From the NCBI GenBank assembly GCA_034522055.1, contig JAXHLS010000006.1, positions 1 to 64,000 of the forward strand: a stretch of 64,000 bases of DNA. The letters are read 5' to 3'. The stretch's first letter is position 1. The number at the start of each line of letters is the position of its first letter. The notes below the pieces were generated by a model that worked only from the letters and a program-made list of their open reading frames with translations, was not told where the DNA came from and made no database searches. Source of the stretch: Gammaproteobacteria bacterium. Lineage in GTDB: Bacteria; Pseudomonadota; Gammaproteobacteria; JAABTG01. The translations under genes and the position numbers were made by a program. This document shows positions 1 through 64,000 of this stretch, in pieces.

Positions 1-17
1 TGTTTGTAGGTCGGCCT

Positions 18-113
18 GTAGGTCGGGCTTCAGCCCGACAGCCCGTGGGTGGTTCCGCCCCGGCCCATGATGCGTGCGGCGGGCTTTCATGTCGGGATGA
101 ATCCCGACCCACA
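18..113. repeat. 96-bp dispersed repeat, copy 1
   Basis: This stretch recurs almost letter for letter at 330-425 (one visible A/G difference). It contains two short palindromes, one around GGTCGGGCTTCAGCCCGAC and one around GTCGGGATGAATCCCGAC, separated by a GC-rich linker. The same palindrome types recur at 49553-49725. No convincing gene lies in 1-445: reading frames on both strands overlap each other and show no family resemblance. The sequence looks like intergenic repetitive DNA rather than a CRISPR array, because there is no regular spacing. Confidence 0.85.
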
Positions 114-133
114 TCCCGATAACGAGGCGAACT

Positions 134-159
134 GGTGGGTCCGCTGCGCTTGACCCACC
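134..159. repeat. short palindrome GGTGGGTC...GACCCACC
   Basis: Eight-base arms (GGTGGGTC at 134-141, GACCCACC at 152-159) surround a 10-base loop. It lies between the two 96-bp repeat copies. A second hairpin of the CTTCTCCC...GGGGAGAAG type follows at about 200-220. Both look like dispersed intergenic palindromes with no assigned role. Confidence 0.5.
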
Positions 160-329
160 CTACGTTGCTGTGCGCTTCGACGTCATTGGAAGGTCCCTTC
201 TCCCTTGGGGAGAAGGACAGGATGAGGGGATGTTGGGCGGGCGTCTGGGTCGAAGGGATGTCGGGATCAATCCCGACCTACATCCGTGCCGCTGGAACGG
301 GCGGTATTTTGTCTTCGCAGGTCGGGCTC

Positions 330-425
330 GTAGGTCGGGCTTCAGCCCGACAGCCCGTGGGTGGTTCCGCCCCGGCCCATGGTGCGTGCGGCGGGCTTTC
401 ATGTCGGGATGAATCCCGACCCACA
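330..425. repeat. 96-bp dispersed repeat, copy 2
   Basis: Second copy of the unit at 18-113, in the same orientation and nearly identical. The 216 bp between the copies holds other short palindromes but no gene. The duplication sits just downstream of the 3' end of the minus-strand rluE gene. Confidence 0.85.
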
Positions 426-445
426 GATCGTGATCGGGTCGGTCC

Positions 446-1054
446 TCATAATCGGCTTTGAATAGGTGTGATGGCCCATTGGCCTGATGCCAGATCACCC
501 AATTCCCAGGGCCCGATGCGATGGCGTACCAGGCGCAGGGTAGGCAGGCCGACGGCTGCGGTCATGCGGCGTACCTGGCGATTGCGGCCCTCAGTCAAAC
601 CGATCTCCAGCCAGCTGGTGGGGATGTGGCGGCGAAAGCGTACGGGTGGATCACGAGGCCATAGGGCGGGCTCCGGGATGAGGCGAGCCCGGGTGGCGCG
701 GGCGGGTCCGTCCTTCAGCGTCAGGCCGGTGATGAGGCGGTCCAGTTGTGTGGCGTCCGGGATGCCTTCCACCTGTACCCAATAGCGTTTCTCGAGCTTG
801 GTGGCGGGATGGCTGATGCGGTGTTGGAGGGCCCCGTCATCGGTGAGCAGCATGAGCCCCTCGCTGTCCCGGTCCAGCCGCCCGGCGGGGTAGACGCCGG
901 CCATATCGACGAAGTCTCCGAGGGTGGGACGGCCATCGCGGTCGGTGAACTGGCACATGACGCCGTAAGGCTTGTTGAACAGCACCAGCCGCGGTGTTGC
1001 GCCGGACCTTCGAGGGTTTCGGGGCCCGCTGGTTTTTGCTGCCCTCCGGCTCAT
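446..1054 (-). CDS. rluE: 23S rRNA pseudouridine synthase, RluE type
   Basis: Predicted 202-residue RsuA/RluE-family pseudouridine synthase, which would isomerise a uridine in 23S rRNA (U2457 in E. coli numbering). The protein opens with a basic stretch. It then shows the family start LVLFNKPYGV, the catalytic block AGRLDRDSEGL with the nucleophilic Asp, and the C-terminal motif LTEGRNRQVRRM. An S4 domain is absent, as expected for RluE and unlike RsuA or RluB. The frame remains open upstream, but the Met at 1054 gives the usual RluE length and the longer form adds only low-complexity residues. It is divergent from the oxygenase-like gene starting at 1122, so the 67-bp gap should hold promoters for both. 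Confidence 0.9.
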   Translation of the reverse strand: MSRRAAKTSGPRNPRRSGATPRLVLFNKPYGVMCQFTDRDGRPTLGDFVDMAGVYPAGRLDRDSEGLMLLTDDGALQHRISHPATKLEKRYWVQVEGIPDATQLDRLITGLTLKDGPARATRARLIPEPALWPRDPPVRFRRHIPTSWLEIGLTEGRNRQVRRMTAAVGLPTLRLVRHRIGPWELGDLASGQWAITPIQSRL

Positions 1055-1121
1055 GTTTCCGCGCGCCTGCGACCTGTGGGAGGATCCCTGGCAAATATAT
1101 GGCGACGATAACCGGGATACC

Positions 1122-1679
1122 ATGAGGAATGCGAGGCCTCCGGCTGGCAGGGTGTTGTCCGCCGATGCGGGGGACATGGTTATCCTGCGCCTGCCCCGCT
1201 GGCGTGAATGGAACCCGTCCCTGGTGCGGGCGTTCTGGCGGCAGACGGCGGCCTCCACCACCCGCCGCAGCCATTTTATCGAAGGGCGTTACGAGAACAT
1301 CTATCCGGATCTCGACCGCCTGCCCGAGGCCGATGATCTCCTCGCCGAGATCCGGCGGCACGCCATGGCGATGCTGAAGGCCGGAGGCCTCCAAGGCCTG
1401 TCCATGAAGGTCTGGTTCAATGTCATGGCCCCCGGGGACGCGACCCTGCCTCACCGCCATGACATGGATGACGAGCGCCTGTCCGGCGTGTACTACCTGA
1501 CGGTACCGCGGGCCTCAGGGGATCTGGTGGTGGCCACCCCGGCCGGGCGCCGTGTCCTGACCCCCTTGCCGGGGCTGCTGGTGTTGTTTCCGCCCCATTG
1601 GGAGCACGAGGTCACACCCCACCGCGGGCACGGCATCCGCCTGTCCATGGCCTTCAATGTCGGCCTTCGGGACCCGTGA
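1122..1679 (+). CDS. putative 2-oxoglutarate/Fe(II)-dependent dioxygenase
   Basis: About 185 residues resembling the 2OG-FeII_Oxy_5 group. A candidate metal site is visible: an HRHDM segment (first His, then Asp), followed by LSGVYYLTVP and later HWEHEV carrying a distal His. The last strand reads RLSMAFNVG with the Arg expected to contact 2-oxoglutarate. The family are double-stranded beta-helix oxygenases; the substrate is not known here. The frame opens at 972, but the upstream part overlaps rluE. The ATG at 1122 is the reasonable start, although no strong ribosome site is visible. It may be monocistronic: repeats and a mobile-element region follow. The metal-site reading is from motif spacing only. 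Confidence 0.72.
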   Translation: MRNARPPAGRVLSADAGDMVILRLPRWREWNPSLVRAFWRQTAASTTRRSHFIEGRYENIYPDLDRLPEADDLLAEIRRHAMAMLKAGGLQGLSMKVWFNVMAPGDATLPHRHDMDDERLSGVYYLTVPRASGDLVVATPAGRRVLTPLPGLLVLFPPHWEHEVTPHRGHGIRLSMAFNVGLRDP

Positions 1680-1705
1680 GACGGCGGGTGCCTATTTGGC
1701 GGAAC

Positions 1706-1756
1706 CGTTTGCTTTTTTAATAACTACGAAAGATGCGAAATAGGCGAAAGAACAAA
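1706..1756. repeat. one arm of the AACTACGAAAG-type dispersed palindrome
   Basis: A T-rich run followed by AACTACGAAAGATGCGAAAT. It belongs to a family with members near 9298, 44142, 46727, 46858, 53705, 56446 and 56567. In complete members an opposite arm (TTTCGTAGTTA) makes an imperfect hairpin across a T-rich loop. Here only one arm is present, 30 bp after the oxygenase gene, so a terminator role is possible but unproven. Confidence 0.6.
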
Positions 1757-1779
1757 GAGATGACGGTGGAAGCGCCGCC

Positions 1780-1840
1780 TGTAGGAGCGGCGCCCCACCG
1801 CAATTGGCGTCGGGAAATCGCGACGAGAGCGTCGTTCCTA
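1780..1840. repeat. REP-like palindrome, split by group II intron
   Basis: Starts TGTAGGAGCGGCG and ends CGTCGTTCCTA. The matching CA is found after the intron at 3760-3761, so the joined element would read TGTAGGAG...TTCCTACA. An internal stem CGACG-AGAG-CGTCG lies just before the intron insertion point. Related elements are at 7155-7236 (also intron-occupied) and 9239-9273 (unoccupied). Confidence 0.8.
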
Positions 1841-3759
1841 GTGCGTCCGTGGAGGCGCATTTTCTGCACGGTGAGAGTCCGTGTCGGGGTAAGCCAAGGC
1901 CCCGTAGTCGAAGGTAACTGCGTCGTCGCGAGGCGGGGTGGAGAGCAACCGGAGGCGAACTGGCGGTCCGTAGGATGACGAACTCGATTCGGCGGTACGG
2001 GACGGCGAGCCCGCTAGGAGAAGGTGAAGCCTGAAAATCATCGGATGCGCTGGGATTGGCGTGGAAAGCGACATTCGGGTCCCCTCCGTGGTTGGAGACG
2101 GAACGCTGGGAAGGAAATGCGAGAGAAGCGGGGAGACCTGACCGCCGTGGTGACGGTGGGCAGGAGTCAGAGCCTTCGTAGTACTGAACGGTTCTGCTGC
2201 GGTCATGGCGAGGTGCTGCGGAAACGCGGACCCAAGAGCTGGAGGGCGTCCTCCGCCTAAAACCGTGGGTGGTGCCGGGAAAGCGCGAAGAACAGAAATC
2301 GCGCCGAGGGAAGGGAGGCAGGAAGGTGGATGGGTGAAGTCTGGAGGAGGTGAGCGCGTATGCAAAGGGTCGAGAGTGTCTCGCAAGAGGCTAAGCCAGA
2401 CTCGTCCAACCCGGTGGAATGGCCGTGGGTGGACCGCACGATCTGGACGGAGCGCATGTTGGCGGCGCTGGGTAACGGCGTCCAAGGGACGAAGTGGTTC
2501 AGTCTGATCGACAAGGTGCATCGCCCCCAGACCCTGGAACGGGCGTGGCAGGATGTGCGGGCCAACCGGGGTTCAGCGGGGGTGGATGGCCAGAGTGTGC
2601 AGCGTTTTGAGGCCCATGCCGAGCGGTATCTGGCGGAGTTGGGAGAGGCGCTGGGAATTGGACGGTACCGACCGGATGCGGTGCGTCGGGTGGAGATTCC
2701 GAAGGGGACAGGGACGCGTCCCCTGGGCATTCCGACGGTGAAGGACCGGATTGTGCAGGCGGCGATGAAGCGGGTGCTCGAGCCGATTTTCGAGCACCAG
2801 TTTTTGCCGATGAGTTACGGGTTTCGCCCGGGTCGCGGGTGCAAGGATGCGCTGCGGGAAGTGGATGGGCTGGTTCGGGAGGGCTACACCCATGTGGTGG
2901 ATGCCGACCTGGCCCAGTACTTCGACACCATCCCGCACGAAGCGTTGATGGCCCGGGTCGAGGACCGGATCAGCGATGGTCGGATCCTCGACCTGCTGCG
3001 CGCCTGGTTGCGCCAGGACGTGGCGGCGGAGATAGCGCGCTGGACGCCGACCCGGGGCTCGCCCCAAGGGGCGGTGATCAGTCCGTTACTCGCGAATCTG
3101 TACCTGCACGGGCTGGATGTACACATGACCCAGCGCGGCTATCGGATGGTTCGGTATGCTGACGACCTCGTGATCCTGTGTGCCAGTCCGGACGAAGCCC
3201 AGGAGGCGCTGCAGGAGTTGCGGCACTGGGTGGAGGCCAATGGTCTGCAACTGCACCCGGAGAAGACCCGTGTGGGGGATTGCCGGCAGCCCGGGGAAGG
3301 CTTTGAGTTTCTCGGGTACCGGTTTGAAGCGGGACGGCGGTGGGTACGCAAGAAGAGCCGCAAGGCCCTTTACGACCGGGTCCGGGCCAAAACCCGGCGC
3401 AGTCGTGGGGATTCGCTGGCGCGGATTGTGGCCGACCTGAACCCGATGCTGCGTGGCTGGTTCGTGTATTTCCAGCACGCGCACCCGTGGACCTTTCCTC
3501 GCGTGGACGGTTTTGTCCGACGTCGATTACGGGCGCTGTTGCGCAAGCAGCAGAAGCGCCCGGGAGCGGGTCATCGTCAGTCCGACCATCTCCGCTGGCC
3601 GAACGCGTTCTTCGCTGCGGCTGGGCTTTTCACCATGACCGAAGCCCGGACGTTGGCGAGCCAATCCCGATGAGGTAACCACCGACTGGAGAGCCGTGTG
3701 CGGGAGAACCGCATGCACGGTTCGGAGGGCGGGGAGGGTCACTCCTTCCCGACCCCTAT
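1841..3759 (+). mobile_element. group II intron (class C-like), copy 1
   Basis: The element starts GTGCG and ends in CCTAT, matching the GUGYG...AY rule. Domain V is visible at about 3691-3727 as a GAGCCGTGTGCGGGAG hairpin with the partner GCATGCACGGTTC. The maturase ORF occupies domain IV and lacks an endonuclease domain. Copy 2 at 7237-9154 shares sequence over exactly this interval. The site is the foot of a hairpin in a REP-like repeat, as expected for class C introns, which favour stem-loop targets. TAGGA at 1971-1975 could pair with the TCCTA just before the 5' junction (EBS1/IBS1); this pairing is inference. Length is 1919 bp. Confidence 0.92.
2360..3673 (+). CDS. ltrA: group II intron reverse transcriptase/maturase
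   Basis: A 437-residue intron-encoded protein that copies intron RNA into DNA and assists splicing. Reverse transcriptase motifs appear in order: RPLGIPTVKDRIVQ (about 120-133), SYGFRPGRG, the catalytic DADLAQYFD (about 181-189), SPQGAVISPLLANLYL and YADD (266-269). The maturase (GIIM/domain X) region follows around LNPMLRGWFVYFQ. There is no HNH endonuclease domain at the C terminus, as is usual for class C introns. GGAGGAGGTGA precedes the start codon. The protein is complete, unlike its counterpart at 7756, and is probably the active helper for both copies. Confidence 0.95.
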   Translation: MQRVESVSQEAKPDSSNPVEWPWVDRTIWTERMLAALGNGVQGTKWFSLIDKVHRPQTLERAWQDVRANRGSAGVDGQSVQRFEAHAERYLAELGEALGIGRYRPDAVRRVEIPKGTGTRPLGIPTVKDRIVQAAMKRVLEPIFEHQFLPMSYGFRPGRGCKDALREVDGLVREGYTHVVDADLAQYFDTIPHEALMARVEDRISDGRILDLLRAWLRQDVAAEIARWTPTRGSPQGAVISPLLANLYLHGLDVHMTQRGYRMVRYADDLVILCASPDEAQEALQELRHWVEANGLQLHPEKTRVGDCRQPGEGFEFLGYRFEAGRRWVRKKSRKALYDRVRAKTRRSRGDSLARIVADLNPMLRGWFVYFQHAHPWTFPRVDGFVRRRLRALLRKQQKRPGAGHRQSDHLRWPNAFFAAAGLFTMTEARTLASQSR

Positions 3760-3829
3760 CAAGGGTAATCGAAGCCCCTCCGGCCTTCCTCCTTTTCGGC
3801 GCCTACGGCTGGCTTCGATTTACGATGTA
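3760..3829. other. 3' exon flank of intron 1 and target site of the ISNCY element
   Basis: The first bases (CAAGGGTAATCG) complete the interrupted repeat. They match the unoccupied relative at 9268-9280, which fixes the intron's 3' edge. The last six bases, GATGTA (3824-3829), are duplicated at 7153-7158 and are the target-site duplication of the ISNCY-type element. No gene is seen. Confidence 0.8.
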
Positions 3830-4043
3830 GTGCCTGCACGAGAAACTCAAAAGAGTTTATTGATCAACGGCATAAGCTAATAATCGCGACGCGAAGAATG
3901 CGACGGTTCCGTTTGCTGGATTGCAAGATAAATCTGTAACGCATTGATCTGCATTGATATAATGGCGGCGTAACCGGTGAGGGCCGGACGGTACAGGCGC
4001 ACAAGGCCCTTGAGAGACGCAATCTTCGCCAGGATGAAATTCG

Positions 4044-5452
4044 GGCTCTTCAGGAAAATTTGTGGGTAAAAACGTAGATAACTAGCACTCCAGGGATGCA
4101 AATTTAGATTTTATTAGGGGAAGCGCATCCTGCTCCCTAACTCTGAGATGATGGAAGTACGACCAACCGTCAATCAGAAAAAAGGAGCGAGGATGCAAGT
4201 CAAGACTATCCTTAATCGAGTCCAGAAATTCAAATCTTTTGTGTACGGCGCCATCCGTTGGGTAGATGGCACGGAGGTGCCGACAATCGAGGCCGAACTC
4301 CACCCTCGCGGTAATGGGCGGCCGGAGTGCTCGAGGTGCGGCCGGCGCAGGCCGGGTTACGACACATTGCCGGTTCGAAGATTTGAGTTTATTCCGGTGT
4401 GGGGTATTAAGGTGTTTTTTCTCTATGCGCCACGCCGCGTCGACTGTCCAAGCTGTGGCATCGTGGTGGAGCGGATGCCTTGGGCCGAAGGCAAACATCG
4501 CCTGACCGAGGCCTATGCCTGGTTTCTGGCGAGCTGGGCCAAACGCCTGAGCTGGAAGGAAGTCGCTGAAGCCTTTCGCACCAGTTGGGACCATGTGTTC
4601 TGCTCGGTCGAGATGGCTGTCACCTGGGGCCGGGAACATAGAGACCTGTCGGGCATTAAAGCTATTGGTATCGATGAGATCCAATGGCAGAGGGGCCACA
4701 AGTACCTCACGCTGGTTTACCAGATCGACGTTGGCTGTAAACGGTTGCTGTGGATCGGCAAGAAACGGAAGGTCAAAACTTTGTTGGGATTCTTCCGGTG
4801 GCTTGGCAAGGAACGAACCGCCGATTTGCGCTATATCTGCAGCGATATGTGGAAGCCCTACCTGAGGGTGATCGCCAAGAAGGCGGGAGGTGCACTCCAC
4901 ATCCTGGACCGGTTCCACATCATGGCGCACTTGAGTAAAGCGATCGATGAGGTGCGGGCCGGGGAGGCCAAGGAGCTGAAGAAAAGAGGCTACGATCCGG
5001 TACTGACGAAGACCCGCTGGCTGCTGCTCAAGCGTCCGGAGAATCTGACGGAGAAACAGGAGACCAAACTGGCGGATCTGCTGCAGTACAATTTGAAGTC
5101 GGTCAGAAGCTATCTGCTCAAAGAGGAGTTTCAGCTCTTCTGGTCGTATCAGTCGCCCTATTGGGCCGGTGAGTTCCTGGATAAGTGGTGTACGAAAACG
5201 ATGCGTTCCAAGATTGAGCCGATGAAGAAGGTGGCCCGCATGCTGAGAAACCATCGGCCCCTGCTGCTGAACTGGTTCCGGGCAAAAAAGCAGTTTTCGA
5301 GCGGCATTGTCGAAGGTTTCAATAACAAAGCGAAACTGACCACCAGAAAAGCATATGGCTTCAGGACTTATCATGCGGCAGAAATCGCTTTATATCATGC
5401 GCTTGGAGCATTACCTGTCCCGGAAACCGCCCACGAATTTTTCTGACGAGGC
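4044..5452 (+). mobile_element. ISL3-family insertion sequence, copy 1
   Basis: A 1409-bp element with imperfect terminal inverted repeats of about 23 bp (GGCTCTTCAGGAAAATTTG at the left; the right end reads inverted GCCTCGTCAGAAAAATTCG). It is flanked by the 8-bp direct repeat GAAATTCG (4036-4043 and 5453-5460); 8 bp is the usual ISL3 duplication. It landed just upstream of the ATG of the ISNCY transposase. A copy of the same length lies at 35649-37057. Confidence 0.95.
4193..5446 (+). CDS. ISL3-family transposase
   Basis: A 417-residue DDE transposase. An N-terminal zinc-ribbon-like segment is visible (CSRCGRRRPGYD, then VDCPSCGIVVE). A helix-turn-helix region follows (SWKEVAEAFRTSW), then the catalytic block with IGIDEIQW (first Asp), CSDMWKPY (second Asp) and the distal SSGIVEGFNNKAKLTTRKAYG (Glu). 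Length fits ISL3. The frame is open from 4148, but the Met at 4193 follows AAAAAAGGAGCGAGG, a strong ribosome site. The translated protein appears identical to that of the copy at 35655-36908, which argues for recent movement. It runs almost to the right terminal repeat, as in typical ISL3 elements. Confidence 0.95.
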   Translation: MQVKTILNRVQKFKSFVYGAIRWVDGTEVPTIEAELHPRGNGRPECSRCGRRRPGYDTLPVRRFEFIPVWGIKVFFLYAPRRVDCPSCGIVVERMPWAEGKHRLTEAYAWFLASWAKRLSWKEVAEAFRTSWDHVFCSVEMAVTWGREHRDLSGIKAIGIDEIQWQRGHKYLTLVYQIDVGCKRLLWIGKKRKVKTLLGFFRWLGKERTADLRYICSDMWKPYLRVIAKKAGGALHILDRFHIMAHLSKAIDEVRAGEAKELKKRGYDPVLTKTRWLLLKRPENLTEKQETKLADLLQYNLKSVRSYLLKEEFQLFWSYQSPYWAGEFLDKWCTKTMRSKIEPMKKVARMLRNHRPLLLNWFRAKKQFSSGIVEGFNNKAKLTTRKAYGFRTYHAAEIALYHALGALPVPETAHEFF

Positions 5453-5461
5453 GAAATTCGT

Positions 5462-6962
5462 ATGCGCAAGGTGATCGAGCCGCAAATGCAGATCGGCGAG
5501 CAGGACATCGGCGCGATTTGGCTCGATCCCAAATCGCGCGATGACATCCCGCAGCTCCTGCGGGGACTGCAGCACATCTACACCACGCCCGCGTTGCGCG
5601 AGCGGGTTTTCGCGATCCTTGAAGAGGTGCGCCCGGTACGTGATAGCGAGGCAGAAAATCTCCTGGTGGCCCCTAACGCCGGTCGGCCGGGATGTCGCAG
5701 TGGAAGATCCTGGTGCTTGGCGTACTGCGCCTGGGGCTCAGTGCCGACTACGACAGGGTCCGGGAACTGGCCAACGAGCACAACACGATCCGCCAATTCC
5801 TCGGGCACGGCGACTGGACCGACACCTATCTCTACCCGATGCAGACGCTACGGGATAATCTGCGCCTGTTCACCCCGGAGCTCCTGGACCGGATCAATCA
5901 AGAGGTGGTGCGTGCGGGGCACAAGGCGCTAAAAAAAAACCTGGAAGAAGGGCTCGTCGGGCGCTGTGACTCGTTCGTGGTGGAGACCGATGTGCATTTC
6001 CCCACCGACATCAACTTGCTGCTCGACGCCATCCGTAAGGTCATCGATTTGAGCACCGAACTGGCCGAACTCCACGCGCTGCCCGGTTGGCGTCAGCATG
6101 CCCACCATCAGCGCCAGTTTAAGCGCCAGTACCGAATCGTCCAGCGGCTCAAACACTCCACCTCCAAGGACGAAGACAAGCGTCAAGCCAAACTGCAGGA
6201 TATCGCCGAGGCCCACGGCACCTACCTGGAACTGGCCGAGGACCACCTGACCCGTGCCGAGCAGATCCGCCAGAAAGTGCCGGCCTCCTGTGCGCTGAGC
6301 GAGGGGCTGCTGCGCGAGCTTGATGAATTCATGACCCACGCCAATCGGCAGATCGATCAGATCCGCCGCCGCGTGCTCCAGGGCGAGCGCATCCCCCACA
6401 ATGAGAAGGTCTTCTCGTTGTTCGAGCCCCACACCGAGTGGATCAGCAAGGGCAAGGCCGGGGTGCCGGTGGAGTTGGGGTTGCGGGTGTGCGTGATGGA
6501 GGACAGCGACCGTTTCATCCTGCACCACCAGGTGATGCAGATGTGCACCGATGATCAGGTGGCCGTACCGATGGTTGAGGAGACGAAGGAGCGATTTGCG
6601 CCACTGCGCGCTGTTAGCATGGACAAGGGCTTCCACAGTCCAGCCAACCAGGCGGCCTTGGCTGAGCGTCTGGAGCGGGTGGTCCTGCCGAAGAAGGGTC
6701 GTCTCCTCAGGCCGACAAGGTGCGCGAGAGTGATGAGGAATTTCTGCGCCTGCGCCATCGCCATTCGGCGGTGGAGTCGGCCATCAATGCCCTGGAGGTT
6801 CATGGTCTGGACAAGTGTCCGGACCACGGCATCGAGGGCTTCAAGCGCTATGTGGCGCTGGCCGTGCTCGCACGCAACATTCACCGCCTTGGCGCGCTGC
6901 TGCGTCAGCAAGAACAAGAGCGGGAGCGGCGAAGGCGCGGCCCCTACCGAAAGGCTGCCTGA
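5462..6962 (+). pseudogene. ISNCY-family transposase, copy 1, frameshifted
   Basis: Counterpart of the intact 500-residue transposase at 47312-48814. Compared with that copy there is a deletion of one G near 5689-5691 and of one T near 6702-6706. The protein is therefore split into three frames: MRKVIEPQMQIGEQD at the start, MSQWKILVLGVL in the middle, and the end in the third frame. The ISL3 element sits directly before its ATG, so its native promoter is also displaced. Both indels are single-base, so a sequencing error cannot be excluded. Confidence 0.9.
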
Positions 6963-7154
6963 GCAGCGCTCCGAAGCCGATACCGCGCCACGCGGACAGG
7001 AGAGGAGCGTCTGCACATCACCATCAATGCGAAGCATTCGCATTGGATGACGCCACGCATCTCAAAACAGTCGCCAAGGTGGAACACCGGCCATCAGTAC
7101 CTGAGTGTCACGCTGGGAATTTGCCGGGAAATACGGGTTTTCGTGCAGGCACGA

Positions 7155-7236
7155 TGTAGGAGGCCAGCCCCCTGGCCGATTGGGCGATGGGGGGTGCGAT
7201 GGTCGAGGGTTTATCGCCGAGGGGGCTCGGCTCCTA
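7155..7236. repeat. REP-like palindrome, occupied by intron copy 2
   Basis: Runs from TGTAGGAGGCCAGCCCCC to GGGGGCTCGGCTCCTA, with the final C after the intron at 9155. The arms TAGGAG/CTCCTA and AGCCCCC/GGGGGCT are complementary. The ISNCY element inserted at its left edge, so TGTA is shared with the target duplication. An 11-bp stem-like segment (GCCGAG/CTCGGC) directly precedes the intron. Confidence 0.75.
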
Positions 7237-9154
7237 GTGCGTCCGTGGAGGCGCATTTTCTGCACGGTGAGAGTCCGTGTCGGGGTAAGCCAAGGCCCCG
7301 TAGTCGAAGGTAACTGCGTCGTCGCGAGGCGGGGTGGAGAGCAACCGGAGGCGAACTGGCGGTCCGTAGGATGACGAACTCGATTCGGCGGTACGGGACG
7401 GCGAGCCCGCTAGGAGAAGGTGAAGCCTGAAAATCATCGGATGCGCTGGGATTGGCGTGGAAAGCGACATTCGGGTCCCCTCCGTGGTTGGAGACGGAAC
7501 GCTGGGAAGGAAATGCGAGAGAAGCGGGGAGACCTGACCGCCGTGGTGACGGTGGGCAGGAGTCAGAGCCTTCGTAGTACTGAACGGTTCTGCTGCGGTC
7601 ATGGCGAGGTGCTGCGGAAACGCGGACCCAAGAGCTGGAGGGCGTCCTCCGCCTAAAACCGTGGGTGGTGCCGGGAAAGCGCGAAGAACAGAAATCGCGC
7701 CGAGGGAAGGGAGGCAGGAAGGTGGATGGGTGAAGTCTGGAGGAGGTGAGCGCGTATGCAAAGGGTCGAGAGTGTCTCGCAAGAGGCTAAGCCAGACTCG
7801 TCCAACCCGGTGGAATGGCCGTGGGTGGACCGCACGATTTGGACGGAGCGCATGTTGGCGGCGCTGGGTAACGGCGTCCAAGGGACGAAGTGGTTCAGTC
7901 TGATCGACAAGGTGCATCGCCCCCAGACCCTGGAACGGGCGTGGCAGGATGTGCGGGCCAACCGGGGTGCAGCGGGGGTGGATGGCCAGAGTGTGCAGCG
8001 TTTTGAGGCCCATGCCGAGCGGTATCTGGCGGAGCTGGGAGAGGCGCTGGGAATTGGACGGTACCGACCGGATGCGGTGCGTCGGGTGGAGATTCCGAAG
8101 GGGACAGGGACGCGTCCCCTGGGCATTCCGACGGTGAAGGACCGGATTGTGCAGGCGGCGATGAAGCGGGTGCTCGAGCCGATTTTCGAGCACCAGTTTT
8201 TGCCGATGAGTTACGGGTTTCGCCCGGGTCGCGGGTGCAAGGATGCGCTGCGGGAAGTGGATGGGCTGGTTCGGGAGGGCTACACCCATGTGGTGGATGC
8301 CGACCTGGCCCAGTACTTCGACACCATCCCGCACGAAGCGTTGATGGCCCGGGTCGAGGACCGGATCAGCGATGGTCGGATCCTCGACCTGCTGCGCGCC
8401 TGGTTGCGCCAGGACGTGGTGGCGGAGATAGCGCGCTGGACGCCGACCCGGGGCTCGCCCCAAGGGGCGGTGATCAGTCCGTTACTCGCGAATCTGTACC
8501 TGCACGGGCTGGATGTACACATGACCCAGCGCGGCTATCGGATGGTTCGGTATGCTGACGACCTCGTGATCCTGTGTGCCAGTCCGGACGAAGCCCAGGA
8601 GGCGCTGCAGGAGTTGCGGCACTGGGTGGAGGCCAATGGTCTGCAACTGCACCCGGAGAAGACCCGTGTGGGGGATTGCCGGCAGCCCGGGAAGGCTTTG
8701 AGTTTCTCGGGTACCGGTTTGAAGCGGGACGGCGGTGGGTACGCAAGAAGAGCCGCAAGGCCCTTTACGACCGGGTCCGGGCCAAAACCCGGCGCAGTCG
8801 TGGGGATTCGCTGGCGCGGATTGTGGCCGACCTGAACCCGATGCTGCGTGGCTGGTTCGTGTATTTCCAGCACGCGCACCCGTGGACCTTTCCTCGCGTG
8901 GACGGTTTTGTCCGACGTCGATTACGGGCGCTGTTGCGCAAGCAGCAGAAGCGCCCGGGAGCGGGTCATTGTCAGTCCGACCATCTCCGCTGGCCGAACG
9001 CGTTCTTCGCTGCGGCTGGGCTTTTCACCATGACCGAAGCCCGGACGTTGGCGAGCCAATCCCGATGAGGTAACCACCGACTGGAGAGCCGTGTGCGGGA
9101 GAACCGCATGCACGGTTCGGAGGGCGGGGAGGGTCACTCCTTCCCGACCCCTAT
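7237..9154 (+). mobile_element. group II intron (class C-like), copy 2
   Basis: Nearly identical to 1841-3759 and one base shorter (1918 bp). It has the same GTGCG start, domain V hairpin and CCTAT end. The 5' exon again ends in TCCTA after a stem-loop, and the 3' exon again begins with C. The flanking sequences are otherwise different from copy 1, so this is an independent insertion and not a duplication of the region. Confidence 0.92.
7756..9068 (+). pseudogene. ltrA: group II intron reverse transcriptase, copy 2, frameshifted
   Basis: Same protein as at 2360-3673 until about residue 312, where copy 1 has GGGG and this copy GGG (8689-8691). After that the frame changes, and the maturase domain continues only in another frame (through 9068). 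Scattered substitutions (Ser/Ala near residue 72, Ala/Val near 222, Arg/Cys near the end) show real divergence between copies. The intron RNA could still be mobilised in trans by the intact maturase. The single-G loss could be a sequencing error. Confidence 0.88.
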
Positions 9155-9238
9155 CGGGTGGGTTCTGGTCACCCTCGCAATCAATCCTTCGCCAGATATG
9201 CGTGGGTTTGGACCGCCGTCGACACGGAGAATTGAGAC

Positions 9239-9273
9239 CGGGAAATCGCGACGAGGGCGTCGCCCCACAGGGG
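9239..9273. repeat. unoccupied relative of the intron-1 target
   Basis: CGGGAAATCGCGACGAGGG followed by CGTCGCCCCA and CAGGGGTAATCGAAG aligns with the joined flanks of intron copy 1 (1811-1840 plus 3760 onward), with a one-base gap and a few changes. It therefore shows what the site looks like without an intron. The similarity extends downstream into the next 35 bases. Confidence 0.75.
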
Positions 9274-9297
9274 TAATCGAAGCCCCCCTGCCTTCCC

Positions 9298-9340
9298 CCT
9301 TTTCGCGCCTTTTGCGTCTTTCGTGGTTACGCTTTTCGCT
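9298..9340. repeat. TTTCGTGGTTA-type dispersed repeat arm
   Basis: CTTTTCGCGCCTTTTGCG and CTTTCGTGGTTACGC, the opposite arm of the palindrome family seen at 1706. It lies downstream of the minus-strand feoA-like gene (3' end at 9357) and could help end transcription, although this is not shown. Confidence 0.55.
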
Positions 9341-9356
9341 GTTTGAGCGCGGCGGA

Positions 9357-9731
9357 CTACTGGTCCCGTTTCGGCGGGTCACTCCCGCCGCCCGGACTGA
9401 CCCATATGGCGTGGGCCAGGTGGGCGGGGATAAAGTAGCGGGCGGCGTCGAAGCGGACGATGAGGTCGCCGGCACCACCGCGCTTCTCCACTATCACGTC
9501 CACGCCCTCTATGAGCCCGTACAGGGCCAGGCGGCGCCGGGCGGCGTGGTCCGCGGTGCGGCGAATGGTGACGCGGCGACCGATATCGATGAGGCTCAGG
9601 CGTTGTTCCGAACCCGCCGCCCCGCAGCGATAAGCCGCAGGGCGTGGGGGTGCATTCGTGTCGCCGTGGTCGGGGAAGCGGCGGGCGGCGGCGCTTCGAG
9701 TAGTGAAATGGTCTGGTGGCAAAGGCTTCAT
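9357..9731 (-). CDS. FeoA-domain protein
   Basis: A 124-residue protein whose second half matches the FeoA/SH3-like fold: LSLIDIGRRVTI, then LALYGLIEGVDVIVEKRG and LIVRFDAARYFIPAHLAHAI. FeoA proteins are small cytosolic partners of the FeoB ferrous iron permease. No feoB lies in the window, and the N-terminal 40 residues (proline- and arginine-rich) are extra compared with standalone FeoA, so a regulatory role is also possible. The start lies 10 bp after the stop of the upstream DUF2325 gene on the same strand, which suggests one operon under the Fur-like boxes at 11167-11296. Confidence 0.8.
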   Translation of the reverse strand: MKPLPPDHFTTRSAAARRFPDHGDTNAPPRPAAYRCGAAGSEQRLSLIDIGRRVTIRRTADHAARRRLALYGLIEGVDVIVEKRGGAGDLIVRFDAARYFIPAHLAHAIWVSPGGGSDPPKRDQ

Positions 9732-9741
9732 GGTGATCCCC

Positions 9742-11085
9742 CTATCCGGCCATGGCCTCTACGGCGCGGGTGAAGCTGGTGAGTCCTGACGATTGCAGGA
9801 AGACATGGGGCTTGCGGTGGGCCTTGCAGAAGCGCTTCAGGCGGTAATAGGCATCGTGGCTCACGCAGTCGGTGGCGCATACCACGGCATCCGCCGAGGA
9901 GAGCAGGGCCTCGAGGCGCTGGCGTCGCTCCTCTAGGCCCCCGTCGTGGTGCTCGAAGCGCCCGTTGAGGCCCGTCACGACGGCGCGGTACTGCTCCACC
10001 ATCTCGATGCGGCCCCCCACGCACAGGATGCGGCGTCCGCCCAGATCGCGGGAGAGGGCGCAGGTTTCTTCGGTGCAGCCTTCGCACCCGTGCAGGGTTT
10101 CGGCAAACCCATGTTCCATGGCTGCGCCATGAAGGTCCCGGTCTCCATCGCCGGTGCCCGGGTTGGTGCGGGTGCCCAGCTTGGTCTCCCATGCCTGTTG
10201 CAGGCGGTCACGGTCCCGTTCCACGCGCAGCAGCCGGGCGGTGGCGTGCTCCGCCGTGCGCCGGGCCTCGACGACCTTCTGGTGGGCCGTCGATGCCTGC
10301 AGATCATCCACCATGGCCTGCAGGGCCTGGCGCTGGCCTTCTCCGCGCCGGCGCTCCGTGTCGGACTCCCGCAGGGCGTTCTCGAGTTCCATGATGCGCT
10401 GGTCCCGCTCCTGCAACTGGGTGCGGGTGCGGCTGTGGAGGGCGTCGAAATCGTGTCGCAGATGCTCCAGTTCGGCGCGTGCGGAGGTCAAGGCTTTGAG
10501 ATCGGCACGCTGGCCCGCGCCGATCTGATGGGACAGCATGTGCACCTCTTCGTAGACGAAGGTGCGCAGGTCTTCGTCGCAGGCCGGGTGGGTGAGCGTG
10601 GCCCATAAGGCTCCGGGCACCTCGCCGCGGGCGCAGGCCTCCTCCCACAGGGCCGCCAGCTCGGTGACGGTGCGGGCCCCGGCGAAGCGCCGCAGGTGGG
10701 AGGCGAACTTGCGATCCAGGGCCTTGTGGGTGGCCACGGACAGGGCGTTCTTTTCCTCCGCGTTGGATACGAAGCACACATGGATATCGTAGTCGCTCAA
10801 GGGGCCGTCGAAACGGGCGCGGGCCTTGCGGGCCACGCGATGCAACTCGTCGACCTCGAGGCAGGTGCCGATGAGGGGGCAATGGAGATTGCGGGCCAGG
10901 TCCCATAGCTTGCGGCGGGACTTGCGCTTCAGGCCGGCGTCATCCGGTGGGGACTCCGGGATCGCCCAGGGGTGAGGGGGGGCTTTGAGAGGGCGCATAG
11001 ATTGTGGTGCCGGTGCGGACTCCGGGTGCGCGGAGGACTGAGGGGATTCTTGGAGAAGGTGAAATGATCGTGATGACTGACACAT
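9742..11085 (-). CDS. DUF2325-domain protein with coiled coil
   Basis: A 447-residue protein. The C-terminal about 95 residues (ILCVGGRIEMVEQYRAVV to the end) match DUF2325, with the typical SSADAVVCATDCVSHDAYY segment. A cysteine cluster (CEGCTEETCALS) directly precedes it. Residues of about 200-330 are rich in heptad-like Leu/Glu/Arg and probably form a coiled coil. The N-terminal third is unassigned. The frame is open to 11298, but the ATG at 11085 is preceded by GGAGAGACGAACC and is preferred. It is divergent from the small ORF at 11329, with Fur-like sites between, and is followed by the FeoA-like gene. DUF2325 has no established biochemical role; an iron-linked function is inferred from the context. 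Confidence 0.78.
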   Translation of the reverse strand: MCQSSRSFHLLQESPQSSAHPESAPAPQSMRPLKAPPHPWAIPESPPDDAGLKRKSRRKLWDLARNLHCPLIGTCLEVDELHRVARKARARFDGPLSDYDIHVCFVSNAEEKNALSVATHKALDRKFASHLRRFAGARTVTELAALWEEACARGEVPGALWATLTHPACDEDLRTFVYEEVHMLSHQIGAGQRADLKALTSARAELEHLRHDFDALHSRTRTQLQERDQRIMELENALRESDTERRRGEGQRQALQAMVDDLQASTAHQKVVEARRTAEHATARLLRVERDRDRLQQAWETKLGTRTNPGTGDGDRDLHGAAMEHGFAETLHGCEGCTEETCALSRDLGGRRILCVGGRIEMVEQYRAVVTGLNGRFEHHDGGLEERRQRLEALLSSADAVVCATDCVSHDAYYRLKRFCKAHRKPHVFLQSSGLTSFTRAVEAMAG

Positions 11086-11166
11086 GGTTCGTCTCTCCGG
11101 GATGGCGTCCTTTGTGTTGAGTTGAGTCTTCGACCTGGGAACGAGTTTAGCGCCAAAAGAAGGAAA

Positions 11167-11185
11167 GTCAATGAGAAGCATTCGC
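11167..11185. promoter_or_regulatory. candidate Fur box
   Basis: GTCAATGAGAAGCATTCGC matches the 19-base Fur consensus at 13 positions by hand alignment. It lies 80 bp upstream of the DUF2325 gene start on the other strand, in line with iron control of the DUF2325-feoA pair. Confidence 0.5.
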
Positions 11186-11277
11186 AACACGAATAGTAAT
11201 GTTGCGACGCTGACCGTAAGTGCCGTCGGCACGGCAAGTGCACTACCGATAATAAAAACGGGTCGTTGACAACGGAT

Positions 11278-11296
11278 GCGAACGCGTATCATTATC
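11278..11296. promoter_or_regulatory. candidate Fur box upstream of small ORF
   Basis: GCGAACGCGTATCATTATC; its reverse complement begins GATAATGATA, a perfect first half of the Fur consensus (14 of 19 overall by hand). It lies 33 bp before the small ORF start at 11329 and could also serve the divergent DUF2325 gene. Confidence 0.6.
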
Positions 11297-11328
11297 AATC
11301 AAGGCATATCGATTTCGGAGGTTCTCAA

Positions 11329-11556
11329 ATGGGGCTGTGTGGTGGGAGCTACGCGAGGGGGTTACCTTGCCAGGACGGCAGAAGAGATGCCGGGACCGAT
11401 CCCAAGGTCAGGATCGAATTGCGGTCCAGCCACGTACGCGCCCTGATGGAGGCGGGAAGATTGCGGGTGGAGAAGATGCGGTGCCTGGACAGGGACACCA
11501 AGCACGTCATCCGTCGCTTGTGCCTGGAATGCTGTCGGGATGACCGTGGCCGTTGA
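11329..11556 (+). CDS. small cysteine-containing hypothetical protein
   Basis: A predicted 75-residue protein starting MGLCGGSYARGLPC and ending near RRLCLECCRDDRGR. The ATG follows GGAGGTTCTCAA, an excellent ribosome site, which is the main reason for believing it. Six cysteines, three of them in a CLECC cluster near the C terminus, suggest metal binding or disulfide chemistry, but no family is recognised. A Fur-like box lies just upstream, and the ECF sigma gene follows after 240 bp. The frame extends upstream to 11266, but that part crosses the putative operator and lacks a ribosome site. Confidence 0.6.
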   Translation: MGLCGGSYARGLPCQDGRRDAGTDPKVRIELRSSHVRALMEAGRLRVEKMRCLDRDTKHVIRRLCLECCRDDRGR

Positions 11557-11751
11557 AGTGGATGCGCGTCATACCCGGTGACCCGGTTCAGCAGTCGCCG
11601 GCAAGGCGTGCGTTTCCTCGGCGTCCCGCGTGTCAAAGTATCCGGGAGCCGTCCGGTCCCGTGGTTCGACCTCGTGACCGCGCCATGACGGTGCTACGGC
11701 AAACCATCCCCCATGGACCGGCCGCGACATTGTTCCGACCAGTAAAACGAG

Positions 11752-11778
11752 CAATAATGAGAAAGTTTCGCATTATTG
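11752..11778. promoter_or_regulatory. candidate Fur-type operator before fecI
   Basis: Perfect 8-base inverted repeat CAATAATG (11752-11759) and CATTATTG (11771-11778), with an 11-base spacer containing GAGAAAG. It ends 19 bp before the GTG start of the sigma factor gene. The half-sites resemble Fur halves, so iron repression of fecI is the likely reading. Confidence 0.55.
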
Positions 11779-11797
11779 AAAAAGGTAGCCGTCCGCC

Positions 11798-12322
11798 GTG
11801 CCCGATTGCGCCATCCCGTTCCTCGACCAACTCTATCGCGACCACCACGGCTGGTTGCGCAGCCTGTTACGCCGCCGTTTGGGTTGTACGGAGACGGCGG
11901 CGGATCTCGCCCACGATGCCTTCCTGCGCCTGCTCGTGCGTCCGCGTCGCTTCGCCAGTCATGGCGAGGCCCGGGCCTATCTCGGGCGCATGGCCCAGGG
12001 CCTGTGCGTCGACTATTGGCGACGGCGTGAAGTGGAACGGGCGTGGCAGGAGACGCTGGCGAGCCGCGGGGATATGGTCGCGCCGTCGGAAGAGCATCAG
12101 GCCATCATCCTGGAAACCCTGGTGGAGCTGGATGCCATGCTGCGGGACCTGCCCGATAACGTGGCCCGGGCCTTCGTGATGGCCCAGTTGCACGGACTCC
12201 CCTATCGCACCATCGCCGAACGGCTCGGCGTATCGGAGCGCATGGTCAAGAAGTATATCGCCCGCGCCATGGCGCACTGCGCCTTGATCCAGGCGGAACT
12301 CGAGCTCAGCCGGCTGCCATGA
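11798..12322 (+). CDS. fecI: ECF sigma factor, FecI type
   Basis: A 174-residue extracytoplasmic-function sigma-70 factor. Region 2 is seen as LYRDHHGWLRSLLRRRLG and DLAHDAFLRLLVRP. Region 4 is LPDNVARAFVMAQLHGLPYRTIAERLGVSERMVKKYIARA with its helix-turn-helix. FecI factors direct RNA polymerase to iron-siderophore receptor genes once released by a FecR partner. The start is GTG at 11798; a longer frame is not available, and this start gives a normal FecI N terminus. The gene overlaps fecR by 4 bp (ATGA), so the two are translationally coupled. Confidence 0.93.
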   Translation: MPDCAIPFLDQLYRDHHGWLRSLLRRRLGCTETAADLAHDAFLRLLVRPRRFASHGEARAYLGRMAQGLCVDYWRRREVERAWQETLASRGDMVAPSEEHQAIILETLVELDAMLRDLPDNVARAFVMAQLHGLPYRTIAERLGVSERMVKKYIARAMAHCALIQAELELSRLP

Positions 12323-13323
12323 CCGAGGGCACTTCATGGCGCCATGGCGCTGACGTGGGCCTGGATCGCGAGGCCCTGCGGCAGGCGGGCGAATGGTTCG
12401 TGCGGTTGCGTGATGAAAATGTCTCGGATGCGGACCGCGCGGCCTGGCAGCGCTGGTTGGAGACCCGGCCGGCCCATCTTCAGGCCTGGAGGCAGGTCGA
12501 AGCGGTGGTAAAAAGCTTCCGGCGCCTCGGCAACGAGGCCGAGCGGGGAGCGGCCGATGCCACCCTGGACGCGGTACGCGGCAGCCGCATGGGACGCCGG
12601 CAGGCCTTGAAGCAGCTCTCCCTGCTGCTGGGGATCGGTACTCTGGGTTGGGTGGCCTGGCGCCACACGCCGCTGGAGGACCAGGCCCGGGCCCTGACGG
12701 CGGAACATCGCACCGGCGTCGGCGAGATCGCCGGGATCGCCCTCGAGGATGGAACCCGGGTGTGGCTCAACACCGACACTGCGTTGAATAGCGACTACGG
12801 TCCGCGTCACCGGCGCTTGATCCTGGTACGCGGGGAGATCCTCATCGAGACCGCGGTCGACCCCCATCAGCGCCCATTCCTGGTGGACACGGCCCATGGT
12901 CGTCTCCAGGCCCTGGGTACCCGCTTCGTGGTTCGTGAGCATACGACCCGGACCCGGGTGACCGTCCAGGATGGGGCGGTGGCCATCCAGCCCCAGGCCG
13001 GTGGGCGAGGCGTGGTGAGGGCCGGCCGGGAGACCTCCTTCGACGCACGGGCGGTGGCCGCCATCACAGCGGCCGCTCCGGTGGCGGATGCATGGGCCCG
13101 TGGCCAACTCGTGGCCGACCCTCTCCCCCTCGGAGAACTCGTCGCCGAGCTGGCGCGCTATCGCCGCGGTCGTCTCGCCGTGGCACCGGAAGTGGCCCAC
13201 ATGCCGGTGATGGGCATCTATCCCCTCACGGACACGGACCGGGCGCTCGCCATGCTCGCGGATGCCCTGCCGGTGCGCATCCGCCGCGTCCATCCCTGGT
13301 GGGTGATCATCGAGTCCCGCTGA
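12319..13323 (+). CDS. fecR: FecR-family sigma factor regulator
   Basis: A 334-residue inner-membrane regulator of FecI. An N-terminal cytoplasmic domain (about 1-85) contains the conserved AAWQRWLETRPAHLQAW. One membrane segment is predicted at about 98-115 (LSLLLGIGTLGWVAW). The periplasmic FecR domain follows with GEIAGIALEDGTRVWLNTD and RPFLVDTAHGRLQALGTRF. The C-terminal part ends in a small STN-like fold (LPVRIRRVHPWWVII), the region that contacts the receptor's signalling domain in this family. It overlaps fecI by 4 bp and precedes a receptor with an STN domain, forming a complete cell-surface signalling cassette. Confidence 0.93.
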   Translation: MTEGTSWRHGADVGLDREALRQAGEWFVRLRDENVSDADRAAWQRWLETRPAHLQAWRQVEAVVKSFRRLGNEAERGAADATLDAVRGSRMGRRQALKQLSLLLGIGTLGWVAWRHTPLEDQARALTAEHRTGVGEIAGIALEDGTRVWLNTDTALNSDYGPRHRRLILVRGEILIETAVDPHQRPFLVDTAHGRLQALGTRFVVREHTTRTRVTVQDGAVAIQPQAGGRGVVRAGRETSFDARAVAAITAAAPVADAWARGQLVADPLPLGELVAELARYRRGRLAVAPEVAHMPVMGIYPLTDTDRALAMLADALPVRIRRVHPWWVIIESR

Positions 13324-13435
13324 CCGCGGAGCCGCTACCTCCTGCCCGGATCACGTTGCCGGGTTCCCTTTTTGTCCGCTCGTTCGATTCTCCTGATGAA
13401 ACACGACAAAACGTGCCGATTCATTGGGAGGATCC

Positions 13436-15925
13436 ATGGCTGCAACCCACAACCCATCTCTACATGACCACCCCGGCAGGCCGTATACCCGGCGCGGCGT
13501 CCCGTGGGGCCGGGCCGGCTGCTGGGTACTGGTCGCCGCCTTGATGTCAGGGTCGCTAGTCGTGCCCGTGCCCGTGGTCGGGGCGAGCGAACGGCCGGTA
13601 TCCGTGGCGACGTCACGGGTCTACGACATTCCCGCCGGTCCCCTGACTCAGGTGCTCAACCAGTTTGCAGGAAGCTCCGGTCTGTTCCTGAGTGGCGCGG
13701 GCGTCCTCACCGAGGGTCAAAGCAGCCCTGGGCTGCAGGGCCGTTACAGCACCACGGAGGCCCTTGACCGGCTGCTGGCCGGCAGCGGGCTGGTTTATCG
13801 ATTCTCGGACAGCCGCACTCTGGTACTGGAGCGCGGCCCGTCCCAGCGCGTCCACTGGCTGAGGTCCATCGTCGTCACGCCCCCACGCCAGGGCGAGGCC
13901 GAGGATCCGGAACGTTTCGATCGCATCGACCCGGTGTCGCGCATGACCCGTGAGCAGTTCGAGGACCAGCCCAATAACCGGCGTCTGAGCGATGTCATCA
14001 ACCGCATGCCGGGGGTGTTCTTTCGCGGCCCGGTGGGTGTCAACCGCGACATCAAGTTTCGCGGGCTCGACAAGGGATTCAACCGCCTGGAGATCGACGG
14101 CATACAACAACCCGGGCTGTCCGGCGAACGGGACTTTCGCGCCAGCCGGTTGTCGCCGCTGTCGATAGACGTGATCGAGGTGCTGCGCAATCCGGGGGCA
14201 TCCTACGAGGCCGATGGCATCGCCGGCCGCATAGCCGTGACCAGCCGGCCCATCCCCGACGAGGAAGAGCAGGAGGCCCAAGCGCAGATCGGCGGCATCG
14301 ATACCATCCATGGTGAGTTCCGCCAGCTGCGACTGGCTACCGGCGGCCGCCACTCGCCGCTGTTCGGTTACAACCTGTTCCTCGATACGGCACGCACCCC
14401 CCGCGAGAAGGACAAGACCAAGACCACCTTCGACGTCCAGGGGCAGTTCAAGGAGGAGGAGACCGAGGATGAGATCGTGGTGGATGACGCCGTCAACATC
14501 AGTGCGGATCTCGCCTGGTCCCTGGAGCGTGACGAGATCCACTTCAAGCCCCGTTTCGACCGCGAGGACAGCAGCAAGGACAAGACCAAGGACAAGATAA
14601 AACCCGGCAAGGCCCTGGAGCGGGAACTGGAAGACGGCACCACCGAGGCCGAGACCTACGGCTTCGTTCTGGAGCACAAGCGCAAATGGACGGGCGGCGG
14701 GCGCCTGTCATCCGATCTGAGCTTTTTCGATACCGGGCAGGACGAGGAAAAGCGCAAGCGTAAGTTGGAAGACGGGGCCCTCGACAAGACCGAGGAGGAA
14801 AGCGGTGAGATCGACGATGGCCAGTGGCAGTTGCGCTCGGCGCTGGAGATGCCCCTCGAGGCGGGCGTGCCGCAGCTGCTCAAGGCCGGTGTCCAGGCCC
14901 GTTGGCGGGACCGCGAACAGAGCAAGACCAAGATAGAGATCAAGCCCGATGGCAGCCGCAGTGACAAGACCGAGCCCGGCAGCGACTTCGAGGTGGAAGA
15001 GCGGCTTCTGGCCGCCTTCGTCGAGAGCGAGTTCATGGTGACGGAACGCTTCAGCATCAAGCCGGGGATCCGGGTAGAGAGCCTGCGGCGGGATTCCCAG
15101 GAAACGGGCCGGGACGAGGCAAGGAGCACTGAAACCGATGTCTTCCCTTCCCTGCAGGCCCGCTACAGTCCCTATGACGACATCGTGGTCAAGGCGGCCG
15201 TATCACGCAAGATCAACCGGCCGAAGTTCGAGGAGGTGGTCAACTTCCGTAAAGAGAAGGGCGACCGTTTCGAACTGGGAAATTCGGACGTGTCCTCGGC
15301 CAAGTCCTGGAACTTCGACGTGGAGCTGACCTACAACACGCCCTCCCTGCTGCTGTCGGCCATGCTGTTCCGCAATGAACTCCGGGATGTGATCGACCTG
15401 ATCCCCACCGGCGACGTGATAGACGGCAAGGACGTCTTTCTCGTCGACAACATCGGTGACGGTTATGTCCAGGGCATCGAACTCGAACAGCGGATCAATG
15501 CGGGTTTGTTGCATCCCAGACTCGAAGGCCTGGTCTTGTGGGCCAACCAGGGGATCTTCGATTCCCAGCTCAAACGCGATGACACGGGGCAAAAACAGCC
15601 CTTCGACGAGCAGCGGGACCTCATCGTCAATGCGGGTCTCGACTACGTGTTCCCCAACCGCAAGACCCTGTTGACCATCGCGGCAAAATTCGAAGGGAAG
15701 CTCGAGAAGGTCAAGTCCGAGGACGAACTCGAGGTCGAGAAATCCAAGTGGCTGGTGGATATCGGGCTGCGGCACAGCCTCACGCCGAGCCTGGACCTGA
15801 GGTTCGATGCCGTCAACGTCTTCGATCCCGACCAGGACAAGGAGTTGTTCAAGGGTAGTGATACCACCTTCGATACGGAGACGCCCGGTCGCGTCTTCTT
15901 CATCGGCATCCAAACCAACTTCTAG
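13436..15925 (+). CDS. TonB-dependent receptor with STN signalling domain
   Basis: An 829-residue outer-membrane receptor. A signal sequence covers about residues 20-50 and an STN domain about 62-132 (YDIPAGPLTQVLNQFAGSSG). The plug covers about 165-280 (LSDVINRMPGVFFRG, FRGLDKGFNRLEIDGIQQP), followed by a beta-barrel ending in the aromatic RVFFIGIQTNF. The ligand is probably a ferric siderophore or heme, given the FecIR partners. The start ATG at 13436 follows GGGAGG. Several loops are unusually rich in Lys, Asp and Glu (DKTKDKIKPG, KTEEESGEID, KTKIEIKPDG, KVKSEDELEVEKSK), which may suit a charged ligand or metal binding. Confidence 0.92.
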   Translation: MAATHNPSLHDHPGRPYTRRGVPWGRAGCWVLVAALMSGSLVVPVPVVGASERPVSVATSRVYDIPAGPLTQVLNQFAGSSGLFLSGAGVLTEGQSSPGLQGRYSTTEALDRLLAGSGLVYRFSDSRTLVLERGPSQRVHWLRSIVVTPPRQGEAEDPERFDRIDPVSRMTREQFEDQPNNRRLSDVINRMPGVFFRGPVGVNRDIKFRGLDKGFNRLEIDGIQQPGLSGERDFRASRLSPLSIDVIEVLRNPGASYEADGIAGRIAVTSRPIPDEEEQEAQAQIGGIDTIHGEFRQLRLATGGRHSPLFGYNLFLDTARTPREKDKTKTTFDVQGQFKEEETEDEIVVDDAVNISADLAWSLERDEIHFKPRFDREDSSKDKTKDKIKPGKALERELEDGTTEAETYGFVLEHKRKWTGGGRLSSDLSFFDTGQDEEKRKRKLEDGALDKTEEESGEIDDGQWQLRSALEMPLEAGVPQLLKAGVQARWRDREQSKTKIEIKPDGSRSDKTEPGSDFEVEERLLAAFVESEFMVTERFSIKPGIRVESLRRDSQETGRDEARSTETDVFPSLQARYSPYDDIVVKAAVSRKINRPKFEEVVNFRKEKGDRFELGNSDVSSAKSWNFDVELTYNTPSLLLSAMLFRNELRDVIDLIPTGDVIDGKDVFLVDNIGDGYVQGIELEQRINAGLLHPRLEGLVLWANQGIFDSQLKRDDTGQKQPFDEQRDLIVNAGLDYVFPNRKTLLTIAAKFEGKLEKVKSEDELEVEKSKWLVDIGLRHSLTPSLDLRFDAVNVFDPDQDKELFKGSDTTFDTETPGRVFFIGIQTNF

Positions 15926-15939
15926 AAGGAGAAGTCATC

Positions 15940-17161
15940 ATGAATACACGCAGCATTACCTGGCTGTGGGGCATAACCCTGTCGGCCACCCTGCCCGGTC
16001 TCGTTTCCACCGCCGAGGCCCATAGGGATGATCGCTTCGAGCAGGCCATCGCGGCCGCCGATGTCCTGGTGCGATCCGAATACGAACAGGCCGATCTGTT
16101 GGGGCAGGTGGGCCACAAGCTGGTGGTCATTGGGCGCGCCCGGGAGGGCGAGGAGTTGTTGCGACAGGCCCTGGCGCGGGCCCAGGGTATCTCGGATCCC
16201 CTGTTGCGGGATCAGGCCATACACCACTTGGCCAACGAACTGGCCTCGACCGACGCCTTCGAGGAGGCCATGGCCCTGCGTGTACAGGTGTCCGACCTGG
16301 AACTGCGCACCAAACTGGGATGGAAACTGGTCAATAAACTGGGCAAGGCCGGCCAGCCCGAGCGGGCCCAGGCCCTGCTGGATGAGATGCTGGGGGAGGT
16401 GTTGCCGGTGGAGGACGATCTGGAGTTGCGCGCGGAGCTGCTGGCCGGTACCGGCGCCAATCACCGTTTCACGGATCCTGCCAAGGGCGTACCCCTGGTT
16501 TACGAGGCCTATGGCCTGGCCCAGGGCATCGCCTCGGCCTACGAGCGTGGCCTGTTCTTCAACGAGATCGGTGCGAACATGATGGACATCGGTCATCGCG
16601 AGCGGGCCGCGCGTTTGTTCGCCCGTTCCCGCGGCCTGCTGGCTGCCATCGAGTCACCGCTGGAGCAGGCGCGCTTTCTCGCCATGCTCGGCGGCGAGCA
16701 GGCGGAGAAGGGCCGGCGCGATGCCGCGGCGCGGGACCTCGAGCTGGGCGTTGCAGCCGCCCTGGAGATCCCCGCCGGGGAGGCGCGCAACGATGTGCTG
16801 AGCGAGCTGGCACGCAATCTCGGCCAGAGCCATCGTTTCGAACGCGGCATCGAAGTCGCCGACAGCATCCCGGATCCCTACCACCGTGCGGAGGGCTATA
16901 TCCGTATCGCCAAGAACATGCATCGCCAGGGGCGGGCGGTGGCGGCTGTCGATCTGCTGGAGCAAACGGCCGAGCTGGTGGAGGACATCGACTCGCCTCA
17001 TCGGCGCGGTACGGTGCTGCGCAAGCTGGCGTCGGAATGGATTCGCGCTCGAGGATCACCAGCGTGCTGCAGCGCTCCTGGACAGGGCCAGGGCGGCGGT
17101 GGAGGCGCTGGCGGCTGCAGGGGTGCCCGAACCCCGCCCCGTGGCCGTCGCGGCCCCCTGA
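15940..17161 (+). CDS. exported TPR-like repeat protein (frame change near 17042)
   Basis: Starts 14 bp after the receptor with a signal peptide (about residues 1-27, ending STAEA). The rest is a helical repeat protein with TPR-like units such as AREGEELLRQALARAQG and GQPERAQALLDEML. The original frame runs on into low-complexity residues after EWIRA. The other frame gives a natural continuation (FALEDHQRAAALLDRARAAV) and stops at 17161, 3 bp before the next gene. Removing one A near 17041 restores EWFALEDHQ and about 406 residues. This may be a sequencing error or a young pseudogene. A role in the iron-uptake operon is inferred from position only. Confidence 0.72.
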
Positions 17162-17164
17162 GCA

Positions 17165-18673
17165 GTGAGGCTGGCGCGGTATCTTCATCCCTGGCACTCG
17201 GGGCTGGGCCTGGGGTTGGCATTGCTGGTGTTTGTGCTCTGCGTCAGTGGCGCGGTCGCGGTGTTCAAGGACGAACTGAACGACTGGGTGGATGGCATGG
17301 TCCGGGCGCCGGCCGCGGTGCCGCCCCTGGACCAGGCCATGGCCAGGCTGAGGGCGGGATTACCTGCCGGGCAGCGCCCGCGCCGGCTGGAACTGCCCAC
17401 GGCCTCGCGGGGCTACGAATTGCGCAGCCAGGAGGGCCTGCGCCTGCGCCTCGATGCCGCGGGCGGGGTCGTGGTGATGGAGGCCTCCCACGGCATCGCC
17501 GACTTCCTGGTCAACTACCACACCCGCCTCTTCATGGGCCACCCCGGGCGCTGGTTCATCGGTGCGGCGGGCCTGCTGTTGCTGGCCTCCATCATCACCG
17601 GCGTATTGATGCACCGTCGTATCCTGCGCCATCTCTTCACGCTGCGGTTGCGCCCTGACAACCCCCGCCTCGCCTATGCCGACAGTCACAAGGCGGCGGG
17701 TGTCTGGGGCTTGCCTTTTCATATCCTGGTGGCCGTCACCGGGGCATGGTTGGGCCTGTATGGCCTGCTGGCCCCCGAATGGGCAGGGCCTGCGCCGCCG
17801 CCAGGGCCGGCCAAGCCCTGCGGGACGGCCCCGGGCCTGGAGTGCCTGGTGGCGGAGACACGACGCGCCATCCCCGGCTTCGTGCCGGTATTCGTGGATT
17901 TCGGCAAAGGGGGTGACACCGTCGCCGTCAGGGGCGACCTGCCGGGCCGGTTGTTCCGGCGCCACGAGGCGGGGGTCGTCTTCGATCTCGAAACGGGCAG
18001 GGCGACGGCGGTGGATGCGCCCGCCCTGGTGTCCACGGCCCGACGCGTGGACCTGGCCATGGCGCCCCTGCATTTCGGCGACTATGCCGGAGTCGCGGTG
18101 CAGGGTCTCTATGCCGTGCTGGGCTTGTTGGGGGCAGGGCTGTCCATCACCGGGGTCTTGATGTGGAGCAGGCGTGGTCATGCCCGGCAACGCCGGCGTC
18201 GCCTGGCGACGGCACGAATACTGTGTGCCGCGGCAGGAGGCAACGGGGTGGCGACCTTTGCCCTGCCGTTGCTGGCCGTCGGCGCTGCCGCCGGCATGGG
18301 TCCCGGGTTCAGCGGCAGTATGCGCCTCGGCGACCTGTTCCGGCCCGAGGTCGCACCCGTCCTGCCGGTGTTTCTCGTCCTGTGGGTTGCCGCAGGACTG
18401 TTCCTGTTACGGGCGCCCGGTCTCAGAGACATGGCCGCAAGGACCCTGGCGATCATCGGACTGTTATGCCTGGCCGCCCCCGCGGCCGCCATGGCGCTGC
18501 GCCTGCACGCAGGGTTGCCTCCTGGGGATGTGCTGCGGGACGGGGTATCGGTGGCCCTGTGGCTCGGCGGCGCGGTGGCCTTGCTGGGAGCGTGGTATCT
18601 CGGCGCAGGCAGAGAAGGACTGGGCCGGCGCGTATCATCGGTCGCACCGCCGTCCTCTACCGACTGGGCCTGA
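17165..18673 (+). CDS. PepSY-associated transmembrane protein (PiuB-like)
   Basis: A 502-residue inner-membrane protein. The start RYLHPWHSGLGLGLALLVFVLCVSG is typical of the PepSY_TM/PiuB family. Other signature segments are VNYHTRLFMGHPGRWFIGAAG, SHKAAGVWGLPFHILVAVTGAW and VLGLLGAGLSITGVLMWSRR, with several further C-terminal membrane helices. Family members sit beside siderophore receptors and are thought to act in reductive release or inner-membrane steps of iron acquisition. It starts with GTG 3 bp after the TPR protein stop, as the last gene of the fecI-fecR-receptor-TPR-PepSY operon. Confidence 0.87.
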   Translation: MRLARYLHPWHSGLGLGLALLVFVLCVSGAVAVFKDELNDWVDGMVRAPAAVPPLDQAMARLRAGLPAGQRPRRLELPTASRGYELRSQEGLRLRLDAAGGVVVMEASHGIADFLVNYHTRLFMGHPGRWFIGAAGLLLLASIITGVLMHRRILRHLFTLRLRPDNPRLAYADSHKAAGVWGLPFHILVAVTGAWLGLYGLLAPEWAGPAPPPGPAKPCGTAPGLECLVAETRRAIPGFVPVFVDFGKGGDTVAVRGDLPGRLFRRHEAGVVFDLETGRATAVDAPALVSTARRVDLAMAPLHFGDYAGVAVQGLYAVLGLLGAGLSITGVLMWSRRGHARQRRRRLATARILCAAAGGNGVATFALPLLAVGAAAGMGPGFSGSMRLGDLFRPEVAPVLPVFLVLWVAAGLFLLRAPGLRDMAARTLAIIGLLCLAAPAAAMALRLHAGLPPGDVLRDGVSVALWLGGAVALLGAWYLGAGREGLGRRVSSVAPPSSTDWA

Positions 18674-18853
18674 GGCCGATGGGGGCCAACCGGGGGCCAG
18701 GTGCTTTCCCCCGCGATAGGCGTGCCGGCGGATAGATACACCACGGCCGGCCGGAGATGGGTCCACGGGAAACGGGTAGCCGCAAGTGGGACAACGTTGC
18801 TGCCGGGGCAGTCATGTATATCGGTGTTGAGAACGAGAATCAGTGGTGTTACT

Positions 18854-18982
18854 GTTAACGTGAAAGTCGCGAAGCACGAACTCCCCTCTCCCTCTGGGAG
18901 AGGGATGGGTGAGGGAACGAATATGGCGATACGCGCTCCTCTTTCATCATTTCGGGTGGTGCGTATCGCCATGAGAGTTAAC
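18854..18982. repeat. MITE-like 129-bp repeat, copy 1
   Basis: Begins and ends with GTTAAC and is closely matched by 41911-42040. It contains two hairpins, one from CTCTCCCTCTGGGAGAGG and one with arms ATGGCGATACGCGC and GTGCGTATCGCCAT. No coding potential. The two copies share sequence end to end but have unrelated flanks, so it looks like a small mobile palindromic element without its own transposase. The rest of 18674-19053 shows no gene. Confidence 0.75.
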
Positions 18983-19053
18983 ATAAAGAAGCCGCTGATA
19001 GTCGCGAGTACGACGGTTTCTTCAATCCATCATGGGTTACAGCAGGAGTGGAC

Positions 19054-19236
19054 ATGTCACGAATCAATAAGCCCATCCCCGAGTTTTCCGTCGAGGCCTT
19101 CCATAACGGCCGGTTCAAGACCATTACCAGCGAGGACGTCAAGGGCCGGTGGTCGATATTCCTGTTCTACCCGGCGGCCTGGGAACCGGGGCAGGAGACG
19201 CTGCAACCCGGCATCGAGCTGGGAGGACGGATCTGA
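19054..19236 (+). pseudogene. N-terminal fragment of AhpC-type peroxiredoxin
   Basis: The first 40 residues (MSRINKPIPEFSVEAFHNGR through KGRWSIFLFYPA) match the N terminus of AhpC-type peroxiredoxins. The sequence diverges just before the conserved motif with the peroxidatic Cys and stops at residue 60. No remainder was found in any frame downstream, so this is a truncated gene that cannot reduce peroxide. AGGAG precedes the start. It may still be translated as a short peptide. The small ORF at 19268 begins 31 bp later. Confidence 0.7.
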
Positions 19237-19267
19237 GCGCTCCCACGCACTATCGAGGCAGGTACCC

Positions 19268-19528
19268 ATGAAGAACCCGAATGAGGTCGAACAATTGCTG
19301 TGCGCCCTGATGTTCATGCTCACGCGCCAGGCCAACAATCCCGGCATGTCCCTGGCCACGCCGATCCGTGATCACCTGCAGTGGCTGGCCGAGCATCCCG
19401 AAACGGCAAGGCAACCGATGCTGCGCAAGACCTGCCGGCGGCTGATGCTGCAGTGGCAGGGGTATGATGAGGGAGTCGGGGAGTCCCGAGCCGCTGCCGC
19501 AACGGCGGCGCAGACCAACCTGCACTGA
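19268..19528 (+). CDS. hypothetical protein, 86 residues
   Basis: Starts MKNPNEVEQLLCALMFMLTR and ends AATAAQTNLH. The sequence is mainly helical with no signal peptide; LEHL/WLAEHP-type segments and an Arg-rich stretch (RKTCRRLMLQW) are visible. No family is recognised. AGGCAGG lies before the ATG. The only competing frame here (minus strand) is best explained as the wrong side of a frameshift in the neighbouring gene, which supports this ORF. It may form a unit with the AhpC fragment upstream. Confidence 0.5.
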   Translation: MKNPNEVEQLLCALMFMLTRQANNPGMSLATPIRDHLQWLAEHPETARQPMLRKTCRRLMLQWQGYDEGVGESRAAAATAAQTNLH

Positions 19529-19613
19529 GCAGCGGGCCACGGGCCCCTGCCCGGTTGGACCTCCCACCCGGGTGCTGGTAGCTGGTTGGTGCCGGGGGCA
19601 GCCGCCCCGGCGG

Positions 19614-20017
19614 TCAAGTCTTGGGCCGGGTGCTGCCTCGCCGGTCGACACCCAGGCGCCGTTCGGGACGGAAGTTACGGGGTTTGCGGTTCTTTCTGCG
19701 CTCGCCGCGGCGTCGATCCCCGGTGGTGCTACGTTCCGGGCATGATGTCCCTGACCCGCGGGTCCCGGCGCCCTTGGCGTTGATCCGGAACCTCGGTTGC
19801 GCACCACTCCCCGCCAAGGTTCCCGCGGCACGCGTACCTGGAAGCGGTATTCCTTGCCGCTGCCCAGTAGGACCAGGCGGGTTTGGCTGTTCAACCGGCG
19901 CACGTTGATACTGATGTCACCGTAGCCTTCGTGCTCGATGATGTCCTCGAACAGCTCTACGAACTTGTTCAGAAACGCCAGCGATTCGTCGCTTGCCAGG
20001 TTGTCGCGTCGCTTCAT
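19614..20017 (-). CDS. small hypothetical protein (frameshift near 19809), paralogue of 38755
   Basis: Starts MKRRDNLASDESLAFLNKF. The N-terminal half carries EHEGYGDISINVRRL and GSGKEYRFQV, which line up with HDGYADLRVEMRIL and CGKQYRYVVDF in the small protein at 38755-38967. As read, the frame runs on to 19250 through implausible sequence. Adding one base to the CCCC run at 19809-19812 gives 134 residues ending in a strongly basic tail (RPERRLGVDRRG). Its ATG overlaps the stop of the DUF1513 gene (ATGA), so it is the last gene of the imelysin operon. Function unknown. Confidence 0.6.
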
Positions 20018-21159
20018 CGTCCTGAACCTATCCACATCAGGTGATTGTCCCAGGCGCCGTCATCTGTCGCTTGCAGGCGGCGCAGGTCGGAGCCGTCCGG
20101 GGCCATGCCGAAAAGCGCGCCGTCCGCGCAACTGATGGCATAACGATGCCCGTCCGGTGCCAGTGCCGCGCCATAAGGTTTGCGCAGGTCGAAACTACGG
20201 ATCAGGCGGTCGGCCTCGATATCCCAGAGGGTGATCAGATTTCCACGGGGACTGGTCACCAACGCCGTGGCACTGCGGCTGTCGGCGGCCACACTGGCGG
20301 TATACCAGTCCATGCGACGTTGAGTGGCGTCGTCGGCACGCAAGAGGCGCGGCGGCTGGCCGGGCCGGTGCACCATGACCAGGGGTGGCAGTCGGTGACG
20401 GCTGCCTTCGTACTGTTGGACGGCAACGACCTGGTCGTCGCGGGTTACCGCCAGGTGCCGGATGCTGAGCTGATGGTCGTCGAGACGTCGTCGCTCGTGC
20501 ACCCGGCCGTCCCGGCGATCCAGATAGGTCAGGTCGGGTCGCATGGCATGGAGGTTCAGCTTGCGCCGTGGTTGGTCCGGATGCGTCAGGATACCGCCGT
20601 TGGCCACCACCAGGGTCTGATCATCGGACAGCAGGCGGATGTCGTGGGGACCGATGCCGGCGCTGGGAAACTCTTCGATCAACCCCAAGGTGGTGCCGTT
20701 ACGCACCCCGATCATGCCGCGGCCGGCCTCATAGTCGTTTTCCGTCGTGTACAAACGGCTACCGTCCGCCGAGAACACCCCGTGTCCGAAAAAGTGCCGG
20801 CCGGGCGTTGCCGAGACGTCGTGGGTGATGCGTGCCGTGGCCAGATCGACCTCTACCAGCCGGCGCCCGGGGCGGCGCGCGAACACCACCACGTGGGACG
20901 GCTTGGCGGGATGCGGATACAGGCCATGACCACGAAAGTCGAGGGCCAGCTCGTTCCGGGCAGTGCCGTTCGGGTGACGCCAGCGCAACCGGTTGTCCAT
21001 CTGCGTGCCCCGTCTCTCATAGTAGCCGGACACGAGGATCGAGGAGGGCGCTGCGGACGCGGGGCGGAGCAGGGCATCGGGCAGCAGGCCACAGAGCGCC
21101 AATGCCTGCAGCAGGCGCCGGCGGGACGGGCTGAAACATGTTGTTCTTTCAGTCGCCAT
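20014..21159 (-). CDS. DUF1513 beta-propeller protein with Tat signal
   Basis: A 381-residue exported protein. The N terminus has a twin-arginine signal (SRRRLLQALALCGLLPDALL), so it is probably folded before export. The rest matches DUF1513, a predicted beta-propeller, with repeats such as GHGLYPHPAKPSHVVVFARRPG and FGHGVFSADGSRLYTTEND. Genes of this family are found with imelysin and DUF1111 genes in bacterial iron-uptake loci, exactly the arrangement here. It overlaps the upstream imelysin gene by 11 bp and the downstream small ORF by 4 bp. The molecular role is not established. Confidence 0.9.
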   Translation of the reverse strand: MATERTTCFSPSRRRLLQALALCGLLPDALLRPASAAPSSILVSGYYERRGTQMDNRLRWRHPNGTARNELALDFRGHGLYPHPAKPSHVVVFARRPGRRLVEVDLATARITHDVSATPGRHFFGHGVFSADGSRLYTTENDYEAGRGMIGVRNGTTLGLIEEFPSAGIGPHDIRLLSDDQTLVVANGGILTHPDQPRRKLNLHAMRPDLTYLDRRDGRVHERRRLDDHQLSIRHLAVTRDDQVVAVQQYEGSRHRLPPLVMVHRPGQPPRLLRADDATQRRMDWYTASVAADSRSATALVTSPRGNLITLWDIEADRLIRSFDLRKPYGAALAPDGHRYAISCADGALFGMAPDGSDLRRLQATDDGAWDNHLMWIGSGR

Positions 21160-22192
21160 CGGATTCGAACGCGATGGTCAGGCCCAACAGGGCCGCGCTG
21201 TCGAGCAGCGCGTTCTTGAGATCCTGTATGGCATCGAACAGGTCCCTGGTTCGGCCGCCGTTCAGGGCGTCGCGCAACGGGGGCGTGATGGCATCGGCCG
21301 ACGCCAGCGCGGCGCGGGATGCACGCACCATCCCTCTGGCCTGACGGGGTTGTTCGGCAATCAGCAGTGATGCGATGCCGGGGGCCCCGGCGTCACCCGC
21401 GAGCAGAACTTCGATGGTCCGCAGGCTCGCTGCGATGCCGGCCAGGGACTGCCCGCTGCGCCAGGCCTCCAGCTGTTCAGGTCGGGGATCGCCGCGAAAG
21501 AAATTCGCCGGTACACCCACGCGCTGCCACAGCATGCCCTCGACGGTGTTGAGGATCTCCGCCATCACCAGGCTCAACACGGCCATCGCTTCGCCTTCGA
21601 GCAGCGCCGGGCCGTATCCCGTTTTCCAGCGGTTTGCCATCTGGTTCGTCAGGCCGGTGATCTCGGCGCCGATGTCGGCCATGTGCAGGCAACGGGCGGG
21701 TTCGGACCACTGTCCCTCGTCGGCGGGATAGTGCCGGTCTCCGAACAACAACATCTCCGCCGCGGCGAGGCCACGCGCCGACGGTTCGTTGCGGGTATGG
21801 CGATCGGCCTCGGGCCGGATGGCGGCATCGACCATCAGCTCATGGGTAGGCCAGAGGTCGATGCGGCGCAGCAGGCCGGCATCGCGGGCCGGCCCGAACA
21901 TCAGGGGTCGTTGTGCGCGCCAGACGGTGTTGACTCTTCGCCAGGCCTCGCGGGCACTCGCCAGTCGCGCCGCGTCGGGGCGTTCGCAAAGGGCGGATAC
22001 CGACTCTTCCAGGGTCTTCCCGGCGGCGGTCAGGTGTTCGAAGCCCGGTAGCGCGACGCCTTGCACGACGGCCTCGACGACCTGGGGCGGCGCCGCGGCC
22101 GAGAGTTCGATGGCGGGCCCCCGCTCGCAGGCGGCCAGGAGTGCGGCGACACCAAGGATTGAATGCAGGCCCGGGCGATTAAGCGTGTTCAC
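21149..22192 (-). CDS. imelysin-family protein
   Basis: A 347-residue exported protein. The N terminus carries a hydrophobic stretch followed by LLAACERG, a lipobox-like site, so it may be a lipoprotein. The imelysin (peptidase M75) fold is suggested by the AWRRVNTVWRAQRPLMFGPA region and AEMLLFGDRHYPADEG. The family is iron-regulated and linked to periplasmic iron handling rather than proteolysis in most members. It is flanked by DUF1111 upstream and DUF1513 downstream on the same strand. The GxHxxE-type motif of classical imelysins is not obvious here; RIDLWPTHELMVDAA may occupy that place. Confidence 0.88.
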   Translation of the reverse strand: MNTLNRPGLHSILGVAALLAACERGPAIELSAAAPPQVVEAVVQGVALPGFEHLTAAGKTLEESVSALCERPDAARLASAREAWRRVNTVWRAQRPLMFGPARDAGLLRRIDLWPTHELMVDAAIRPEADRHTRNEPSARGLAAAEMLLFGDRHYPADEGQWSEPARCLHMADIGAEITGLTNQMANRWKTGYGPALLEGEAMAVLSLVMAEILNTVEGMLWQRVGVPANFFRGDPRPEQLEAWRSGQSLAGIAASLRTIEVLLAGDAGAPGIASLLIAEQPRQARGMVRASRAALASADAITPPLRDALNGGRTRDLFDAIQDLKNALLDSAALLGLTIAFESDGD

Positions 22193-22271
22193 GGATGGTC
22201 AGTCCTCTCCGATCCTGTGAGTGAGGTGATTGGCGGTGCGCGGCGTTTGCGGACGCCCGCACCGCGATGGG

Positions 22272-23842
22272 TCAAAGGGATTCGAGGAAGAACAGCAGGG
22301 CCTCCCGGTCCGGACTGCTCATCTCCATGAAGCGATCACGGGAGTCCTCCGCCTCGCCGCCGTGCCAGAGGATGGCCTCCTCCAGGTTCCGGGCCCTGCC
22401 GTCGTGGAGGTAGCGGCTGTGGCCATTGACTGCCGGCACCAGCCCGATCCCCACAGCGGCGTCGTGCGCCACTGCCGGCCGTCGGCCTCGTAGCTCGGAC
22501 GGTCGTCGGCCAGGTCTTCACCCATGTCGTGGAGCAACAGGTCGGTGTAGGGATGGATCACCTGGCCGTTCAGGCGCGCGATGTCATGGCCGGCGGTGGT
22601 GAAGGTCTCGACGTGGCAGCCGTCGCAGCCGGCCTCACGAAACATCCGCTCACCTTGCAGGACCTGCTCCTCGCCGACCCCGCGGCGTCCCGGCACGCCA
22701 AGCAACTGCAGGTAGACGACCAACTGTTCCATCTGGTCCGGCGTGAACTCGGGATTAGCCGGTGTGCCACCATGCAATACGTTCGAGCAGTCGGTTTGGG
22801 CGCGCGTGCAGGATTCCTCGGGGAACATCGGGTTGGTCACGCCCATGTCGTTGACCGCGGCATCCATGGCCTGGTGGGCGACGCTGGCCGCCTCCGCCTT
22901 CCATCCGAAGCGTCCCAGCCGCCTGCTATTACTCTCGGGGTCCCAGACGTATTGTGCCTGCCCGGAGATGCCGTCGCCGTCGCGGTCTTGCGGGTCGGCG
23001 TGGGCCAGGATCGCCGTGTCCGGTATGGCCTCGAGCAGCCCCATACCGGGCACGGCCGGTGCCACTCGCGGCGACATCATGATGTCTTCCCCGAGGGGGC
23101 CGTAGTTCAGATCCACCAGGTCATAAGTCGGCTTGGTCAGGGTATAGCTGGTGCCATCGGAGTACCGGCCCTCGACCTCCTGGTAGCTGATCGCGACGCG
23201 CCCCTCGGGCCTGACCGCGCCTTCGCCGACGTACCGCGCCGGGTTGCCGTAGTCGTCGGCCTTCATGCCCTTGGCCGGCTGGCCGCGGTCGCCGAACTGG
23301 CCGCCGTAGACCGGGTGCGGTTTGGGCCCGCCGTGTTCGCCCGTGCCGGGCACCGACAGCCGGATCAGCAGGCCCTCCTGGGGCGCAAGGGGGTTGTCCA
23401 ACTGCGGCTGGGCGCGGCCGTCGGCCACGTGGCAGGATTCGCAGGCGTCGTGGTTATAAATGGGACCCAGGCCGTCGGCGTCATAGCGGTAGCCGCTCGG
23501 CACCGCGGGGGTGACCAGGCGCTCGAATACGCCGTCGCCGTCGTCGAACAGCTTGGCCCAGCCCCAGGCGAGATTCGGGGCCTCCTGTTCGTAGGCCAGC
23601 CGGCCGAAATGGTAGTGGGTCAGGTCGCCGCCGGACAGGGAGCGCGCATCGACACGTTGCAGGTAGCTCATATCGGCGTCACCGTAGGCCGCCCACGGCG
23701 CGACGAAGGCCTTGTAAGAGGCATAGGCCAGGGCGCCCAGCGCGATGATGAGCGCGGGCATGCTGTACTTCAGTGGGATGGTCAATCGGCGCCGCGGCGC
23801 GGGGGCGTCGATGGGGCTCATGTGGTCGATTGCCGTGTTCAT
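22272..23842 (-). CDS. DUF1111 diheme oxidoreductase-like protein (frameshift near 22449)
   Basis: A membrane-anchored c-type diheme protein of the DUF1111 family, related to MauG and di-heme peroxidases. There is one N-terminal membrane helix (about 26-48), one heme motif CESCH at about 134-138 and another, CDGCH, at about 406-410. As read, the frame fails after TTPLWG. Adding one base to the CCCC run at 22449-22452 gives PLWGIGLVPAVNGHSRYLHD and a natural end at 22272, for about 523 residues. First gene of the DUF1111-imelysin-DUF1513 operon. A role in redox steps of iron uptake is inferred. The frameshift is likely a sequencing error. Confidence 0.87.
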
Positions 23843-23987
23843 TCGTTTCTCCCGGGTTGTTGGTTACGGCTTGAGAACAGGAAGTGGCTTTAGCCGTAAC
23901 CCCCCACGGGAACCGGTATCGCCAGCTGCGGGTCAGAATGCCGGTTGCGGGGAGCCATCCCGGCGTGCGTGTTACACCCGTGCGTAC

Positions 23988-25952
23988 TCATGGCAGGCCT
24001 GTCACCACTCGTCCACGTCGAACGCCTGGTCCGGCTCGTCGCGGACGTGCGCCGGCGTCGCCGCTGCCGCCCCGGGCAGCCGCTCGGGTGCCGCCGGCGG
24101 CACCCTTCCCGCCGCCCTGCGGCGGGCCCGCCCGGGCGCGCGAGCGGTCGAGTTCGTGCAGGTAGATGTCTAAGGCGTGAGGATGCTCCGTCAGGGTATC
24201 GACGCGCTGGCGCGATACCGCCTCGGCCTCCTCGGGTGTGGTAAAGACGTGGGGCGTAATCAGCAGGACCAGTTCCCGCTTGTTGTCGGTGCGCTCGGTG
24301 TCGCGGAACAGCGCCCCCATCACCGGCAGATCGCCGAGGAGGGGGACCTTCTTCACGACGTCGGAGGAGGAGCGGGTGATCATGCCGCCGATCATCACGG
24401 TCAGGCCGTCTTTCGCCATCGCGGTGCCCTCGATGGTCGAGGTGTCGATGGTGTCGATGGGCACATTCGTGACGATGCCGTTGCCCACCACCGGGATCTG
24501 GCCGCCGTTGGGGTTGACCGTGGAGGCCTCCTGCAGCAGGCGCATCAGCACGGTGCGATCGGCGTTGATGCTCGGCAGGATCGTCAGCGTGTTGCCGACC
24601 TCGACTACTTCGGTCACGGGTACGGGCGTGCCGACGAAGGTGTTGTTGCCACCACCGGTGCCGGTGAACTGTTGCGAGAATCCGGTGGTCAGCACCGTCT
24701 GCTCACCGATGAAGATCTTCGCCGGCCGGTTGTTGGAAGCGAGCAGCATCGGCGTGGCCAGGATGTTCACGCGGCCTTCGCTGTCGAGCAACTGCAGGCG
24801 CGCCCGCACGTGCTCGTTCATCACTTGGAACACCAGGCTGCTGGTGTCCTTGAGCCCCGCGCCCACCAGTCCCAGCAGGGCGTTGGGACCGGTTGCAGCC
24901 GATGGATTCAGGGCATTCGGGGCCTGACCGTCCCGCGGGCCGGTGCTGTCGCCGCCGCCCGTGTAGCTGAAGTCGAAGGAGGACCTGAAGGTATCGTCGC
25001 CGAGTTCGATGGACATCACCTTCATCTCCAGCAGCACCTGGGGCGTGGGGCGGTCGGACTCACGGACGATACGCTCGACCTCTTCCATCGCCTGCTCGTC
25101 GGCGGTGCGCACGAACAGCAGGTTGTGCTCGCGGTTGATGGAAACGAAGATCGGGACGTTGTTGCGGTTGCGCACGCTGGCCAGGGTCTCCTCGGAGACC
25201 ACCAGCGATTGGTCGTTGGGCCCGGCCTGGGCGCGTTCGAGCATGGCGATCTGCCCGGTCGTGAGTTCGCCGATGTCTTCCTTGGGGTCTGCGCCGCGTC
25301 GCGCCACCCGGCCAGTGTCGTTACCGACCCGCCGCGACGTGCGATCGAAACGCCGATTATCGCGACTCGTCCGTCTCGAGCCCCCGGTGCCGGAAACGCC
25401 GCCGGTGCTATCCAGTGTGGCGCCTGGCACCTCCAGATCATCGTCGAAGTCCGGCTGCAGGTCCGCCTCCACCCGGTCCGTGCCGAACATCGCCTCGATG
25501 GTGCGCGCAATCGTGACCACGTTCTGGTACCTCGTCGTGAAGACCCGTGTCCGTTCCTCCCGGAATACGATGATGTCCTTGAAGTACTCTTCGGTGGTCA
25601 TCACCGTGTAGATGTCGGTCTCGCTGTTGTGGCGGTACCAGATGCCGGCTACCCGCGCGATGCTGTCTATGGCATCAGCCACCTGAATGTTGCGCAGAAA
25701 GAGCGTGAAGGTGCGGCTGCCGGCTTCGCTCGTGGCAGTGATGTTTATGCCGGTCAGTTCGGAAATGACCCGGATCGCATCGCGAACCCGGGTGTCCTTG
25801 AACTCGAGTTCTTCGATATGCCCCAATCCGTTCCTGGCGGGGTCCGCCTTGGCGAGAAAGGTGCGGCGTTCGCCGGCATGGGAAGCATTGGGCAGTTGAA
25901 TCAACATGACACCGGCAAGGGCCAGGGCGATGAGGGGTATGGCTTTGTGCAT
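23988..25952 (-). CDS. secretin (GspD/PilQ/MshL-like)
   Basis: A 654-residue outer-membrane secretin. The Sec signal ends near residue 26. An N-terminal STN/N0-like domain (VRDAIRVISELTGINITAT) is followed by N1-like segments. The C-terminal pore domain contains VNILATPMLLASNNRPAKIF, LTVMIGGMITRSSSDVVKKVPLLGDLPVMG and NKRELVLLITPHVF, the classic secretin signature. A Gly/Arg-rich tail follows; another frame gives a more acidic end stopping at 24002, so the last 40 residues are uncertain. It would form the outer-membrane channel for the pilus/secretion machine encoded upstream. It is the last gene of the minus-strand cluster. Confidence 0.93.
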   Translation of the reverse strand: MHKAIPLIALALAGVMLIQLPNASHAGERRTFLAKADPARNGLGHIEELEFKDTRVRDAIRVISELTGINITATSEAGSRTFTLFLRNIQVADAIDSIARVAGIWYRHNSETDIYTVMTTEEYFKDIIVFREERTRVFTTRYQNVVTIARTIEAMFGTDRVEADLQPDFDDDLEVPGATLDSTGGVSGTGGSRRTSRDNRRFDRTSRRVGNDTGRVARRGADPKEDIGELTTGQIAMLERAQAGPNDQSLVVSEETLASVRNRNNVPIFVSINREHNLLFVRTADEQAMEEVERIVRESDRPTPQVLLEMKVMSIELGDDTFRSSFDFSYTGGGDSTGPRDGQAPNALNPSAATGPNALLGLVGAGLKDTSSLVFQVMNEHVRARLQLLDSEGRVNILATPMLLASNNRPAKIFIGEQTVLTTGFSQQFTGTGGGNNTFVGTPVPVTEVVEVGNTLTILPSINADRTVLMRLLQEASTVNPNGGQIPVVGNGIVTNVPIDTIDTSTIEGTAMAKDGLTVMIGGMITRSSSDVVKKVPLLGDLPVMGALFRDTERTDNKRELVLLITPHVFTTPEEAEAVSRQRVDTLTEHPHALDIYLHELDRSRARAGPPQGGGKGAAGGTRAAARGGSGDAGARPRRAGPGVRRGRVVTGLP

Positions 25953-25970
25953 GTCGGGAGTCCCCGTCTT

Positions 25971-26606
25971 TCAGCGCACGATGAAGAGTTGGCCCAGGGA
26001 GCCGGCCTCGACCACCAGATTGAGCCGGTTTATCTCACGCACCCGGATCACCGCGTTGGAGCCCATTTCGTACAGCCCCACCGTGTCGCCTTCGCGGACG
26101 ATGTAGATGCCGGCATTCTCGATCTCCAGCAGCGCCGCCAGATCCGTGCCGTCATTGACGAGGCCGCGCAGGTGCATGCGGGGAATTGCTATCGCCTGGC
26201 GCGCCGGTTGCAGGGCCAGGTTGGCGGCGCTGCCGCCGCGACGCTCGATGGCGGCGAGGATGAGGGATGTCGGTGCGAAGGGATTGCGCCGCCCCTCCCG
26301 GTACCCGTCGCGGCGGCCCTCCATGGGGCGGGTGCGGAATACGCTGTCGAAGTCCCGGCGTGGCGGTGCCAGGGTTACGCCGGCCGGGGTGTCTTTGGCG
26401 GGATGTTCATCGGGCACAGGCGGGGCGGTGTCGGTGCCCGGATCGCCCAGCTTCTCGCGTACCTGGCTATAGTAGCCGTCGATGGTCTGGAGGCTTTCCA
26501 GCAGCGACTTGTCCTGGAGGAGACCGGTTTGGGCGCCGGCACTGCCCGCCACCAACGCTGCCAATGCCCCGAGCACCACGGGGTTGTTGACGGGGTTTCT
26601 TTTCAT
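25971..26606 (-). CDS. PilP-like periplasmic/inner-membrane protein
   Basis: A 211-residue protein starting MKRNPVNNPVVLGALAALVA, a signal or anchor sequence. The middle is Pro/Asp-rich and probably unstructured. The C-terminal domain (MHLRGLVNDGTDLAALLEIE, then YIVREGDTVGLYEMGSNAVI) resembles the PilP/GspC HR-type beta domain that contacts the secretin. It lies between the PilC/GspF gene and the secretin gene, the expected place for PilP. The frame extends 15 bp upstream, but MKRNP is the better start. Similarity is at fold level only, so the name is by analogy. Confidence 0.75.
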   Translation of the reverse strand: MKRNPVNNPVVLGALAALVAGSAGAQTGLLQDKSLLESLQTIDGYYSQVREKLGDPGTDTAPPVPDEHPAKDTPAGVTLAPPRRDFDSVFRTRPMEGRRDGYREGRRNPFAPTSLILAAIERRGGSAANLALQPARQAIAIPRMHLRGLVNDGTDLAALLEIENAGIYIVREGDTVGLYEMGSNAVIRVREINRLNLVVEAGSLGQLFIVR

Positions 26607-26610
26607 CGGC

Positions 26611-27852
26611 TTACATCCCACCGGTCGATACCTTGAGAGCGGCCTGGAAAAAGGCCAGATAGACCACCGCGACCATGCCGCCGACGATCAGGATCAGGAG
26701 CGGTTCGACCCAGGCGGCCAAGGCCTTGACCCGCGCCTGGAGGTCCTTGCGGTAGAACTCGCCGAGGCTTTCCATGACGGCATCGAGTTCGCCGCTGCGC
26801 TCGCCGATGGCCGCCATGTGGCTGACCAGCTGCGGGATCGGCGGCCGCCGCAGGGCGGCCGACAGGGGCCGCCCGCTGAGGATCTCGTCACCGGCTTGGC
26901 CGAAGGCCTCGCCCAGCGCCCGGTTGCTCGTGACATCACGGGTGATGCGCAGGGAGGCGAGCAGCGAGATGCCGCTGCGCAGCTGCATGGCCATGGTCCA
27001 GGTCGCCTGGGCGAGGCCGGAGGCGAGAATGACCTTGCCGATGACGGGCGTGCGCACCAGTACGGCGTCCATCAGGCGCGCCCCGCGATGCGTCGTCGCG
27101 GCGATGAACACGGCGAGCAGGGCAAGCAATAGTGTGGCGCCCACGGTGCCCCCCCAGGTCTCGAACCAGGTGGCGAGATCGAGCAGGAACCGCGTGATCG
27201 GCGGCAGGTCGACGCCACGACTGCTGAGGAAGCCGGCAAAGCGCGGGATCACCCAGCCCACCAGCGCGATCGATACCCCCAGGGCCATGAAAAAGACGAT
27301 GGCGGGATAAGTCAGCGCCGTGGTGAGCTGGCGCTTGACGTCCTGGCGGCGCTCGAGGTCCTCGGCGAGGCGATCGAGGATGTTGTCGATCTCACCGCTG
27401 CGCTCGCCGGCCTCGAGCAGTTTGCTGACCTGGGGCGGAAACAGACCTTTCTGTGCCGCCATGGATCGTGACAGACTGGCGCCCCCTGGATGTCGTGCGC
27501 TCAGGGCGCCCAGGGCCTGGCGCAGCCGCAGCTTGGACGCCATCTCACGGTTGGCGTCCAGCGCCTGCACCACGGTATGCCCGGAACGCAACATCAACGC
27601 GAGCTGGTGGAACAGGAATACCAGATCCAGCGGGCGTACCGGCAGGTAGCGGCGTAGCGACAGCAATTCCAGCCATCCCCGCCAGCCGCGGCGTCGCCCC
27701 GAGCCGGCGCCACCCCCGCCCGCCGTGACCGAAACGACGTATACGGCCTGGTTGCGCAGCGCCGTCGCGGCTTCCCGTGGGCTGGCGGCCTCGAGCTCGC
27801 CGCTCTGCTCCTGGCCACGCTGGTCCAGGGCGACATAGGAGTAGAGTGCCAT
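26611..27852 (-). CDS. inner-membrane platform protein, PilC/GspF family
   Basis: A 413-residue platform protein of the T2SSF family, with two repeated domains. The first carries FLFHQLALMLRSGHTVVQAL, and the second repeats the pattern around TWTMAMQLRSGISLLASL. Membrane segments are visible at about 182-205, 235-257 and 385-405. The typical KLLEAGERSGEIDNILDRLA and AIGERSGELDAVMESLGEFY motifs are both present. The protein anchors the cytoplasmic ATPase to the inner membrane and supports pilin assembly. It begins 1 bp after the ATPase gene ends. Confidence 0.95.
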   Translation of the reverse strand: MALYSYVALDQRGQEQSGELEAASPREAATALRNQAVYVVSVTAGGGGAGSGRRRGWRGWLELLSLRRYLPVRPLDLVFLFHQLALMLRSGHTVVQALDANREMASKLRLRQALGALSARHPGGASLSRSMAAQKGLFPPQVSKLLEAGERSGEIDNILDRLAEDLERRQDVKRQLTTALTYPAIVFFMALGVSIALVGWVIPRFAGFLSSRGVDLPPITRFLLDLATWFETWGGTVGATLLLALLAVFIAATTHRGARLMDAVLVRTPVIGKVILASGLAQATWTMAMQLRSGISLLASLRITRDVTSNRALGEAFGQAGDEILSGRPLSAALRRPPIPQLVSHMAAIGERSGELDAVMESLGEFYRKDLQARVKALAAWVEPLLILIVGGMVAVVYLAFFQAALKVSTGGM

Positions 27853-27853
27853 C

Positions 27854-29484
27854 TCAGCCGCCCGCCGCGATGATCAGGTGTTGTACTTCGGCGCGGCTGG
27901 TCAGACCCGCGCCGATCTTCTCGCGGCCGTCCTGGAGCAAGGTGTGATAGCGCTCCCCGGCCGCGCGGCGCAGCTCGTCCTCGCGCGCCCCGGCGGCGAC
28001 CATCTCGCCCAGCGCGGGGTCGATCCACAGCGACTCGTAGAGGCCGACCCGGCCGAGGTAGCCGGTGCCCAGGCACAGGGGGCAGCCCTTCGGCCGGTAG
28101 GGGGCGACACCCAGGTCCGGCGCACCACGGACCGGCGGCGTATCCATCTCCGGCGGCACGGGCTCGCGGCAGTGCGGGCACAGCCTGCGCACCAGCCGTT
28201 GGGCCATCACACCGATCAGCGTCGAACCGATGAGGTAGGGCGGTACGCCGATGTCCGCGAGACGGGTGATGGCGCTGACCGCATCGTTGGTGTGCAGGGT
28301 CGACAGCACCAGATGGCCGGTCATTGCGGCCTTGAGGGCCGTTTCGGCCGTATCCAGATCGCGGATCTCACCCACCAGGATCACGTCGGGGTCGTGACGC
28401 AGGAACGAGCGCAAGGCCTGGGCGAAGCCGACCTTGGTGCTCACCTGGACCTGGGAGATCCCTTCGATCACCTGTTCGATGGGGTCCTCGACGGTCAGGA
28501 CGTTGAGTTCGTCGGTGTCGAGTTCGCGCAACGCGGCATACAGCGTCGTCGACTTGCCGCTGCCGGTGGGGCCGGTGACCAGGATGATCCCGTGGGGGCG
28601 GTCGAGTGCGGCCTGGAAGGGCGCGAGGATGAACTCCGGCATGCCCAGTTGGCTCAGGTTGAAGCCACCGGTGCCCTGGCCGAGCAGGCGCAGCGTGACG
28701 CGCTCACCCCAACGGGTCGGCACGGTGGCGATGCGGATGTCGTTCGGTGGCACCTCCCACTGCTGGATCTGGTAGGTCATGCCGCCGTCCTGGGGCAGGC
28801 GCTGTTCGGCGATGTCCAGGTTGGCCAGCACCTTGATGCGGGTGACCACGGCGTCGCCCTCGGCCTCGCCGAGGGGCCGTTTGAACTCCTGCATGTGGCC
28901 GTCGACCCGCAGGCGGATGCGGTAGCCGAGTTTCTCGGGCTCGAAGTGCACGTCGGTGGCGCGGCGCAGGTGGGCGTCCTTCATGATGTCGTCGAGCAGT
29001 CCGGTCGCATCGGCCTCGCCGACCACGTTTTCCACCTCGCTCCCGGGGGAGTGGGCGCGCGTCCAGCGCCGGACCGCGGCGCGCAGTGCCTCCGGCGCGG
29101 CCAGGCCGAGTTCGAACCGCAGACCGGTCGCGCGCTGCGCCATCTCGAGACTCGTCTGGTCGTCGGGGTCGTCGAGGGCGAGGCACAGGGAGCCGTCGGG
29201 CGCCGCACCGGCAACATCGCGCGCCGCAGCAGCACGTTCCTGGGCAGTTTCTCCATGGCGTCGGGGTCCGGGCGCAGGTCCTTCGGCAGCAGGAAGGTGA
29301 TGCCGCGCAGATCGGCCAGTGCCTGGTAGAGTGCGGCCTCGGGGAAGCGGCCGGCGCGCATCACCGCCTCGATCAGGCGAATACGTTCGCGGCGCGCCAG
29401 CAGTTTGAGCCCTGCGATGCTCTCGGCTTCAACCAGCCCGGCCTGCACGCCCGCATTGATCAGCGTCGCCTCGGTCACCGCCAT
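27854..29484 (-). CDS. assembly ATPase, PilB/GspE family (frameshift near 29200)
   Basis: A type II/IV secretion ATPase powering pilus or pseudopilus assembly. The N-terminal domain starts MAVTEATLINAGVQ and runs to MLPVR in one frame. The rest (MAQRATGLRFELG onward) lies in the next frame. One added base near 29200 restores about 543 residues and a continuous domain. The catalytic core is intact: Walker A GPTGSGKSTT, DPDVILVGEIRD, the His-box STLHTNDA and a tetracysteine zinc site (CPHC, CPLC). It overlaps the stop of the pilT-like gene. As written the gene is broken, but the intact remainder and the pattern of other indels here suggest a sequencing error. Confidence 0.92.
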
Positions 29485-30578
29485 CAGGTGTTCCTCCGGC
29501 CGTTGCGATTCAGCAGCCCCGCCATCGCGGTTGCATCGTGGCAGTGCGCCAGCGCCTCTTCGCTGCTCAGCAGGCGGTCGCGGACCAGGCTCGAGAGGGA
29601 CTGGTCGAAGGTCTGCATACCCTCGCCGCTGCCGGTCTCCATCACCGAGAAGATCTGCCGGGTCTTGCTGCTGGCGATGAGGTTGGCGACCGCCGGATTG
29701 ACCATCAGGATCTCGATGGCCGGCACCCGCCCGCGATCGTCGCCGACCGGTATCAGCTGCTGCGCAATCACCGCGCGCAGGGCCATGCCGATGCGGTGAC
29801 GGGCGACCTCCTGTTCGTCACCGGGGAAGCTGCCCACCAGGCGCTCTATACAGCCGATGGCCTCGCCGGTATGCAGCGTCGAGAACACCAGGTGCCCGGT
29901 TTCCGCCGCCGTCAGGGCGGCGCGCATGGTCTCGATGTCCCGCATCTCGCCCACCAGGATGACGTCCGGGTCTTCCCGCAGCGCGGCGCGCACGGCCTCG
30001 GCGAAGCTCGGCACGTCGGCGTACAGTTCGCGGTGGTGGACCAATGCCCGCTTGGGGGGATGGACGAACTCCACCGGGTCCTCGATGGTGAGGATATGGC
30101 AGGCGCGGCTGCGGTTGATCTGGTCGATCAGCGCGGCGAGCGTGGTCGATTTGCCGCTGCCGGTGGTGCCGGTCACCAGCACCAGGCCGGCGCGCAGGCT
30201 GGCCAGGGCGCCGAGCGCCGGCGGCAGGCGCAGTTCCTGCAGCGACAGCATGCGCTGGTCGAGGTGCCGTGCCGCGAGGGCGGGGCGACCGAGTTCGCAA
30301 TAGGCATTGATGCGAAAGCGTTCGCCATCCGGCGTGCCGTAACCGATGTCGACGGTGCGCCGCTCGGCGAACTCCTGCCATTGCGACGGGCTGCAGATAT
30401 GCTGCAGCATGCCGTGGATGCTGTCCGGCGCGAGTGCGACGTCGTCCAGGCGTCGCAGCTCGCCGTGGATCCGCAGGCAGGGCGGGGCGCCGCAACTCAG
30501 ATGCAGATCGGAGGCACCCTGTTCCACGAGTCGGCGCAGCAATTGGTCGAGGTGTTCGGCGGCTTGCATCGCGTTCAC
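29484..30578 (-). CDS. pilT: retraction ATPase, PilT family
   Basis: A 364-residue PilT-type hexameric ATPase. It opens with a PilT N-terminal domain (GASDLHLSCGAPPCLRIHGE) and has Walker A TGTTGSGKSTT, Asp-box ILTIEDPVEF, the PilT hallmark GEMRDIETMRAALTAAETGH and His-box STLHT. PilT proteins drive pilus retraction. Its presence argues for a dynamic type IV pilus-like machine rather than a plain type II secretion system, which normally lacks it. It is embedded between the PilO and PilB/GspE genes with 4-bp and 1-bp overlaps, so it is part of the same transcription unit. Confidence 0.93.
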   Translation of the reverse strand: MNAMQAAEHLDQLLRRLVEQGASDLHLSCGAPPCLRIHGELRRLDDVALAPDSIHGMLQHICSPSQWQEFAERRTVDIGYGTPDGERFRINAYCELGRPALAARHLDQRMLSLQELRLPPALGALASLRAGLVLVTGTTGSGKSTTLAALIDQINRSRACHILTIEDPVEFVHPPKRALVHHRELYADVPSFAEAVRAALREDPDVILVGEMRDIETMRAALTAAETGHLVFSTLHTGEAIGCIERLVGSFPGDEQEVARHRIGMALRAVIAQQLIPVGDDRGRVPAIEILMVNPAVANLIASSKTRQIFSVMETGSGEGMQTFDQSLSSLVRDRLLSSEEALAHCHDATAMAGLLNRNGRRNT

Positions 30579-31246
30579 AGGGTCAGGGTCAGGGTGACGT
30601 CCAGGGTGCTGCGCAGGGCGGGCGTGGTCTGCCCGTCCGTGTCGGCAGAGCCGGGCGGTGGGGTCTCCGCGGGCACGATCTGCAGCCCGATGGGCGCGCT
30701 GAGGCGGTCGAGGCGTTTCAGGCCCTCGAGGAAGTCCAGCAGTTCCCAGTAGCCGCCGTGGACCCGCAGAGTCACGATCGGCCGCTTCGAGAGGTGATCG
30801 CGCCGCTTTGCCGGCTGCTGGCCCGAACCGGCGGTGCTGTTGTCGGCGGCGCTGCCCTGGCTGTGGACGGTGAGGCCGGCACGCTGAGCCAGGGCCGAGA
30901 TGTCGAGCAGCAGGGCCTGCTCGCTGGCGTCGCCTGCGGCCGCGAAGCGCGCCTCCAGTGCCGCCAATTCGGCCTTCAGGGTCTCGCGGCTCTGCTCCAG
31001 TGACTTCAAGCGGGTCGTCAGGCCGGCGGTGTCGGTGTCCAATTCGGGTATCTCCGACGCCCTCAGCTCGATGCGGTTCTGCTTGCGCTTGACCATGTTC
31101 TCGGCATGCTCCATCTCCTTGAAGGTCTGGGGATACAGCAACATTCCGTAGAGTCCCGCCGGCAGCATGGTGAGGACGATGATCCAGGTGATGCGCTCGC
31201 GGAAGGACAGGGACCTCCAGCGCTGCATGAAGGCCGTGCCTGTCAT
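30575..31246 (-). CDS. PilO/GspM-like inner-membrane protein
   Basis: A 223-residue protein with one N-terminal membrane helix (about 18-38, ITWIIVLTMLPAGLYGMLLY). A coiled-coil stretch follows (ELRASEIPELD through AALEARF), then a small C-terminal ferredoxin-like domain (RPIVTLRVHGGYWELLDFLE), the layout of PilO. The start ATG overlaps the stop of the PilN-like gene (ATGA) and its end overlaps pilT by 4 bp. It would form the PilN-PilO alignment complex bridging the platform and PilP/secretin. Assigned from layout and order more than from sequence identity. Confidence 0.82.
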   Translation of the reverse strand: MTGTAFMQRWRSLSFRERITWIIVLTMLPAGLYGMLLYPQTFKEMEHAENMVKRKQNRIELRASEIPELDTDTAGLTTRLKSLEQSRETLKAELAALEARFAAAGDASEQALLLDISALAQRAGLTVHSQGSAADNSTAGSGQQPAKRRDHLSKRPIVTLRVHGGYWELLDFLEGLKRLDRLSAPIGLQIVPAETPPPGSADTDGQTTPALRSTLDVTLTLTL

Positions 31247-31950
31247 GTCTCGTCTCCCCCTTGCTGCCGTGCCTGTTGCAGCCACACCTCGATCTCGTAA
31301 CCGCGACCGTTGAAGCGGTTGGTGCCGGTGCTGATGCGGTGGTCCTGTACGCGCAAACCCCAGGGCTGGAGATGTCGCCCCAGATTGTTGATGAACAGCT
31401 GCCCGGCGGTATTGGTCAGGGCCCAGGCCGAGACGTAGTACAGGGTGTCGTCCTTGCGGTCATGGACAAAGCGGTCGAGCATCACCTCGTCGGTGACCGC
31501 ATCCCGCATCGCCTCGAGCATGCCGGGCGCCGATTGCCGGCGTTGCAGCAGCCGGTCGAGGGCGTGCTTGCGCCGCTGCAGGGTGTCGACCTCGGCGTCC
31601 AGGGTGTCGACCTCTGCGGCGATCCGCCTGCTCTCGGAGGTGACGGCCTGCGCGGTGTTGGCCAGGCGTACCCGCTCCTCGAACTCGGCGTCCAGCTCCA
31701 CCAGCCGTTGTGCGCTCAGGTGCGTCTGGATCCGCATCGACACCTCGAGCCCCGCCAGCCCGAGCACCACCACCACGGCGAAGGCATAAGGCAACAGGTC
31801 GGTGCGCCTCCACAGGGGCGGCGGTGGCGGCTGTGCCTGCAGCGGCGCCGCGCCCTGGGATTCGGCACGCCCCATGGCGTGCCGGCTGGCGGTCAGGATG
31901 CCGCCCCGGTGGTGCGGGGCGATGCCGCCCGTGACGGGTTGTTTCTTCAT
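31243..31950 (-). CDS. PilN/GspL-C-like inner-membrane protein
   Basis: A 235-residue bitopic protein. A cytoplasmic Pro-rich head (about 1-48) is followed by one membrane helix (about 54-71, YAFAVVVVLGLAGLEVSM) and a coiled coil of about 80-135 (VDTLDAEVDTLQRRKHALD). The C-terminal beta-rich domain includes DTLYYVSAWALTN. This is the PilN plan, except that the cytoplasmic head is longer than the usual short PilM-binding peptide. It overlaps the PilM gene upstream and the PilO gene downstream by 4 bp each. Confidence 0.8.
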   Translation of the reverse strand: MKKQPVTGGIAPHHRGGILTASRHAMGRAESQGAAPLQAQPPPPPLWRRTDLLPYAFAVVVVLGLAGLEVSMRIQTHLSAQRLVELDAEFEERVRLANTAQAVTSESRRIAAEVDTLDAEVDTLQRRKHALDRLLQRRQSAPGMLEAMRDAVTDEVMLDRFVHDRKDDTLYYVSAWALTNTAGQLFINNLGRHLQPWGLRVQDHRISTGTNRFNGRGYEIEVWLQQARQQGGDET

Positions 31951-33014
31951 GCGGCCTTGTCCTGGGGGCCATGGGCCTCGACCGGATTCACCACGGATCT
32001 ATCGAGGCGTTCCGCCAGCAGCGGCGCGAGGGTCTCGAAGGTGGCCGGGGGGGCGTTGAGGAGGACGCGGCCGATATCCGGGCGCAGCTCTTCCTGGCAC
32101 AGGCCGGCGATCTGCTCGGGCGCGGGCGCGCCGTCATGGGTGTTTTCCACCCGGTAGGCGCGCAGGGCCCCGGGCAGGCCGCGCAATACGGCCACTTGCT
32201 CCTGGTGGACATCGATATACAGCTCTTCGCGGTTCTCGGTGTGCTCCAGGGTCCCGAAACCACAGCCGAGGGCGGGGTAAATGGCGGTGAGATACAGCTT
32301 GTTGCGCTGGCAGGCCTTGACCCACTGCCGGCGCAGGCCGTCGCCGATGCCGCTGGCCAGCCACGGGTAGCGCGGGGCCTCGTCGTCGATCTCGAAATCC
32401 TCGGGCATACGCTGCGCCGCCCAGCCGCAGAAGACCTCGTCGTCGAGCTGGACCAGCTTTTCCTGCAGCGCCAGGCCCTCGTCGATGTGGGCGCGTTTGA
32501 CATGCCCCAGGTTCTGCGCGACCTCGCCGAAGCGAACGGTCAGGCGGTTGTTCGAGGCCGCGTTGCGCGCCAGGGCCTCGCGCATCACCTCGGCGCGTTG
32601 CTGCTGCGTCAGGTAGCCACGGCCCATCAGCAGCGAGCCGATGCACCAGCGCTCGTGGTGCTGGGCGAACAGGGGCTCGAGTTCCCAGCGCACCAGTTCG
32701 CGCATCTGCTCGGGCGGACGCGGCCGCTCCGGGTTGACCGGCAGGTCGAGCAAGGCCGACAGCGCCGAGCCACTGACCAGGATGGCCTTGCGCGGCGGCT
32801 TCTTCACCCCGGCCGAGCGGATCCGTTCCAGCACCTCGCCCACCGCGGTCACCCAGTCGAGGGCGCGGGACGCGCCGCTGGCCTGGACCTCCTGGTCCAT
32901 CAGGCCGGCATGCACGACCGCGCCTTCAAGGGTGTAGCCGTCGTGGTGCAGCACCAGCAGGTTGTTCGGTTTGCCGAGCTGGATGTTGTTGAGGATGGTG
33001 ATGGGGTTTTTCAT
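31947..33014 (-). CDS. PilM-like actin-fold assembly protein
   Basis: A 355-residue cytoplasmic protein placed exactly where PilM lies in pilM-N-O-P operons. Segments such as LLVLHHDGYTLEGAVVHAG, RKAILVSGSALSALLDLPVN and ELYIDVHQEQVAVLRGLPGA resemble the alternating strands of the PilM/GspL/MshI actin-like fold. It is more divergent than canonical PilM. It probably recruits the PilN-PilO complex at the inner membrane. Overlaps the PilN gene by 4 bp and starts 7 bp after the prepilin gene stop. Confidence 0.72.
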   Translation of the reverse strand: MKNPITILNNIQLGKPNNLLVLHHDGYTLEGAVVHAGLMDQEVQASGASRALDWVTAVGEVLERIRSAGVKKPPRKAILVSGSALSALLDLPVNPERPRPPEQMRELVRWELEPLFAQHHERWCIGSLLMGRGYLTQQQRAEVMREALARNAASNNRLTVRFGEVAQNLGHVKRAHIDEGLALQEKLVQLDDEVFCGWAAQRMPEDFEIDDEAPRYPWLASGIGDGLRRQWVKACQRNKLYLTAIYPALGCGFGTLEHTENREELYIDVHQEQVAVLRGLPGALRAYRVENTHDGAPAPEQIAGLCQEELRPDIGRVLLNAPPATFETLAPLLAERLDRSVVNPVEAHGPQDKAA

Positions 33015-33020
33015 CTGCGT

Positions 33021-34229
33021 TCAGTGGTCCAAAACGATCTCGACGTTGGGCAGGCTCGTCCCCGCGAAGAGCTGGACCCGCCTGGTGATGCGGCCGCTGT
33101 CGGGCGGGCATGGGCCGATGCTGGTGGCCGGGAATCCCGTCCCCGCCAAGGTGCAGCGGTAGGAGGCCTGAGTACCACCAGTCGTGTGTTTGGTGGTTGC
33201 ATCGTTGTCTACGATGAGAAGCAACGGGTGTTCGCCCTGCGGCACGTTCGTATCGAGGGTCGCGTAATCCGGTGCCGTACCCCCTTCATAGTGATTTTCG
33301 GTGAACACCGCCATAGCCGAGTCCCCGTCGGCAATGGGCGTTGCGAGGCACTCAGAGGTCAAGCGGCGCCAGCGACCATTGGTGCCGTCGGTGATCTGGT
33401 TGCGGTAGACCAATAAGGCGAGTCTCAGGCACTCGGTGCCTGCATACGCGATGGGTGTCCCCGTGCGGTTGGTCACAACGACCGGCCAGTCGCGCGTCAG
33501 TACGCGCCAGTCCGTGCTGTCGATGACGATTTTAAGATCGTCGTCATAGGGCGGCTCCGTGCTGTCCGGTGCCCCGTCGCGGCCGAGACTGGCGATTTCC
33601 AGGTCGATGCCTGCGGGGCCGCCTCCCGGGTTCGTCACTTGCCATCCATGATCGGGCGCCGCGCCGGTATTGCCCCAGCCGTCGCTAAAGGTGAGTGCTA
33701 CACCCGTTACACCCGGTGACAGGGGAAGGTAGGGACCGCGCCAACCCTTTTGCAACGTCTCTCCGGGTTCATCGAGTGGGCCTTCGCCGGTGCCATCGTT
33801 GTAACCGGCGGCATCAGGGACCGGGTCAAAGATCGGTTCCAAAGCGCGGTAGCGGTCCATGCATGCAGCCGTTGCCAAGCCATCGCCGCATTCGTCGTAG
33901 GTATCGGTGTTGTCGATCCGGGTGGCTTCCGCGATCAATGTCTCGACTGATTGCCCCGGGGGAGCCGCGTCATTGGGAATAAGGCCATTGTCTGCCGCAT
34001 AACCAGAGAGAAGTCGTTGGCCGTTGAACACAGGGTCCGAGTGCCCCACGATGCCCCTGAGCAATGCAGTAAGGCGTGTCCTGGTGTCCTCGTAGCGCAC
34101 CTGGCCGGTGTTGTCGGTCACCTGCGACAGGGTCATGAAGGCCACCGCCGAGAGAATGGTCACCACCAGCAGCAGTTCCAGCAGGGTCATGCCGGCGCAA
34201 CGGTGCGGCAGGCTCGGGGGCGTGTTCAT
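33021..34229 (-). CDS. large prepilin-like protein, 402 residues
   Basis: Class III-type leader ending Cys-Ala-Gly, then a mature start MTLLELLLVVTILSAVAF with the conserved Glu at position 5, the hallmark for cleavage by a PilD-type peptidase. The mature part is unusually long (nearly 390 residues), Asp/Gly/Thr-rich and has several cysteines (ECGDGLATAAC, TECLRLAL, TSECLAT). It could be a minor pilin or a tip adhesin; no adhesin domain is recognised. It overlaps the upstream hypothetical gene by 4 bp. Met replaces the usual Phe at +1. Confidence 0.87.
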   Translation of the reverse strand: MNTPPSLPHRCAGMTLLELLLVVTILSAVAFMTLSQVTDNTGQVRYEDTRTRLTALLRGIVGHSDPVFNGQRLLSGYAADNGLIPNDAAPPGQSVETLIAEATRIDNTDTYDECGDGLATAACMDRYRALEPIFDPVPDAAGYNDGTGEGPLDEPGETLQKGWRGPYLPLSPGVTGVALTFSDGWGNTGAAPDHGWQVTNPGGGPAGIDLEIASLGRDGAPDSTEPPYDDDLKIVIDSTDWRVLTRDWPVVVTNRTGTPIAYAGTECLRLALLVYRNQITDGTNGRWRRLTSECLATPIADGDSAMAVFTENHYEGGTAPDYATLDTNVPQGEHPLLLIVDNDATTKHTTGGTQASYRCTLAGTGFPATSIGPCPPDSGRITRRVQLFAGTSLPNVEIVLDH

Positions 34230-34834
34230 CGGGTGGTCCCGCCGGGGGTGGTCCCGCCGGATTGGTCCGCGCCCGGGGGGCGAGGGCCAACGTCGGTGGA
34301 GTACCCGGTCACGAGGATCGCCGGTCCCTTGGAGTAGTTGTACATGTGGTAGCCGTGGAAGGCGACGCGCCGGCCTTCCTCCCCCAGCCCGTCCCTGATC
34401 GCCGCGGCCGTCCGCTCCTCGACGTAGACGGGCATGATGTGGCCGCCGGGGGTGGTCACGAACATGCGGTGGTTGACCTCGGGCCTGGGATCCATCGGGA
34501 AGAATGCCAGCACCCGATACAGGTACTCGGCCTTGCGCGGGTGCGGATGTTGCTTGACCCTGGCGACGAAGCGGATGGGTGCCGGCGGCAGCAGGGAGGT
34601 GGTGCCTTCTTTGATCGGACGCTCCGCGGCCACGAAGCGGTCGATGTCGACGTGCTTAAAGGCAGCGGCATCGGGCGTGGGCTCGGCAGTGGCATCGGGC
34701 ACGACAGCGGCTTGGGGTGTCGGCCTGGAGGTCGCGGCGTCGTAGGCGAGCACGGCCCCGGCGACGAAGACCACCGTGAGGCTGGCGAAGAAGACGCCGC
34801 GGGTCACGCGGCCAGCGAATAGGGGTGTGAACAT
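34226..34834 (-). CDS. hypothetical membrane-anchored protein of the pilus cluster
   Basis: 202 residues with one N-terminal hydrophobic helix (GVFFASLTVVFVAGAVLAY, about 13-31), then an Ala/Pro/Thr-rich linker. A periplasmic domain follows with PIRFVARVKQHPHPRKAEYL and MFVTTPGGHIMPVYVEERTA. The C terminus repeats Gly-Gly-Thr-Thr from a small DNA repeat. No family is recognised. It lies 4 bp after the disrupted prepilin gene and overlaps the next prepilin gene by 4 bp, so it is almost certainly co-translated with them and part of the apparatus. Confidence 0.7.
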   Translation of the reverse strand: MFTPLFAGRVTRGVFFASLTVVFVAGAVLAYDAATSRPTPQAAVVPDATAEPTPDAAAFKHVDIDRFVAAERPIKEGTTSLLPPAPIRFVARVKQHPHPRKAEYLYRVLAFFPMDPRPEVNHRMFVTTPGGHIMPVYVEERTAAAIRDGLGEEGRRVAFHGYHMYNYSKGPAILVTGYSTDVGPRPPGADQSGGTTPGGTTR

Positions 34835-35648
34835 CGCATTACTCCAGGTTCAGGATCACGTCGTCGCCGCCGCCGCCGGGCTCGTACGTCCCGTTGCGTC
34901 CCATGCTGACGATCGACGGGCTGTCGTCGAGACCGAACACCAGACCGAACACCAGGAAGGGTCGGCCCCAGTACTCGCGTTCGCTGCCCCCCGGGTCCGC
35001 ACGCCAATCCAGCAGGGTGTTGCCACCCACGTTGACGGCCCGTCCTTCGAAGGGATCGGCGAGCCCCGGAACATCGGGGATGTTGTCACCGGCCAGAGGG
35101 TCGCCCGAGGGGTCGCCGGCCGCGGTACCATCGTTGATGTCATCACGGATATCGACGAACCCATCCTCGAAACCCCTCAGGTAAGGTCCGCGCCAGCCGC
35201 GACCGCTGTTCGCATCCCAGGTCTCCAGCCGGTGTTCGGTCCCATAGAGCGGATTGACCCAGAGCTGCTCCAGGTTGGCTGGCGAGTAGAACCAGCGTTG
35301 CCTTTCGGCGTTGTTGGTGCCCGCGTAGGATGGGAGACTGTCGATTGGCACGGCGCCCGGGGGCGTGGCCGTATCCAGATCGAACGGCCCCTGCTTCGGG
35401 TAGTAACCGGTGTCCTGGCGAAACTGGTCCATCGCCTTGGCGAGTTCCATCATCTCGGCACGCACCAGCTTGGCCTGGGCGTCCTCGTTGACGCCGGTCA
35501 TGGTGCCGGTGGCGACGAAGGCCACCGTGGCCAGGATGGCCACCACCGCCAGCAGTTCCAGCAGGCTGTAGCCGCGCCGGGCGTGCGGCGCGCCGGGGCA
35601 CGGGGGGTGAGTCCTCCCGGTGGATGGAGCGAAGGTGTTTATGTGTTG

Positions 35649-37057
35649 GCCTCGTCAGAAAAATTCGTGGGCGGTTTCCGGGACAGGTAATGCTCCAAGC
35701 GCATGATATAAAGCGATTTCTGCCGCATGATAAGTCCTGAAGCCATATGCTTTTCTGGTGGTCAGTTTCGCTTTGTTATTGAAACCTTCGACAATGCCGC
35801 TCGAAAACTGCTTTTTTGCCCGGAACCAGTTCAGCAGCAGGGGCCGATGGTTTCTCAGCATGCGGGCCACCTTCTTCATCGGCTCAATCTTGGAACGCAT
35901 CGTTTTCGTACACCACTTATCCAGGAACTCACCGGCCCAATAGGGCGACTGATACGACCAGAAGAGCTGAAACTCCTCTTTGAGCAGATAGCTTCTGACC
36001 GACTTCAAATTGTACTGCAGCAGATCCGCCAGTTTGGTCTCCTGTTTCTCCGTCAGATTCTCCGGACGCTTGAGCAGCAGCCAGCGGGTCTTCGTCAGTA
36101 CCGGATCGTAGCCTCTTTTCTTCAGCTCCTTGGCCTCCCCGGCCCGCACCTCATCGATCGCTTTACTCAAGTGCGCCATGATGTGGAACCGGTCCAGGAT
36201 GTGGAGTGCACCTCCCGCCTTCTTGGCGATCACCCTCAGGTAGGGCTTCCACATATCGCTGCAGATATAGCGCAAATCGGCGGTTCGTTCCTTGCCAAGC
36301 CACCGGAAGAATCCCAACAAAGTTTTGACCTTCCGTTTCTTGCCGATCCACAGCAACCGTTTACAGCCAACGTCGATCTGGTAAACCAGCGTGAGGTACT
36401 TGTGGCCCCTCTGCCATTGGATCTCATCGATACCAATAGCTTTAATGCCCGACAGGTCTCTATGTTCCCGGCCCCAGGTGACAGCCATCTCGACCGAGCA
36501 GAACACATGGTCCCAACTGGTGCGAAAGGCTTCAGCGACTTCCTTCCAGCTCAGGCGTTTGGCCCAGCTCGCCAGAAACCAGGCATAGGCCTCGGTCAGG
36601 CGATGTTTGCCTTCGGCCCAAGGCATCCGCTCCACCACGATGCCACAGCTTGGACAGTCGACGCGGCGTGGCGCATAGAGAAAAAACACCTTAATACCCC
36701 ACACCGGAATAAACTCAAATCTTCGAACCGGCAATGTGTCGTAACCCGGCCTGCGCCGGCCGCACCTCGAGCACTCCGGCCGCCCATTACCGCGAGGGTG
36801 GAGTTCGGCCTCGATTGTCGGCACCTCCGTGCCATCTACCCAACGGATGGCGCCGTACACAAAAGATTTGAATTTCTGGACTCGATTAAGGATAGTCTTG
36901 ACTTGCATCCTCGCTCCTTTTTTCTGATTGACGGTTGGTCGTACTTCCATCATCTCAGAGTTAGGGAGCAGGATGCGCTTCCCCTAATAAAATCTAAATT
37001 TGCATCCCTGGAGTGCTAGTTATCTACGTTTTTACCCACAAATTTTCCTGAAGAGCC
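35649..37057 (-). mobile_element. ISL3-family insertion sequence, copy 2
   Basis: A 1409-bp copy of the element at 4044-5452, in opposite orientation. The ends are GCCTCGTCAG on the left and CTGAAGAGCC on the right. It is flanked by the 8-bp direct repeat ATGTGTTG (35641-35648 and 37058-37065). It interrupts a prepilin leader. Equal length and the apparently identical transposase show that the two copies separated recently. Confidence 0.95.
35655..36908 (-). CDS. ISL3-family transposase, copy 2
   Basis: A 417-residue DDE transposase whose translation looks identical to the one at 4193-5446. The zinc-ribbon cysteines, IGIDEIQW, CSDMWKPY and the distal GIVEGFNNKAK segment are all intact. The start at 36908 follows the same GGAGCGAGG site. 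It reads in the same direction as the pilus genes, so transcription from the element could run into them. Its TGA stop is only 9 bp from the disrupted prepilin body and in frame with it. Confidence 0.95.
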   Translation of the reverse strand: MQVKTILNRVQKFKSFVYGAIRWVDGTEVPTIEAELHPRGNGRPECSRCGRRRPGYDTLPVRRFEFIPVWGIKVFFLYAPRRVDCPSCGIVVERMPWAEGKHRLTEAYAWFLASWAKRLSWKEVAEAFRTSWDHVFCSVEMAVTWGREHRDLSGIKAIGIDEIQWQRGHKYLTLVYQIDVGCKRLLWIGKKRKVKTLLGFFRWLGKERTADLRYICSDMWKPYLRVIAKKAGGALHILDRFHIMAHLSKAIDEVRAGEAKELKKRGYDPVLTKTRWLLLKRPENLTEKQETKLADLLQYNLKSVRSYLLKEEFQLFWSYQSPYWAGEFLDKWCTKTMRSKIEPMKKVARMLRNHRPLLLNWFRAKKQFSSGIVEGFNNKAKLTTRKAYGFRTYHAAEIALYHALGALPVPETAHEFF

Positions 37058-37068
37058 ATGTGTTGCAT

Positions 37069-37366
37069 GGTCTGGCTTCCCGTTACCTGGGCGGCGCGGG
37101 ACGCGTGGGGAGGGTGGGACAGGCCGGCCCGGCGCGTCGCGCAGGCGTGCTGTTCGCCTGCGATACCCGTCATGGCGTGCCCATCGTGCGTACCCCGGGA
37201 CTGTCGGCCCGGCGGTACGTGGTTGTGGCCGGCGGTCTGTCGCGCCGGCGCCTGGCATGTACCGTCCCCGTGACGTCTCTTGCCTTGGTTTATCGCCTTT
37301 GTCGAAGGCTCCGATCAGGCCACTGGCGCGGCACGGCCGCCGGTGGACTGATCGCAGGCATCGAAA
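37069..37366. other. GC-rich intergenic region upstream of split prepilin
   Basis: About 300 bp between the original start codon of the split prepilin gene and the terminator of the large pilin gene. No convincing gene or repeat was found on either strand. It may contain the native promoter of the downstream pilus operon (minus strand), but no clear -35/-10 or -24/-12 pair could be chosen. Confidence 0.4.
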
Positions 37367-37368
37367 GG

Positions 37369-37394
37369 GGGCCGGCCGGCGAACCGGCCGGCCC
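37369..37394 (-). terminator. strong intrinsic terminator after the large pilin gene
   Basis: Perfect 11-bp stem GGGCCGGCCGG / CCGGCCGGCCC with a four-base loop, followed on the minus strand by CCCTTTCGA. It lies 77 bp downstream of the pilin stop and would limit read-through into the rest of the pilus cluster. This makes the pilin gene a separate, probably strongly expressed unit. Confidence 0.75.
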
Positions 37395-37470
37395 GTTGGG
37401 AATGGAAAAGCTCACGCTTCGGCCACGTCCCTGTGGCCGGCCCCGCGACGGGGCCTACGCCGTCAGTCCC

Positions 37471-38502
37471 TTAGATGGTGTTGCGGGTGCCGTCCCACTC
37501 ACCCAGTTCCTCTTCCTTGGTGTCACCGGCGCCGTCGATGATGGTCACCAGGGCCACCTGATCCGCCGCCTCGATTCCGCCACCATTGAAGTTGCCGACA
37601 TCGTAGATGGCGATGAAACGGTTGTACTCGGTCGCCGAGACATGGCGATAGACCGGCACCGAGGTCATGCCGCCGAGGTCGTTGGCATTGAACAGGGTCG
37701 ATGCCGGGCCGAGACCCACGGCCAGGTAGGCCTTGCCGGTGGCAGCGGCCAGGTTGGTACCGTCAAACTCCACCGCGCCCGTCGGCTGGCCTACCAGACG
37801 CTCCTGGCCACCGGTCCAGAACATGGCGAGGGGTGCATCGTTACCGTCCAGGGTGTACGCAAAACCACAACCGTTGCCCAAAGGCGTCAAAAAGATGTTG
37901 CCGGCCACGACGGCGTTACCCCGCGAAGCGATGGTGTCTGCCAGGTTGGCGTCCGTGCACGCATCGCCGGAAGCAGTGACGAAGCCGTGAATGGCATCAT
38001 TACCCTGATCCGCACCGATGTACTGCAACTGGGTAATGCCGATGTCCTGCAGGATACCCGTGGTCGCCGGTGTGGCAGTAGAGTCGCCCGCCAAGTCGGT
38101 GTTGAGGGCCACCGGTGACACATCCTCGATCGCGAGTATGCTCGCCGGTACAGCGGCCGCTACACCGGCAGCGTCCGATGTTGCGGCCACCAGCAGTGAG
38201 TCATAGTTGTTTGGCAGCGTGTTTCTGTTCAACACCCGGTAGGTCCGGATACCCTTGTTCAGCTCGTCCATCATCGCCACATGGGCCGCCGCCGAGGCGC
38301 GGGCGTCGGTGTCCTGCAGGGCGATGGTGGCGGTGCCGGCGATGGCGGCCAGGATGGCGACCACCACCAGCAGTTCGAGCAGCGTGAAACCACCCTGTTT
38401 GCGCGCTCTCTGCAGCCTGCCGACGCGGCCGGCGAGTTGGCTGTCGGGGATCGACGCGGGGTCGATGCGATCGAAGTGCTTTAAAACGGTTTTCATGTTC
38501 AT
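37471..38502 (-). CDS. large prepilin, probable major subunit
   Basis: 343 residues. A long leader of about 38 residues ends in KQGG, then a mature start FTLLELLVVVAILAAIAGTA with Phe+1 and Glu+5, the classic prepilin peptidase site. The mature region is rich in Ala/Thr/Gly/Asp, with a pair of cysteines (GDACTDANL, GNGCGFAY) that may form a disulfide. The ATG at 38502 follows AGAGGAACCACGA. Separate from the rest of the cluster (own terminator at 37369) and directly upstream of it in transcription order, as expected for an abundant pilin. The mature size of about 305 residues is large for a major pilin. Confidence 0.88.
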   Translation of the reverse strand: MNMKTVLKHFDRIDPASIPDSQLAGRVGRLQRARKQGGFTLLELLVVVAILAAIAGTATIALQDTDARASAAAHVAMMDELNKGIRTYRVLNRNTLPNNYDSLLVAATSDAAGVAAAVPASILAIEDVSPVALNTDLAGDSTATPATTGILQDIGITQLQYIGADQGNDAIHGFVTASGDACTDANLADTIASRGNAVVAGNIFLTPLGNGCGFAYTLDGNDAPLAMFWTGGQERLVGQPTGAVEFDGTNLAAATGKAYLAVGLGPASTLFNANDLGGMTSVPVYRHVSATEYNRFIAIYDVGNFNGGGIEAADQVALVTIIDGAGDTKEEELGEWDGTRNTI

Positions 38503-38754
38503 TCGTGGTTCCTCTTGCAGATGTCTGTTTGGCCTGCACCTCCCCGCCCGGGGGGGCCGTGTGCCGGGTTTCGTGTCGGTTTGCTTGATTCGGCACCTGC
38601 GCGTCACGCGCATCGCACCATTTTCTGACACGGCCCCGCGCCGTCGTCTGAAAGAGTTGGCATCCCTGCCGAGGAGTCGCGATTGTCGGCCGTGGCAATC
38701 GGTGGTGCCCGGTGCGCAAGCAACCAGGACTTGGTCCGGTCGGGCCTGCTCCCG

Positions 38755-38967
38755 TCAGCCCGACTGTTCGGCAACCCCATTGCCGGGTTCGAAGTCCACC
38801 ACGTAGCGGTACTGCTTGCCGCAGTGGATGATCACCTCCTTCTGGCCGCGGCGCAGGATACGCATCTCCACGCGCAGGTCGGCGTAGCCATCATGGGCGA
38901 ACATCTCGTGGTACAGCCACTGCAACCGTTCGAGGATCTCGCTGTTAGTGGCGGTGGCCTTGGACAT
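38755..38967 (-). CDS. small hypothetical protein, paralogue of 19614
   Basis: About 70 residues (78 if the upstream ATG at 38991 is used). It carries HDGYADLRVEMRILRRGQKE and CGKQYRYVVDF, which align with the small protein at 19614-20017. The shared pattern is an amphipathic helix, then H-(D/E)-G-Y-(A/G)-D, then beta strands ending G-K-(Q/E)-Y-R. No family is recognised. The Met at 38967 follows GGAAGA at short spacing, while the upstream Met has a weaker site. It lies between the GspG-like gene and the large pilin gene, in the same orientation. Confidence 0.6.
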   Translation of the reverse strand: MSKATATNSEILERLQWLYHEMFAHDGYADLRVEMRILRRGQKEVIIHCGKQYRYVVDFEPGNGVAEQSG

Positions 38968-38991
38968 CACATCTTCCATCCATTGTTCCAA

Positions 38992-39215
38992 ATCTTTGCG
39001 AGCCGTGGGGGATGCTTTTTTCCTAAACGTGGGCGTATTCTAAACAAAAAAATCGTAACGCAAATGATTTACATTAAGTTTACTAAAACCAGGCCGCTAT
39101 AGTGCGCCGGTCGATGAGGTGGCGGTCAGTTCCCGCTGCGTAACTGCGCCGGATTGGCCGGCGCATCGACCAACCGGCGCTCGTACAGACCCCGTTGCGT
39201 GGGCTCGGGCCGGGT
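38992..39215. promoter_or_regulatory. AT-rich gap, probable promoter region
   Basis: About 220 bp with an unusually AT-rich core (39035-39100) in a GC-rich context, which suits a promoter for the small ORF and possibly the pilin gene on the minus strand. No exact promoter boxes are claimed. Confidence 0.4.
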
Positions 39216-39635
39216 TCAAGGCATGGGCCGGCGAAAGAGGTCCCACTCCACCACGTCATCCCCGCCGATCCGGCCATCGGGGCCCAGGGAGTAGAGATCG
39301 TAGCCGCGGCCGCTCCGGGTGCCCGGCAATTCGTAACGATACTGCCGGCCCCAGGGGTCTTCGGGCAGGGTTTCGAAATAGCCTTCCTCGACCAGGGACA
39401 TCAGGCTACCCGGCATGGGCCGCCCCAGGTCCAGGGCATAGGCCCCCAGGGCGCTCTTGAGCAGCAGGATGCCTTCCCGGGCTTGGCGCAAGTCCCTTTG
39501 TCCCGGGGTCTCCACCGCCATCAGGAACCGGGCCGACACCGCCGCCAGGACCAGCAGCAGGACCAGGATCACCGCCCATTCGACGAAGCCGAAGCGGGTA
39601 CGGCCCGGGGTCTTGTTCCTTGTCTGTCCTGACAT
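39216..39635 (-). CDS. GspG-like pseudopilin with atypical start
   Basis: 139 residues. One N-terminal hydrophobic helix (FVEWAVILVLLLVLAAVSARF) is preceded by RFG. The C-terminal half is a strong match to type II secretion major pseudopilins (GYFETLPEDPWGRQYRYELPG, YDLYSLGPDG, then GDDVVEWD). In a normal pseudopilin Glu is at +5 after Gly; here the only candidate is Glu at +3 after Gly-Phe, so processing may be altered. It starts 1 bp after the multiheme cytochrome gene, so the two are co-transcribed. This is the key link between the cytochromes and the pilus-like machine. Confidence 0.83.
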   Translation of the reverse strand: MSGQTRNKTPGRTRFGFVEWAVILVLLLVLAAVSARFLMAVETPGQRDLRQAREGILLLKSALGAYALDLGRPMPGSLMSLVEEGYFETLPEDPWGRQYRYELPGTRSGRGYDLYSLGPDGRIGGDDVVEWDLFRRPMP

Positions 39636-39636
39636 C

Positions 39637-41247
39637 TCAGCGCCCTCCAGCCAAGGCCATGGACTCGGAGCCCGCTTCCACTTCCATGGTGGTTTCAGCC
39701 ATGAGCACCGGGGGGATCACCACCTGCCCGACGTCGAAGTTCAAGGCCGGGATCTGGTACTCCTCGATGTTCTGGAGGATGTCCTGCAGGGCCAGGCGAT
39801 ACCACAGTCTGGCCTTTACGCGCAGGGGCCCCTGGACCCCGGCGGGCAGCGGGATCCGGTAGCCCACCCGGTCGCTCTCGGCGGGACGAATCGGGGGGCG
39901 GGCGTATGCCATGCGGTCCACGTCGAAGAGGACATGGCGCGTATTGGCACTGCCATCGCCATTGGTCATGCGCTTGATGTAGAGAACGGCATCGGGGTCG
40001 ATCTCCCCGGTCTTGCCATCGAACCAGCCGTTGTCATAGAGGACACGCCCCTGGGCATCCTCGAGGCTGAGCTGAAGCCACATGTGGCGTTGGTCCAGGG
40101 GGCCGGTCGGTAGGTTGTGTCCGGCGCCGCTGTTGGTCACCACCAGGTCCAGCTCCAGCGCGGCGCCTGATGCCCGCCTGGTCTCGATGGCGAGGTCCGC
40201 CGCTTCCTCGAGGAGCCCGAGAATCAGTTCATGCTGGCGTTGCAGATCGGCCAGCCATTCCTCGCCGCTCAGGAAGACGTTCCTGCCGGGTACCCAGCCG
40301 CCGCGCAGTTCCACCACCTTGCGGCCAAGCAGATCCGCGGCGGTCAAGAGGTAGTTGTTGCCGACGAAACGGTGGGAAACGGGGCGCTCGGGTTTCTCGC
40401 CGCGCTTGAGCGCCGCGATGTAAGCGGCCGGATCCGGGTGCATGTGGCAGTCCTGGCACTCGATGCCCTGGGCCGCGTACGGACTCAGGCGCCATTCGTC
40501 GAAGGTCTCCTGCATGTGCAGGGGGAAGTCGCCGTGGACCGGGCTGGGGCGGATCTCGGTGTGGCAGGCCCCGCACATCTCCGACCGGCCCATCAGGGGG
40601 TTGTGGGTCTTGGCCTGCATGGCCTTGGCGTGCTCCTGGGGTGCCGCCATGACGAGGGCAGGATCCAGGTAGCGGTGGATCTCGTTGATGGCCAGGGTCA
40701 AGGCGCCATTGCCGGCCAGGGGCTCTGTCGCCCGCACCACATGACAGGCGATGCAGGTCGCCCCCTCCTCGAGGGCCGGGTTCGGCCCCACCACCGGCAG
40801 GGGGGTGGTCGCCCCGGCCATTACCGCCAGGGGCTCGTGACAACTCTCGCACCAACGCGCCTTTTCCGTGGCCAGTTCGCCGCCCTCCCTGCTGCCGAAT
40901 TCGTTGACCGCGACCGAGGTCTCATAGATGACGTCTAAACCGCTCACCGCATGGATGGACGATGCCCATTCCTTGAATTCCTTGAGATGGCATTCCGCAC
41001 AGAACGTGGCAGACGGCAGGCCGCGCCAGTCCACCAGCCGGTTGCCCTCGGTTTTTAATTCGGCCGGATAGAAGGGATTGTCCTGGATCCAGGGCATGGA
41101 GTAGTGGGGCAGGTCCGTACCCGGTTCGAGGCCCGTGTTCTTCTGCCAGGGCAACAGGGCGCTGAGGGCCGCGAAGGCCGCGAGGGAAACGGCACACACC
41201 TGGAGAATCCGCAGCAGGGGGCGCGTCAGGGTGATATTGACGTTCAT
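39637..41247 (-). CDS. pentaheme c-type cytochrome
   Basis: 536 residues. One N-terminal membrane helix (about 12-33). Five CxxCH heme motifs: CAECH (83-87), CESCH (133-137), CIACH (165-169), CGACH (225-229) and CQDCH (264-268). Many extra His residues may act as distal ligands. The C-terminal half lacks hemes and is beta-rich. This fits a cytochrome c-554/NapC-related multiheme electron carrier anchored at the membrane and facing the periplasm. The ATG overlaps the stop of the cytochrome b-like gene by 4 bp. The frame extends upstream, but the ATG at 41247 gives a proper anchor. The redox partner is unknown. Confidence 0.88.
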   Translation of the reverse strand: MNVNITLTRPLLRILQVCAVSLAAFAALSALLPWQKNTGLEPGTDLPHYSMPWIQDNPFYPAELKTEGNRLVDWRGLPSATFCAECHLKEFKEWASSIHAVSGLDVIYETSVAVNEFGSREGGELATEKARWCESCHEPLAVMAGATTPLPVVGPNPALEEGATCIACHVVRATEPLAGNGALTLAINEIHRYLDPALVMAAPQEHAKAMQAKTHNPLMGRSEMCGACHTEIRPSPVHGDFPLHMQETFDEWRLSPYAAQGIECQDCHMHPDPAAYIAALKRGEKPERPVSHRFVGNNYLLTAADLLGRKVVELRGGWVPGRNVFLSGEEWLADLQRQHELILGLLEEAADLAIETRRASGAALELDLVVTNSGAGHNLPTGPLDQRHMWLQLSLEDAQGRVLYDNGWFDGKTGEIDPDAVLYIKRMTNGDGSANTRHVLFDVDRMAYARPPIRPAESDRVGYRIPLPAGVQGPLRVKARLWYRLALQDILQNIEEYQIPALNFDVGQVVIPPVLMAETTMEVEAGSESMALAGGR

Positions 41248-41801
41248 CGGGCATCTTCCCCCTTGCCGGCAATCCACAGCAGATGGGTGAAAAGCAACGG
41301 TAACAGCAAGACGCTGCTCCAGAGATGCAGCCAGACCAGGGATTGGACCAGGTAATAGCCCTGCATCCAGACCAACCCCAGGTAGAAAAGAAGCCCGGGC
41401 ACGGCGATCAACAGGCCGCTGCCGAATACCAGTAGCAGGCACCAGGTCAGCAGATGTCCGAGACAACGCTGCCGGTACCTTTGAGCGCTCTCATCGGCTT
41501 GCGGGCGCAGGCGCCACGGGGTCAGCAGCAGGGACAAGGGCTGATCCTTGTGGCGCTGGTGCAGCACGTAGAAGGCGGGCAGCAGGATGGTGGCCATGAG
41601 GCCGGCGGCCAGGTGTAGCAGCAGTACCGTCTGCGAGGCGTTCCAATTGAGGTCCCTGGGTATCAGCCCGTACCAGAAGCCGCTGGTCAGGGCGACACCG
41701 AAGGCGATGGCGAAGCCGCCGAAGAGGGAGATCAGATTGTGGACGCCGAGGCGCTCGTGGTCCATCTCGGTCTGGGCGACGGTCAACTTGAAGTATTTCA
41801 T
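41244..41801 (-). CDS. cytochrome b-like membrane protein
   Basis: 185 residues with about four membrane helices (ISLFGGFAIAFGVALTSGFW, VLLLHLAAGLMATILLPAFY, LLTWCLLLVFGSGLLIAVPG, LVWLHLWSSVLLLPLLFTH). His residues lie within helices at positions suited to bind b-type heme (LLHLAAG and LHQRH; LHLW and FTHLLW). It probably receives electrons from or gives electrons to the pentaheme cytochrome encoded next, as a quinol-linked membrane module. The start at 41801 is chosen for its position before the first soluble segment; upstream frame is repeat-derived. Confidence 0.75.
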   Translation of the reverse strand: MKYFKLTVAQTEMDHERLGVHNLISLFGGFAIAFGVALTSGFWYGLIPRDLNWNASQTVLLLHLAAGLMATILLPAFYVLHQRHKDQPLSLLLTPWRLRPQADESAQRYRQRCLGHLLTWCLLLVFGSGLLIAVPGLLFYLGLVWMQGYYLVQSLVWLHLWSSVLLLPLLFTHLLWIAGKGEDAR

Positions 41802-41910
41802 TCCGATGCGTTCCTGAGGGGCAAACTCGTTCGAAGGCCTCGCTGGCCGGAGGTGTTGCGGGCGGCATGCAGCAGGGATCTGTCTGCGTCTTCTCCGGGC
41901 AAGCGGCGGC

Positions 41911-42040
41911 TTAACGTGAAAGTCGCGAAGCACGAACTCCCCCTCTCCCTCTGGGAGAGGGATGGGGTGAGGGAACGAACATGGCGATACGCGCTCCTCT
42001 TTCATCATTTCGGGTGGCGCGTATCGCCATGAGAGTTAAC
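41911..42040. repeat. MITE-like 130-bp repeat, copy 2
   Basis: Near-identical to 18854-18982. It ends in GTTAAC and contains CATGGCGATACGCGC and its perfect inverse GCGCGTATCGCCATG (15-bp stem), plus the CTCTCCCTCTGGGAGAG hairpin. It sits upstream of the cytochrome operon and downstream of the hmuS-like gene 3' end, and could affect transcription of either. Confidence 0.75.
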
Positions 42041-42158
42041 CGGGGGATATCGGGGATGGGGGATGACGTCCACCGCCATGTCGAATATCCCAATCATGGC
42101 GCCTCGGTCAGCACCGCTGCCGGGGCTTTTAGTGGTGGTATCGGCTCACCTGGGGCCG

Positions 42159-43268
42159 TTATCGTGGCGCACGGCCCGCCCCGGGCGCCGGCAACGCGGC
42201 GAGCAGATCCAGCCAGGCCGCGGACTGGGCGCACCCCGGGAGGCGCTCACCCGTCAGCACGGCCACCCGTCCGCCGGCGGCGTCGAACAACTCCAGGGAG
42301 GCGATGTCTCCGTGGATGGTGGACAGGCGCACCACCCAGGCGCTGGCCACGGCGCTGTCCCTCAGGTGCAGGCTGAACTCGGGATCGAGGACATTGAACC
42401 AGGGCCCGGTCTCCACCAGCCGTGCCACCGGGCCGCAGTGAGTCTGCACCACCCCCGGCGAAGCCACCTGGATCCTCAGCGGCAGGCCCTGTTCGGCGCA
42501 GCCCTGCAGCACCACCCGCAGACTCGCCGGACTCACCGCCTCGGCCTGGGGATGCCCCACCAGGCGCAGCGCCTGAAGGCGGTCGACACCGCTGCCGCAG
42601 AGCAGGATGTCCAGCTCATAGGCATGGCTCGTGGCATTCCAGCGCCGCCGCAGCTCGGCGACATCCACTGCCTCGTCCGCCAGCCTGAGCGGCGTCGCGG
42701 GATAGGGATGGACATACAGTTCGCCGCTCTGATCGGGGTGGCGGTGGTGCGCCACCAGCGACTCGTAGACGCCGGCGTCGCTCTTATCCGTCAGGTACAC
42801 CTTGTGCACCGTGGTGCCATCGCTGTCGAAGAACTGGAAAGAACGGCGTGTGCCGGCGGCAGTGTCCTCGGTGACGGCGAAACCGTGATGCCAGCGCCGA
42901 TAGAACACCCGCAGTTCGAGTCCGTCACTCGGTAACAACAGGGCCACCGCGCCGCCATTGCGCACGTCTCGGTAACAGCCGTGACGCTCGTGTACCGCAT
43001 GATCACTGCGCGTCAGGGCCATGACCTCGCCGAGGTCACCGAGCCCTTCCAGGATACGCGGTAAAGGGCCTTTCAGGCGCACCGCCGTATCGCCACACCC
43101 GGCGGCCACCAATTCTGCCTCCGTGGTCCCGAGGGTGGCGGCACCTTCCCTGATACGCAGCCGCGGGCGCCCGGCACGGAGTTCGTGCCAACGCCGGCGC
43201 AGAACGGCGGGGTCCTGGGGGTGCGATGTATTGTCCTCCAGGTTCTCGGTAGCGGAACTACGCAGCAT
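42159..43268 (-). CDS. hmuS: heme-handling protein, HmuS/HemS/ChuS family
   Basis: 369 residues with the two repeated HemS domains. Domain 1 contains RWHELRAGRPRLRIREGAA and the heme-ligand region ALTRSDHAVHERHG. Domain 2 contains GPVARLVETGPWFNVLDPEF and FSLHLRDSAVASAWVVR. Family members bind heme in the cytoplasm and degrade or pass it on. No heme ABC transporter lies beside it, so transport must come from elsewhere, possibly through the TonB receptor at 13436. The ATG at 43268 is chosen because it leaves a normal N terminus and a Fur-like box 80 bp upstream. Confidence 0.92.
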   Translation of the reverse strand: MLRSSATENLEDNTSHPQDPAVLRRRWHELRAGRPRLRIREGAATLGTTEAELVAAGCGDTAVRLKGPLPRILEGLGDLGEVMALTRSDHAVHERHGCYRDVRNGGAVALLLPSDGLELRVFYRRWHHGFAVTEDTAAGTRRSFQFFDSDGTTVHKVYLTDKSDAGVYESLVAHHRHPDQSGELYVHPYPATPLRLADEAVDVAELRRRWNATSHAYELDILLCGSGVDRLQALRLVGHPQAEAVSPASLRVVLQGCAEQGLPLRIQVASPGVVQTHCGPVARLVETGPWFNVLDPEFSLHLRDSAVASAWVVRLSTIHGDIASLELFDAAGGRVAVLTGERLPGCAQSAAWLDLLAALPAPGAGRAPR

Positions 43269-43349
43269 GGGCTGTCCTCCGGATGTGCAAAGCGGCCGAC
43301 GGTAAGCGGACGGGGCATCGGCTGAATTTGTATTTAGAGAAAGATTAAT

Positions 43350-43368
43350 GGTTATGACTCGCATTAAC
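43350..43368. promoter_or_regulatory. candidate Fur box upstream of hmuS
   Basis: GGTTATGACTCGCATTAAC; its reverse complement matches the Fur consensus at about 12 or 13 of 19 positions. It lies in an AT-rich stretch 82 bp before the hmuS start, which suits iron repression. Confidence 0.5.
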
Positions 43369-43533
43369 AATACTAGTCACACCGAGGCCTGAGTTCAGGG
43401 GTGGCTTTAGGGGAAGCGGGCCATGGACAGGACCGGAGCGGATCCTTGGTGTGCACCAAGATCAGACCCATTGGTGGGTCGCTCGGGTTACCCCGCTGAC
43501 TGCAGGGAATGAGACGATCAAACTGGCGGGGTC

Positions 43534-44083
43534 GTGGCACGGGTAGGCTGTCTGATGGCAAGGGGGGGCAGCGCCGATTTCGCCACCCCCGCCCGGCGTC
43601 CGCCGGACTATGCCCCCTCCGAGGTTTACGGCCAGGCCATCAGCCTCTCGTGGCCGCTGGTAAGGTGGCGCCCGGCCGTGGACGAGGCCATCGTAGCGCC
43701 CCGTATCGAGGGCCAGGTACCCCTGCGCCACTACTTCAGGCACATCTTCGATCAGAGCCGTCCCGGGACCGAGGCCGCGGCCATCGGCACCCGGGATCTG
43801 CCTCTGGTGTGGTCCTACGGGGGCCTGGAGCACGGCATTCCGCTAATGTTCCCCGGGGTCGACGGCTATCCCGAGGTCTAAGACCCGCGCCAGTGTCCCT
43901 GGTACCGCGAGGCCCCGGACCACGCCGGCCCGGCATGGACCCGCTCCTACGTCCGACGTGGGCGGACTGGGCGGACTGGGCGGGATGTTGCCCTGCACGA
44001 CGCCGTTGCGCGACGAGCAGGGCCGGTTGCTCGGCATGGCGGGCAAAGTAAAAGATACGATAGCCGCAGCCACCTCAAGGTAA
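43534..44083 (+). pseudogene. degenerate Cache-domain sensor fragment
   Basis: The first part reads VPLRHYFRHIFDQS and GLEHGIPLMFPGVDGYPEV, then meets TAA where a Tyr codon (TAC) would be expected. After the stop the frame continues DPRQCPWYREAPDHAGPAW. A later frame gives TTPLRDEQGRLLGMAG. Together these are the expected succession of a dCache extracellular sensor domain (PWY motif, then the second strand of the sensor). No output domain follows. It carries at least one nonsense change and one frameshift, so it is a decayed gene remnant. Confidence 0.65.
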
Positions 44084-44141
44084 CCTCCGGCGCCTCGGGG
44101 TCCCTCCGAGTCCGGGCTCTTACCTCACCCTCAAGCAACAT

Positions 44142-44185
44142 CTTTTCGCGCCCTTCGCGTTTTTCGTGTCTTTCGTGGTTAGGGT
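44142..44185. repeat. TTTCGTGGTTA-type dispersed repeat arm
   Basis: CTTTTCGCGCCCTTCGCG then TTTTTCGTGTCTTTCGTGG and TTAGGG, another member of the palindrome family. It lies between the Cache remnant and the tup operon. Confidence 0.55.
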
Positions 44186-44300
44186 TTTTGATGTTTCGTC
44201 GCCCCGCCGGACCAGGGACAGCGCTTGGCGGTATCCCTGGCCCTAGCGAGAGGGTACTGCCGTATGGAAAAGGCGTGGTCTATACTTTTTCGGCATGTGA

Positions 44301-44323
44301 AATTTACGTAAATCGCGTAAATT
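44301..44323. promoter_or_regulatory. operator-like palindrome upstream of tupB
   Basis: Perfect 8-base arms AATTTACG (44301-44308) and CGTAAATT (44316-44323), spacer 7. It ends 20 bp before the tupB start and follows a TATACT hexamer at about 44280, so a bound protein would block transcription. A molybdate- or tungstate-sensing repressor is a plausible owner, but none is encoded here. Confidence 0.6.
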
Positions 44324-44343
44324 ACCCTGAAAAAGGTAGGTAA

Positions 44344-45051
44344 ATGCAGGATTTCGGGGGTGCGTTCGAACTGGCGGTTCAGATGGTCCTGGCTGCGGAC
44401 GAGGACCTGGTGGAGATCATTGGTCTCTCCTTGCGGGTCAGTCTGTCGGCGGTGGCCATCGCCTGCCTCATCGGGCTGCCCTTCGGTGCGACCGTGGCCA
44501 TGGGCCGTTTCCGGGGCCGCATGGCGGTCATCATCATGCTCAATGCCCTCATGGGGCTGCCGCCGGTGGTGGTGGGGCTTCTTCTTTATCTGCTGCTCTC
44601 CAACGCCGGCCCCCTCGGCTGGCTACAACTCCTCTATACCCCCACTGCCATGATCATCGCCCAGGCGGTGCTCATCACCCCCATCGTCGCGGCCCTGTCC
44701 CGGGAAGTCATCGAGCAGCTCCACCAGGAATACTCGGAGATGTTCCGGTCCCTCGGCATATCCGTTCCCCGGGCCGTGATGGCGCTGCTGTGGGACGGCC
44801 GCTACAGCCTGCTCACGGTCGCCCTGGCCGGCTTTGGTCGCGCAGTGGCCGAGGTGGGGGCGGTCATCATCGTCGGTGGCAATATCGAACACCTCACCCG
44901 CGTCATGACCACCGCCATCGCCCTGGAGACCGCCAAGGGCGACCTCGGCCTGGCCCTGGCCCTCGGCATCGTGCTCATCACCATTGCCCTTACTGTCAAC
45001 GCCGGCGTGATGGCCCTGCGCCTCACCGCTTCCCGCTATGCTTATGCTTGA
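44344..45051 (+). CDS. tupB: tungstate ABC transporter permease
   Basis: 235 residues, about five or six membrane helices, with the binding-protein-dependent permease motif (EYSEMFRSLGISVPRAVMAL) before the last helices. The MGLPPVVVGLLLYLLLSNAGPLG stretch is typical of TupB/LysT-type anion permeases. TupB forms the channel for tungstate, needed for tungsto- and some molybdo-enzymes. AGGTAGG precedes the ATG. The gene overlaps the ATPase gene by 14 bp. The order permease-ATPase-binding protein differs from the usual binding-protein-first order. Confidence 0.9.
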   Translation: MQDFGGAFELAVQMVLAADEDLVEIIGLSLRVSLSAVAIACLIGLPFGATVAMGRFRGRMAVIIMLNALMGLPPVVVGLLLYLLLSNAGPLGWLQLLYTPTAMIIAQAVLITPIVAALSREVIEQLHQEYSEMFRSLGISVPRAVMALLWDGRYSLLTVALAGFGRAVAEVGAVIIVGGNIEHLTRVMTTAIALETAKGDLGLALALGIVLITIALTVNAGVMALRLTASRYAYA

Positions 45052-45805
45052 GGCCGTGAAGATGCCCGCCCCGGACACGGTGCGTAGGAGTGAACCCGCG
45101 GCGCCCCTGGGCGAGGTGCGGGGTCTGGTCTACCGGGCCGGTAACGCCAATCTCATCGACGGCATTCATCTCACCCTGCAACGGCACGGTCTGACGGTGG
45201 TGATGGGGCCGAACGGGGCCGGCAAGAGCCTGTTGCTGCGCCTGCTGCACGGCATGCTCACCCCGGCGGCGGGGGAGGTGCTGTGGGATGGGTGGCCATT
45301 GGACGAAGAGGGGCGCCGGCGCCAGGCCATGGTCTTCCAACGGCCCGTTCTGCTGCGTCGCTCGGCGGCCGCCAACCTCCGCTTCGTGCTGCAGGGGACG
45401 CGTCGCAGACAACGGGAGCGCACCGCCGCGCTGCTCGATGAGGTGGGGCTCGGGCACCTGGCGGACAAGCCGGCGCGGCTGCTCTCCGGGGGCGAGCAGC
45501 AGCGCCTCAATCTCGCCCGGGCCCTCGCTCTGGAGCCCGGCGTGCTGTTCCTGGACGAACCCACGGCGAGCCTGGATCCGGCCTCCACGGCCGCCATCGA
45601 GGCAGTGGTGCGGCGCGCCCAGGGGTACGGCACCAAGATCGTCTTCGTCACCCACGATCTCGGTCAGGCACGGCGCCTGGCCGACGACGTGGTGTTTCTT
45701 AACCGCGGGCGGGTGGCGGAGCACACGCCGGCCCGGCAATTCTTCGATGATCCTGAAAGCCTGGCGGCCGCCGATTACCTCGCCGGCCGCCTCATTCTGC
45801 GTTAG
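45038..45805 (+). CDS. tupC: tungstate ABC transporter ATPase
   Basis: 255 residues. Walker A GPNGAGKS, Q-loop VFQRPVLL, ABC signature LSGGEQQR, Walker B VLFLDEPT, and the switch His in VTHDLGQARRLADD. It energises TupB. It has no C-terminal TOBE extension, unlike ModC. The start overlaps tupB by 14 bp; a later Met (45059) is possible. Confidence 0.9.
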   Translation: MLMLEAVKMPAPDTVRRSEPAAPLGEVRGLVYRAGNANLIDGIHLTLQRHGLTVVMGPNGAGKSLLLRLLHGMLTPAAGEVLWDGWPLDEEGRRRQAMVFQRPVLLRRSAAANLRFVLQGTRRRQRERTAALLDEVGLGHLADKPARLLSGGEQQRLNLARALALEPGVLFLDEPTASLDPASTAAIEAVVRRAQGYGTKIVFVTHDLGQARRLADDVVFLNRGRVAEHTPARQFFDDPESLAAADYLAGRLILR

Positions 45806-45830
45806 CCAGCCTTAGAAGTAAGGAGGAATC

Positions 45831-46694
45831 ATGAAGAATCGACCCTTGGCGACCCTCGCGTCCCTGACCTTGCTGGGGGGCGCTTTGGTTGCCACTGGCG
45901 TTTCCGCGGCCGGCGAGGCCATCTTCCTGCAGTCCACCACGTCCACCGCCAACTCGGGACTCTACGACCACCTCCTGCCCCGGTTCACGGAGAAGACCGG
46001 CATCAAGGTCCACGTGGTGGCGGTGGGCACCGGCCAGGCCATCAAGAACGCGAAGAACGGTGATGGCGACGTGCTGCTGGTGCACGCCAGGAGCGCCGAA
46101 GAGAAGTTCGTCGCCGAGGGCTATGGCGTGCGTCGCTACGACGTCATGTACAACGACTTCGTGTTGGTGGGCCCCCCCACCGACCCCGCGGGTATAGAGG
46201 ACACGGATGATGCCGTCGCTGCCCTCCAGGCCATCGCGGGAGACGAGGCCCTCTTCGCCTCCCGCGGCGACGACTCGGGGACCCACAAGAAGGAGCGGAG
46301 CCTGTGGAAGAAGGCGGGTATCGATCCCACCGTCGCTAGCGGCAAGTGGTACCGGGAGACGGGCTCGGGCATGGGCGCGACCCTGAATGCCGCCGTGGGC
46401 ATGGGTGCCTACGCCATGAGCGATCGGGGCACCTGGATCAGCTTCAAGAACAAGGGCGATCACGGGATCGTCCTGGAAGGCGACCCCGAACTCTTCAACC
46501 AGTACGGCATCATCCTCGTAAACCCCGACAAGCACCCCAACGTCGAGTCCGACGCGGGACAGGCCTTCATCGACTGGATCCTGAGCGACGAGGGCCAGGC
46601 CGCCATCGCGGCCTACGAGCTGAACGGCCAGCAGCTCTTCTTTCCCAACGCCAGGCCCAACGCCAGGCCCAACGCCAGGCCCAACGCCAAGTGA
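45831..46694 (+). CDS. tupA: tungstate-binding periplasmic protein
   Basis: 287 residues. Sec signal at about 1-27, then the TupA start FLQSTTSTANSGLYDHLLPR, which carries the Thr/Ser residues expected to bind the oxyanion, and VAVGTGQAIKNAKNGDGDVLL. AAGGAGG precedes the ATG. Downstream of the conserved fold the protein ends in (Asn-Ala-Arg-Pro)3-Asn-Ala-Lys, encoded by a 12-bp tandem repeat (46647 onward). This tail is unusual for TupA and is probably a recent DNA slippage product. Confidence 0.92.
   Translation: MKNRPLATLASLTLLGGALVATGVSAAGEAIFLQSTTSTANSGLYDHLLPRFTEKTGIKVHVVAVGTGQAIKNAKNGDGDVLLVHARSAEEKFVAEGYGVRRYDVMYNDFVLVGPPTDPAGIEDTDDAVAALQAIAGDEALFASRGDDSGTHKKERSLWKKAGIDPTVASGKWYRETGSGMGATLNAAVGMGAYAMSDRGTWISFKNKGDHGIVLEGDPELFNQYGIILVNPDKHPNVESDAGQAFIDWILSDEGQAAIAAYELNGQQLFFPNARPNARPNARPNAK
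46647..46691 (+). repeat. 12-bp tandem repeat in the tupA 3' end
   Basis: Three perfect units of AACGCCAGGCCC (46647-46682), then a partial fourth (AACGCCAAG) before the stop. It encodes NARP repeats. A tract of this kind can change length by slippage without shifting the frame. Confidence 0.9.
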
Positions 46695-46726
46695 TACCGG
46701 ACCCCTTCCGACAGCGGTCTCCTTTC

Positions 46727-46940
46727 AACCACGAAACACGCGAAAGATACGAAACCGCGTAGGTTGGGATGAGGAACGAAACCCAACATGAACATGAACT
46801 CGACGGGCAATCGTTGGGGTTCGCAAGCTCACCCCAACCTACAGCTCTCACCCCCATCAGCATCCTTTCGCGCCTTTCGCGACTTTCGTAGTTACCGCTT
46901 TTTTCTTAACCACGAAACACGCGAAAGATACGAAAGTAAA
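46727..46940. repeat. cluster of dispersed palindromes downstream of tupA
   Basis: Contains AACCACGAAACACGCG (46727 onward), then a GTAGGTTGGG...CCAACCTAC inverted pair (about 46759-46846). An inverted pair follows at 46862-46940 in which CTTTCGTAGTTA faces TTAACCACGAAA across a T-rich loop. A further inverted pair, CAGGTCTTG / CAAGACCTG, lies at about 46954-47015. No gene is seen in 46695-47090. Confidence 0.65.
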
Positions 46941-47096
46941 AGAGTCAGGTCTTGCTTTTTGCCTTGCTTGCCGCGAGCAGTACCGAGATGGGGGCGCAAA
47001 AGACAAGACCTGATCCCCTATGATTGAGCTACGGCGATGGTAACCTGTCCTCTACTCTACTGATGCAGACTTGAAAACGGTATCAGGGAGTAATTA

Positions 47097-49004
47097 GTGC
47101 CTGCACGAGAAACTCAAAAGAGTTTATTGATCAACGGCATAAGCTAATAATCGCGACGCGAAGAATGCGACGGTTCCGTTTGCTGGATTGCAAGATAAAT
47201 CTGTAACGCATTGATCTGCATTGATATAATGGCGGCGTAACCGGTGAGGGCCGGACGGTACAGGCGCACAAGGCCCTTGAGAGACGCAATCTTCGCCAGG
47301 ATGAAATTCGTATGCGCAAGGTGATCGAGCCGCAAATGCAGATCGGCGAGCAGGACATCGGCGCGATTTGGCTCGATCCCAAATCGCGCGATGACATCCC
47401 GCAGCTCCTGCGGGGACTGCAGCACATCTACACCACGCCCGCGTTGCGCGAGCGGGTTTTCGCGATCCTTGAAGAGGTGCGCCCGGTACGTGATAGCGAG
47501 GCAGAAAATGTCCTGGTGGCCCCTAACGCCGGTCGGCCGGGGATGTCGCAGTGGAAGATCCTGGTGCTTGGCGTACTGCGCCTGGGGCTCAGTGCCGACT
47601 ACGACAGGGTCCGGGAACTGGCCAACGAGCACAACACGATCCGCCAGTTCCTCGGGCACGGCGACTGGACCGACACCTATCTCTACCCGATGCAGACGCT
47701 ACGGGATAATCTGCGCCTGTTCACCCCGGAGCTCCTGGACCGGATCAATCAAGAGGTGGTGCGTGCGGGGCACAAGGCGCTAAAAAAAAACCTAGAAGAA
47801 GGGCTCGTCGGGCGCTGTGACTCGTTCGTGGTGGAGACCGATGTGCATTTCCCCACCGACATCAACTTGCTGCTCGACGCCATCCGTAAGGTCATCGATT
47901 TGAGCACCGAACTGGCCGAACTCCACGCGCTGCCCGGTTGGCGTCAGCATGCCCACCATCAGCGCCAGTTTAAGCGCCAGTACCGAATCGTCCAGCGGCT
48001 CAAACACTCCACCTCCAAGGACGAAGACAAGCGTCAAGCCAAACTGCAGGATATCGCCGAGGCCCACGGCACCTACCTGGAACTGGCCGAGGACCACCTG
48101 ACCCGTGCCGAGCAGATCCGCCAGAAAGTGCCGGCCTCCTGTGCGCTGAGCGAGGGGCTGCTGCGCGAGCTTGATGAATTCATGACCCACGCCAATCGGC
48201 AGATCGATCAGATCCGCCGCCGCGTGCTCCAGGGCGAGCGCATCCCCCACAATGAGAAGGTCTTCTCGTTGTTCGAGCCCCACACCGAGTGGATCAGCAA
48301 GGGCAAGGCCGGGGTGCCGGTGGAGTTGGGGTTGCGGGTGTGCGTGATGGAGGACAGCGACCGTTTCATCCTGCACCACCAGGTGATGCAGATGTGCACC
48401 GATGATCAGGTGGCCGTACCGATGGTTGAGGAGACGAAGGAGCGATTTGCGCCACTGCGCGCTGTTAGCATGGACAAGGGCTTCCACAGTCCAGCCAACC
48501 AGGCGGCCTTGGCTGAGCGTCTGGAGCGGGTGGTCCTGCCGAAGAAGGGTCGTCTCTCTCAGGCCGACAAGGTGCGCGAGAGTGATGAGGAATTTCTGCG
48601 CCTGCGCCATCGCCATTCGGCGGTGGAGTCGGCCATCAATGCCCTGGAGGTTCATGGTCTGGACAAGTGTCCGGACCACGGCATCGAGGGCTTCAAGCGC
48701 TATGTGGCGCTGGCCGTGCTCGCACGCAACATTCACCGCCTTGGCGCGCTGCTGCGTCAGCAAGAACAAGAGCGGGAGCGGCGAAGGCGCGGCCCCTACC
48801 GAAAGGCTGCCTGAGCAGCGCTCCGAAGCCGATACCGCGCCACGCGGACAGGAGAGGAGCGTCTGCACATCACCATCAATGCGAAGCATTCGCATTGGAT
48901 GACGCCACGCATCTCAAAACAGTCGCCAAGGTGGAACACCGGCCATCAGTACCTGAGTGTCACGCTGGGAATTTGCCGGGAAATACGGGTTTTCGTGCAG
49001 GCAC
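47097..49004 (+). mobile_element. ISNCY-family insertion sequence, copy 2 (intact)
   Basis: 1908 bp, with ends GTGCCTGCACGA and TCGTGCAGGCAC and a 6-bp target duplication TAATTA (47091-47096 and 49005-49010). This copy and the one at 3830 fix the ends and the 6-bp duplication together; either alone would be ambiguous. About 215 bp of non-coding DNA precede the transposase and 190 bp follow it. It is intact and probably active. Confidence 0.93.
47312..48814 (+). CDS. ISNCY-family transposase
   Basis: 500 residues, starting MRKVIEPQMQIGEQDIGAIW. The N terminus (SRDDIPQLLRGLQHIYTTPA) and a helix-turn-helix-like region (LGLSADYDRVRELAN) precede the DDE core. Candidate acidic residues lie in CDSFVVETDVHFPTDINLL, in LRAVSMDKGFHSPANQ and in HRHSAVESAINALEVHGL. 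The tail is strongly basic. The family name rests on general resemblance to the ISNCY group and is less certain than transposase function. AGGA lies before the ATG. The copy at 5462 is frameshifted. Confidence 0.88.
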   Translation: MRKVIEPQMQIGEQDIGAIWLDPKSRDDIPQLLRGLQHIYTTPALRERVFAILEEVRPVRDSEAENVLVAPNAGRPGMSQWKILVLGVLRLGLSADYDRVRELANEHNTIRQFLGHGDWTDTYLYPMQTLRDNLRLFTPELLDRINQEVVRAGHKALKKNLEEGLVGRCDSFVVETDVHFPTDINLLLDAIRKVIDLSTELAELHALPGWRQHAHHQRQFKRQYRIVQRLKHSTSKDEDKRQAKLQDIAEAHGTYLELAEDHLTRAEQIRQKVPASCALSEGLLRELDEFMTHANRQIDQIRRRVLQGERIPHNEKVFSLFEPHTEWISKGKAGVPVELGLRVCVMEDSDRFILHHQVMQMCTDDQVAVPMVEETKERFAPLRAVSMDKGFHSPANQAALAERLERVVLPKKGRLSQADKVRESDEEFLRLRHRHSAVESAINALEVHGLDKCPDHGIEGFKRYVALAVLARNIHRLGALLRQQEQERERRRRGPYRKAA

Positions 49005-49039
49005 TAATTACAATGTAGTCCCGTCAAGGGGATTTCGCT

Positions 49040-49291
49040 ATGAAGGTCAATCTGGTGCCCATCGGCAATTCGAAGGGGGTGCGCATCCCCGCTTCAATCA
49101 TCAAGGAATGCGGTCTCGGCAACCAGCTTGAGATGCGGGTGGAGAACGGTGTCGTCGTGCTCGCGCCGGCGCGCGGCGTGCGCGAGGGCTGGGACGCGGC
49201 CTTCGAGAAGATGGCGGCCGCCGGCGACGATGCGCCGGTGATCCCTGATACGGTCGAAAACGATTTCGATACCGAGGACTGGACTTGGTGA
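49040..49291 (+). CDS. mazE: MazE-like antitoxin (AbrB fold)
   Basis: 83 residues. The N-terminal swapped-hairpin DNA-binding domain reads VNLVPIGNSKGVRIPASIIK and LEMRVENGVVVLAP. The C-terminal acidic tail (TVENDFDTEDWTW) is the part expected to wrap around a MazF partner. The stop overlaps the GTG start of the toxin remnant. AAGGGGA lies before the ATG. It directly follows the ISNCY element. With its toxin broken it may be an orphan regulator or a relic. Confidence 0.88.
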   Translation: MKVNLVPIGNSKGVRIPASIIKECGLGNQLEMRVENGVVVLAPARGVREGWDAAFEKMAAAGDDAPVIPDTVENDFDTEDWTW

Positions 49292-49386
49292 AGCAGGTCC
49301 GGCGGTACGAGGTCTATCTCGTCGATTTGGATCCCACGCAAGGGTCGGAAATCCAGAAGGGCTCGTCCGCAGAATCTGTGGGTTAA
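49288..49386 (+). pseudogene. mazF: truncated MazF/PemK toxin
   Basis: Starts GTG, overlapping mazE by 4 bp, and gives MKQVRRYEVYLVDLDPTQGS followed by EIQK. This is the exact N terminus of MazF-type endoribonucleases, and it breaks off where the conserved (T/S)RP-type motif should follow. The next 8 residues are unrelated and TAA ends it after 32 residues. The rest of the toxin is not found. The downstream 500 bp is repeat DNA. Confidence 0.82.
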
Positions 49387-49552
49387 TGTTTCGCTCGCGG
49401 CGAGCGCCAAGCAGTGATGTGCATGGATAAATGATGGCGGCGTGGTGCACCTTCGGATTGCTTATTCCGCCACGAACAACAGGCTCTCGCCAAGAACGCG
49501 AAGAACGCCAACTTTATATAGATACACAACCACCGCGTGCTCATTTGGCATG

Positions 49553-49725
49553 GATGTAGGTCGGGATTCATCCCGACATTGAATCCGCCGAGCATACCTA
49601 GCGCCGGGTCGGTACCACCCGCGCGCTGTCGGACTGAAGTCCGACCTACAGCCCCACCTATACAACACTCCCACCGCCCATTCCTTCGGCACGGATGTAG
49701 GTCAGGATTTATCCCGACAATCAAA
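49553..49725. repeat. GTAGGTCGGG-type palindromes
   Basis: Contains GTAGGTCGGGATTCATCCCG, the inverted CGGACTGAAGTCCGACCTAC and GTAGGTCAGGATTTATCCCG, the same palindrome class as at 18-113 and 330-425. Intergenic; 49387-49887 otherwise holds no gene and ends in the probable promoter region of the IS91-type ORF. Confidence 0.7.
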
Positions 49726-49887
49726 CAAGTTCCTTGGCGCTCTTGGCGATGAGATGGTCTCCTCCCTCTATAATCTGTTGAACTAAACCGCTCCGCGGTA
49801 GCTCCCCTTCGATAGACGCCGGCGGTTCTTCCGTCGTCAACACTCTCAGTTGACCCGATGTGGGTCTGACGGAGAGGAGAGACGACG

Positions 49888-51870
49888 ATGACACCCTTGC
49901 GGCAGCAGATGATTGATGCCATGCGTCAGCGTGGCTTTTCAGTGCGTACCCATCAGAGTTACCTGGCAGCGGTTACCGCCCTGGCGCGGTACTACGGGCG
50001 TTCGCCGAGTCAGTTGAGCGTCGAAGAGCTGGAGGCCTGGTTCAGGTATCTGGCCGTCGAGCGTTCGCTATCCGGTTCGACCTGCCGGGTTCACCACGGT
50101 GCGGTGCGCTTCCTCTATGTGCAGGTGCTGAAGTGGCCGTCGTTCGATGTGTCCTTCGTGGTGCCGAAGCGGGCCCAACGGATCCCCGAGTTGCTGAACC
50201 GCGATGAGGTAGGGCGGATCCTGAACGCCTGTACCAACCCCAAGCACCGCATGCTGCTTCAGACCTGCTACGGCTGCGGCCTGCGGGTAAGCGAGGTGGT
50301 GCGAGTGCGGGTGCGTGATATCGATGGCGAACGCGGGCTGCTGCGCATCGAGCAGGGCAAAGGGGCGAAGGACCGGCTGGTCACTCTTTCGCCCGGCCTG
50401 CTTCACGCGCTGCGCCGTTACTGGGCGGTTTACCGCCCCCCCACGTGGCTCTTTCCCAGCGGAAGCGATACGACGACCCCTCTCAGTATCGCCAGCGCCC
50501 AGCGGGTGTTCCGTCGCGCCAAGAACCGGGCCAGAGTGGAGAAGATCGGCGGCATCCACAGCCTGCGTCACGCCTATGCGACCCATCAACTGGAGAGCGG
50601 CCTGCCGGTGCACCGGCTGCAACGCCTGCTCGGCCACGGCAACCTGCAATCGACGATGCGCTACGTGCATTGGGTACCCGAGCAGCGCGGCGCTGCGCAG
50701 GGGGTGTCCGATCTGATCGCGGGACTGGGGTGGGTCATGACTGAGGCGGCCACTGTGCAAGGGATTCTGAACCGCTTCCTGCGCGCTGACACGCTGGATT
50801 ACCAGCGGCGCAAGGTCTGTGGCCATCTGCAGGCCTGCCGAACCGAGGCGATGGGCGGGGTGCGGCTGCGCTGCGGCGCGTGCGGTGACGAAGAGGTTTG
50901 GTATCACGGTTGCCGCGACCGGCACTGCCCGCAGTGCCAGGGACGGGCGACCCGCCAATGGGCCGCGCGTCAGCAGGGGCACATCCTGCCGGTGACCTAT
51001 TACCATCTGGTCTTCACCCTGCCACATATCCTCAACGGCTGGGTGGCACTGCACCCGGAGGTGATCTACCGCCTGCTCTTTCAGGCGGCCTGGTCCACCC
51101 TCAAGGCGTTCGGCCAGGATCCCAAGCGTCTGGGCGGTGAGATGGGCATGAGCGCGGTGCTGCACACCTGGGGCCAGAACCTGAGCCGCCATGTGCACCT
51201 GCACTGCCTGGTACCGGGCGGGGCGCTGGGCGGTGACGGCCAGTGGCGGGCGGCGAAGAGCACCTACCTGTTTCCGGTCAAGGCGCTCTCGCGGCACTTC
51301 CGGGGGCGGATGGTGACCCGGCTGCGCCAGGCCGCGACCCAGGGCGACCTGCACCGTGTCACGCGCGACGGCGAGGTCGATGCCGTACTCGACGCCTTGA
51401 TGGCCGTTGACTGGGTGGTCTACACCAAACACTGTCTCGACCATACCGCCACCGTCGTCGACTACCTGGCCCGTTACACCCACCGCATCGCGATCACCCC
51501 AGCGCGGATCCTCGCGGTCGACGACGAACGGGTGACCATCCGGTACAAGGACTACCGCGACCGTGACCGACATAAGACATTGTCCCTGGAGGGCGAAGAG
51601 TTCGTGCGCCGCTTCCTGATGCATGTCCTGCCGAAAGGGCTGATGCGCATTCGTCACTTCGGCTTCCTGGCCAACCGCGGCCGCCGGGAGAAGCTCGCCC
51701 GGATCCGTGAGGCCCTGGCCGCCCCCGTCCCGCCGGAGACCGACGACGGCACCGCACACCACGACGGTGTCGACTATGCCTGCCCGCAGTGCCGGACCGG
51801 GCGACTGCACGTGATCGCGCAGATTGCGCCCGGTCGGTCCCTCTGGAGACCGCCCGACACGCAACACTGA
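49888..51870 (+). CDS. IS91-type recombinase and transposase in one frame
   Basis: 660 residues. Residues 1-283 form a tyrosine recombinase (GCGLRVSEVVRVRVRDI, HSLRHAYATHQLE, RLLGHGNLQSTMRYVHW with the catalytic Tyr). From Met284 (50737) an IS91 HUH-type transposase begins MTEAATVQGILNRFLRADTL, with a zinc ribbon (CGACGDEEVWYHGCRDRHCPQC in overlapping pieces), the metal-binding HVHLHC and the Tyr in YLARYTHRIAI. In related elements these are usually two overlapping genes. Adding one G before 50735 would end the recombinase at GLGWGHD and restore that layout, so the fusion may be an indel. Confidence 0.85.
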   Translation: MTPLRQQMIDAMRQRGFSVRTHQSYLAAVTALARYYGRSPSQLSVEELEAWFRYLAVERSLSGSTCRVHHGAVRFLYVQVLKWPSFDVSFVVPKRAQRIPELLNRDEVGRILNACTNPKHRMLLQTCYGCGLRVSEVVRVRVRDIDGERGLLRIEQGKGAKDRLVTLSPGLLHALRRYWAVYRPPTWLFPSGSDTTTPLSIASAQRVFRRAKNRARVEKIGGIHSLRHAYATHQLESGLPVHRLQRLLGHGNLQSTMRYVHWVPEQRGAAQGVSDLIAGLGWVMTEAATVQGILNRFLRADTLDYQRRKVCGHLQACRTEAMGGVRLRCGACGDEEVWYHGCRDRHCPQCQGRATRQWAARQQGHILPVTYYHLVFTLPHILNGWVALHPEVIYRLLFQAAWSTLKAFGQDPKRLGGEMGMSAVLHTWGQNLSRHVHLHCLVPGGALGGDGQWRAAKSTYLFPVKALSRHFRGRMVTRLRQAATQGDLHRVTRDGEVDAVLDALMAVDWVVYTKHCLDHTATVVDYLARYTHRIAITPARILAVDDERVTIRYKDYRDRDRHKTLSLEGEEFVRRFLMHVLPKGLMRIRHFGFLANRGRREKLARIREALAAPVPPETDDGTAHHDGVDYACPQCRTGRLHVIAQIAPGRSLWRPPDTQH

Positions 51871-52152
51871 GGCCGTAGAACAGGATAAAGGCCCGCGGTC
51901 TTGACCAAGGTGGGACGGCCCCGCAGCCGGGCCGCGGTTGCGCTCGTCCGGACATTGGATTTTGCGCCGAAATGGCGAGAGAATAACCACCCATCGCACA
52001 TCGCAGGGACCGAAGACATGGACGAAGACGCCTCACCGGCCACGACCACCGCCCCGATCTGCGCCACCGCCGGCGCATCGCACCCACCCCGCGTAATACA
52101 TTTCCCTATAGATCAGTCCGTGCCGGTCTGATGGGCGGCTTAGTCCAACAGA

Positions 52153-52187
52153 CATTTATCCGCCATGCTGCGCACGGCGGATAAATG
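52153..52187. repeat. perfect 12-bp hairpin between IS91-type and IS110-type ORFs
   Basis: CATTTATCCGCC and GGCGGATAAATG with an 11-base loop. It lies 283 bp after the IS91-type ORF and 72 bp before the IS110-type start. It may be the replication-origin end of the IS91-type element or a terminator. The rest of 51871-52258 shows no gene. Confidence 0.7.
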
Positions 52188-52258
52188 CTTATTAGTTCGG
52201 CATCTGATGTGCCACGATGGAAACGTTAACAACCATCGAGATGAAGAAGGAGAAGACC

Positions 52259-53275
52259 ATGTCTGAGATTACTACTGTGGGTCTGGATCTGGCAAAGAAC
52301 GTGTTTCATGTCGTGTACCTGGATCGCCATGGGCGGGAGGTAAGCAAGAAAATGCTCCGCCGCAACCAAGTGCTTGGATGGTTTGCTAATCTGCCCCCCT
52401 GCCTGGTGGGTATGGAGGCTTGTGCCGGGTCCCACTACTGGGCCCGTGAGCTGCAGGCACTGGGGCACGAGGTGCGGCTGATCCCGGCCCAGCACGTCAA
52501 GGCCTATGTGCGGGGTCAGAAGAACGACTACAACGATGCCCGAGCGATTGCCGAAGCGCTCGGGCGCCCGGGGATGCGTTTTGTGCCGCCCAAGAGCCAG
52601 GCTCAGCAGGATATCCAGGCCCTGCACCGGCTGCGTTCAGGGGTGGTGGACGACCGTACGGCGTTGTGCAACCAGTTACGCGGGCTGCTGGCCGAGTACG
52701 GGATTGTGGTGCCCCAAGGCGTGGGGCGCCTGCGCCGTCGCATCCCGGAGTTGCTCGAGGATGGCGAGAATGGGCTCAACGCCCTGTTCCGGCAGCTGCT
52801 GGAGCGTGGCTATCAGCAGTTGTGTGAACTCGATGGGCATATCAAGTACTACAGTGGACTGATCAAGCAGGGTGCGCGCGAGCGTGAGGCCGAGCGGCGT
52901 CTGTGCACGATCCCGGGGTTTGGGCCGGTGGTGGCAGGTGCGTTTTATGCCACCGTGGGTGATGGTCGAGGCTATCGCCGGGGGCGCGATGTCTCGGCCG
53001 CGTTGGGGATGGTGCCACGCCAGCACTCCAGCGGTGGCAAGGCGGTGCTGCTGGGGATCACCAAGCGCGGCGACAGGTATCTGCGCAGCCTGCTGGTGCA
53101 TGGGGCCCGCTCGGTGGTGCGCCGGGCCCCCGGCAAAGAGGACCGCCTGAGCCGCTGGGTGCAGCGCCTGGTGGCCGAGCGGGGCGTGAACAAAGCCACG
53201 GTGGCGCTGGCCAACAAGCTGGCGCGCATTGGTTGGGCGGTGTTGCGCCACAACACGGTCTATCAGCCCGCCTGA
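52259..53275 (+). CDS. IS110-family transposase
   Basis: 338 residues. The N-terminal RuvC-like DEDD domain has TVGLDLAKNVFHVVYLDRHG (first Asp), CLVGMEACAGSHYWARELQ (Glu) and GQKNDYNDARAIAEALGRPG (last two Asp). The C-terminal Transposase_20 domain has RLCTIPGFGPVVAGAF and SSGGKAVLLGITKRGDRYLR, with the Ser that serves as nucleophile in this family. The ATG at 52259 follows AAGGAGAAGACC. The protein works with a structured guide (bridge) RNA from the element's own non-coding DNA. Subgroup (IS110 or IS1111) was not resolved. Confidence 0.92.
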   Translation: MSEITTVGLDLAKNVFHVVYLDRHGREVSKKMLRRNQVLGWFANLPPCLVGMEACAGSHYWARELQALGHEVRLIPAQHVKAYVRGQKNDYNDARAIAEALGRPGMRFVPPKSQAQQDIQALHRLRSGVVDDRTALCNQLRGLLAEYGIVVPQGVGRLRRRIPELLEDGENGLNALFRQLLERGYQQLCELDGHIKYYSGLIKQGAREREAERRLCTIPGFGPVVAGAFYATVGDGRGYRRGRDVSAALGMVPRQHSSGGKAVLLGITKRGDRYLRSLLVHGARSVVRRAPGKEDRLSRWVQRLVAERGVNKATVALANKLARIGWAVLRHNTVYQPA

Positions 53276-53598
53276 GGCTAGGGCAAGCGTAGAGCACATC
53301 GAAGATGATTTTTGGAGGTTAATCCTGCCGACGATTGCGACGGCTATGTGAGCGAAGATGACAAACAGGTCAGACCGGCGTATCGAAAACCTGACCAAGC
53401 CGCGGGCCCTCTTCAGAGGCCGCCTTAGCGATAAGGACGATACGCGCGAACTTCATCGAGGCCAGAAGGCAGCCATGCCTTCATCAACAGGCCGGATATA
53501 CGACCGCAATCCTGTCCCTGTCAGAACCGACCACAGAGCCTTGCAAAACGGGAGGAGACCATATACGACTTGGCGAGAGGAAATCCTTCTCATCTACA
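53276..53598 (+). ncRNA. IS110-type right-end region, candidate bridge RNA
   Basis: About 320 bp of non-coding DNA directly after the transposase stop. It contains paired segments (GATATACGACC near 53496 and GACCATATACGAC near 53557) and several short stems such as AGAGGCCGCCTT. In IS1111-type members the guide RNA is encoded after the transposase, which fits this position. The exact RNA ends, loops and target-binding bases were not determined. This is inference from position and family knowledge. Confidence 0.4.
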
Positions 53599-53621
53599 CC
53601 CACGAATTCTGCTGACGAGCC
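53599..53621. repeat. isolated ISL3-type terminal repeat
   Basis: The inverse of this 23-mer begins GGCTCGTCAGCAGAATTC and ends GTGGG. It matches the ISL3 right end of the copies at 4044 and 35649 (GCCTCGTCAGAAAAATTC, GTGGG) at about 20 of 23 positions. No ISL3 transposase lies next to it, so it marks a relic of another ISL3 element or a sequence targeted by the IS110-type element. Confidence 0.65.
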
Positions 53622-53701
53622 GTATAAAGAGACGGCCATAGCTGCTACAGGCAAACCTTCAGCGCCTCGGAGTCCCTCCGGGCTCCGGTCCTTACCTCAC
53701 C

Positions 53702-53772
53702 CCCATCAGCATCGCTTCGCGCCTTTCGCGTTTTTCGTAGTTACCGCTTTTGCTTTTTTTTATTAACTACCT
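53702..53772. repeat. TTTCGTAGTTA-type dispersed palindrome
   Basis: CATCGCTTCGCGCCTTTCGCG and TTTTTCGTAGTTACCGC, then a T-rich run and ATTAACTAC, forming part of the same palindrome family. It separates the IS110-type element from the IS4-like remnant. Confidence 0.6.
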
Positions 53773-53791
53773 CATGAGTCCCGACTTCTCG

Positions 53792-55191
53792 TCAGGACGC
53801 GAGGCGGAACATGCTGATTCTTTCAGTGTCCTGCCGTTCGGTGATGAATTTTGCCAGGGAATGGGTTTTGGCGGAACTCAAGAGAAATTCCGGCAGCGTG
53901 TTGCGTAGCGCATGAGTGACGACGAGCTCCGACGGGGGAATACCGGGTCGGATCGTCCGCAGCCACGAGCCGAAGGATTGCCAGATGAGCTGCGGGAAAA
54001 CCACCGACAGATACTGAAGCAAGCCTTGAGCGACGACGCCGGCCTGCATGAAGACGTGGTAGGCGTGGATCTTGCGTTTGACGTTCTCGCGATACCTGAG
54101 CGTTTCCCGGTGCAGGTATTGATTGCCGTTGCGGCGTTTGAGCGGCTTCATGTCCTGCATCCAGAAGTGATAGGCGAAGGTGCCGATCTGTCGGACGGCC
54201 TGCTTGAAGCTGTGCTCGATCTTGAAGCGCAGGCCGTAGAGGCGAATGATCTCGACGGCGTCCAGGGCGACGTCGGTGCACATCAGCAGGCAAGAGCCTC
54301 TGGTCGGGTGGATGACGGCGACGAAGCGCACGAGCTGTCCGGCGGGCCGCCAGAGCAGGTCTCGGACCTGGTACCGAATCGTGACGTTGTCCTCGCCGTA
54401 GACGGGGCTTGGCCCGGATTGGAAGTCGTTCGTGTCGTTCAGCAGTGACCTGAGCTTGAGCTTCTTCCCGTAGCGTCTCGGCCGGCCTCTTTTCCTCGGG
54501 CCGCGCTGGCGATAGGGGGTGTAAGCGACGGCATTGGATCGGACGCGGGTGACGAGATGGTTGCCCTCGGCGATGAGGCCGCGAACCATCTTGCCGGCGG
54601 CGTAGTAGGCATCGGCAACGTAGTAGAAGGGTTCCGTGATCGCCACGGTCTGAATCAGGGCGAGCATCTTGTCGAGCAGGGTGCGCCGGTCGCGATTGGA
54701 GAAGACGAGGCCCTCGTGGATGCGCACGGCGAGGGGGACAGCGAAGACGCTTTGGTCGGCCTCAACCAGCAGGCTCACCGCCTGAAGGGAGTGTCCCATG
54801 ATGTATTCGGGCTTGGTGTTGGCGTCGGACTGCTGATGCAATAGCTTCACGGCGGGCATCTTCTTGCCGCGCTTGGGGACTTTGATTCCGTCCCCGACCA
54901 TGACGCGGCGGCCGTTGACGAGCAGCGGCGCGGGAAAGAGCCGCAGCACGGCTTGGGTCCACAGCGCCGCGAGCCGCTCGAGCTTGATGGCGCGGCTGTG
55001 GAACGAATCCAGCAGGTTGTCGTAGAAGCGGGGCTTGAGGGCGAGCGCCCGCACGAGGCTGGTCACGCCTAAAGATCGCCTCGCACGGTGAGACCGGCCA
55101 CGGCGGTGGCGAACCACAGGAAGGTGCGCAGGCGCGAGAACGCCGGACGCAGCAGCCAGATTGCTTTCCACCAGGACTCCCATAGCGACAT
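53792..55191 (-). pseudogene. IS4-like DDE transposase, frameshifted near 55071
   Basis: The body carries a DDE transposase with VMVGDGIKVPKRGKKMPAVK (first Asp), FYYVADAYYAAGKMVRGL (second Asp) and LYGLRFKIEHSFKQAVRQI (Y-(2)-R-(3)-E-(6)-K-like segment). The natural N terminus, MSLWESWWKAIWLLRPAF and RTFLWFATAVAGLTVRGDL, is in a different frame from 55191. Adding one T at the AAA run 55071-55073 joins it to LLGVTSLVRALALKPRFYDN and gives 466 residues. The family assignment is by motif only. Terminal repeats were not resolved. The frameshift may be real decay or an error. Confidence 0.75.
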
Positions 55192-55247
55192 CGTCCACCT
55201 CCCATGAAGAGAATGAAACGGTGATTTGGCCCGCCGCGCGGGGCCGG

Positions 55248-55937
55248 TTATGGAGAAGGCATGCCGGGCTCGGGCTCCTGGACTTCCACGGCCATCACGG
55301 CCGCGAGCACCGCCAGGCGCTCGGCGGGCGGCATGGCCTCGTAGCGGCGGGCCCAGCTCACCGCCTTACGCTTGATGCGTTGGCGGTCCGTGAAGTTCTT
55401 GCCCGCATAGCGCGCCCAGTGCAGGCGATCGACGCTGAAGTTGAACCACAGCTTCTCGGTGACGACGCCCGCCTGGTTCATCACCTGAAGCTCGAGGCTG
55501 CGCCACCCGGCCAGCCGCTCGTCGTAGAGCGCCGAGGGGTAGCCGGAGAGGATCACGTGACAGGGCAGGCGCTTGAGCAGCTCGAGCAACGCCACGTGGT
55601 CGTGCTCTTCGTAGTCGAAACGGTATCGGCGCTCGCCGCGGCGGGTCGGCTGCAGATAGGGCGGGTCGCTGTAGATGAGCTCTCGCCCCCGATACGCATA
55701 CTCGGCCAGGAATCGGTGCGCGCAGCCATGCACCAGCTCGACCGGATAGGGGCACTCGAACTTCGCGAGCGCTCGCCGATTGCGGTCGATGCCGATGTTG
55801 ACGAGCGCCGGCAGCTTGCGCTGCATGATCGCCCCGCCGCCGAGGTGGCTCTCGATGTAGGTGTCGTGGGGCGGCATCAGGGCGATGATCGCCTGGCACA
55901 AGCCCGACGTCGCCTTCGATCCGAAGTAGCTACCCAT
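55248..55937 (-). CDS. D12-class adenine-specific DNA methyltransferase
   Basis: 229 residues of the Dam/D12 family. The AdoMet-binding N terminus is MGSYFGSKATSGLCQAII, with the HLGGGAIM motif. The catalytic DPPY is in ELIYSDPPYLQP, and LLKRLPCHVILSGYPSALYD follows. It methylates adenine N6 at an unknown site. No restriction enzyme is beside it, so it is an orphan, perhaps phage-derived or part of the adjacent mobile region. No strong ribosome site precedes the ATG, and a later start is possible. Confidence 0.85.
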   Translation of the reverse strand: MGSYFGSKATSGLCQAIIALMPPHDTYIESHLGGGAIMQRKLPALVNIGIDRNRRALAKFECPYPVELVHGCAHRFLAEYAYRGRELIYSDPPYLQPTRRGERRYRFDYEEHDHVALLELLKRLPCHVILSGYPSALYDERLAGWRSLELQVMNQAGVVTEKLWFNFSVDRLHWARYAGKNFTDRQRIKRKAVSWARRYEAMPPAERLAVLAAVMAVEVQEPEPGMPSP

Positions 55938-56068
55938 CGCTGCCGATCCGTGTCCGTGACGACCAGCAGACTAGCCTCATTCAGCTAGGGTGTCAAACGA
56001 CGTCGATGACTCGGGGCAGCGCCTTGCGTACCTGATGATCGAACGTCCGCCAGTGTTATGCTATCGAC

Positions 56069-56422
56069 ATGAGTGAGAAGCATCCCTTCGTCGGCGGGCT
56101 ACTCGACTACATGGGCTCGCCCCAGGGCCAGCGCTCCATCGAAGTCTCAGACGCTCTCTGGGCGCTCATGGACGGCGTGCAGCTCGATCCCGGACGACGC
56201 GAGATCATCTGGCCCGAGGCCCAACGCCTCAGCTTCGATCAGTCCATCGAATGCATACAGAAGGCGTATCCGGACTTCCCTCGTGAGCGTATTACGAGCT
56301 TCCTGATCTCCTGGCTCGAGCACTACGCCCCGGAAGATTACTCCCAGGAACAACTAGACGAGCTCGATGCGCTCACCGAAGACTGGCTCGACGAGCTCGA
56401 GGGTCAGCACGGGGAGCAATAA
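56069..56422 (+). CDS. conserved-type acidic hypothetical protein
   Basis: 117 residues starting MSEKHPFVGGLLDYMGSPQG and ending DELEGQHGEQ. It is acidic and probably helical. The C-terminal YSQEQLDELDALTEDWLDEL looks like a two-helix hairpin. No signal peptide or membrane helix. No functional family can be named. It is monocistronic, divergent from the methyltransferase gene across 131 bp and followed by dispersed palindromes. Confidence 0.72.
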   Translation: MSEKHPFVGGLLDYMGSPQGQRSIEVSDALWALMDGVQLDPGRREIIWPEAQRLSFDQSIECIQKAYPDFPRERITSFLISWLEHYAPEDYSQEQLDELDALTEDWLDELEGQHGEQ

Positions 56423-56445
56423 CCGCCGAGAACTCGGGACTCTTG

Positions 56446-56637
56446 AGTAACTACGAAAGACGCGAAATACGCGAAAGAAACAGAGGTGGGGGTCGAAGAG
56501 CCGCGTACAGCCTCCAACGGTCCGGGATTTCTCCCGGCGTATCCCGGATCCACCCGGCCAGGATCTTTTTCGCATTTTTCGGGTCTTTCGTGGTTCCCGC
56601 GTTTTTGCTCTTTTAACTACGAGATACGCGCAGTCGA
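56446..56637. repeat. paired AACTACGAAAG / TTTCGTGGTT dispersed repeats
   Basis: AACTACGAAAGACGCGAAAT near 56446, TTTTCGGGTCTTTCGTGG near 56576, and AACTACGAGATACGCG near 56615. These are three arms of the family, in both orientations, in the gap between two genes that converge. They could act as a bidirectional terminator. Confidence 0.6.
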
Positions 56638-57210
56638 ACGGTATGTCGGTTTTTCCTTGCGGGCGTTGATGCGTTCCACCATGTCGTTGACGCCGAGGTA
56701 GGCGCCGTCGATGAGCTGCCTGATGGTGGCCTTGACGTACTTGGGGTCCGCATCCACCCCCAGGCCTTCCACCCAGCGGTTGAACAGGTTGAAGGCGCCG
56801 CAGGTGAGGTTGGCGTAGACCACGGCGGACTCGTCCCAGCCCGCCGCCAGGATGGCGTCCACGTCGGCCTGAGCCACGGCGGCGGGACGTTCCGTGAGCT
56901 TGCGCACGTAGCGCAGTACCGGGCGCATCCGTTCCGGCGCCGCCATGACCTCGGGGTCGTTCAGCAGTTGGCGCACGAGGCCCTCCTCGGTGCCCAGTCC
57001 CTCGGCCACGCCGATGTGGACCGTGCTGCAGAAGCCGCACTCGTTCACCCCCGAGACATAGCCGGCGAGCATCTCCCGCTCCGCGGGTGAGAAGGGTGAA
57101 TCGCCGCGTAACAGGGCCTCCAGGAAGACATGGAGGGGGGCCGAGAACTGGGGATACTGCAGGAAGATGTCGAACAGGGTGCCGTCGGGCAGGGAACGCA
57201 GATAGGTCAT
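56617..57210 (-). CDS. AhpD-like carboxymuconolactone decarboxylase-family protein
   Basis: 197 residues. The redox motif is CGFCSTVHIGVAEGL (CxxC-x3-H), as in AhpD-type alkylhydroperoxidases, inside the helical CMD fold (LAGYVSGVNEC). The C-terminal part AFNLFNRWVEGLGVDADPKY is common in one AhpD branch. It is probably a peroxidase or disulfide reductase, partner unknown. The last residues (RSTARIS) are encoded by the repeat at 56615 onward, so the native C terminus may have been replaced. Confidence 0.87.
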   Translation of the reverse strand: MTYLRSLPDGTLFDIFLQYPQFSAPLHVFLEALLRGDSPFSPAEREMLAGYVSGVNECGFCSTVHIGVAEGLGTEEGLVRQLLNDPEVMAAPERMRPVLRYVRKLTERPAAVAQADVDAILAAGWDESAVVYANLTCGAFNLFNRWVEGLGVDADPKYVKATIRQLIDGAYLGVNDMVERINARKEKPTYRSTARIS

Positions 57211-57405
57211 GGAATACTCCTCCGGGTGTTGGGATGGCTGGGCGGGGTGGTCGCCGCGGGCACCTGTAAGGCCTATCGAAAGTAGACCGGTCTCGGGAGG
57301 TGTAACTTACATGGATGCTTGCGATTGATGGCGGCCCTCCAGGACGGCCAGCACTCATCCACACCTTTGATATACTTTGAAAGGAGGCTGAAGCGAGGAG
57401 AGACC

Positions 57406-57609
57406 ATGACCGAAACCCTTACCACCAAGTTCGACTCCGCCACCCAGATGGAGAACGCCGTGGACGATCTCCTCGCCACGGGCATCCCCGACGAGAATAT
57501 CCGCAGGGACTGGGAGCACAACCGCATCGCCGTGATCGTGCCCGAGACCGCACGGCCGGAGATCGAGGAGATCTTGAAACGCCATCAGCCCGCCGAGGGT
57601 CGTCCCTGA
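57406..57609 (+). CDS. small hypothetical protein, 67 residues
   Basis: MTETLTTKFDSATQMENAVD through ILKRHQPAEGRP. Predicted alpha/beta with one ferredoxin-like half (strand-helix-strand), similar in style to small stress-response or general-stress proteins, but no family is named. The start follows GAGGAGAGACC, and an AT-rich TTGATATACTTTG promoter-like stretch lies about 40 bp upstream. Confidence 0.72.
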   Translation: MTETLTTKFDSATQMENAVDDLLATGIPDENIRRDWEHNRIAVIVPETARPEIEEILKRHQPAEGRP

Positions 57610-57752
57610 GTCCCGGAGCAGGTCACGGTGCTGAACCAGCCCGGAAATCATCGCTTCCGGCAACGGACTGATAGGGCACCCGCAGCGCCCTGCAGCCATG
57701 CGCCACCACCCTCCATCGAACTCTTGGTCTTGACTGAGTCCGGGATGCCCGC

Positions 57753-58787
57753 GTGAACCTGTCGGCCTGGCCCCTGGCCGCCGTGGTGGCCCTGTTCCTG
57801 GCGGGGGCAGTGGTCATCGCCATCGCCGGTACCCGCATCACCCGGCTCGCCGATCGCCTCGCCGATGTCACGGGCATCGGGGAGGCCATCTTCGGGGCGG
57901 TGCTGCTGGGTGGCACCACTTCCCTGCCGGGCATCGTCACCTCGGTGACCACCGCCTGGCAGGGCCATCCGGAGCTGGCGGTGAGCAATGCCGTGGGCGG
58001 CATCGCCGCCCAGACTGCGTTCCTCGCCATCGCCGACATCACCTACCGCCGGGCCAATCTGGAGCATGCCGCCGCCTCCCTGGAGAACCTGATGCAGGGC
58101 GCCCTGTTGGTGACCCTGCTCACGCTCCCCCTGCTGGCCATGGGCGGGCCCGAGGTGACCCTGCTGGGGATCCACCCGGCGTCGGTGTTGCTACTGGCCG
58201 GTTACGCCTTCGGTCTGCGCCTCACCTATCAGACTCGCGCCACGCCCCAGTGGCTGCCCCGGCACACCCGCGAGACCCGTGTCGACACGGGGGCGGAAGG
58301 GAAGGGTGAGGATGACCGTGGTGTGGTGCGGTTGTGGCTCGCCTTCGGAGGCCTGGCACTGGCGTTGGTGCTGGCGGGCTACGTGGTGGCCCAGACGGGT
58401 CTCGCCCTGGCCGCCCGCACCGGCCTGTCGGAGACGGCGGTGGGCGCCCTGTTCACGGCGGTGGCCACCTCGCTGCCCGAACTCATCACCGTGATGGCGG
58501 CGGTACGCCAGGGCGCCCTGACCCTGGCCGTGGGTGACATCATCGGCGGCAACAGCTTCGACGTGCTGTTCCTGGCCTTCTCCGACGCCGCCTATCGCCA
58601 GGGCTCCCTGTACTATGCCATGGGGGACATGCAGGTGTTCATCATCGCGGCGAGCCAGGCCATGACGGGGATCCTGCTGCTGGGCCTGTTGCGGCGCGAG
58701 AAGAGCGGCATCGCCAACATCGGCTTCGAGAGCTTCCTGGTGCTGGTGTTCTACGGCACCGGCGTGGTCATCCTGCTGGCCGTGTGA
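57753..58787 (+). CDS. sodium/calcium exchanger-family antiporter
   Basis: 344 residues, about 10 membrane helices in two inverted halves. The two alpha repeats read [17 protein letters not shown] and [16 protein letters not shown], with conserved residues for Ca2+/Na+ binding. [18 protein letters not shown] closes the second repeat. It exports or imports cations by ion exchange; the ion is not known. The start is GTG at 57753, because the ATG 8 bp before it leads at once to a stop. Confidence 0.85.
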
Positions 58788-58799
58788 GCGGGAGTCGCC

Positions 58800-60077
58800 T
58801 CAGGCCCACAGGGTGAGCCAGGCCGCCGCCAGGCCCACCAGTCCCGCCACGGCGAGGGCCGGTGCCACCCGCAGGCCCAGGGCCCGCCCCGCGATGGCCC
58901 CCGCCATGCCCCCCTTGACCAGGCCGTTCACCGCCGCCGCGATGATGATGCCGGTGGCGGCCACCGCGGGCGCCAGGTCGGCCCCGCCCATGCGGGCCAG
59001 GTACACTGTGGCGGCATCCATGTTGGCCGCCCCCGAGGCGAAGGCCATGGCCAGCACCCCGGCATCCCCGAACCACGCCTTGAGGGCCTCGGCGAGGAAC
59101 ACCACCGCGGCGAGCAGGGCGCCGAAGGTCAGGGCGGCCTTGAGTTCAAGTGGGTTCTTCATGGGCGCGGTGATCTCCTCGGTCTTGGGCGCCCGCCGCC
59201 AAGTCACCAGGGCCGCCGCGACGATCACCAGGGCCATGACCGCCGCCGGCACCACCAGCGGCAACACCAGGGCCGGGTCGAGCAGGGCCACTATGGCCAC
59301 CATGCGCGGGATCATCACGGCACTGGCCAGCAGGATGCCGCCGGCCAGCACGGGGGCGGCCTGCGCGTCGCTGCGGGCGAGGCGCGAGAAGTGCATAGTC
59401 AGGGCCGTGGAGGAGGCCAGTCCCCCCAGCAGGCCGAGCATCAGGGCGCCCCGCCCGGCGCCCGCCAACTTGATGGCGAAGTAGCCGACGAAGGAAAGGG
59501 TGGCCACGAGGATCACCAGCCACCACAGCTCGTAGGGATTGAGGGCGTTCCATGGGCCGTAGCTGCGGTCCGGCAGGATGGGCAGCAGCACCACCGTGAT
59601 CAGCAGCAGCTTCAGGGTGGCGTGCAGCTCCTGCCGCTCCAGGGCGTTGACCCAGCCGTGGAGCACCGGCTTGAAGCCCAGCAGCAGGGTGGTGACCACC
59701 GCCGCCGCCCCCGCGATGGCCACCTCGCCGAGGCCCGCCAGGGCCCCCAGCATGAAGGCCAGCAGCCCGGCCACCAGGCTGGTGATGCCCACCCGGTCGT
59801 TGCAGCGGAAGTCCGCCAGATAGGCCGCCACCATGACGCCGGCGACGGCGACGAAGGCGAGGCCGAGTACCACGGCACCGAGCTGCACCGCCACCATGGC
59901 GCTGCCACCCCCGAGGAGCCCGATGAGGGCGTAGGTCCGGACCCCGGCCACTCGATCGCCTTCTTCCAAATCCCGTTCCTTCCAGCCCCGCTCGAGGCCG
60001 ATGAGCAGGCCCACCGCGAGGGCCGCGGCGAGCTGTAGGATGATGATCTGCTGGTCGGGATGAAGTTCCAGGCCCAT
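58800..60077 (-). CDS. MgtC/SapB plus DUF4010 membrane protein
   Basis: 425 residues with about 12 membrane helices. N-terminal half MgtC-like: QLAAALAVGLLIGLERGWKE, GVRTYALIGLLGGGSAMVAV and ITSLVAGLLAFMLGALAGLG. C-terminal half DUF4010: GLLGGLASSTALTMHFSRLA and ALMLGLLGG. The function is uncertain; such proteins are linked to divalent cation and acid stress. The gene converges on the exchanger gene with 12 bp between stops. Start at 60077, since the upstream frame is short and without a ribosome site. Confidence 0.88.
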   Translation of the reverse strand: MGLELHPDQQIIILQLAAALAVGLLIGLERGWKERDLEEGDRVAGVRTYALIGLLGGGSAMVAVQLGAVVLGLAFVAVAGVMVAAYLADFRCNDRVGITSLVAGLLAFMLGALAGLGEVAIAGAAAVVTTLLLGFKPVLHGWVNALERQELHATLKLLLITVVLLPILPDRSYGPWNALNPYELWWLVILVATLSFVGYFAIKLAGAGRGALMLGLLGGLASSTALTMHFSRLARSDAQAAPVLAGGILLASAVMIPRMVAIVALLDPALVLPLVVPAAVMALVIVAAALVTWRRAPKTEEITAPMKNPLELKAALTFGALLAAVVFLAEALKAWFGDAGVLAMAFASGAANMDAATVYLARMGGADLAPAVAATGIIIAAAVNGLVKGGMAGAIAGRALGLRVAPALAVAGLVGLAAAWLTLWA

Positions 60078-60200
60078 GCTTGTCAGCCTTTTTGCCGGGT
60101 ATGTCCAGAGCATAGCCGGGCGTTCCGGCCTTGCCCTGGCGCCCCGTCCCTGCTATCCAAACAGGTATAAGTGTATCAACCCGGCGACCCGCCAGTTCCG

Positions 60201-60836
60201 ATGCCCCTGAGTCCCATGCAAGAGACCACACCACGATTCGAGTTCCGCATCTTCGGCGACGGCCTCCAGTTCATCGAGCAGCGCATGCGCCACCTTGCCC
60301 CCTGCGAAGCCATCGATGAGAGCCGCGAGATCTACATCCTCGGCGCCGCCGGCACGGACCACAACCTCAAGATCCGCCACGGTCGCCTCGAATCCAAGAC
60401 CCTGGTTGAGCGGGACGGGGACCTGGAGCGCTGGCGGCCGTCGGGCCGCTGGGCCTTCCCGGTGCCGGGCGAGGTGCTCCAAGGACTTTCTCTGGAGCCG
60501 CCGGATATCGATGACCGCGATGCCGGTCCCGCCATCGAGCTGGACGGGCTGCTGGCCCGGATCCGGCCCCACCACGGCCTGTTCCGGGCCAATATGCACA
60601 AGCGCCGTTTCCGTTTCACCATCGCGGGCTGCGCCGCCGAACGGGACGAGGTCTGGGTCAATGGCGCCGCCACCCAGTCCCTGGCCCTGGAGGCCCCCGA
60701 GGCCGGGGCGGTGACCGCCCTGCGGGCGCGCCTCGGCCTCGGGGATGCCGAGAACGTGTCCTATCCCCTGGCCCTGTCCCGTATCCTCGGCCTGTGCCCG
60801 CTACCCGAGGAGAACACCTATGAGCAAAGAGATTGA
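60201..60836 (+). CDS. CYTH-like hypothetical protein
   Basis: 211 residues. TTPRFEFRIFGDGLQFIEQR and LKIRHGRLESKTLVERDGDL resemble the opening strands of CYTH-type triphosphate tunnel proteins, but the E-x-E-x-K motif is missing, so catalysis is doubtful. It overlaps the true CYTH gene by 17 bp and may be its diverged partner. Alternative Met at 60216; the first is used. No strong ribosome site. Confidence 0.68.
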   Translation: MPLSPMQETTPRFEFRIFGDGLQFIEQRMRHLAPCEAIDESREIYILGAAGTDHNLKIRHGRLESKTLVERDGDLERWRPSGRWAFPVPGEVLQGLSLEPPDIDDRDAGPAIELDGLLARIRPHHGLFRANMHKRRFRFTIAGCAAERDEVWVNGAATQSLALEAPEAGAVTALRARLGLGDAENVSYPLALSRILGLCPLPEENTYEQRD

Positions 60837-61281
60837 GCGCAAGTTCCTGGTCATCGAGGACAGCTGGCGCACCAACGAGGGTATCCCTTATCGCCAGGGC
60901 TATCTGTCCACCGACAGGCACCGCACGGTGCGGGTGCGTATCGCCGGATCGGACGCCTGGCTGACGGTCAAGGGCATTACCCGGGGTGCCACCCGCGCGG
61001 AGTACGAGTACCCCATTCCGGTGGACGATGCCCGGGAGATGCTGGACACCCTGTGCCACCAGCCCCTCGTCGAGAAGACGCGCTACCGCGTGGACTTCGG
61101 CGGCCTGACCTGGGAGGTGGACGAGTTCGAGGGCGCCAACGCCGGCCTGGTGGTGGCGGAGGTGGAGCTGGAAAGGGAGGATCAGCCCTTCGAGCGCCCG
61201 CCCTGGCTGGGCCAGGAGGTCACCCACGATCCCAAATACTTCAATGCCAACCTGGTGGAGAAGCCCTATACCCGGTGGTAG
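60820..61281 (+). CDS. CYTH-domain protein (triphosphate tunnel family)
   Basis: 153 residues. It opens MSKEIERKFLVIEDSWR with the ExExK motif. Later strands are YRQGYLSTDRHRTVRVRIAG, LTVKGITRGATRAEYEYPIP, EKTRYRVDFGGLTWEVDEFE and VAEVELEREDQPFERPPWLG, the full eight-strand tunnel with conserved charged residues. Probably an inorganic triphosphatase. Single-domain, without CHAD. Confidence 0.92.
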   Translation: MSKEIERKFLVIEDSWRTNEGIPYRQGYLSTDRHRTVRVRIAGSDAWLTVKGITRGATRAEYEYPIPVDDAREMLDTLCHQPLVEKTRYRVDFGGLTWEVDEFEGANAGLVVAEVELEREDQPFERPPWLGQEVTHDPKYFNANLVEKPYTRW

Positions 61282-61385
61282 GTGCTTGCGACCGGGGGCA
61301 GGGAGGGCGCCCCCGGCCGCACCGGCGCAGGATGACGCCGATCTTCGGCTCGTTGTCTCAGCACCGAGGCCACGCCTGGCCGGTA

Positions 61386-61563
61386 TCAGTCGTCCGTCGG
61401 TATGCTGTGCTGCTCGTGATGAATGGTGATCCGTGGGGTGGCGGCCGGGACCTCGCCCGCGGCGTTTACCACCTGCCCCTGGAGGGTATGCGTGCCGCGG
61501 TCCACCCCCTCGAGGACGAAGTAGGTGTGAGTGCCGGGGCTGGCTCCCGGGTTGCGGCCATCA
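61386..61563 (-). pseudogene. C-terminal fragment of a DUF4124-like protein
   Basis: Reads GTHTYFVLEGVDRGTHTLQG then QVVNAAGEVPAATPRITIHH and stops. This looks like the last domain of envelope DUF4124-type proteins, which end in a VDRGTHTLQ(A/G)QV(V/L) segment. There is no upstream part: the fragment begins exactly at the csbD stop. It is probably a rearrangement scar. Confidence 0.5.
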
Positions 61564-61734
61564 GCCGTCCTCGACGTCGCTCTTGACGTCTCCGTAGCCG
61601 GCTTCGACCTTGCCGGCGGCTTGCTGGATCTTCCCCTTGGTTTCCAGGGACTTGTTGCCGACGAGTTTCCCCGTGATCTCCTTCACCTTGCCGGTCGATT
61701 GCTTGATGCGTCCTTTGAATTGATTCTTGTTCAT
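61561..61734 (-). CDS. CsbD-family stress protein
   Basis: 57 residues: MNKNQFKGRIKQSTGKVKEI then TGKLVGNKSLETKGKIQQAA and GKVEAGYGDVKSDVEDG. A full CsbD/YjbJ protein, small, hydrophilic and helical; commonly induced in general stress, exact role unknown. Its neighbours on the same strand are two small membrane proteins. Confidence 0.93.
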   Translation of the reverse strand: MNKNQFKGRIKQSTGKVKEITGKLVGNKSLETKGKIQQAAGKVEAGYGDVKSDVEDG

Positions 61735-61829
61735 GATTCACGCTCCATGGAATGGACTTGTGCTTGATTTACAGCCAGCATGGATACCATGCCGCCGTTT
61801 ACCGGATTTCCCCACCGCCCCGGGTGGCG

Positions 61830-62045
61830 CTATTTCCTCCCCCAGACCAGCAGGACGCCGCCGACGACGATGGCGCCGACCCCGGCCCAGATGGGGAGAC
61901 TGACGTATTCCTTCTCATCCACCGAGAATTCCAGGGGCCCCAAATCCACATCGTGGGTGGCCTTGGTGTAGCTGAAGCCGCCGTAGGCGAGGGCCAGGGA
62001 TCCGGCCACTATCAACAGTATGGCTGCGAGTTTCTGTGCGTTCAC
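61830..62045 (-). CDS. small two-helix membrane protein
   Basis: 71 residues: AILLIVAGSLALAYGGFSYT is the first helix, then DVDLGPLEFSVDEKEYVSLP as a short soluble loop and WAGVGAIVVGGVLLVW as the second helix. Similar small proteins are common beside csbD-type genes in proteobacteria, but their function is not known. Confidence 0.83.
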   Translation of the reverse strand: MNAQKLAAILLIVAGSLALAYGGFSYTKATHDVDLGPLEFSVDEKEYVSLPIWAGVGAIVVGGVLLVWGRK

Positions 62046-62089
62046 TCATATGCTCCGGCAGGCGATGCGGACCTGGTTTCGAGGGATGT

Positions 62090-62236
62090 TCAGATGGCCC
62101 GGCCCCGCAACAGGCGGAATAGAAGGATCACCACCGCCGCCACCAGGAGGATGTGGACCAGCCCCCCCAGGGTTGTGGATGACACCAGACCCACCAGCCA
62201 CAGGATCAATAATAAGACGATGAGGGTTTCGAGCAT
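62090..62236 (-). CDS. lmo0937-type small membrane protein
   Basis: 48 residues, MLETLIVLLLILWLVGLVSS then TLGGLVHILLVAAVVILLFR. Two membrane helices in the pattern of lmo0937-type proteins. AAAGGA lies 7 bp before this Met, whereas the Met two codons earlier is too close to it. The longer frame to 62395 has no support. Likely stress-linked. Confidence 0.82.
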   Translation of the reverse strand: MLETLIVLLLILWLVGLVSSTTLGGLVHILLVAAVVILLFRLLRGRAI

Positions 62237-62242
62237 GGCCAT

Positions 62243-62466
62243 ATCCTTTTCTATGCGTGGAAAAACGGGTGTTGCCTGAGACCGACAATGCCCCGCAATG
62301 GCCACCCGGGTCTGTACGATAGCGAACCCACTTCCCTTTTTTTGGGGTTTCCTTTCGTGTCGTAGCGAACCGACTTCGCGATACCCATAAGCCACGCTGC
62401 GATAGCGGATGCATCGCCGTATGAACCAGGCCGCGTCCTGGTCTATCCCCGCAGCAGGAGCATCGG
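62243..62466. other. upstream region of Crp/Fnr gene with direct repeats
   Basis: Contains GATAGCGAACCCACTTCC and CGTAGCGAACCGACTTCG, two near-direct repeats about 40 bp apart, which could be binding sites for the adjacent regulator. No gene seen. Confidence 0.4.
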
Positions 62467-63195
62467 ATGTCGCTGAAACCCGAAAGCCCGCCTCCAGGAC
62501 CCACTCGCGTGGTCAACCGTCTCATCGGCAGCCTGCCGCGGCAGGATGCGAGGCGGATGGAGGCGCTATGCGAGGCCGTCGACCTGGTACCGGGGTCGGT
62601 ACTGTGTGAGGCCAACGAACTCCTTGAACATGCCTATTTTCCCTTGACGGGTTTCATTTCCCTGGTAACCCCCATGGCCGGTCATGAACCCCTGGAGACT
62701 GAACATATAGGGAGCGAAGGCATGCTCGGCGTAACCCTTGCGCTGGACATACCCTTCGCGCCCCAGCGGGGCCTCGTTCAGGGTGCGGGCAGTGCGTTGC
62801 GCATGACCGCCGGGCAATTGCGCTCCGCCACCCACGATAGCCCGGCGCTGCTGCGCCTCCTCAGGCGTTACCTTTATGTGGTTATGGTGCAGTTGTCGCG
62901 GACCACCGGTTGTGCCCGCTTTCATGAAGTGGAGGCGCGGTTGGCCCGGGGGTTGCTGATGATTCACGACCGGGCCCACGCCGACCATTTCCACCAGACT
63001 CACCAGTCCCTCGCCGATATGCTGGGCGTACAGCGGGGTGCCGTGACCATCGCCGCCGGCCATCTGCAGCAGAAAGGGGCCATCCACTATTCACGAGGGA
63101 AGATCACCATTGCCGATCGCAAGGTGCTCGAAGGAGAGTCCTGCTCCTGCTATGCCGCCGTGGCGGCGGATTACGCCCGCCTGCTGCCGGGTTGA
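62467..63195 (+). CDS. Crp/Fnr-family transcription regulator
   Basis: 242 residues. N-terminal cyclic-nucleotide-binding-like barrel (VDLVPGSVLCEANELLEHAY, FPLTGFISLVTPM) and C-terminal winged helix (HQSLADMLGVQRGAVTIAAG, HLQQKGAIHYSRGKITIADR). GGAG precedes the ATG. A C-terminal SCSCY segment is present. The signal is unknown; there is no Fnr-type cysteine cluster at the N terminus. It may control the csbD neighbourhood. Confidence 0.9.
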   Translation: MSLKPESPPPGPTRVVNRLIGSLPRQDARRMEALCEAVDLVPGSVLCEANELLEHAYFPLTGFISLVTPMAGHEPLETEHIGSEGMLGVTLALDIPFAPQRGLVQGAGSALRMTAGQLRSATHDSPALLRLLRRYLYVVMVQLSRTTGCARFHEVEARLARGLLMIHDRAHADHFHQTHQSLADMLGVQRGAVTIAAGHLQQKGAIHYSRGKITIADRKVLEGESCSCYAAVAADYARLLPG

Positions 63196-63381
63196 CGCGC
63201 CGGCACGGCCGCCGCACCACCCCCTGACGAGGGTGTCATCGCCCCATGAACTCCGCGCCACCTCCACGGGCAGGGCGTGTGGCCTTATGTGCGGTATCGT
63301 ATGCTGATGTCATAATGATGGCCTATACTTCAGCCGCTGGGAAGATGGGCCTGCCGGCCCCCACGTCCAAAGGAACAACCG

Positions 63382-64000
63382 TTGCCCACCACCCCTACTA
63401 CCCCTCCTGCGGAGCAAAACCGCCTGCTGGGCGCCCTGCCGTTGGAGGTGCGGGAGCGGCTCTTGGCCCATCTGGAGCCGGTGTCTCTTCCCCTCGGCAA
63501 GGTGGTCTACGAGTCCGGGGATACCCTGCGCCACGTCTACTTTCCCGCCGATTGCATCATTTCATTGCTCTATGTCATGGAGAGTGGTGCGTCGGCGGAG
63601 ATCTCCGTGGTGGGCAACGAGGGCATTGTCGGCATAGCGCTTTTCATGGGCGGTGAAAGCACTCCCAGCCGCGCCATCGTCCAGAGTGCCGGGACCGCCT
63701 ACCGGCTGCCGGGACAGCGCCTGAAGGACGAGTTCTACCGTCATGGCAGCCTGCAGGGGTTGCTGTTGCGCTACACTCAGTCGTTGATCACCCAGATGGC
63801 CCAGACCGCCGTGTGCAACCGTCACCATTCCATCGACCAGCAGTTGTGCCGCTGGCTTCTGATGTCCCTCGACCGGCTCTCCGATAACCACCTCACCATG
63901 ACCCAGGAACTCATCGCGAACATGCTCGGCGTGCGCCGCGAGGGCGTGACCGAGGCCGCAGGCAAGCTGCAACGCCTCGGCGTCATCGAATACAGACGGG
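63382..64000 (+). CDS. Crp/Fnr-family regulator, incomplete at window end
   Basis: At least 206 residues. The start appears to be TTG at 63382, preceded by AAAGGAACAACC. Cyclic-nucleotide-binding-like barrel (LPLGKVVYESGDTLRHVYFP, CIISLLYVMESGASAEISVV) and the first part of the winged helix (MTQELIANMLGVRREGVTEA). Resembles the previous regulator in plan but is not a close copy. The 3' end lies beyond the window. Confidence 0.85.
   Translation, partial: MPTTPTTPPAEQNRLLGALPLEVRERLLAHLEPVSLPLGKVVYESGDTLRHVYFPADCIISLLYVMESGASAEISVVGNEGIVGIALFMGGESTPSRAIVQSAGTAYRLPGQRLKDEFYRHGSLQGLLLRYTQSLITQMAQTAVCNRHHSIDQQLCRWLLMSLDRLSDNHLTMTQELIANMLGVRREGVTEAAGKLQRLGVIEYRR

What the first reader, a model, noticed from the sequence alone, without database searches (positions are those of the whole stretch)
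24002..41801. Pilus-like secretion machine linked to a cytochrome b-cytochrome c-pseudopilin operon
The minus strand encodes, in order, cytochrome b-like, pentaheme cytochrome c, GspG-like pseudopilin, a small protein, a large pilin, two more large prepilins, PilM, PilN, PilO, PilT, PilB, PilC, PilP and a secretin. The pseudopilin starts 1 bp after the pentaheme gene, so the two are almost surely co-transcribed. The machine mixes type IV pilus parts (PilT, PilM-N-O-P) with a type II secretion-type pseudopilin and unusually large pilins. A link to extracellular electron transfer or to cytochrome export is possible but unproven.
Basis: partly seen in the sequence, partly recalled or inferred. 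Interest (0 to 1): 0.75.

Follow-up and report, generated by a model that had tools for sequence, protein, structure and literature searches.

The report
Iron-linked pilus locus beside unrelated cytochromes
The pilus-building genes are real and belong to a rare, uncharacterised kind of type IV pilus, but the cytochrome genes beside them are unrelated neighbours; a tiny marker gene found in every copy of this pilus locus otherwise occurs only in haem- and iron-uptake gene clusters, which suggests that the pilus serves iron acquisition rather than electron export.

Summary
The pilus locus (38979-23988, minus strand) is small gene, prepilin1, prepilin2, a hypothetical, prepilin3, PilM-N-O-T-B-C-P, secretin. 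The same core recurs in 20 other gammaproteobacterial genomes, about 1% of those sampled. None has a multihaem cytochrome, the cytochrome b or this GspG beside it. Its ATPase forms its own clade, apart from T4aP, T2SS and MSHA, and fails their curated cut-offs. Cytochrome b and the pentahaem protein instead match Anaerolineae (12 loci, 49-53% identity), where all ten loci with enough sequence lie behind an FTR1 iron permease and an EfeO-like protein, with no pilus. The GspG-like protein lacks a usable prepilin-peptidase site. New lead: the 74-aa small protein precedes prepilin1 in 20 of 20 relatives. Its only other occurrences are haem-receptor loci and, as a paralogue, this window's imelysin iron operon. 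A Fur-box-like site lies in its promoter. Favoured reading: an iron/haem-regulated type IV filament, probably impaired in this genome. Its function is inferred, not shown.

The parts
38755..38979 (-). small protein (74 aa), marker gene of the pilus locus; also found in haem/iron uptake loci
   Evidence: tblastn in 20/20 related pilus loci directly upstream of prepilin1; other occurrences; no Pfam or NCBIfam family
39060..39078 (.). Fur-box-like site (13/19) in the AT-rich promoter region of the small gene and pilus locus
   Evidence: consensus scan; candidate only
37471..38502 (-). prepilin1 (343 aa), long leader (about 40 aa), GFTLLELLVVV
   Evidence: N_methyl Pfam, TIGR02532; long leader conserved in orthologues
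35646..37057 (-). ISL3-family IS (transposase 35655-36953) inserted in the 5' end of prepilin2
   Evidence: PF01610 E 1e-73; second copy at 4044-5455; short flanking direct repeat
34839..35645 (-). prepilin2, body downstream of the IS (GYSLLELLAVV, GspG-like); its ATG lies at about 37069 beyond the IS
   Evidence: weak T2SSG match
34226..34834 (-). hypothetical 202 aa, orthologue only in G056
33021..34229 (-). prepilin3 (402 aa)
   Evidence: N_methyl; orthologues
31947..33014 (-). PilM-like (fused to PilN in relatives)
31243..31950 (-). PilN-like
30575..31285 (-). PilO-like
   Evidence: weak PF04350; order conserved
29484..30578 (-). PilT, locus-specific clade
   Evidence: TIGR01420 412 bits, cut-off 319; tree 97/96
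27854..29484 (-). PilB assembly ATPase, split by a frameshift near 29195
   Evidence: PF00437; frames compared; own clade 98/99
26611..27852 (-). PilC/GspF platform protein
   Evidence: PF00482
25971..26621 (-). PilP-like
   Evidence: weak PF04351; orthologues
23988..25952 (-). secretin, end of the conserved pilus locus
   Evidence: PF00263; NCBIfam cut-offs of GspD, PilQ, MshL not met
41244..41801 (-). cytochrome b-like membrane protein, conserved His; neighbour, not part of the pilus
   Evidence: 33-44% to Anaerolineae orthologues
39637..41247 (-). pentahaem cytochrome c; neighbour, not part of the pilus
   Evidence: 49-53% to 12 Anaerolineae proteins
39216..39635 (-). GspG-like membrane-anchored protein without Gly-1; neighbour
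   Evidence: PF08334 5e-14
42159..43370 (-). HemS/ChuX haem utilisation gene, Fur-box-like site upstream (43350)
   Evidence: PF05171
22319..23842 (-). di-haem DUF1111 peroxidase of the imelysin iron operon (3' frameshift)
   Evidence: PF06537
20014..22192 (-). imelysin (21149-22192) and DUF1513 (20014-21159)
   Evidence: PF09375, PF07433
19820..20017 (-). second small-protein paralogue, start overlaps the DUF1513 stop (ATGA)
   Evidence: profile hit E 2.6e-12

Best explanation
The pilus genes form a complete, stand-alone locus of a rare, unassigned class of type IV filament. It begins with the small gene (38979) and was not built together with the cytochromes. Most likely it is an iron/haem-regulated filament. 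Under iron shortage Fur is predicted to release the promoter upstream of the small gene. The small protein, which takes the place that HemP/HmuP holds in haem uptake operons, is predicted to tune expression in response to haem or iron. PilB, PilC, PilM-P and the secretin then assemble a filament of large GspG-like pilins; copies with PilT can retract it. The filament would bring haem, haemoproteins, iron-bearing particles or iron-rich surfaces to the cell, where TonB, HemS and imelysin-type systems take the iron in. The cytochrome b-pentahaem-GspG operon is a separate acquisition, related to a redox module that accompanies an FTR1 iron permease in Anaerolineae. Shown: locus content and conservation, separateness from the cytochromes, the small protein's contexts, the IS. 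Inferred: Fur control, haem sensing, the role of the filament. In this genome the IS in prepilin2, and possibly the PilB frameshift, probably impair the machine.
For: Same gene order in 20 relatives. PilB clade 98/99 apart from T4aP, T2SS and MSHA, with curated cut-offs unmet. No cytochrome operon near any of the 20, and no pilus gene near 12 cytochrome relatives. FTR1-EfeO-cytochrome b-pentahaem in all ten Anaerolineae loci with enough upstream sequence. Small protein in 7 of 369 class genomes, including all 4 with the pilus (hypergeometric 4.6e-8), and in 2 of 348 phylum genomes, the same 2 as the pilus. Its non-pilus occurrences: a haem-receptor locus in G251 (receptor over cut-off), loci in G074 (beside a haem-type receptor) and G203 (short contig, same PEP-CTERM neighbours), a complete haem operon on the Aquabacterium olei plasmid, and the imelysin operon in this window. 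Fur-box-like sites at the small, HemS and FecI promoters: 5 sites of at least 13/19 in 64 kb against 0.83 expected, 2 in 140 kb of host control; 15/19 before the A. olei small gene, 14/19 before that of G056.
Against: No expression or binding data. In the AT-rich relatives of G163's order the Fur-box scan is no better than shuffles, so Fur control is not shown to be a general property of the locus. The small protein has no known biochemistry and is not a recognised HemP member. The pilins have no haem motif and no informative structure. Two of the five Fur-like sites (11167, 11278) are not clearly at iron gene starts. The locus is linked to a two-component system in 18 relatives and to an O-antigen-ligase-type protein in 9, which would equally suit an ordinary adhesive pilus. 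Small-protein proximity may reflect shared regulation only.
Confidence: 0.5

Rival explanations
1. Ordinary adhesion or surface-attachment pilus of an unassigned type IV filament clade; the small protein is a general small regulator that happens to be shared with haem operons, and iron only sets when the cell attaches.
For: Two-component system linked in 18 of 20 relatives and O-antigen-ligase-type protein in 9, large prepilins, PilT in only 5 of 21 loci, an outer-membrane Pom-type protein after the secretin in many.
Against: Does not explain why the small protein is in all 20 pilus loci and otherwise only in iron/haem loci.
Confidence: 0.33
2. One reading: the machine exports or presents the pentahaem cytochrome, or forms a filament for extracellular electron transfer, with the GspG-like protein as the link.
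For: Adjacency and shared strand in this genome; GspG co-transcribed with the pentahaem gene (1-bp gap); a weak N-terminal match of prepilin1 to a Geopilin chain, which is the generic pilin N-terminus.
Against: No cytochrome operon in 20 related pilus loci; cytochrome relatives lie in Chloroflexota with FTR1 and no pilus; the pentahaem protein has an N-terminal hydrophobic anchor and pairs with a membrane cytochrome b; GspG lacks Gly-1; a promoter-like gap lies between them.
Confidence: 0.05
3. A type II-like secretion system for an unknown substrate rather than a surface pilus.
For: GspG-like prepilin2 and prepilin3; PilB, PilC and secretin score nearest to GspE, GspF and GspD; a subtilase gene follows the locus in G056.
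Against: PilM-N-O-P and PilT are pilus components; no GspC, GspK or GspL recognised; no conserved secreted cargo across the loci.
Confidence: 0.12

Closest known systems
Unassigned ('generic') systems of the type IV filament superfamily (Denise et al. 2019, PMC6668835)
   Same: ATPase, platform, prepilins, secretin and PilM-N-O-P in one locus; the paper leaves 884 systems unassigned
   Different: No member of this clade could be matched by name; the signature small protein and long-leader prepilin1 are not described in the passages read
MSHA pilus
   Same: single-locus layout with PilM/N-like parts, ATPase, platform, secretin and several prepilins
   Different: MshL cut-off not met; ATPase in another clade than the host's own MshE; PilT inside the locus in 5 of 21 copies
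FTR1/EfeUO-type iron uptake with a redox partner (PMC3143127)
   Same: Anaerolineae relatives of the cytochrome pair stand behind FTR1 and an EfeO/imelysin-like gene
   Different: The window host has no FTR1; cytochrome b plus pentahaem stands where an EfeB peroxidase is usual
HemP/HmuP/ChuP small haem-uptake regulators (PMC9131926)
   Same: small protein heading a receptor-HemS-HmuTUV operon in A. olei and lying between receptor and HemS in G251
   Different: no match to the Pfam HemP model among members scanned
Type IV pilins tied to iron acquisition (Synechocystis PilA1, PMC4144903; Legionella PilA2, PMC13170364)
   Same: precedent for pilins aiding growth on poor iron sources
   Different: those are ordinary T4P pilins; here a whole dedicated locus carries an iron-linked marker gene

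Membership tests
Type IV filament superfamily | assembly ATPase, platform protein, prepilins with class III signal, secretin | tested here: met
Type IVa pilus (T4aP) | PilB and PilQ above curated cut-offs and clading with T4aP PilB | tested here: not met
   PilB 421 of 676 bits (window copy is split; intact G163 orthologue 461), PilQ 134 of 284; separate clade
Type II secretion system | GspE, GspF, GspD above curated cut-offs, clade with GspE | tested here: not met
   458 of 630, 276 of 424, 177 of 351 bits; intact G163 orthologue 470 of 630
MSHA pilus | MshL above cut-off and ATPase with MshE | tested here: not met
   131 of 250 bits; host MshE outside the clade
Retractile pilus | PilT-family ATPase | tested here: met
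   412 bits against a cut-off of 319; motion itself not testable
Prepilin/pseudopilin (GspG-like protein of the cytochrome operon) | Gly at -1 and Glu at +5 of the prepilin-peptidase site | tested here: not met
   R|FGFVE; Gly-1 replaced by Arg
Cytochrome-exporting or electron-transfer filament | conserved linkage of multihaem cytochrome genes and the filament locus | tested here: not met
   0 of 20 and 0 of 12
FTR1-associated cytochrome b-pentahaem module | FTR1 and EfeO genes in the same operon | tested here: not met
   protein orthologues yes, but the host has no FTR1
HemP/HmuP (small protein) | match to the Pfam HemP model | tested here: not met
   no hit up to E 10 among members; weak matches can be filtered
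HemP/HmuP (small protein) | haem binding and activation of receptor genes | not testable with these tools
   needs protein and mutants
Fur-regulated iron operon | Fur box in promoter | tested here: inconclusive
   13/19 in the window, 14/19 in G056, 15/19 in A. olei; not above chance in AT-rich relatives

The most novel reading that the evidence does not exclude
This is a dedicated haem/iron-acquisition type IV filament: a whole separate clade of the superfamily whose assembly locus is headed by a haem-operon small protein and whose fibre, retractile where PilT is present, brings haem or iron-bearing material to the cell surface.
Probability: 0.3. Interest if true: 0.8.

Novelty: new variant of a known kind. 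Interest (0 to 1): 0.57.

Why it matters
It corrects an attractive electron-transfer story: adjacency in one genome is explained by separate origins. It defines a recognisable, uncharacterised clade of type IV filaments with a simple signature (74-aa small protein plus long-leader prepilin1). The signature's restriction to this pilus and to haem/iron uptake loci makes a testable claim, that some type IV filaments serve iron acquisition, for which only scattered pilin mutants exist so far (PMC4144903, PMC13170364). It also points to an iron-uptake context for a cytochrome b-pentahaem pair that could be mistaken for an electron-transfer module.

Tried and rejected
Electron transfer/cytochrome export: rejected on linkage. 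GspG as a pilus subunit: weakened by the lost Gly-1. 'Small protein is HemP': no Pfam match, so only 'stands in its place'; searches for a HemP sequence in the fetched haem loci for a direct profile comparison found none. Exact Fur pattern GATAATNATTATC: no hit; the 19-mer scan gave the candidates. AlphaFold models of the pentahaem protein (pLDDT 48) and GspG (58) were too poor to use; no fold search was made. PDB sequence search with prepilin1 found only the generic pilin N-terminus, with the small protein nothing. Promoter/terminator consensus scan was no better than shuffles. Locus decay as the cause of the frameshifts: undecided, since a housekeeping pilQ of the same assembly also looks split, so assembly indels are as likely. 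The pentahaem tree did not resolve the exact branching, with distant gamma homologues falling on both sides; closeness to Anaerolineae rests on identity and gene order.

Full report
1. What is there. Three points were missed. A 1.41-kb ISL3-family insertion sequence (35646-37057, a second copy at 4044-5455 with 99.9% identity) sits in the 5' end of prepilin2; read across the flanks, the gene starts at about 37069 and is cut after about 11 bases. PilB is split by a frameshift near 29195. The GspG-like protein has lost the Gly-1 that prepilin peptidase needs; that requirement is established knowledge of the family. The DUF1111 gene downstream also has a 3' frameshift. The housekeeping pilQ of the same assembly looks split too, so the frameshifts may be assembly errors; the IS, with a second copy and flanking direct repeats, is unlikely to be one.

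2. The pilus locus is a unit of its own. A search with the PilM-like protein found it in 4 of 369 gammaproteobacterial genomes, the window's own included, but not in the same-genus or same-family genomes, and the profile found 2 of 398 in a phylum sample. In the order of G163 it is in 21 of 63 genomes. Twenty related loci were read: G056, G123, G163, G762 and sixteen of G163's order. All keep prepilin1, prepilin2, prepilin3, PilM-PilN (fused in relatives, split here), PilO, PilB, PilC, PilP, secretin; PilT is present in the window, G056, G123 and two others. Prepilin1 has a conserved long leader of about 40 residues. A two-component system is linked in 18 of the 20, and an O-antigen-ligase-type protein in 9. 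The host has separate T4aP, T2SS-type and MSHA-type ATPases. In a tree the locus's PilB forms one clade (98/99) apart from all of these, and the curated cut-offs for GspE, PilB, GspF, GspD, PilQ and MshL are not reached, only PilT's. It therefore belongs among the unassigned systems of the type IV filament superfamily (PMC6668835).

3. The cytochromes have another origin. The closest pentahaem proteins found by the pattern scan are twelve from Chloroflexota (Anaerolineae), 49-53% identical, each next to an orthologue of the cytochrome b-like protein with conserved histidines. In all ten loci with enough upstream sequence these follow an FTR1 iron permease and an EfeO/imelysin-like gene. There is no GspG and no pilus gene there. 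In 369 gammaproteobacterial genomes the next best matches are only 27-32% identical and have other neighbours. The window host has no FTR1.

4. The small gene changes the picture. It has no Pfam or NCBIfam family but stands directly before prepilin1 in all twenty relatives (46-71% identity), so it belongs to the pilus locus. In the 369-genome sample it is in seven genomes, including all four with the pilus (chance 4.6e-8 if independent; shared ancestry is not corrected for). In the 348-genome phylum sample it is in two, the same two that carry the pilus. The other occurrences are in haem or iron loci: in G251 between a TonB haem receptor (over the curated cut-off) and HemS-HmuTUV; in G074 on a contig with a haem-type receptor (below cut-off) and PEP-CTERM proteins, and in G203 on a short contig with the same PEP-CTERM neighbours; on the Aquabacterium olei plasmid at the head of a complete haem uptake operon; and as a weaker paralogue overlapping the end of DUF1513 in this window's imelysin operon. 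In haem operons this is the place of HemP/HmuP/ChuP, small haem-binding regulators (PMC9131926). The window itself is rich in iron genes: FecI/FecR-like genes (by eye) and a TonB receptor (11.8-15.9 kb), PepSY, imelysin-DUF1513-DUF1111, HemS.

5. Regulation. Sites with at least 13 of 19 matches to the Fur consensus number five in the window against 0.83 expected and two in 140 kb of host control sequence. Three lie before FecI, HemS and the small gene; the last overlaps the likely promoter of the pilus locus. G056 (14/19) and A. olei (15/19) have such sites before the small gene as well. In the AT-rich relatives nothing exceeds chance. This is suggestive only.

6. Mechanism and status. Shown: gene content, conservation, separateness, contexts of the small protein, IS insertion. 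Inferred: Fur control, haem response by the small protein, and use of the filament in iron or haem capture. Precedents for pilins in iron acquisition exist (PMC4144903, PMC13170364). The main rival is an adhesive pilus merely regulated by iron. In the window's own genome the machine is probably impaired, because prepilin2 is interrupted.

Noticed in passing
window 4044-5455 and 35646-37057: Two 99.9% identical copies of an ISL3-family element, a sign of recent transposition in this region.
   Followed up: yes
window 2360-3673 and 7756-8835: Two ORFs with the same N-terminus (MQRVESVSQEAKPDSSNPVEWPWVD...), probably a repeated mobile-element gene.
   Followed up: no
window about 41985-42006; L091 12915-12936; L093 484-505 and 1644-1665: A dispersed repeat (TGAAAGAGGAGCGCGTATCGCC plus flanks) lies just upstream of the cytochrome b gene and at several other host sites.
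   Followed up: partly
window 57753-58787 and G000:C2:138-1172 (L090): The same ORF start ([18 protein letters not shown]...) appears in the window and at the very end of another contig; possible assembly overlap or repeat.
   Followed up: no
L066-L081, L017, L085: A UhpB-like sensor kinase and GacA/NarL-like regulator are linked to the pilus locus in 18 of 20 relatives, after the secretin or divergent from prepilin1.
   Followed up: partly
L020 10171-11241, L068, L072-L076, L079-L081: A 356-378 aa outer-membrane protein (PF17251 in G123) follows the secretin in many related loci; it is absent in the window.
   Followed up: partly
A1 columns 140-210 (PilM-like): The PilM-like protein carries a repeat (RFGE-A---G-I--EQL-E-L-LQ) that by eye resembles MshEN nucleotide-binding motifs; not tested.
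   Followed up: no
L104 12447-14225, L105 1531-4060, L108 15310-16005: Related exported proteins (WGGWxRGxxGTLYAxW motif, some PEP-CTERM) accompany the small protein and haem-type TonB receptors; possible haem-binding surface proteins.
   Followed up: partly
L022-L033: Anaerolineae carry an FTR1-EfeO-cytochrome b-pentahaem gene cluster, apparently an iron uptake system with a cytochrome module in place of EfeB.
   Followed up: partly

Follow-up and report, generated by a model that had tools for sequence, protein, structure and literature searches.

A probable recent ISL3-family insertion inactivating a prepilin-like gene, with a possible polar effect on a conserved type IV filament operon

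What becomes of a filament subunit, and of the operon that follows it, when an insertion sequence sits in the leader of the subunit gene with its transposase reading in the same frame? We addressed this question in a 64,000-nucleotide window (bases 1–64000 of a 1.3-Mb contig) from a genome of 5.14 Mb that is assembled in seven contigs and is 98% complete. Our reading, to which we give a probability of about 0.86, is that a recent ISL3 insertion has inactivated a prepilin-like gene, with a polar effect on a conserved type IV filament operon being possible. The features on which this reading turns are as follows.

35649–37057, minus strand: ISL3-family insertion sequence (1,409 bp; terminal inverted repeats, 8-bp target-site duplication, Pfam DDE_Tnp_ISL3)
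35641–35648 and 37058–37065, no strand: the two copies of the target-site duplication, both ATGTGTTG
35655–36908, minus strand: ISL3 transposase (417 aa from the likely start; TGA at 35655–35657)
37066–37068, minus strand: native start codon of the split prepilin gene (leader matches that of relative locus L064)
34839–35648, minus strand: remainder of the prepilin-like gene (leader from within codon 4, cleavage site, body, stop)

The first-pass annotation had read the exact insertion site from the 8-bp duplication, and this holds: the repeat is perfect, encloses the element precisely, and would arise by chance at one site with a probability of ~1.5e-5. The element termini (GCCTCGTCAGAAAAATT and GGCTCTTCAGGAAAATT) form an imperfect terminal inverted repeat (TIR) in which 14 of 17 end bases match, and the open reading frame (ORF) at 35655–36953 (minus strand) matches Pfam DDE_Tnp_ISL3 (PF01610) at 9.7e-74, far above the cut-off. 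While this ORF is readable from 36953, the transposase probably starts at 36908, preceded by AAAGGAGCGAGG. A DDE transposase, an imperfect TIR and an 8-bp duplication—the length given for classical ISL3 elements in the available portion of a published account (PMC7643977)—together place the element in the ISL3 family.

Six full-length copies of the element occur in this genome, with partial copies present too, and such repetition is what might favor an assembly join error at the element, a possibility raised in the first-pass annotation as a potential refutation. We consider this the least probable of the explanations weighed here, because five of the six full-length copies are each bounded by an 8-bp duplication of their own and three, including the pilin-gene copy, are identical across all 1,409 bp; further, the flanks unite into a gene with matches in relatives on either side of the join, and the contig is large. 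The join looks real. As for the other copies, two share a missing base in a T run (A on the coding strand) upstream of the likely transposase start, one of them with one additional mismatch, and the sixth has 98.7% identity and no 8-bp repeat. A second identical copy lies within the window itself (4044–5455), just ahead of another ORF's in-frame ATG. Since three copies are identical over their whole length, the element has probably been mobile recently; gene conversion could yield the same identity. A plasmid search with the element returned seven records at 60–80% identity, none spanning 80% of the element.

Removal of the element had been predicted to rejoin the ATG at 37066–37068 to a prepilin leader and body, and the joined sequence indeed reads through as MQHINTFAPSTGRTHPPCPGAPHARRG / YSLLELLAVVAIL. 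The restored gene encodes a 27-residue leader, a cleavage site (G^YSLLELL, with the Gly codon at 35571–35573), a hydrophobic helix and a 243-residue mature protein. It matches Pfam N_methyl (PF07963; 8.8e-5) and TIGR02532 (6.9e-5), both above cut-off, and its G^xxxxE motif, hydrophobic helix and linkage to assembly genes are those of a prepilin or pseudopilin, though the GspG equivalog (TIGR01710) is not reached (34.1 bits vs. a cut-off of 88.85). Structure prediction from eight sequences gave a mean pLDDT of 44.5, too poor for a fold search. The placement of the insertion in the fourth codon depends on the native start, and here the closest named relative is informative: in L064, a Chromatiales metagenome-assembled genome (MAG) whose pilin shares 54% identity in alignment A6, the leader MKRVTTF can start with GTG at the matching place (L064:7381), opposite MQHINTF here, which supports both the native ATG and the hit in codon 4.

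Intact relatives are plentiful. Scanning with the neighboring PilM-like protein gathered 11 loci, all in named genomes: MAGs of Chromatiales and other Gammaproteobacteria, together with Methylotenera, Methylomonas, and Moritella. The ISL3 transposase is absent from every one of them (0/11). Ten of the 11 have a similar pilin upstream of the third one; in the eleventh (L072) the contig ends there and the sole pilin match overlaps the third pilin. Among the homologs, the C-terminal part of the pilin is conserved, and the gene order is the same in a genome of the same class (G056). Within the genome itself, a second, intact allele was sought as another possible refutation, and a search up to E = 10 returned none: its two further matches are the neighboring pilins.

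As the sequence stands, the native start is lost, as had been proposed: the ATG now runs for 14 codons to a stop and gives only MQHMALQENLWVKT. Could the body of the gene find another start? The suggestion that re-initiation yields a trimmed pilin is not supported, given that the stretch from the transposase TGA to the cleavage site is free of in-frame ATG, GTG, and TTG codons. The in-frame options before that site are ATA or CTG only, so re-initiation cannot remake a prepilin unless one of these is used. The first in-frame GTG sits within the hydrophobic core, and the GTG that follows GGGAGG is out of frame (ORF 35143–35601). With a native start that dead-ends and a body that has no usable start, we infer that the pilin product is lost. 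Specifically, a recently active ISL3-family element would have transposed into codon 4 of the prepilin-like gene, leaving a dead 14-residue peptide in place of the subunit.

This loss would be reversible if the element could leave cleanly, as exact excision between the perfect duplications on both sides would restore the pilin gene, and the locus might then act as a switch that is on in part of the population. We judge this very unlikely: precise excision is rare for most insertion sequences, and the single assembly offers no evidence of excision.

It was also claimed that the transposase reads in the same direction and frame as the split prepilin, and this is correct. Its TGA falls 6 nt short of the element end and is in frame with the pilin remainder; the frame after it (CGA GGC CAA CAC ATA AAC ...) stays open for 271 codons, up to the end of the pilin. 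The join is, nonetheless, best explained by chance. Its odds are about 1 in 6 per genic insertion, or 1 in 3 given the orientation, and because the spacing from TGA to end is the element's own property, the open frame is simply that 1-in-6 outcome. The same spacing recurs in a copy from another species (G237, locus L079), as judged by that copy's own TIR and duplication. Three of the five genome copies with duplications (L001, L002, and L003) have the TGA in frame and co-directional with the next ORF, with 271, 124, and 161 open codons after it, while the other two have 4 and 10, and the copy without a duplication 24. In other species, five usable copies show 2, 34, 8, 34, and 13 open codons and no such join; a sixth, whose transposase frame breaks early, was left out. 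We rejected a bias of the element toward in-frame joins, these being small numbers (3/5 own copies vs. 0/5 usable copies elsewhere). An open frame through the stop of this element's transposase thus comes free and should not be taken as evidence of fusion.

Even so, the frame bears on whether read-through of the UGA could make a transposase–pilin fusion, from which prepilin peptidase, cutting after the Gly, would release small amounts of a normal mature pilin. The frame is open from the TGA to the pilin stop, the cleavage motif is intact, UGA is a leaky stop in E. coli when C comes next, and pilins insert with their N-terminus in the cytoplasm. The product, however, would have about 450 residues preceding the cleavage site, a leader for which we know of no precedent; the spacing shared with another species' copy argues against selection for the pilin gene; and the ATPase of the operon is probably broken (see below). 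We therefore hold read-through to be a slim prospect, and slimmer still its extension, in which the mobile element would serve the pilin as both leader and expression switch by way of a fusion trimmed by prepilin peptidase. A search of the open-licence literature gave no paper that combined all five terms for an insertion-sequence read-through fusion.

Beyond the subunit, inactivation by insertion would be felt in the genes that follow. Those flanking the split gene, in the order of their reading, are these.

37471–38631, minus strand: upstream prepilin-like gene (N_methyl 1e-7; 55% identity to L064)
37249–37399, minus strand: conserved structured stretch between the upstream and split pilin genes (L064 counterpart at 7046–7190, plus strand)
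34226–34834, minus strand: gene for a 202-aa protein with no Pfam match, 4 nt past the pilin stop (a neighbor kept in some relatives)
33021–34229, minus strand: third prepilin-like gene (N_methyl 1.3e-4)
30575–33014, minus strand: PilM-, PilN-, and PilO-like genes (PilO weak, 0.0048; order and conservation in relatives)
29484–30578, minus strand: PilT-family ATPase (TIGR01420, 1.4e-123)
27854–29484, minus strand: GspE/PilB-type ATPase (frame shifts near 29.2 kb)
23988–27852, minus strand: GspF-like platform protein, small conserved protein, secretin

The names PilM and PilN are assigned from gene position. With type IVa pili, MSHA pili, and type II secretion this cluster has in common a GspE/PilB-type ATPase, PilT, GspF/PilC, a secretin, and several N_methyl prepilins, but it is assigned here to no single named system. 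Among NCBIfam equivalogs, PilT lies above its cut-off and the pilin, GspE-, GspF-, and secretin-like proteins lie below theirs, the GspE query being the C-terminal part only. In both genomes the structured stretch combines a hairpin resembling a terminator with a long stem and another hairpin. Two of its pairs are compensatory, the fold z-scores are -3.2 and -4.8, and it is possibly a leader or small RNA. Strong matches to it occur only in this genome and L064; no Rfam family reaches its gathering score there, and the weak Rfam matches (best E 0.037) look like chance. The cluster lies between a gene for a multiheme cytochrome c (39637–41466, minus strand) and a stretch coding for a di-haem oxidoreductase, imelysin, and DUF1513 (20014–23842, minus strand), neighbors that hint at a connection with metal or electron handling.

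Under insertional inactivation, the downstream assembly genes would be partly cut off from native upstream transcription and coupling, and would be expressed, if at all, partly from transcripts that start in the element. We infer such polarity, and a rival view would have the element's outward transcription drive the genes from that of the 202-aa protein (p34226) to the secretin, so that the operon is rewired rather than only broken. The co-directional transposase, ending so close to the element end, would suit this, as would the absence of terminator-like sites on the minus strand of 34800–39700. Against it, transposase promoters are usually weak and a simple scan gave no promoter-like site inside the element (weak evidence). 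Operon proteins were also lost in a published case involving pilM (PMC7643977, available portion). On balance, we think rewiring unlikely.

That published case is the nearest parallel to the insertional inactivation that we favor. According to the available portion of the report, CLJ-ISL3 of Pseudomonas aeruginosa CLJ1/CLJ3 inserted in the 5′ part of pilM, and proteomics detected none of the operon's proteins (PMC7643977). The two cases share the ISL3 family, 8-bp direct repeats and further copies in the genome, and in both a gene of a type IV pilus operon is hit close to its 5′ end (PMC7643977). They differ in that CLJ-ISL3 has a length of 2,985 bp (vs. 1,409 bp here) and carries two extra genes, that the gene hit is pilM rather than a pilin, and that operon loss was shown there by proteomics and is a prediction from sequence here; the in-frame join seen here is not described for CLJ-ISL3 in the portion of the account available (PMC7643977). 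ISL3 disruption of type IV pilus genes is thus already published, and the present case is a new instance.

The operon carries what is probably a second lesion, a point absent from the first-pass annotation. The N- and C-terminal parts of the GspE/PilB-type ATPase are in one frame in every relative locus where the gene is present (10/10), and translation over the join runs without a stop in six of the ten. In this one genome the frame change may be a sequencing or assembly error; if real, the filament machine would already be off. Unless it is such an error, these data suggest that the whole filament system is off. Other filament systems probably remain, given 14 N_methyl sites in the genome (three of them within the cluster) and four full-length GspE/PilB-type matches elsewhere in it.

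The cluster has an uneven distribution. Genus and family mates (G001–G004) gave no match to the pilin or the PilM-like protein, and hence no empty site, and an initial scan of genome contigs with the pilin query gave no match. A smaller locus in G050 was rejected as a counterpart since it did not resemble the cluster. Presence in the more distant loci (L064–L074) with no match in genus and family mates suggests transfer or repeated loss.

The affected filament cluster is common to records from Chromatiales, Methylotenera, Methylomonas, and Moritella, and the locus described here is a clean example of insertion sequences switching off surface appendages. If the second operon lesion is true, the filament system would be decaying in this lineage.
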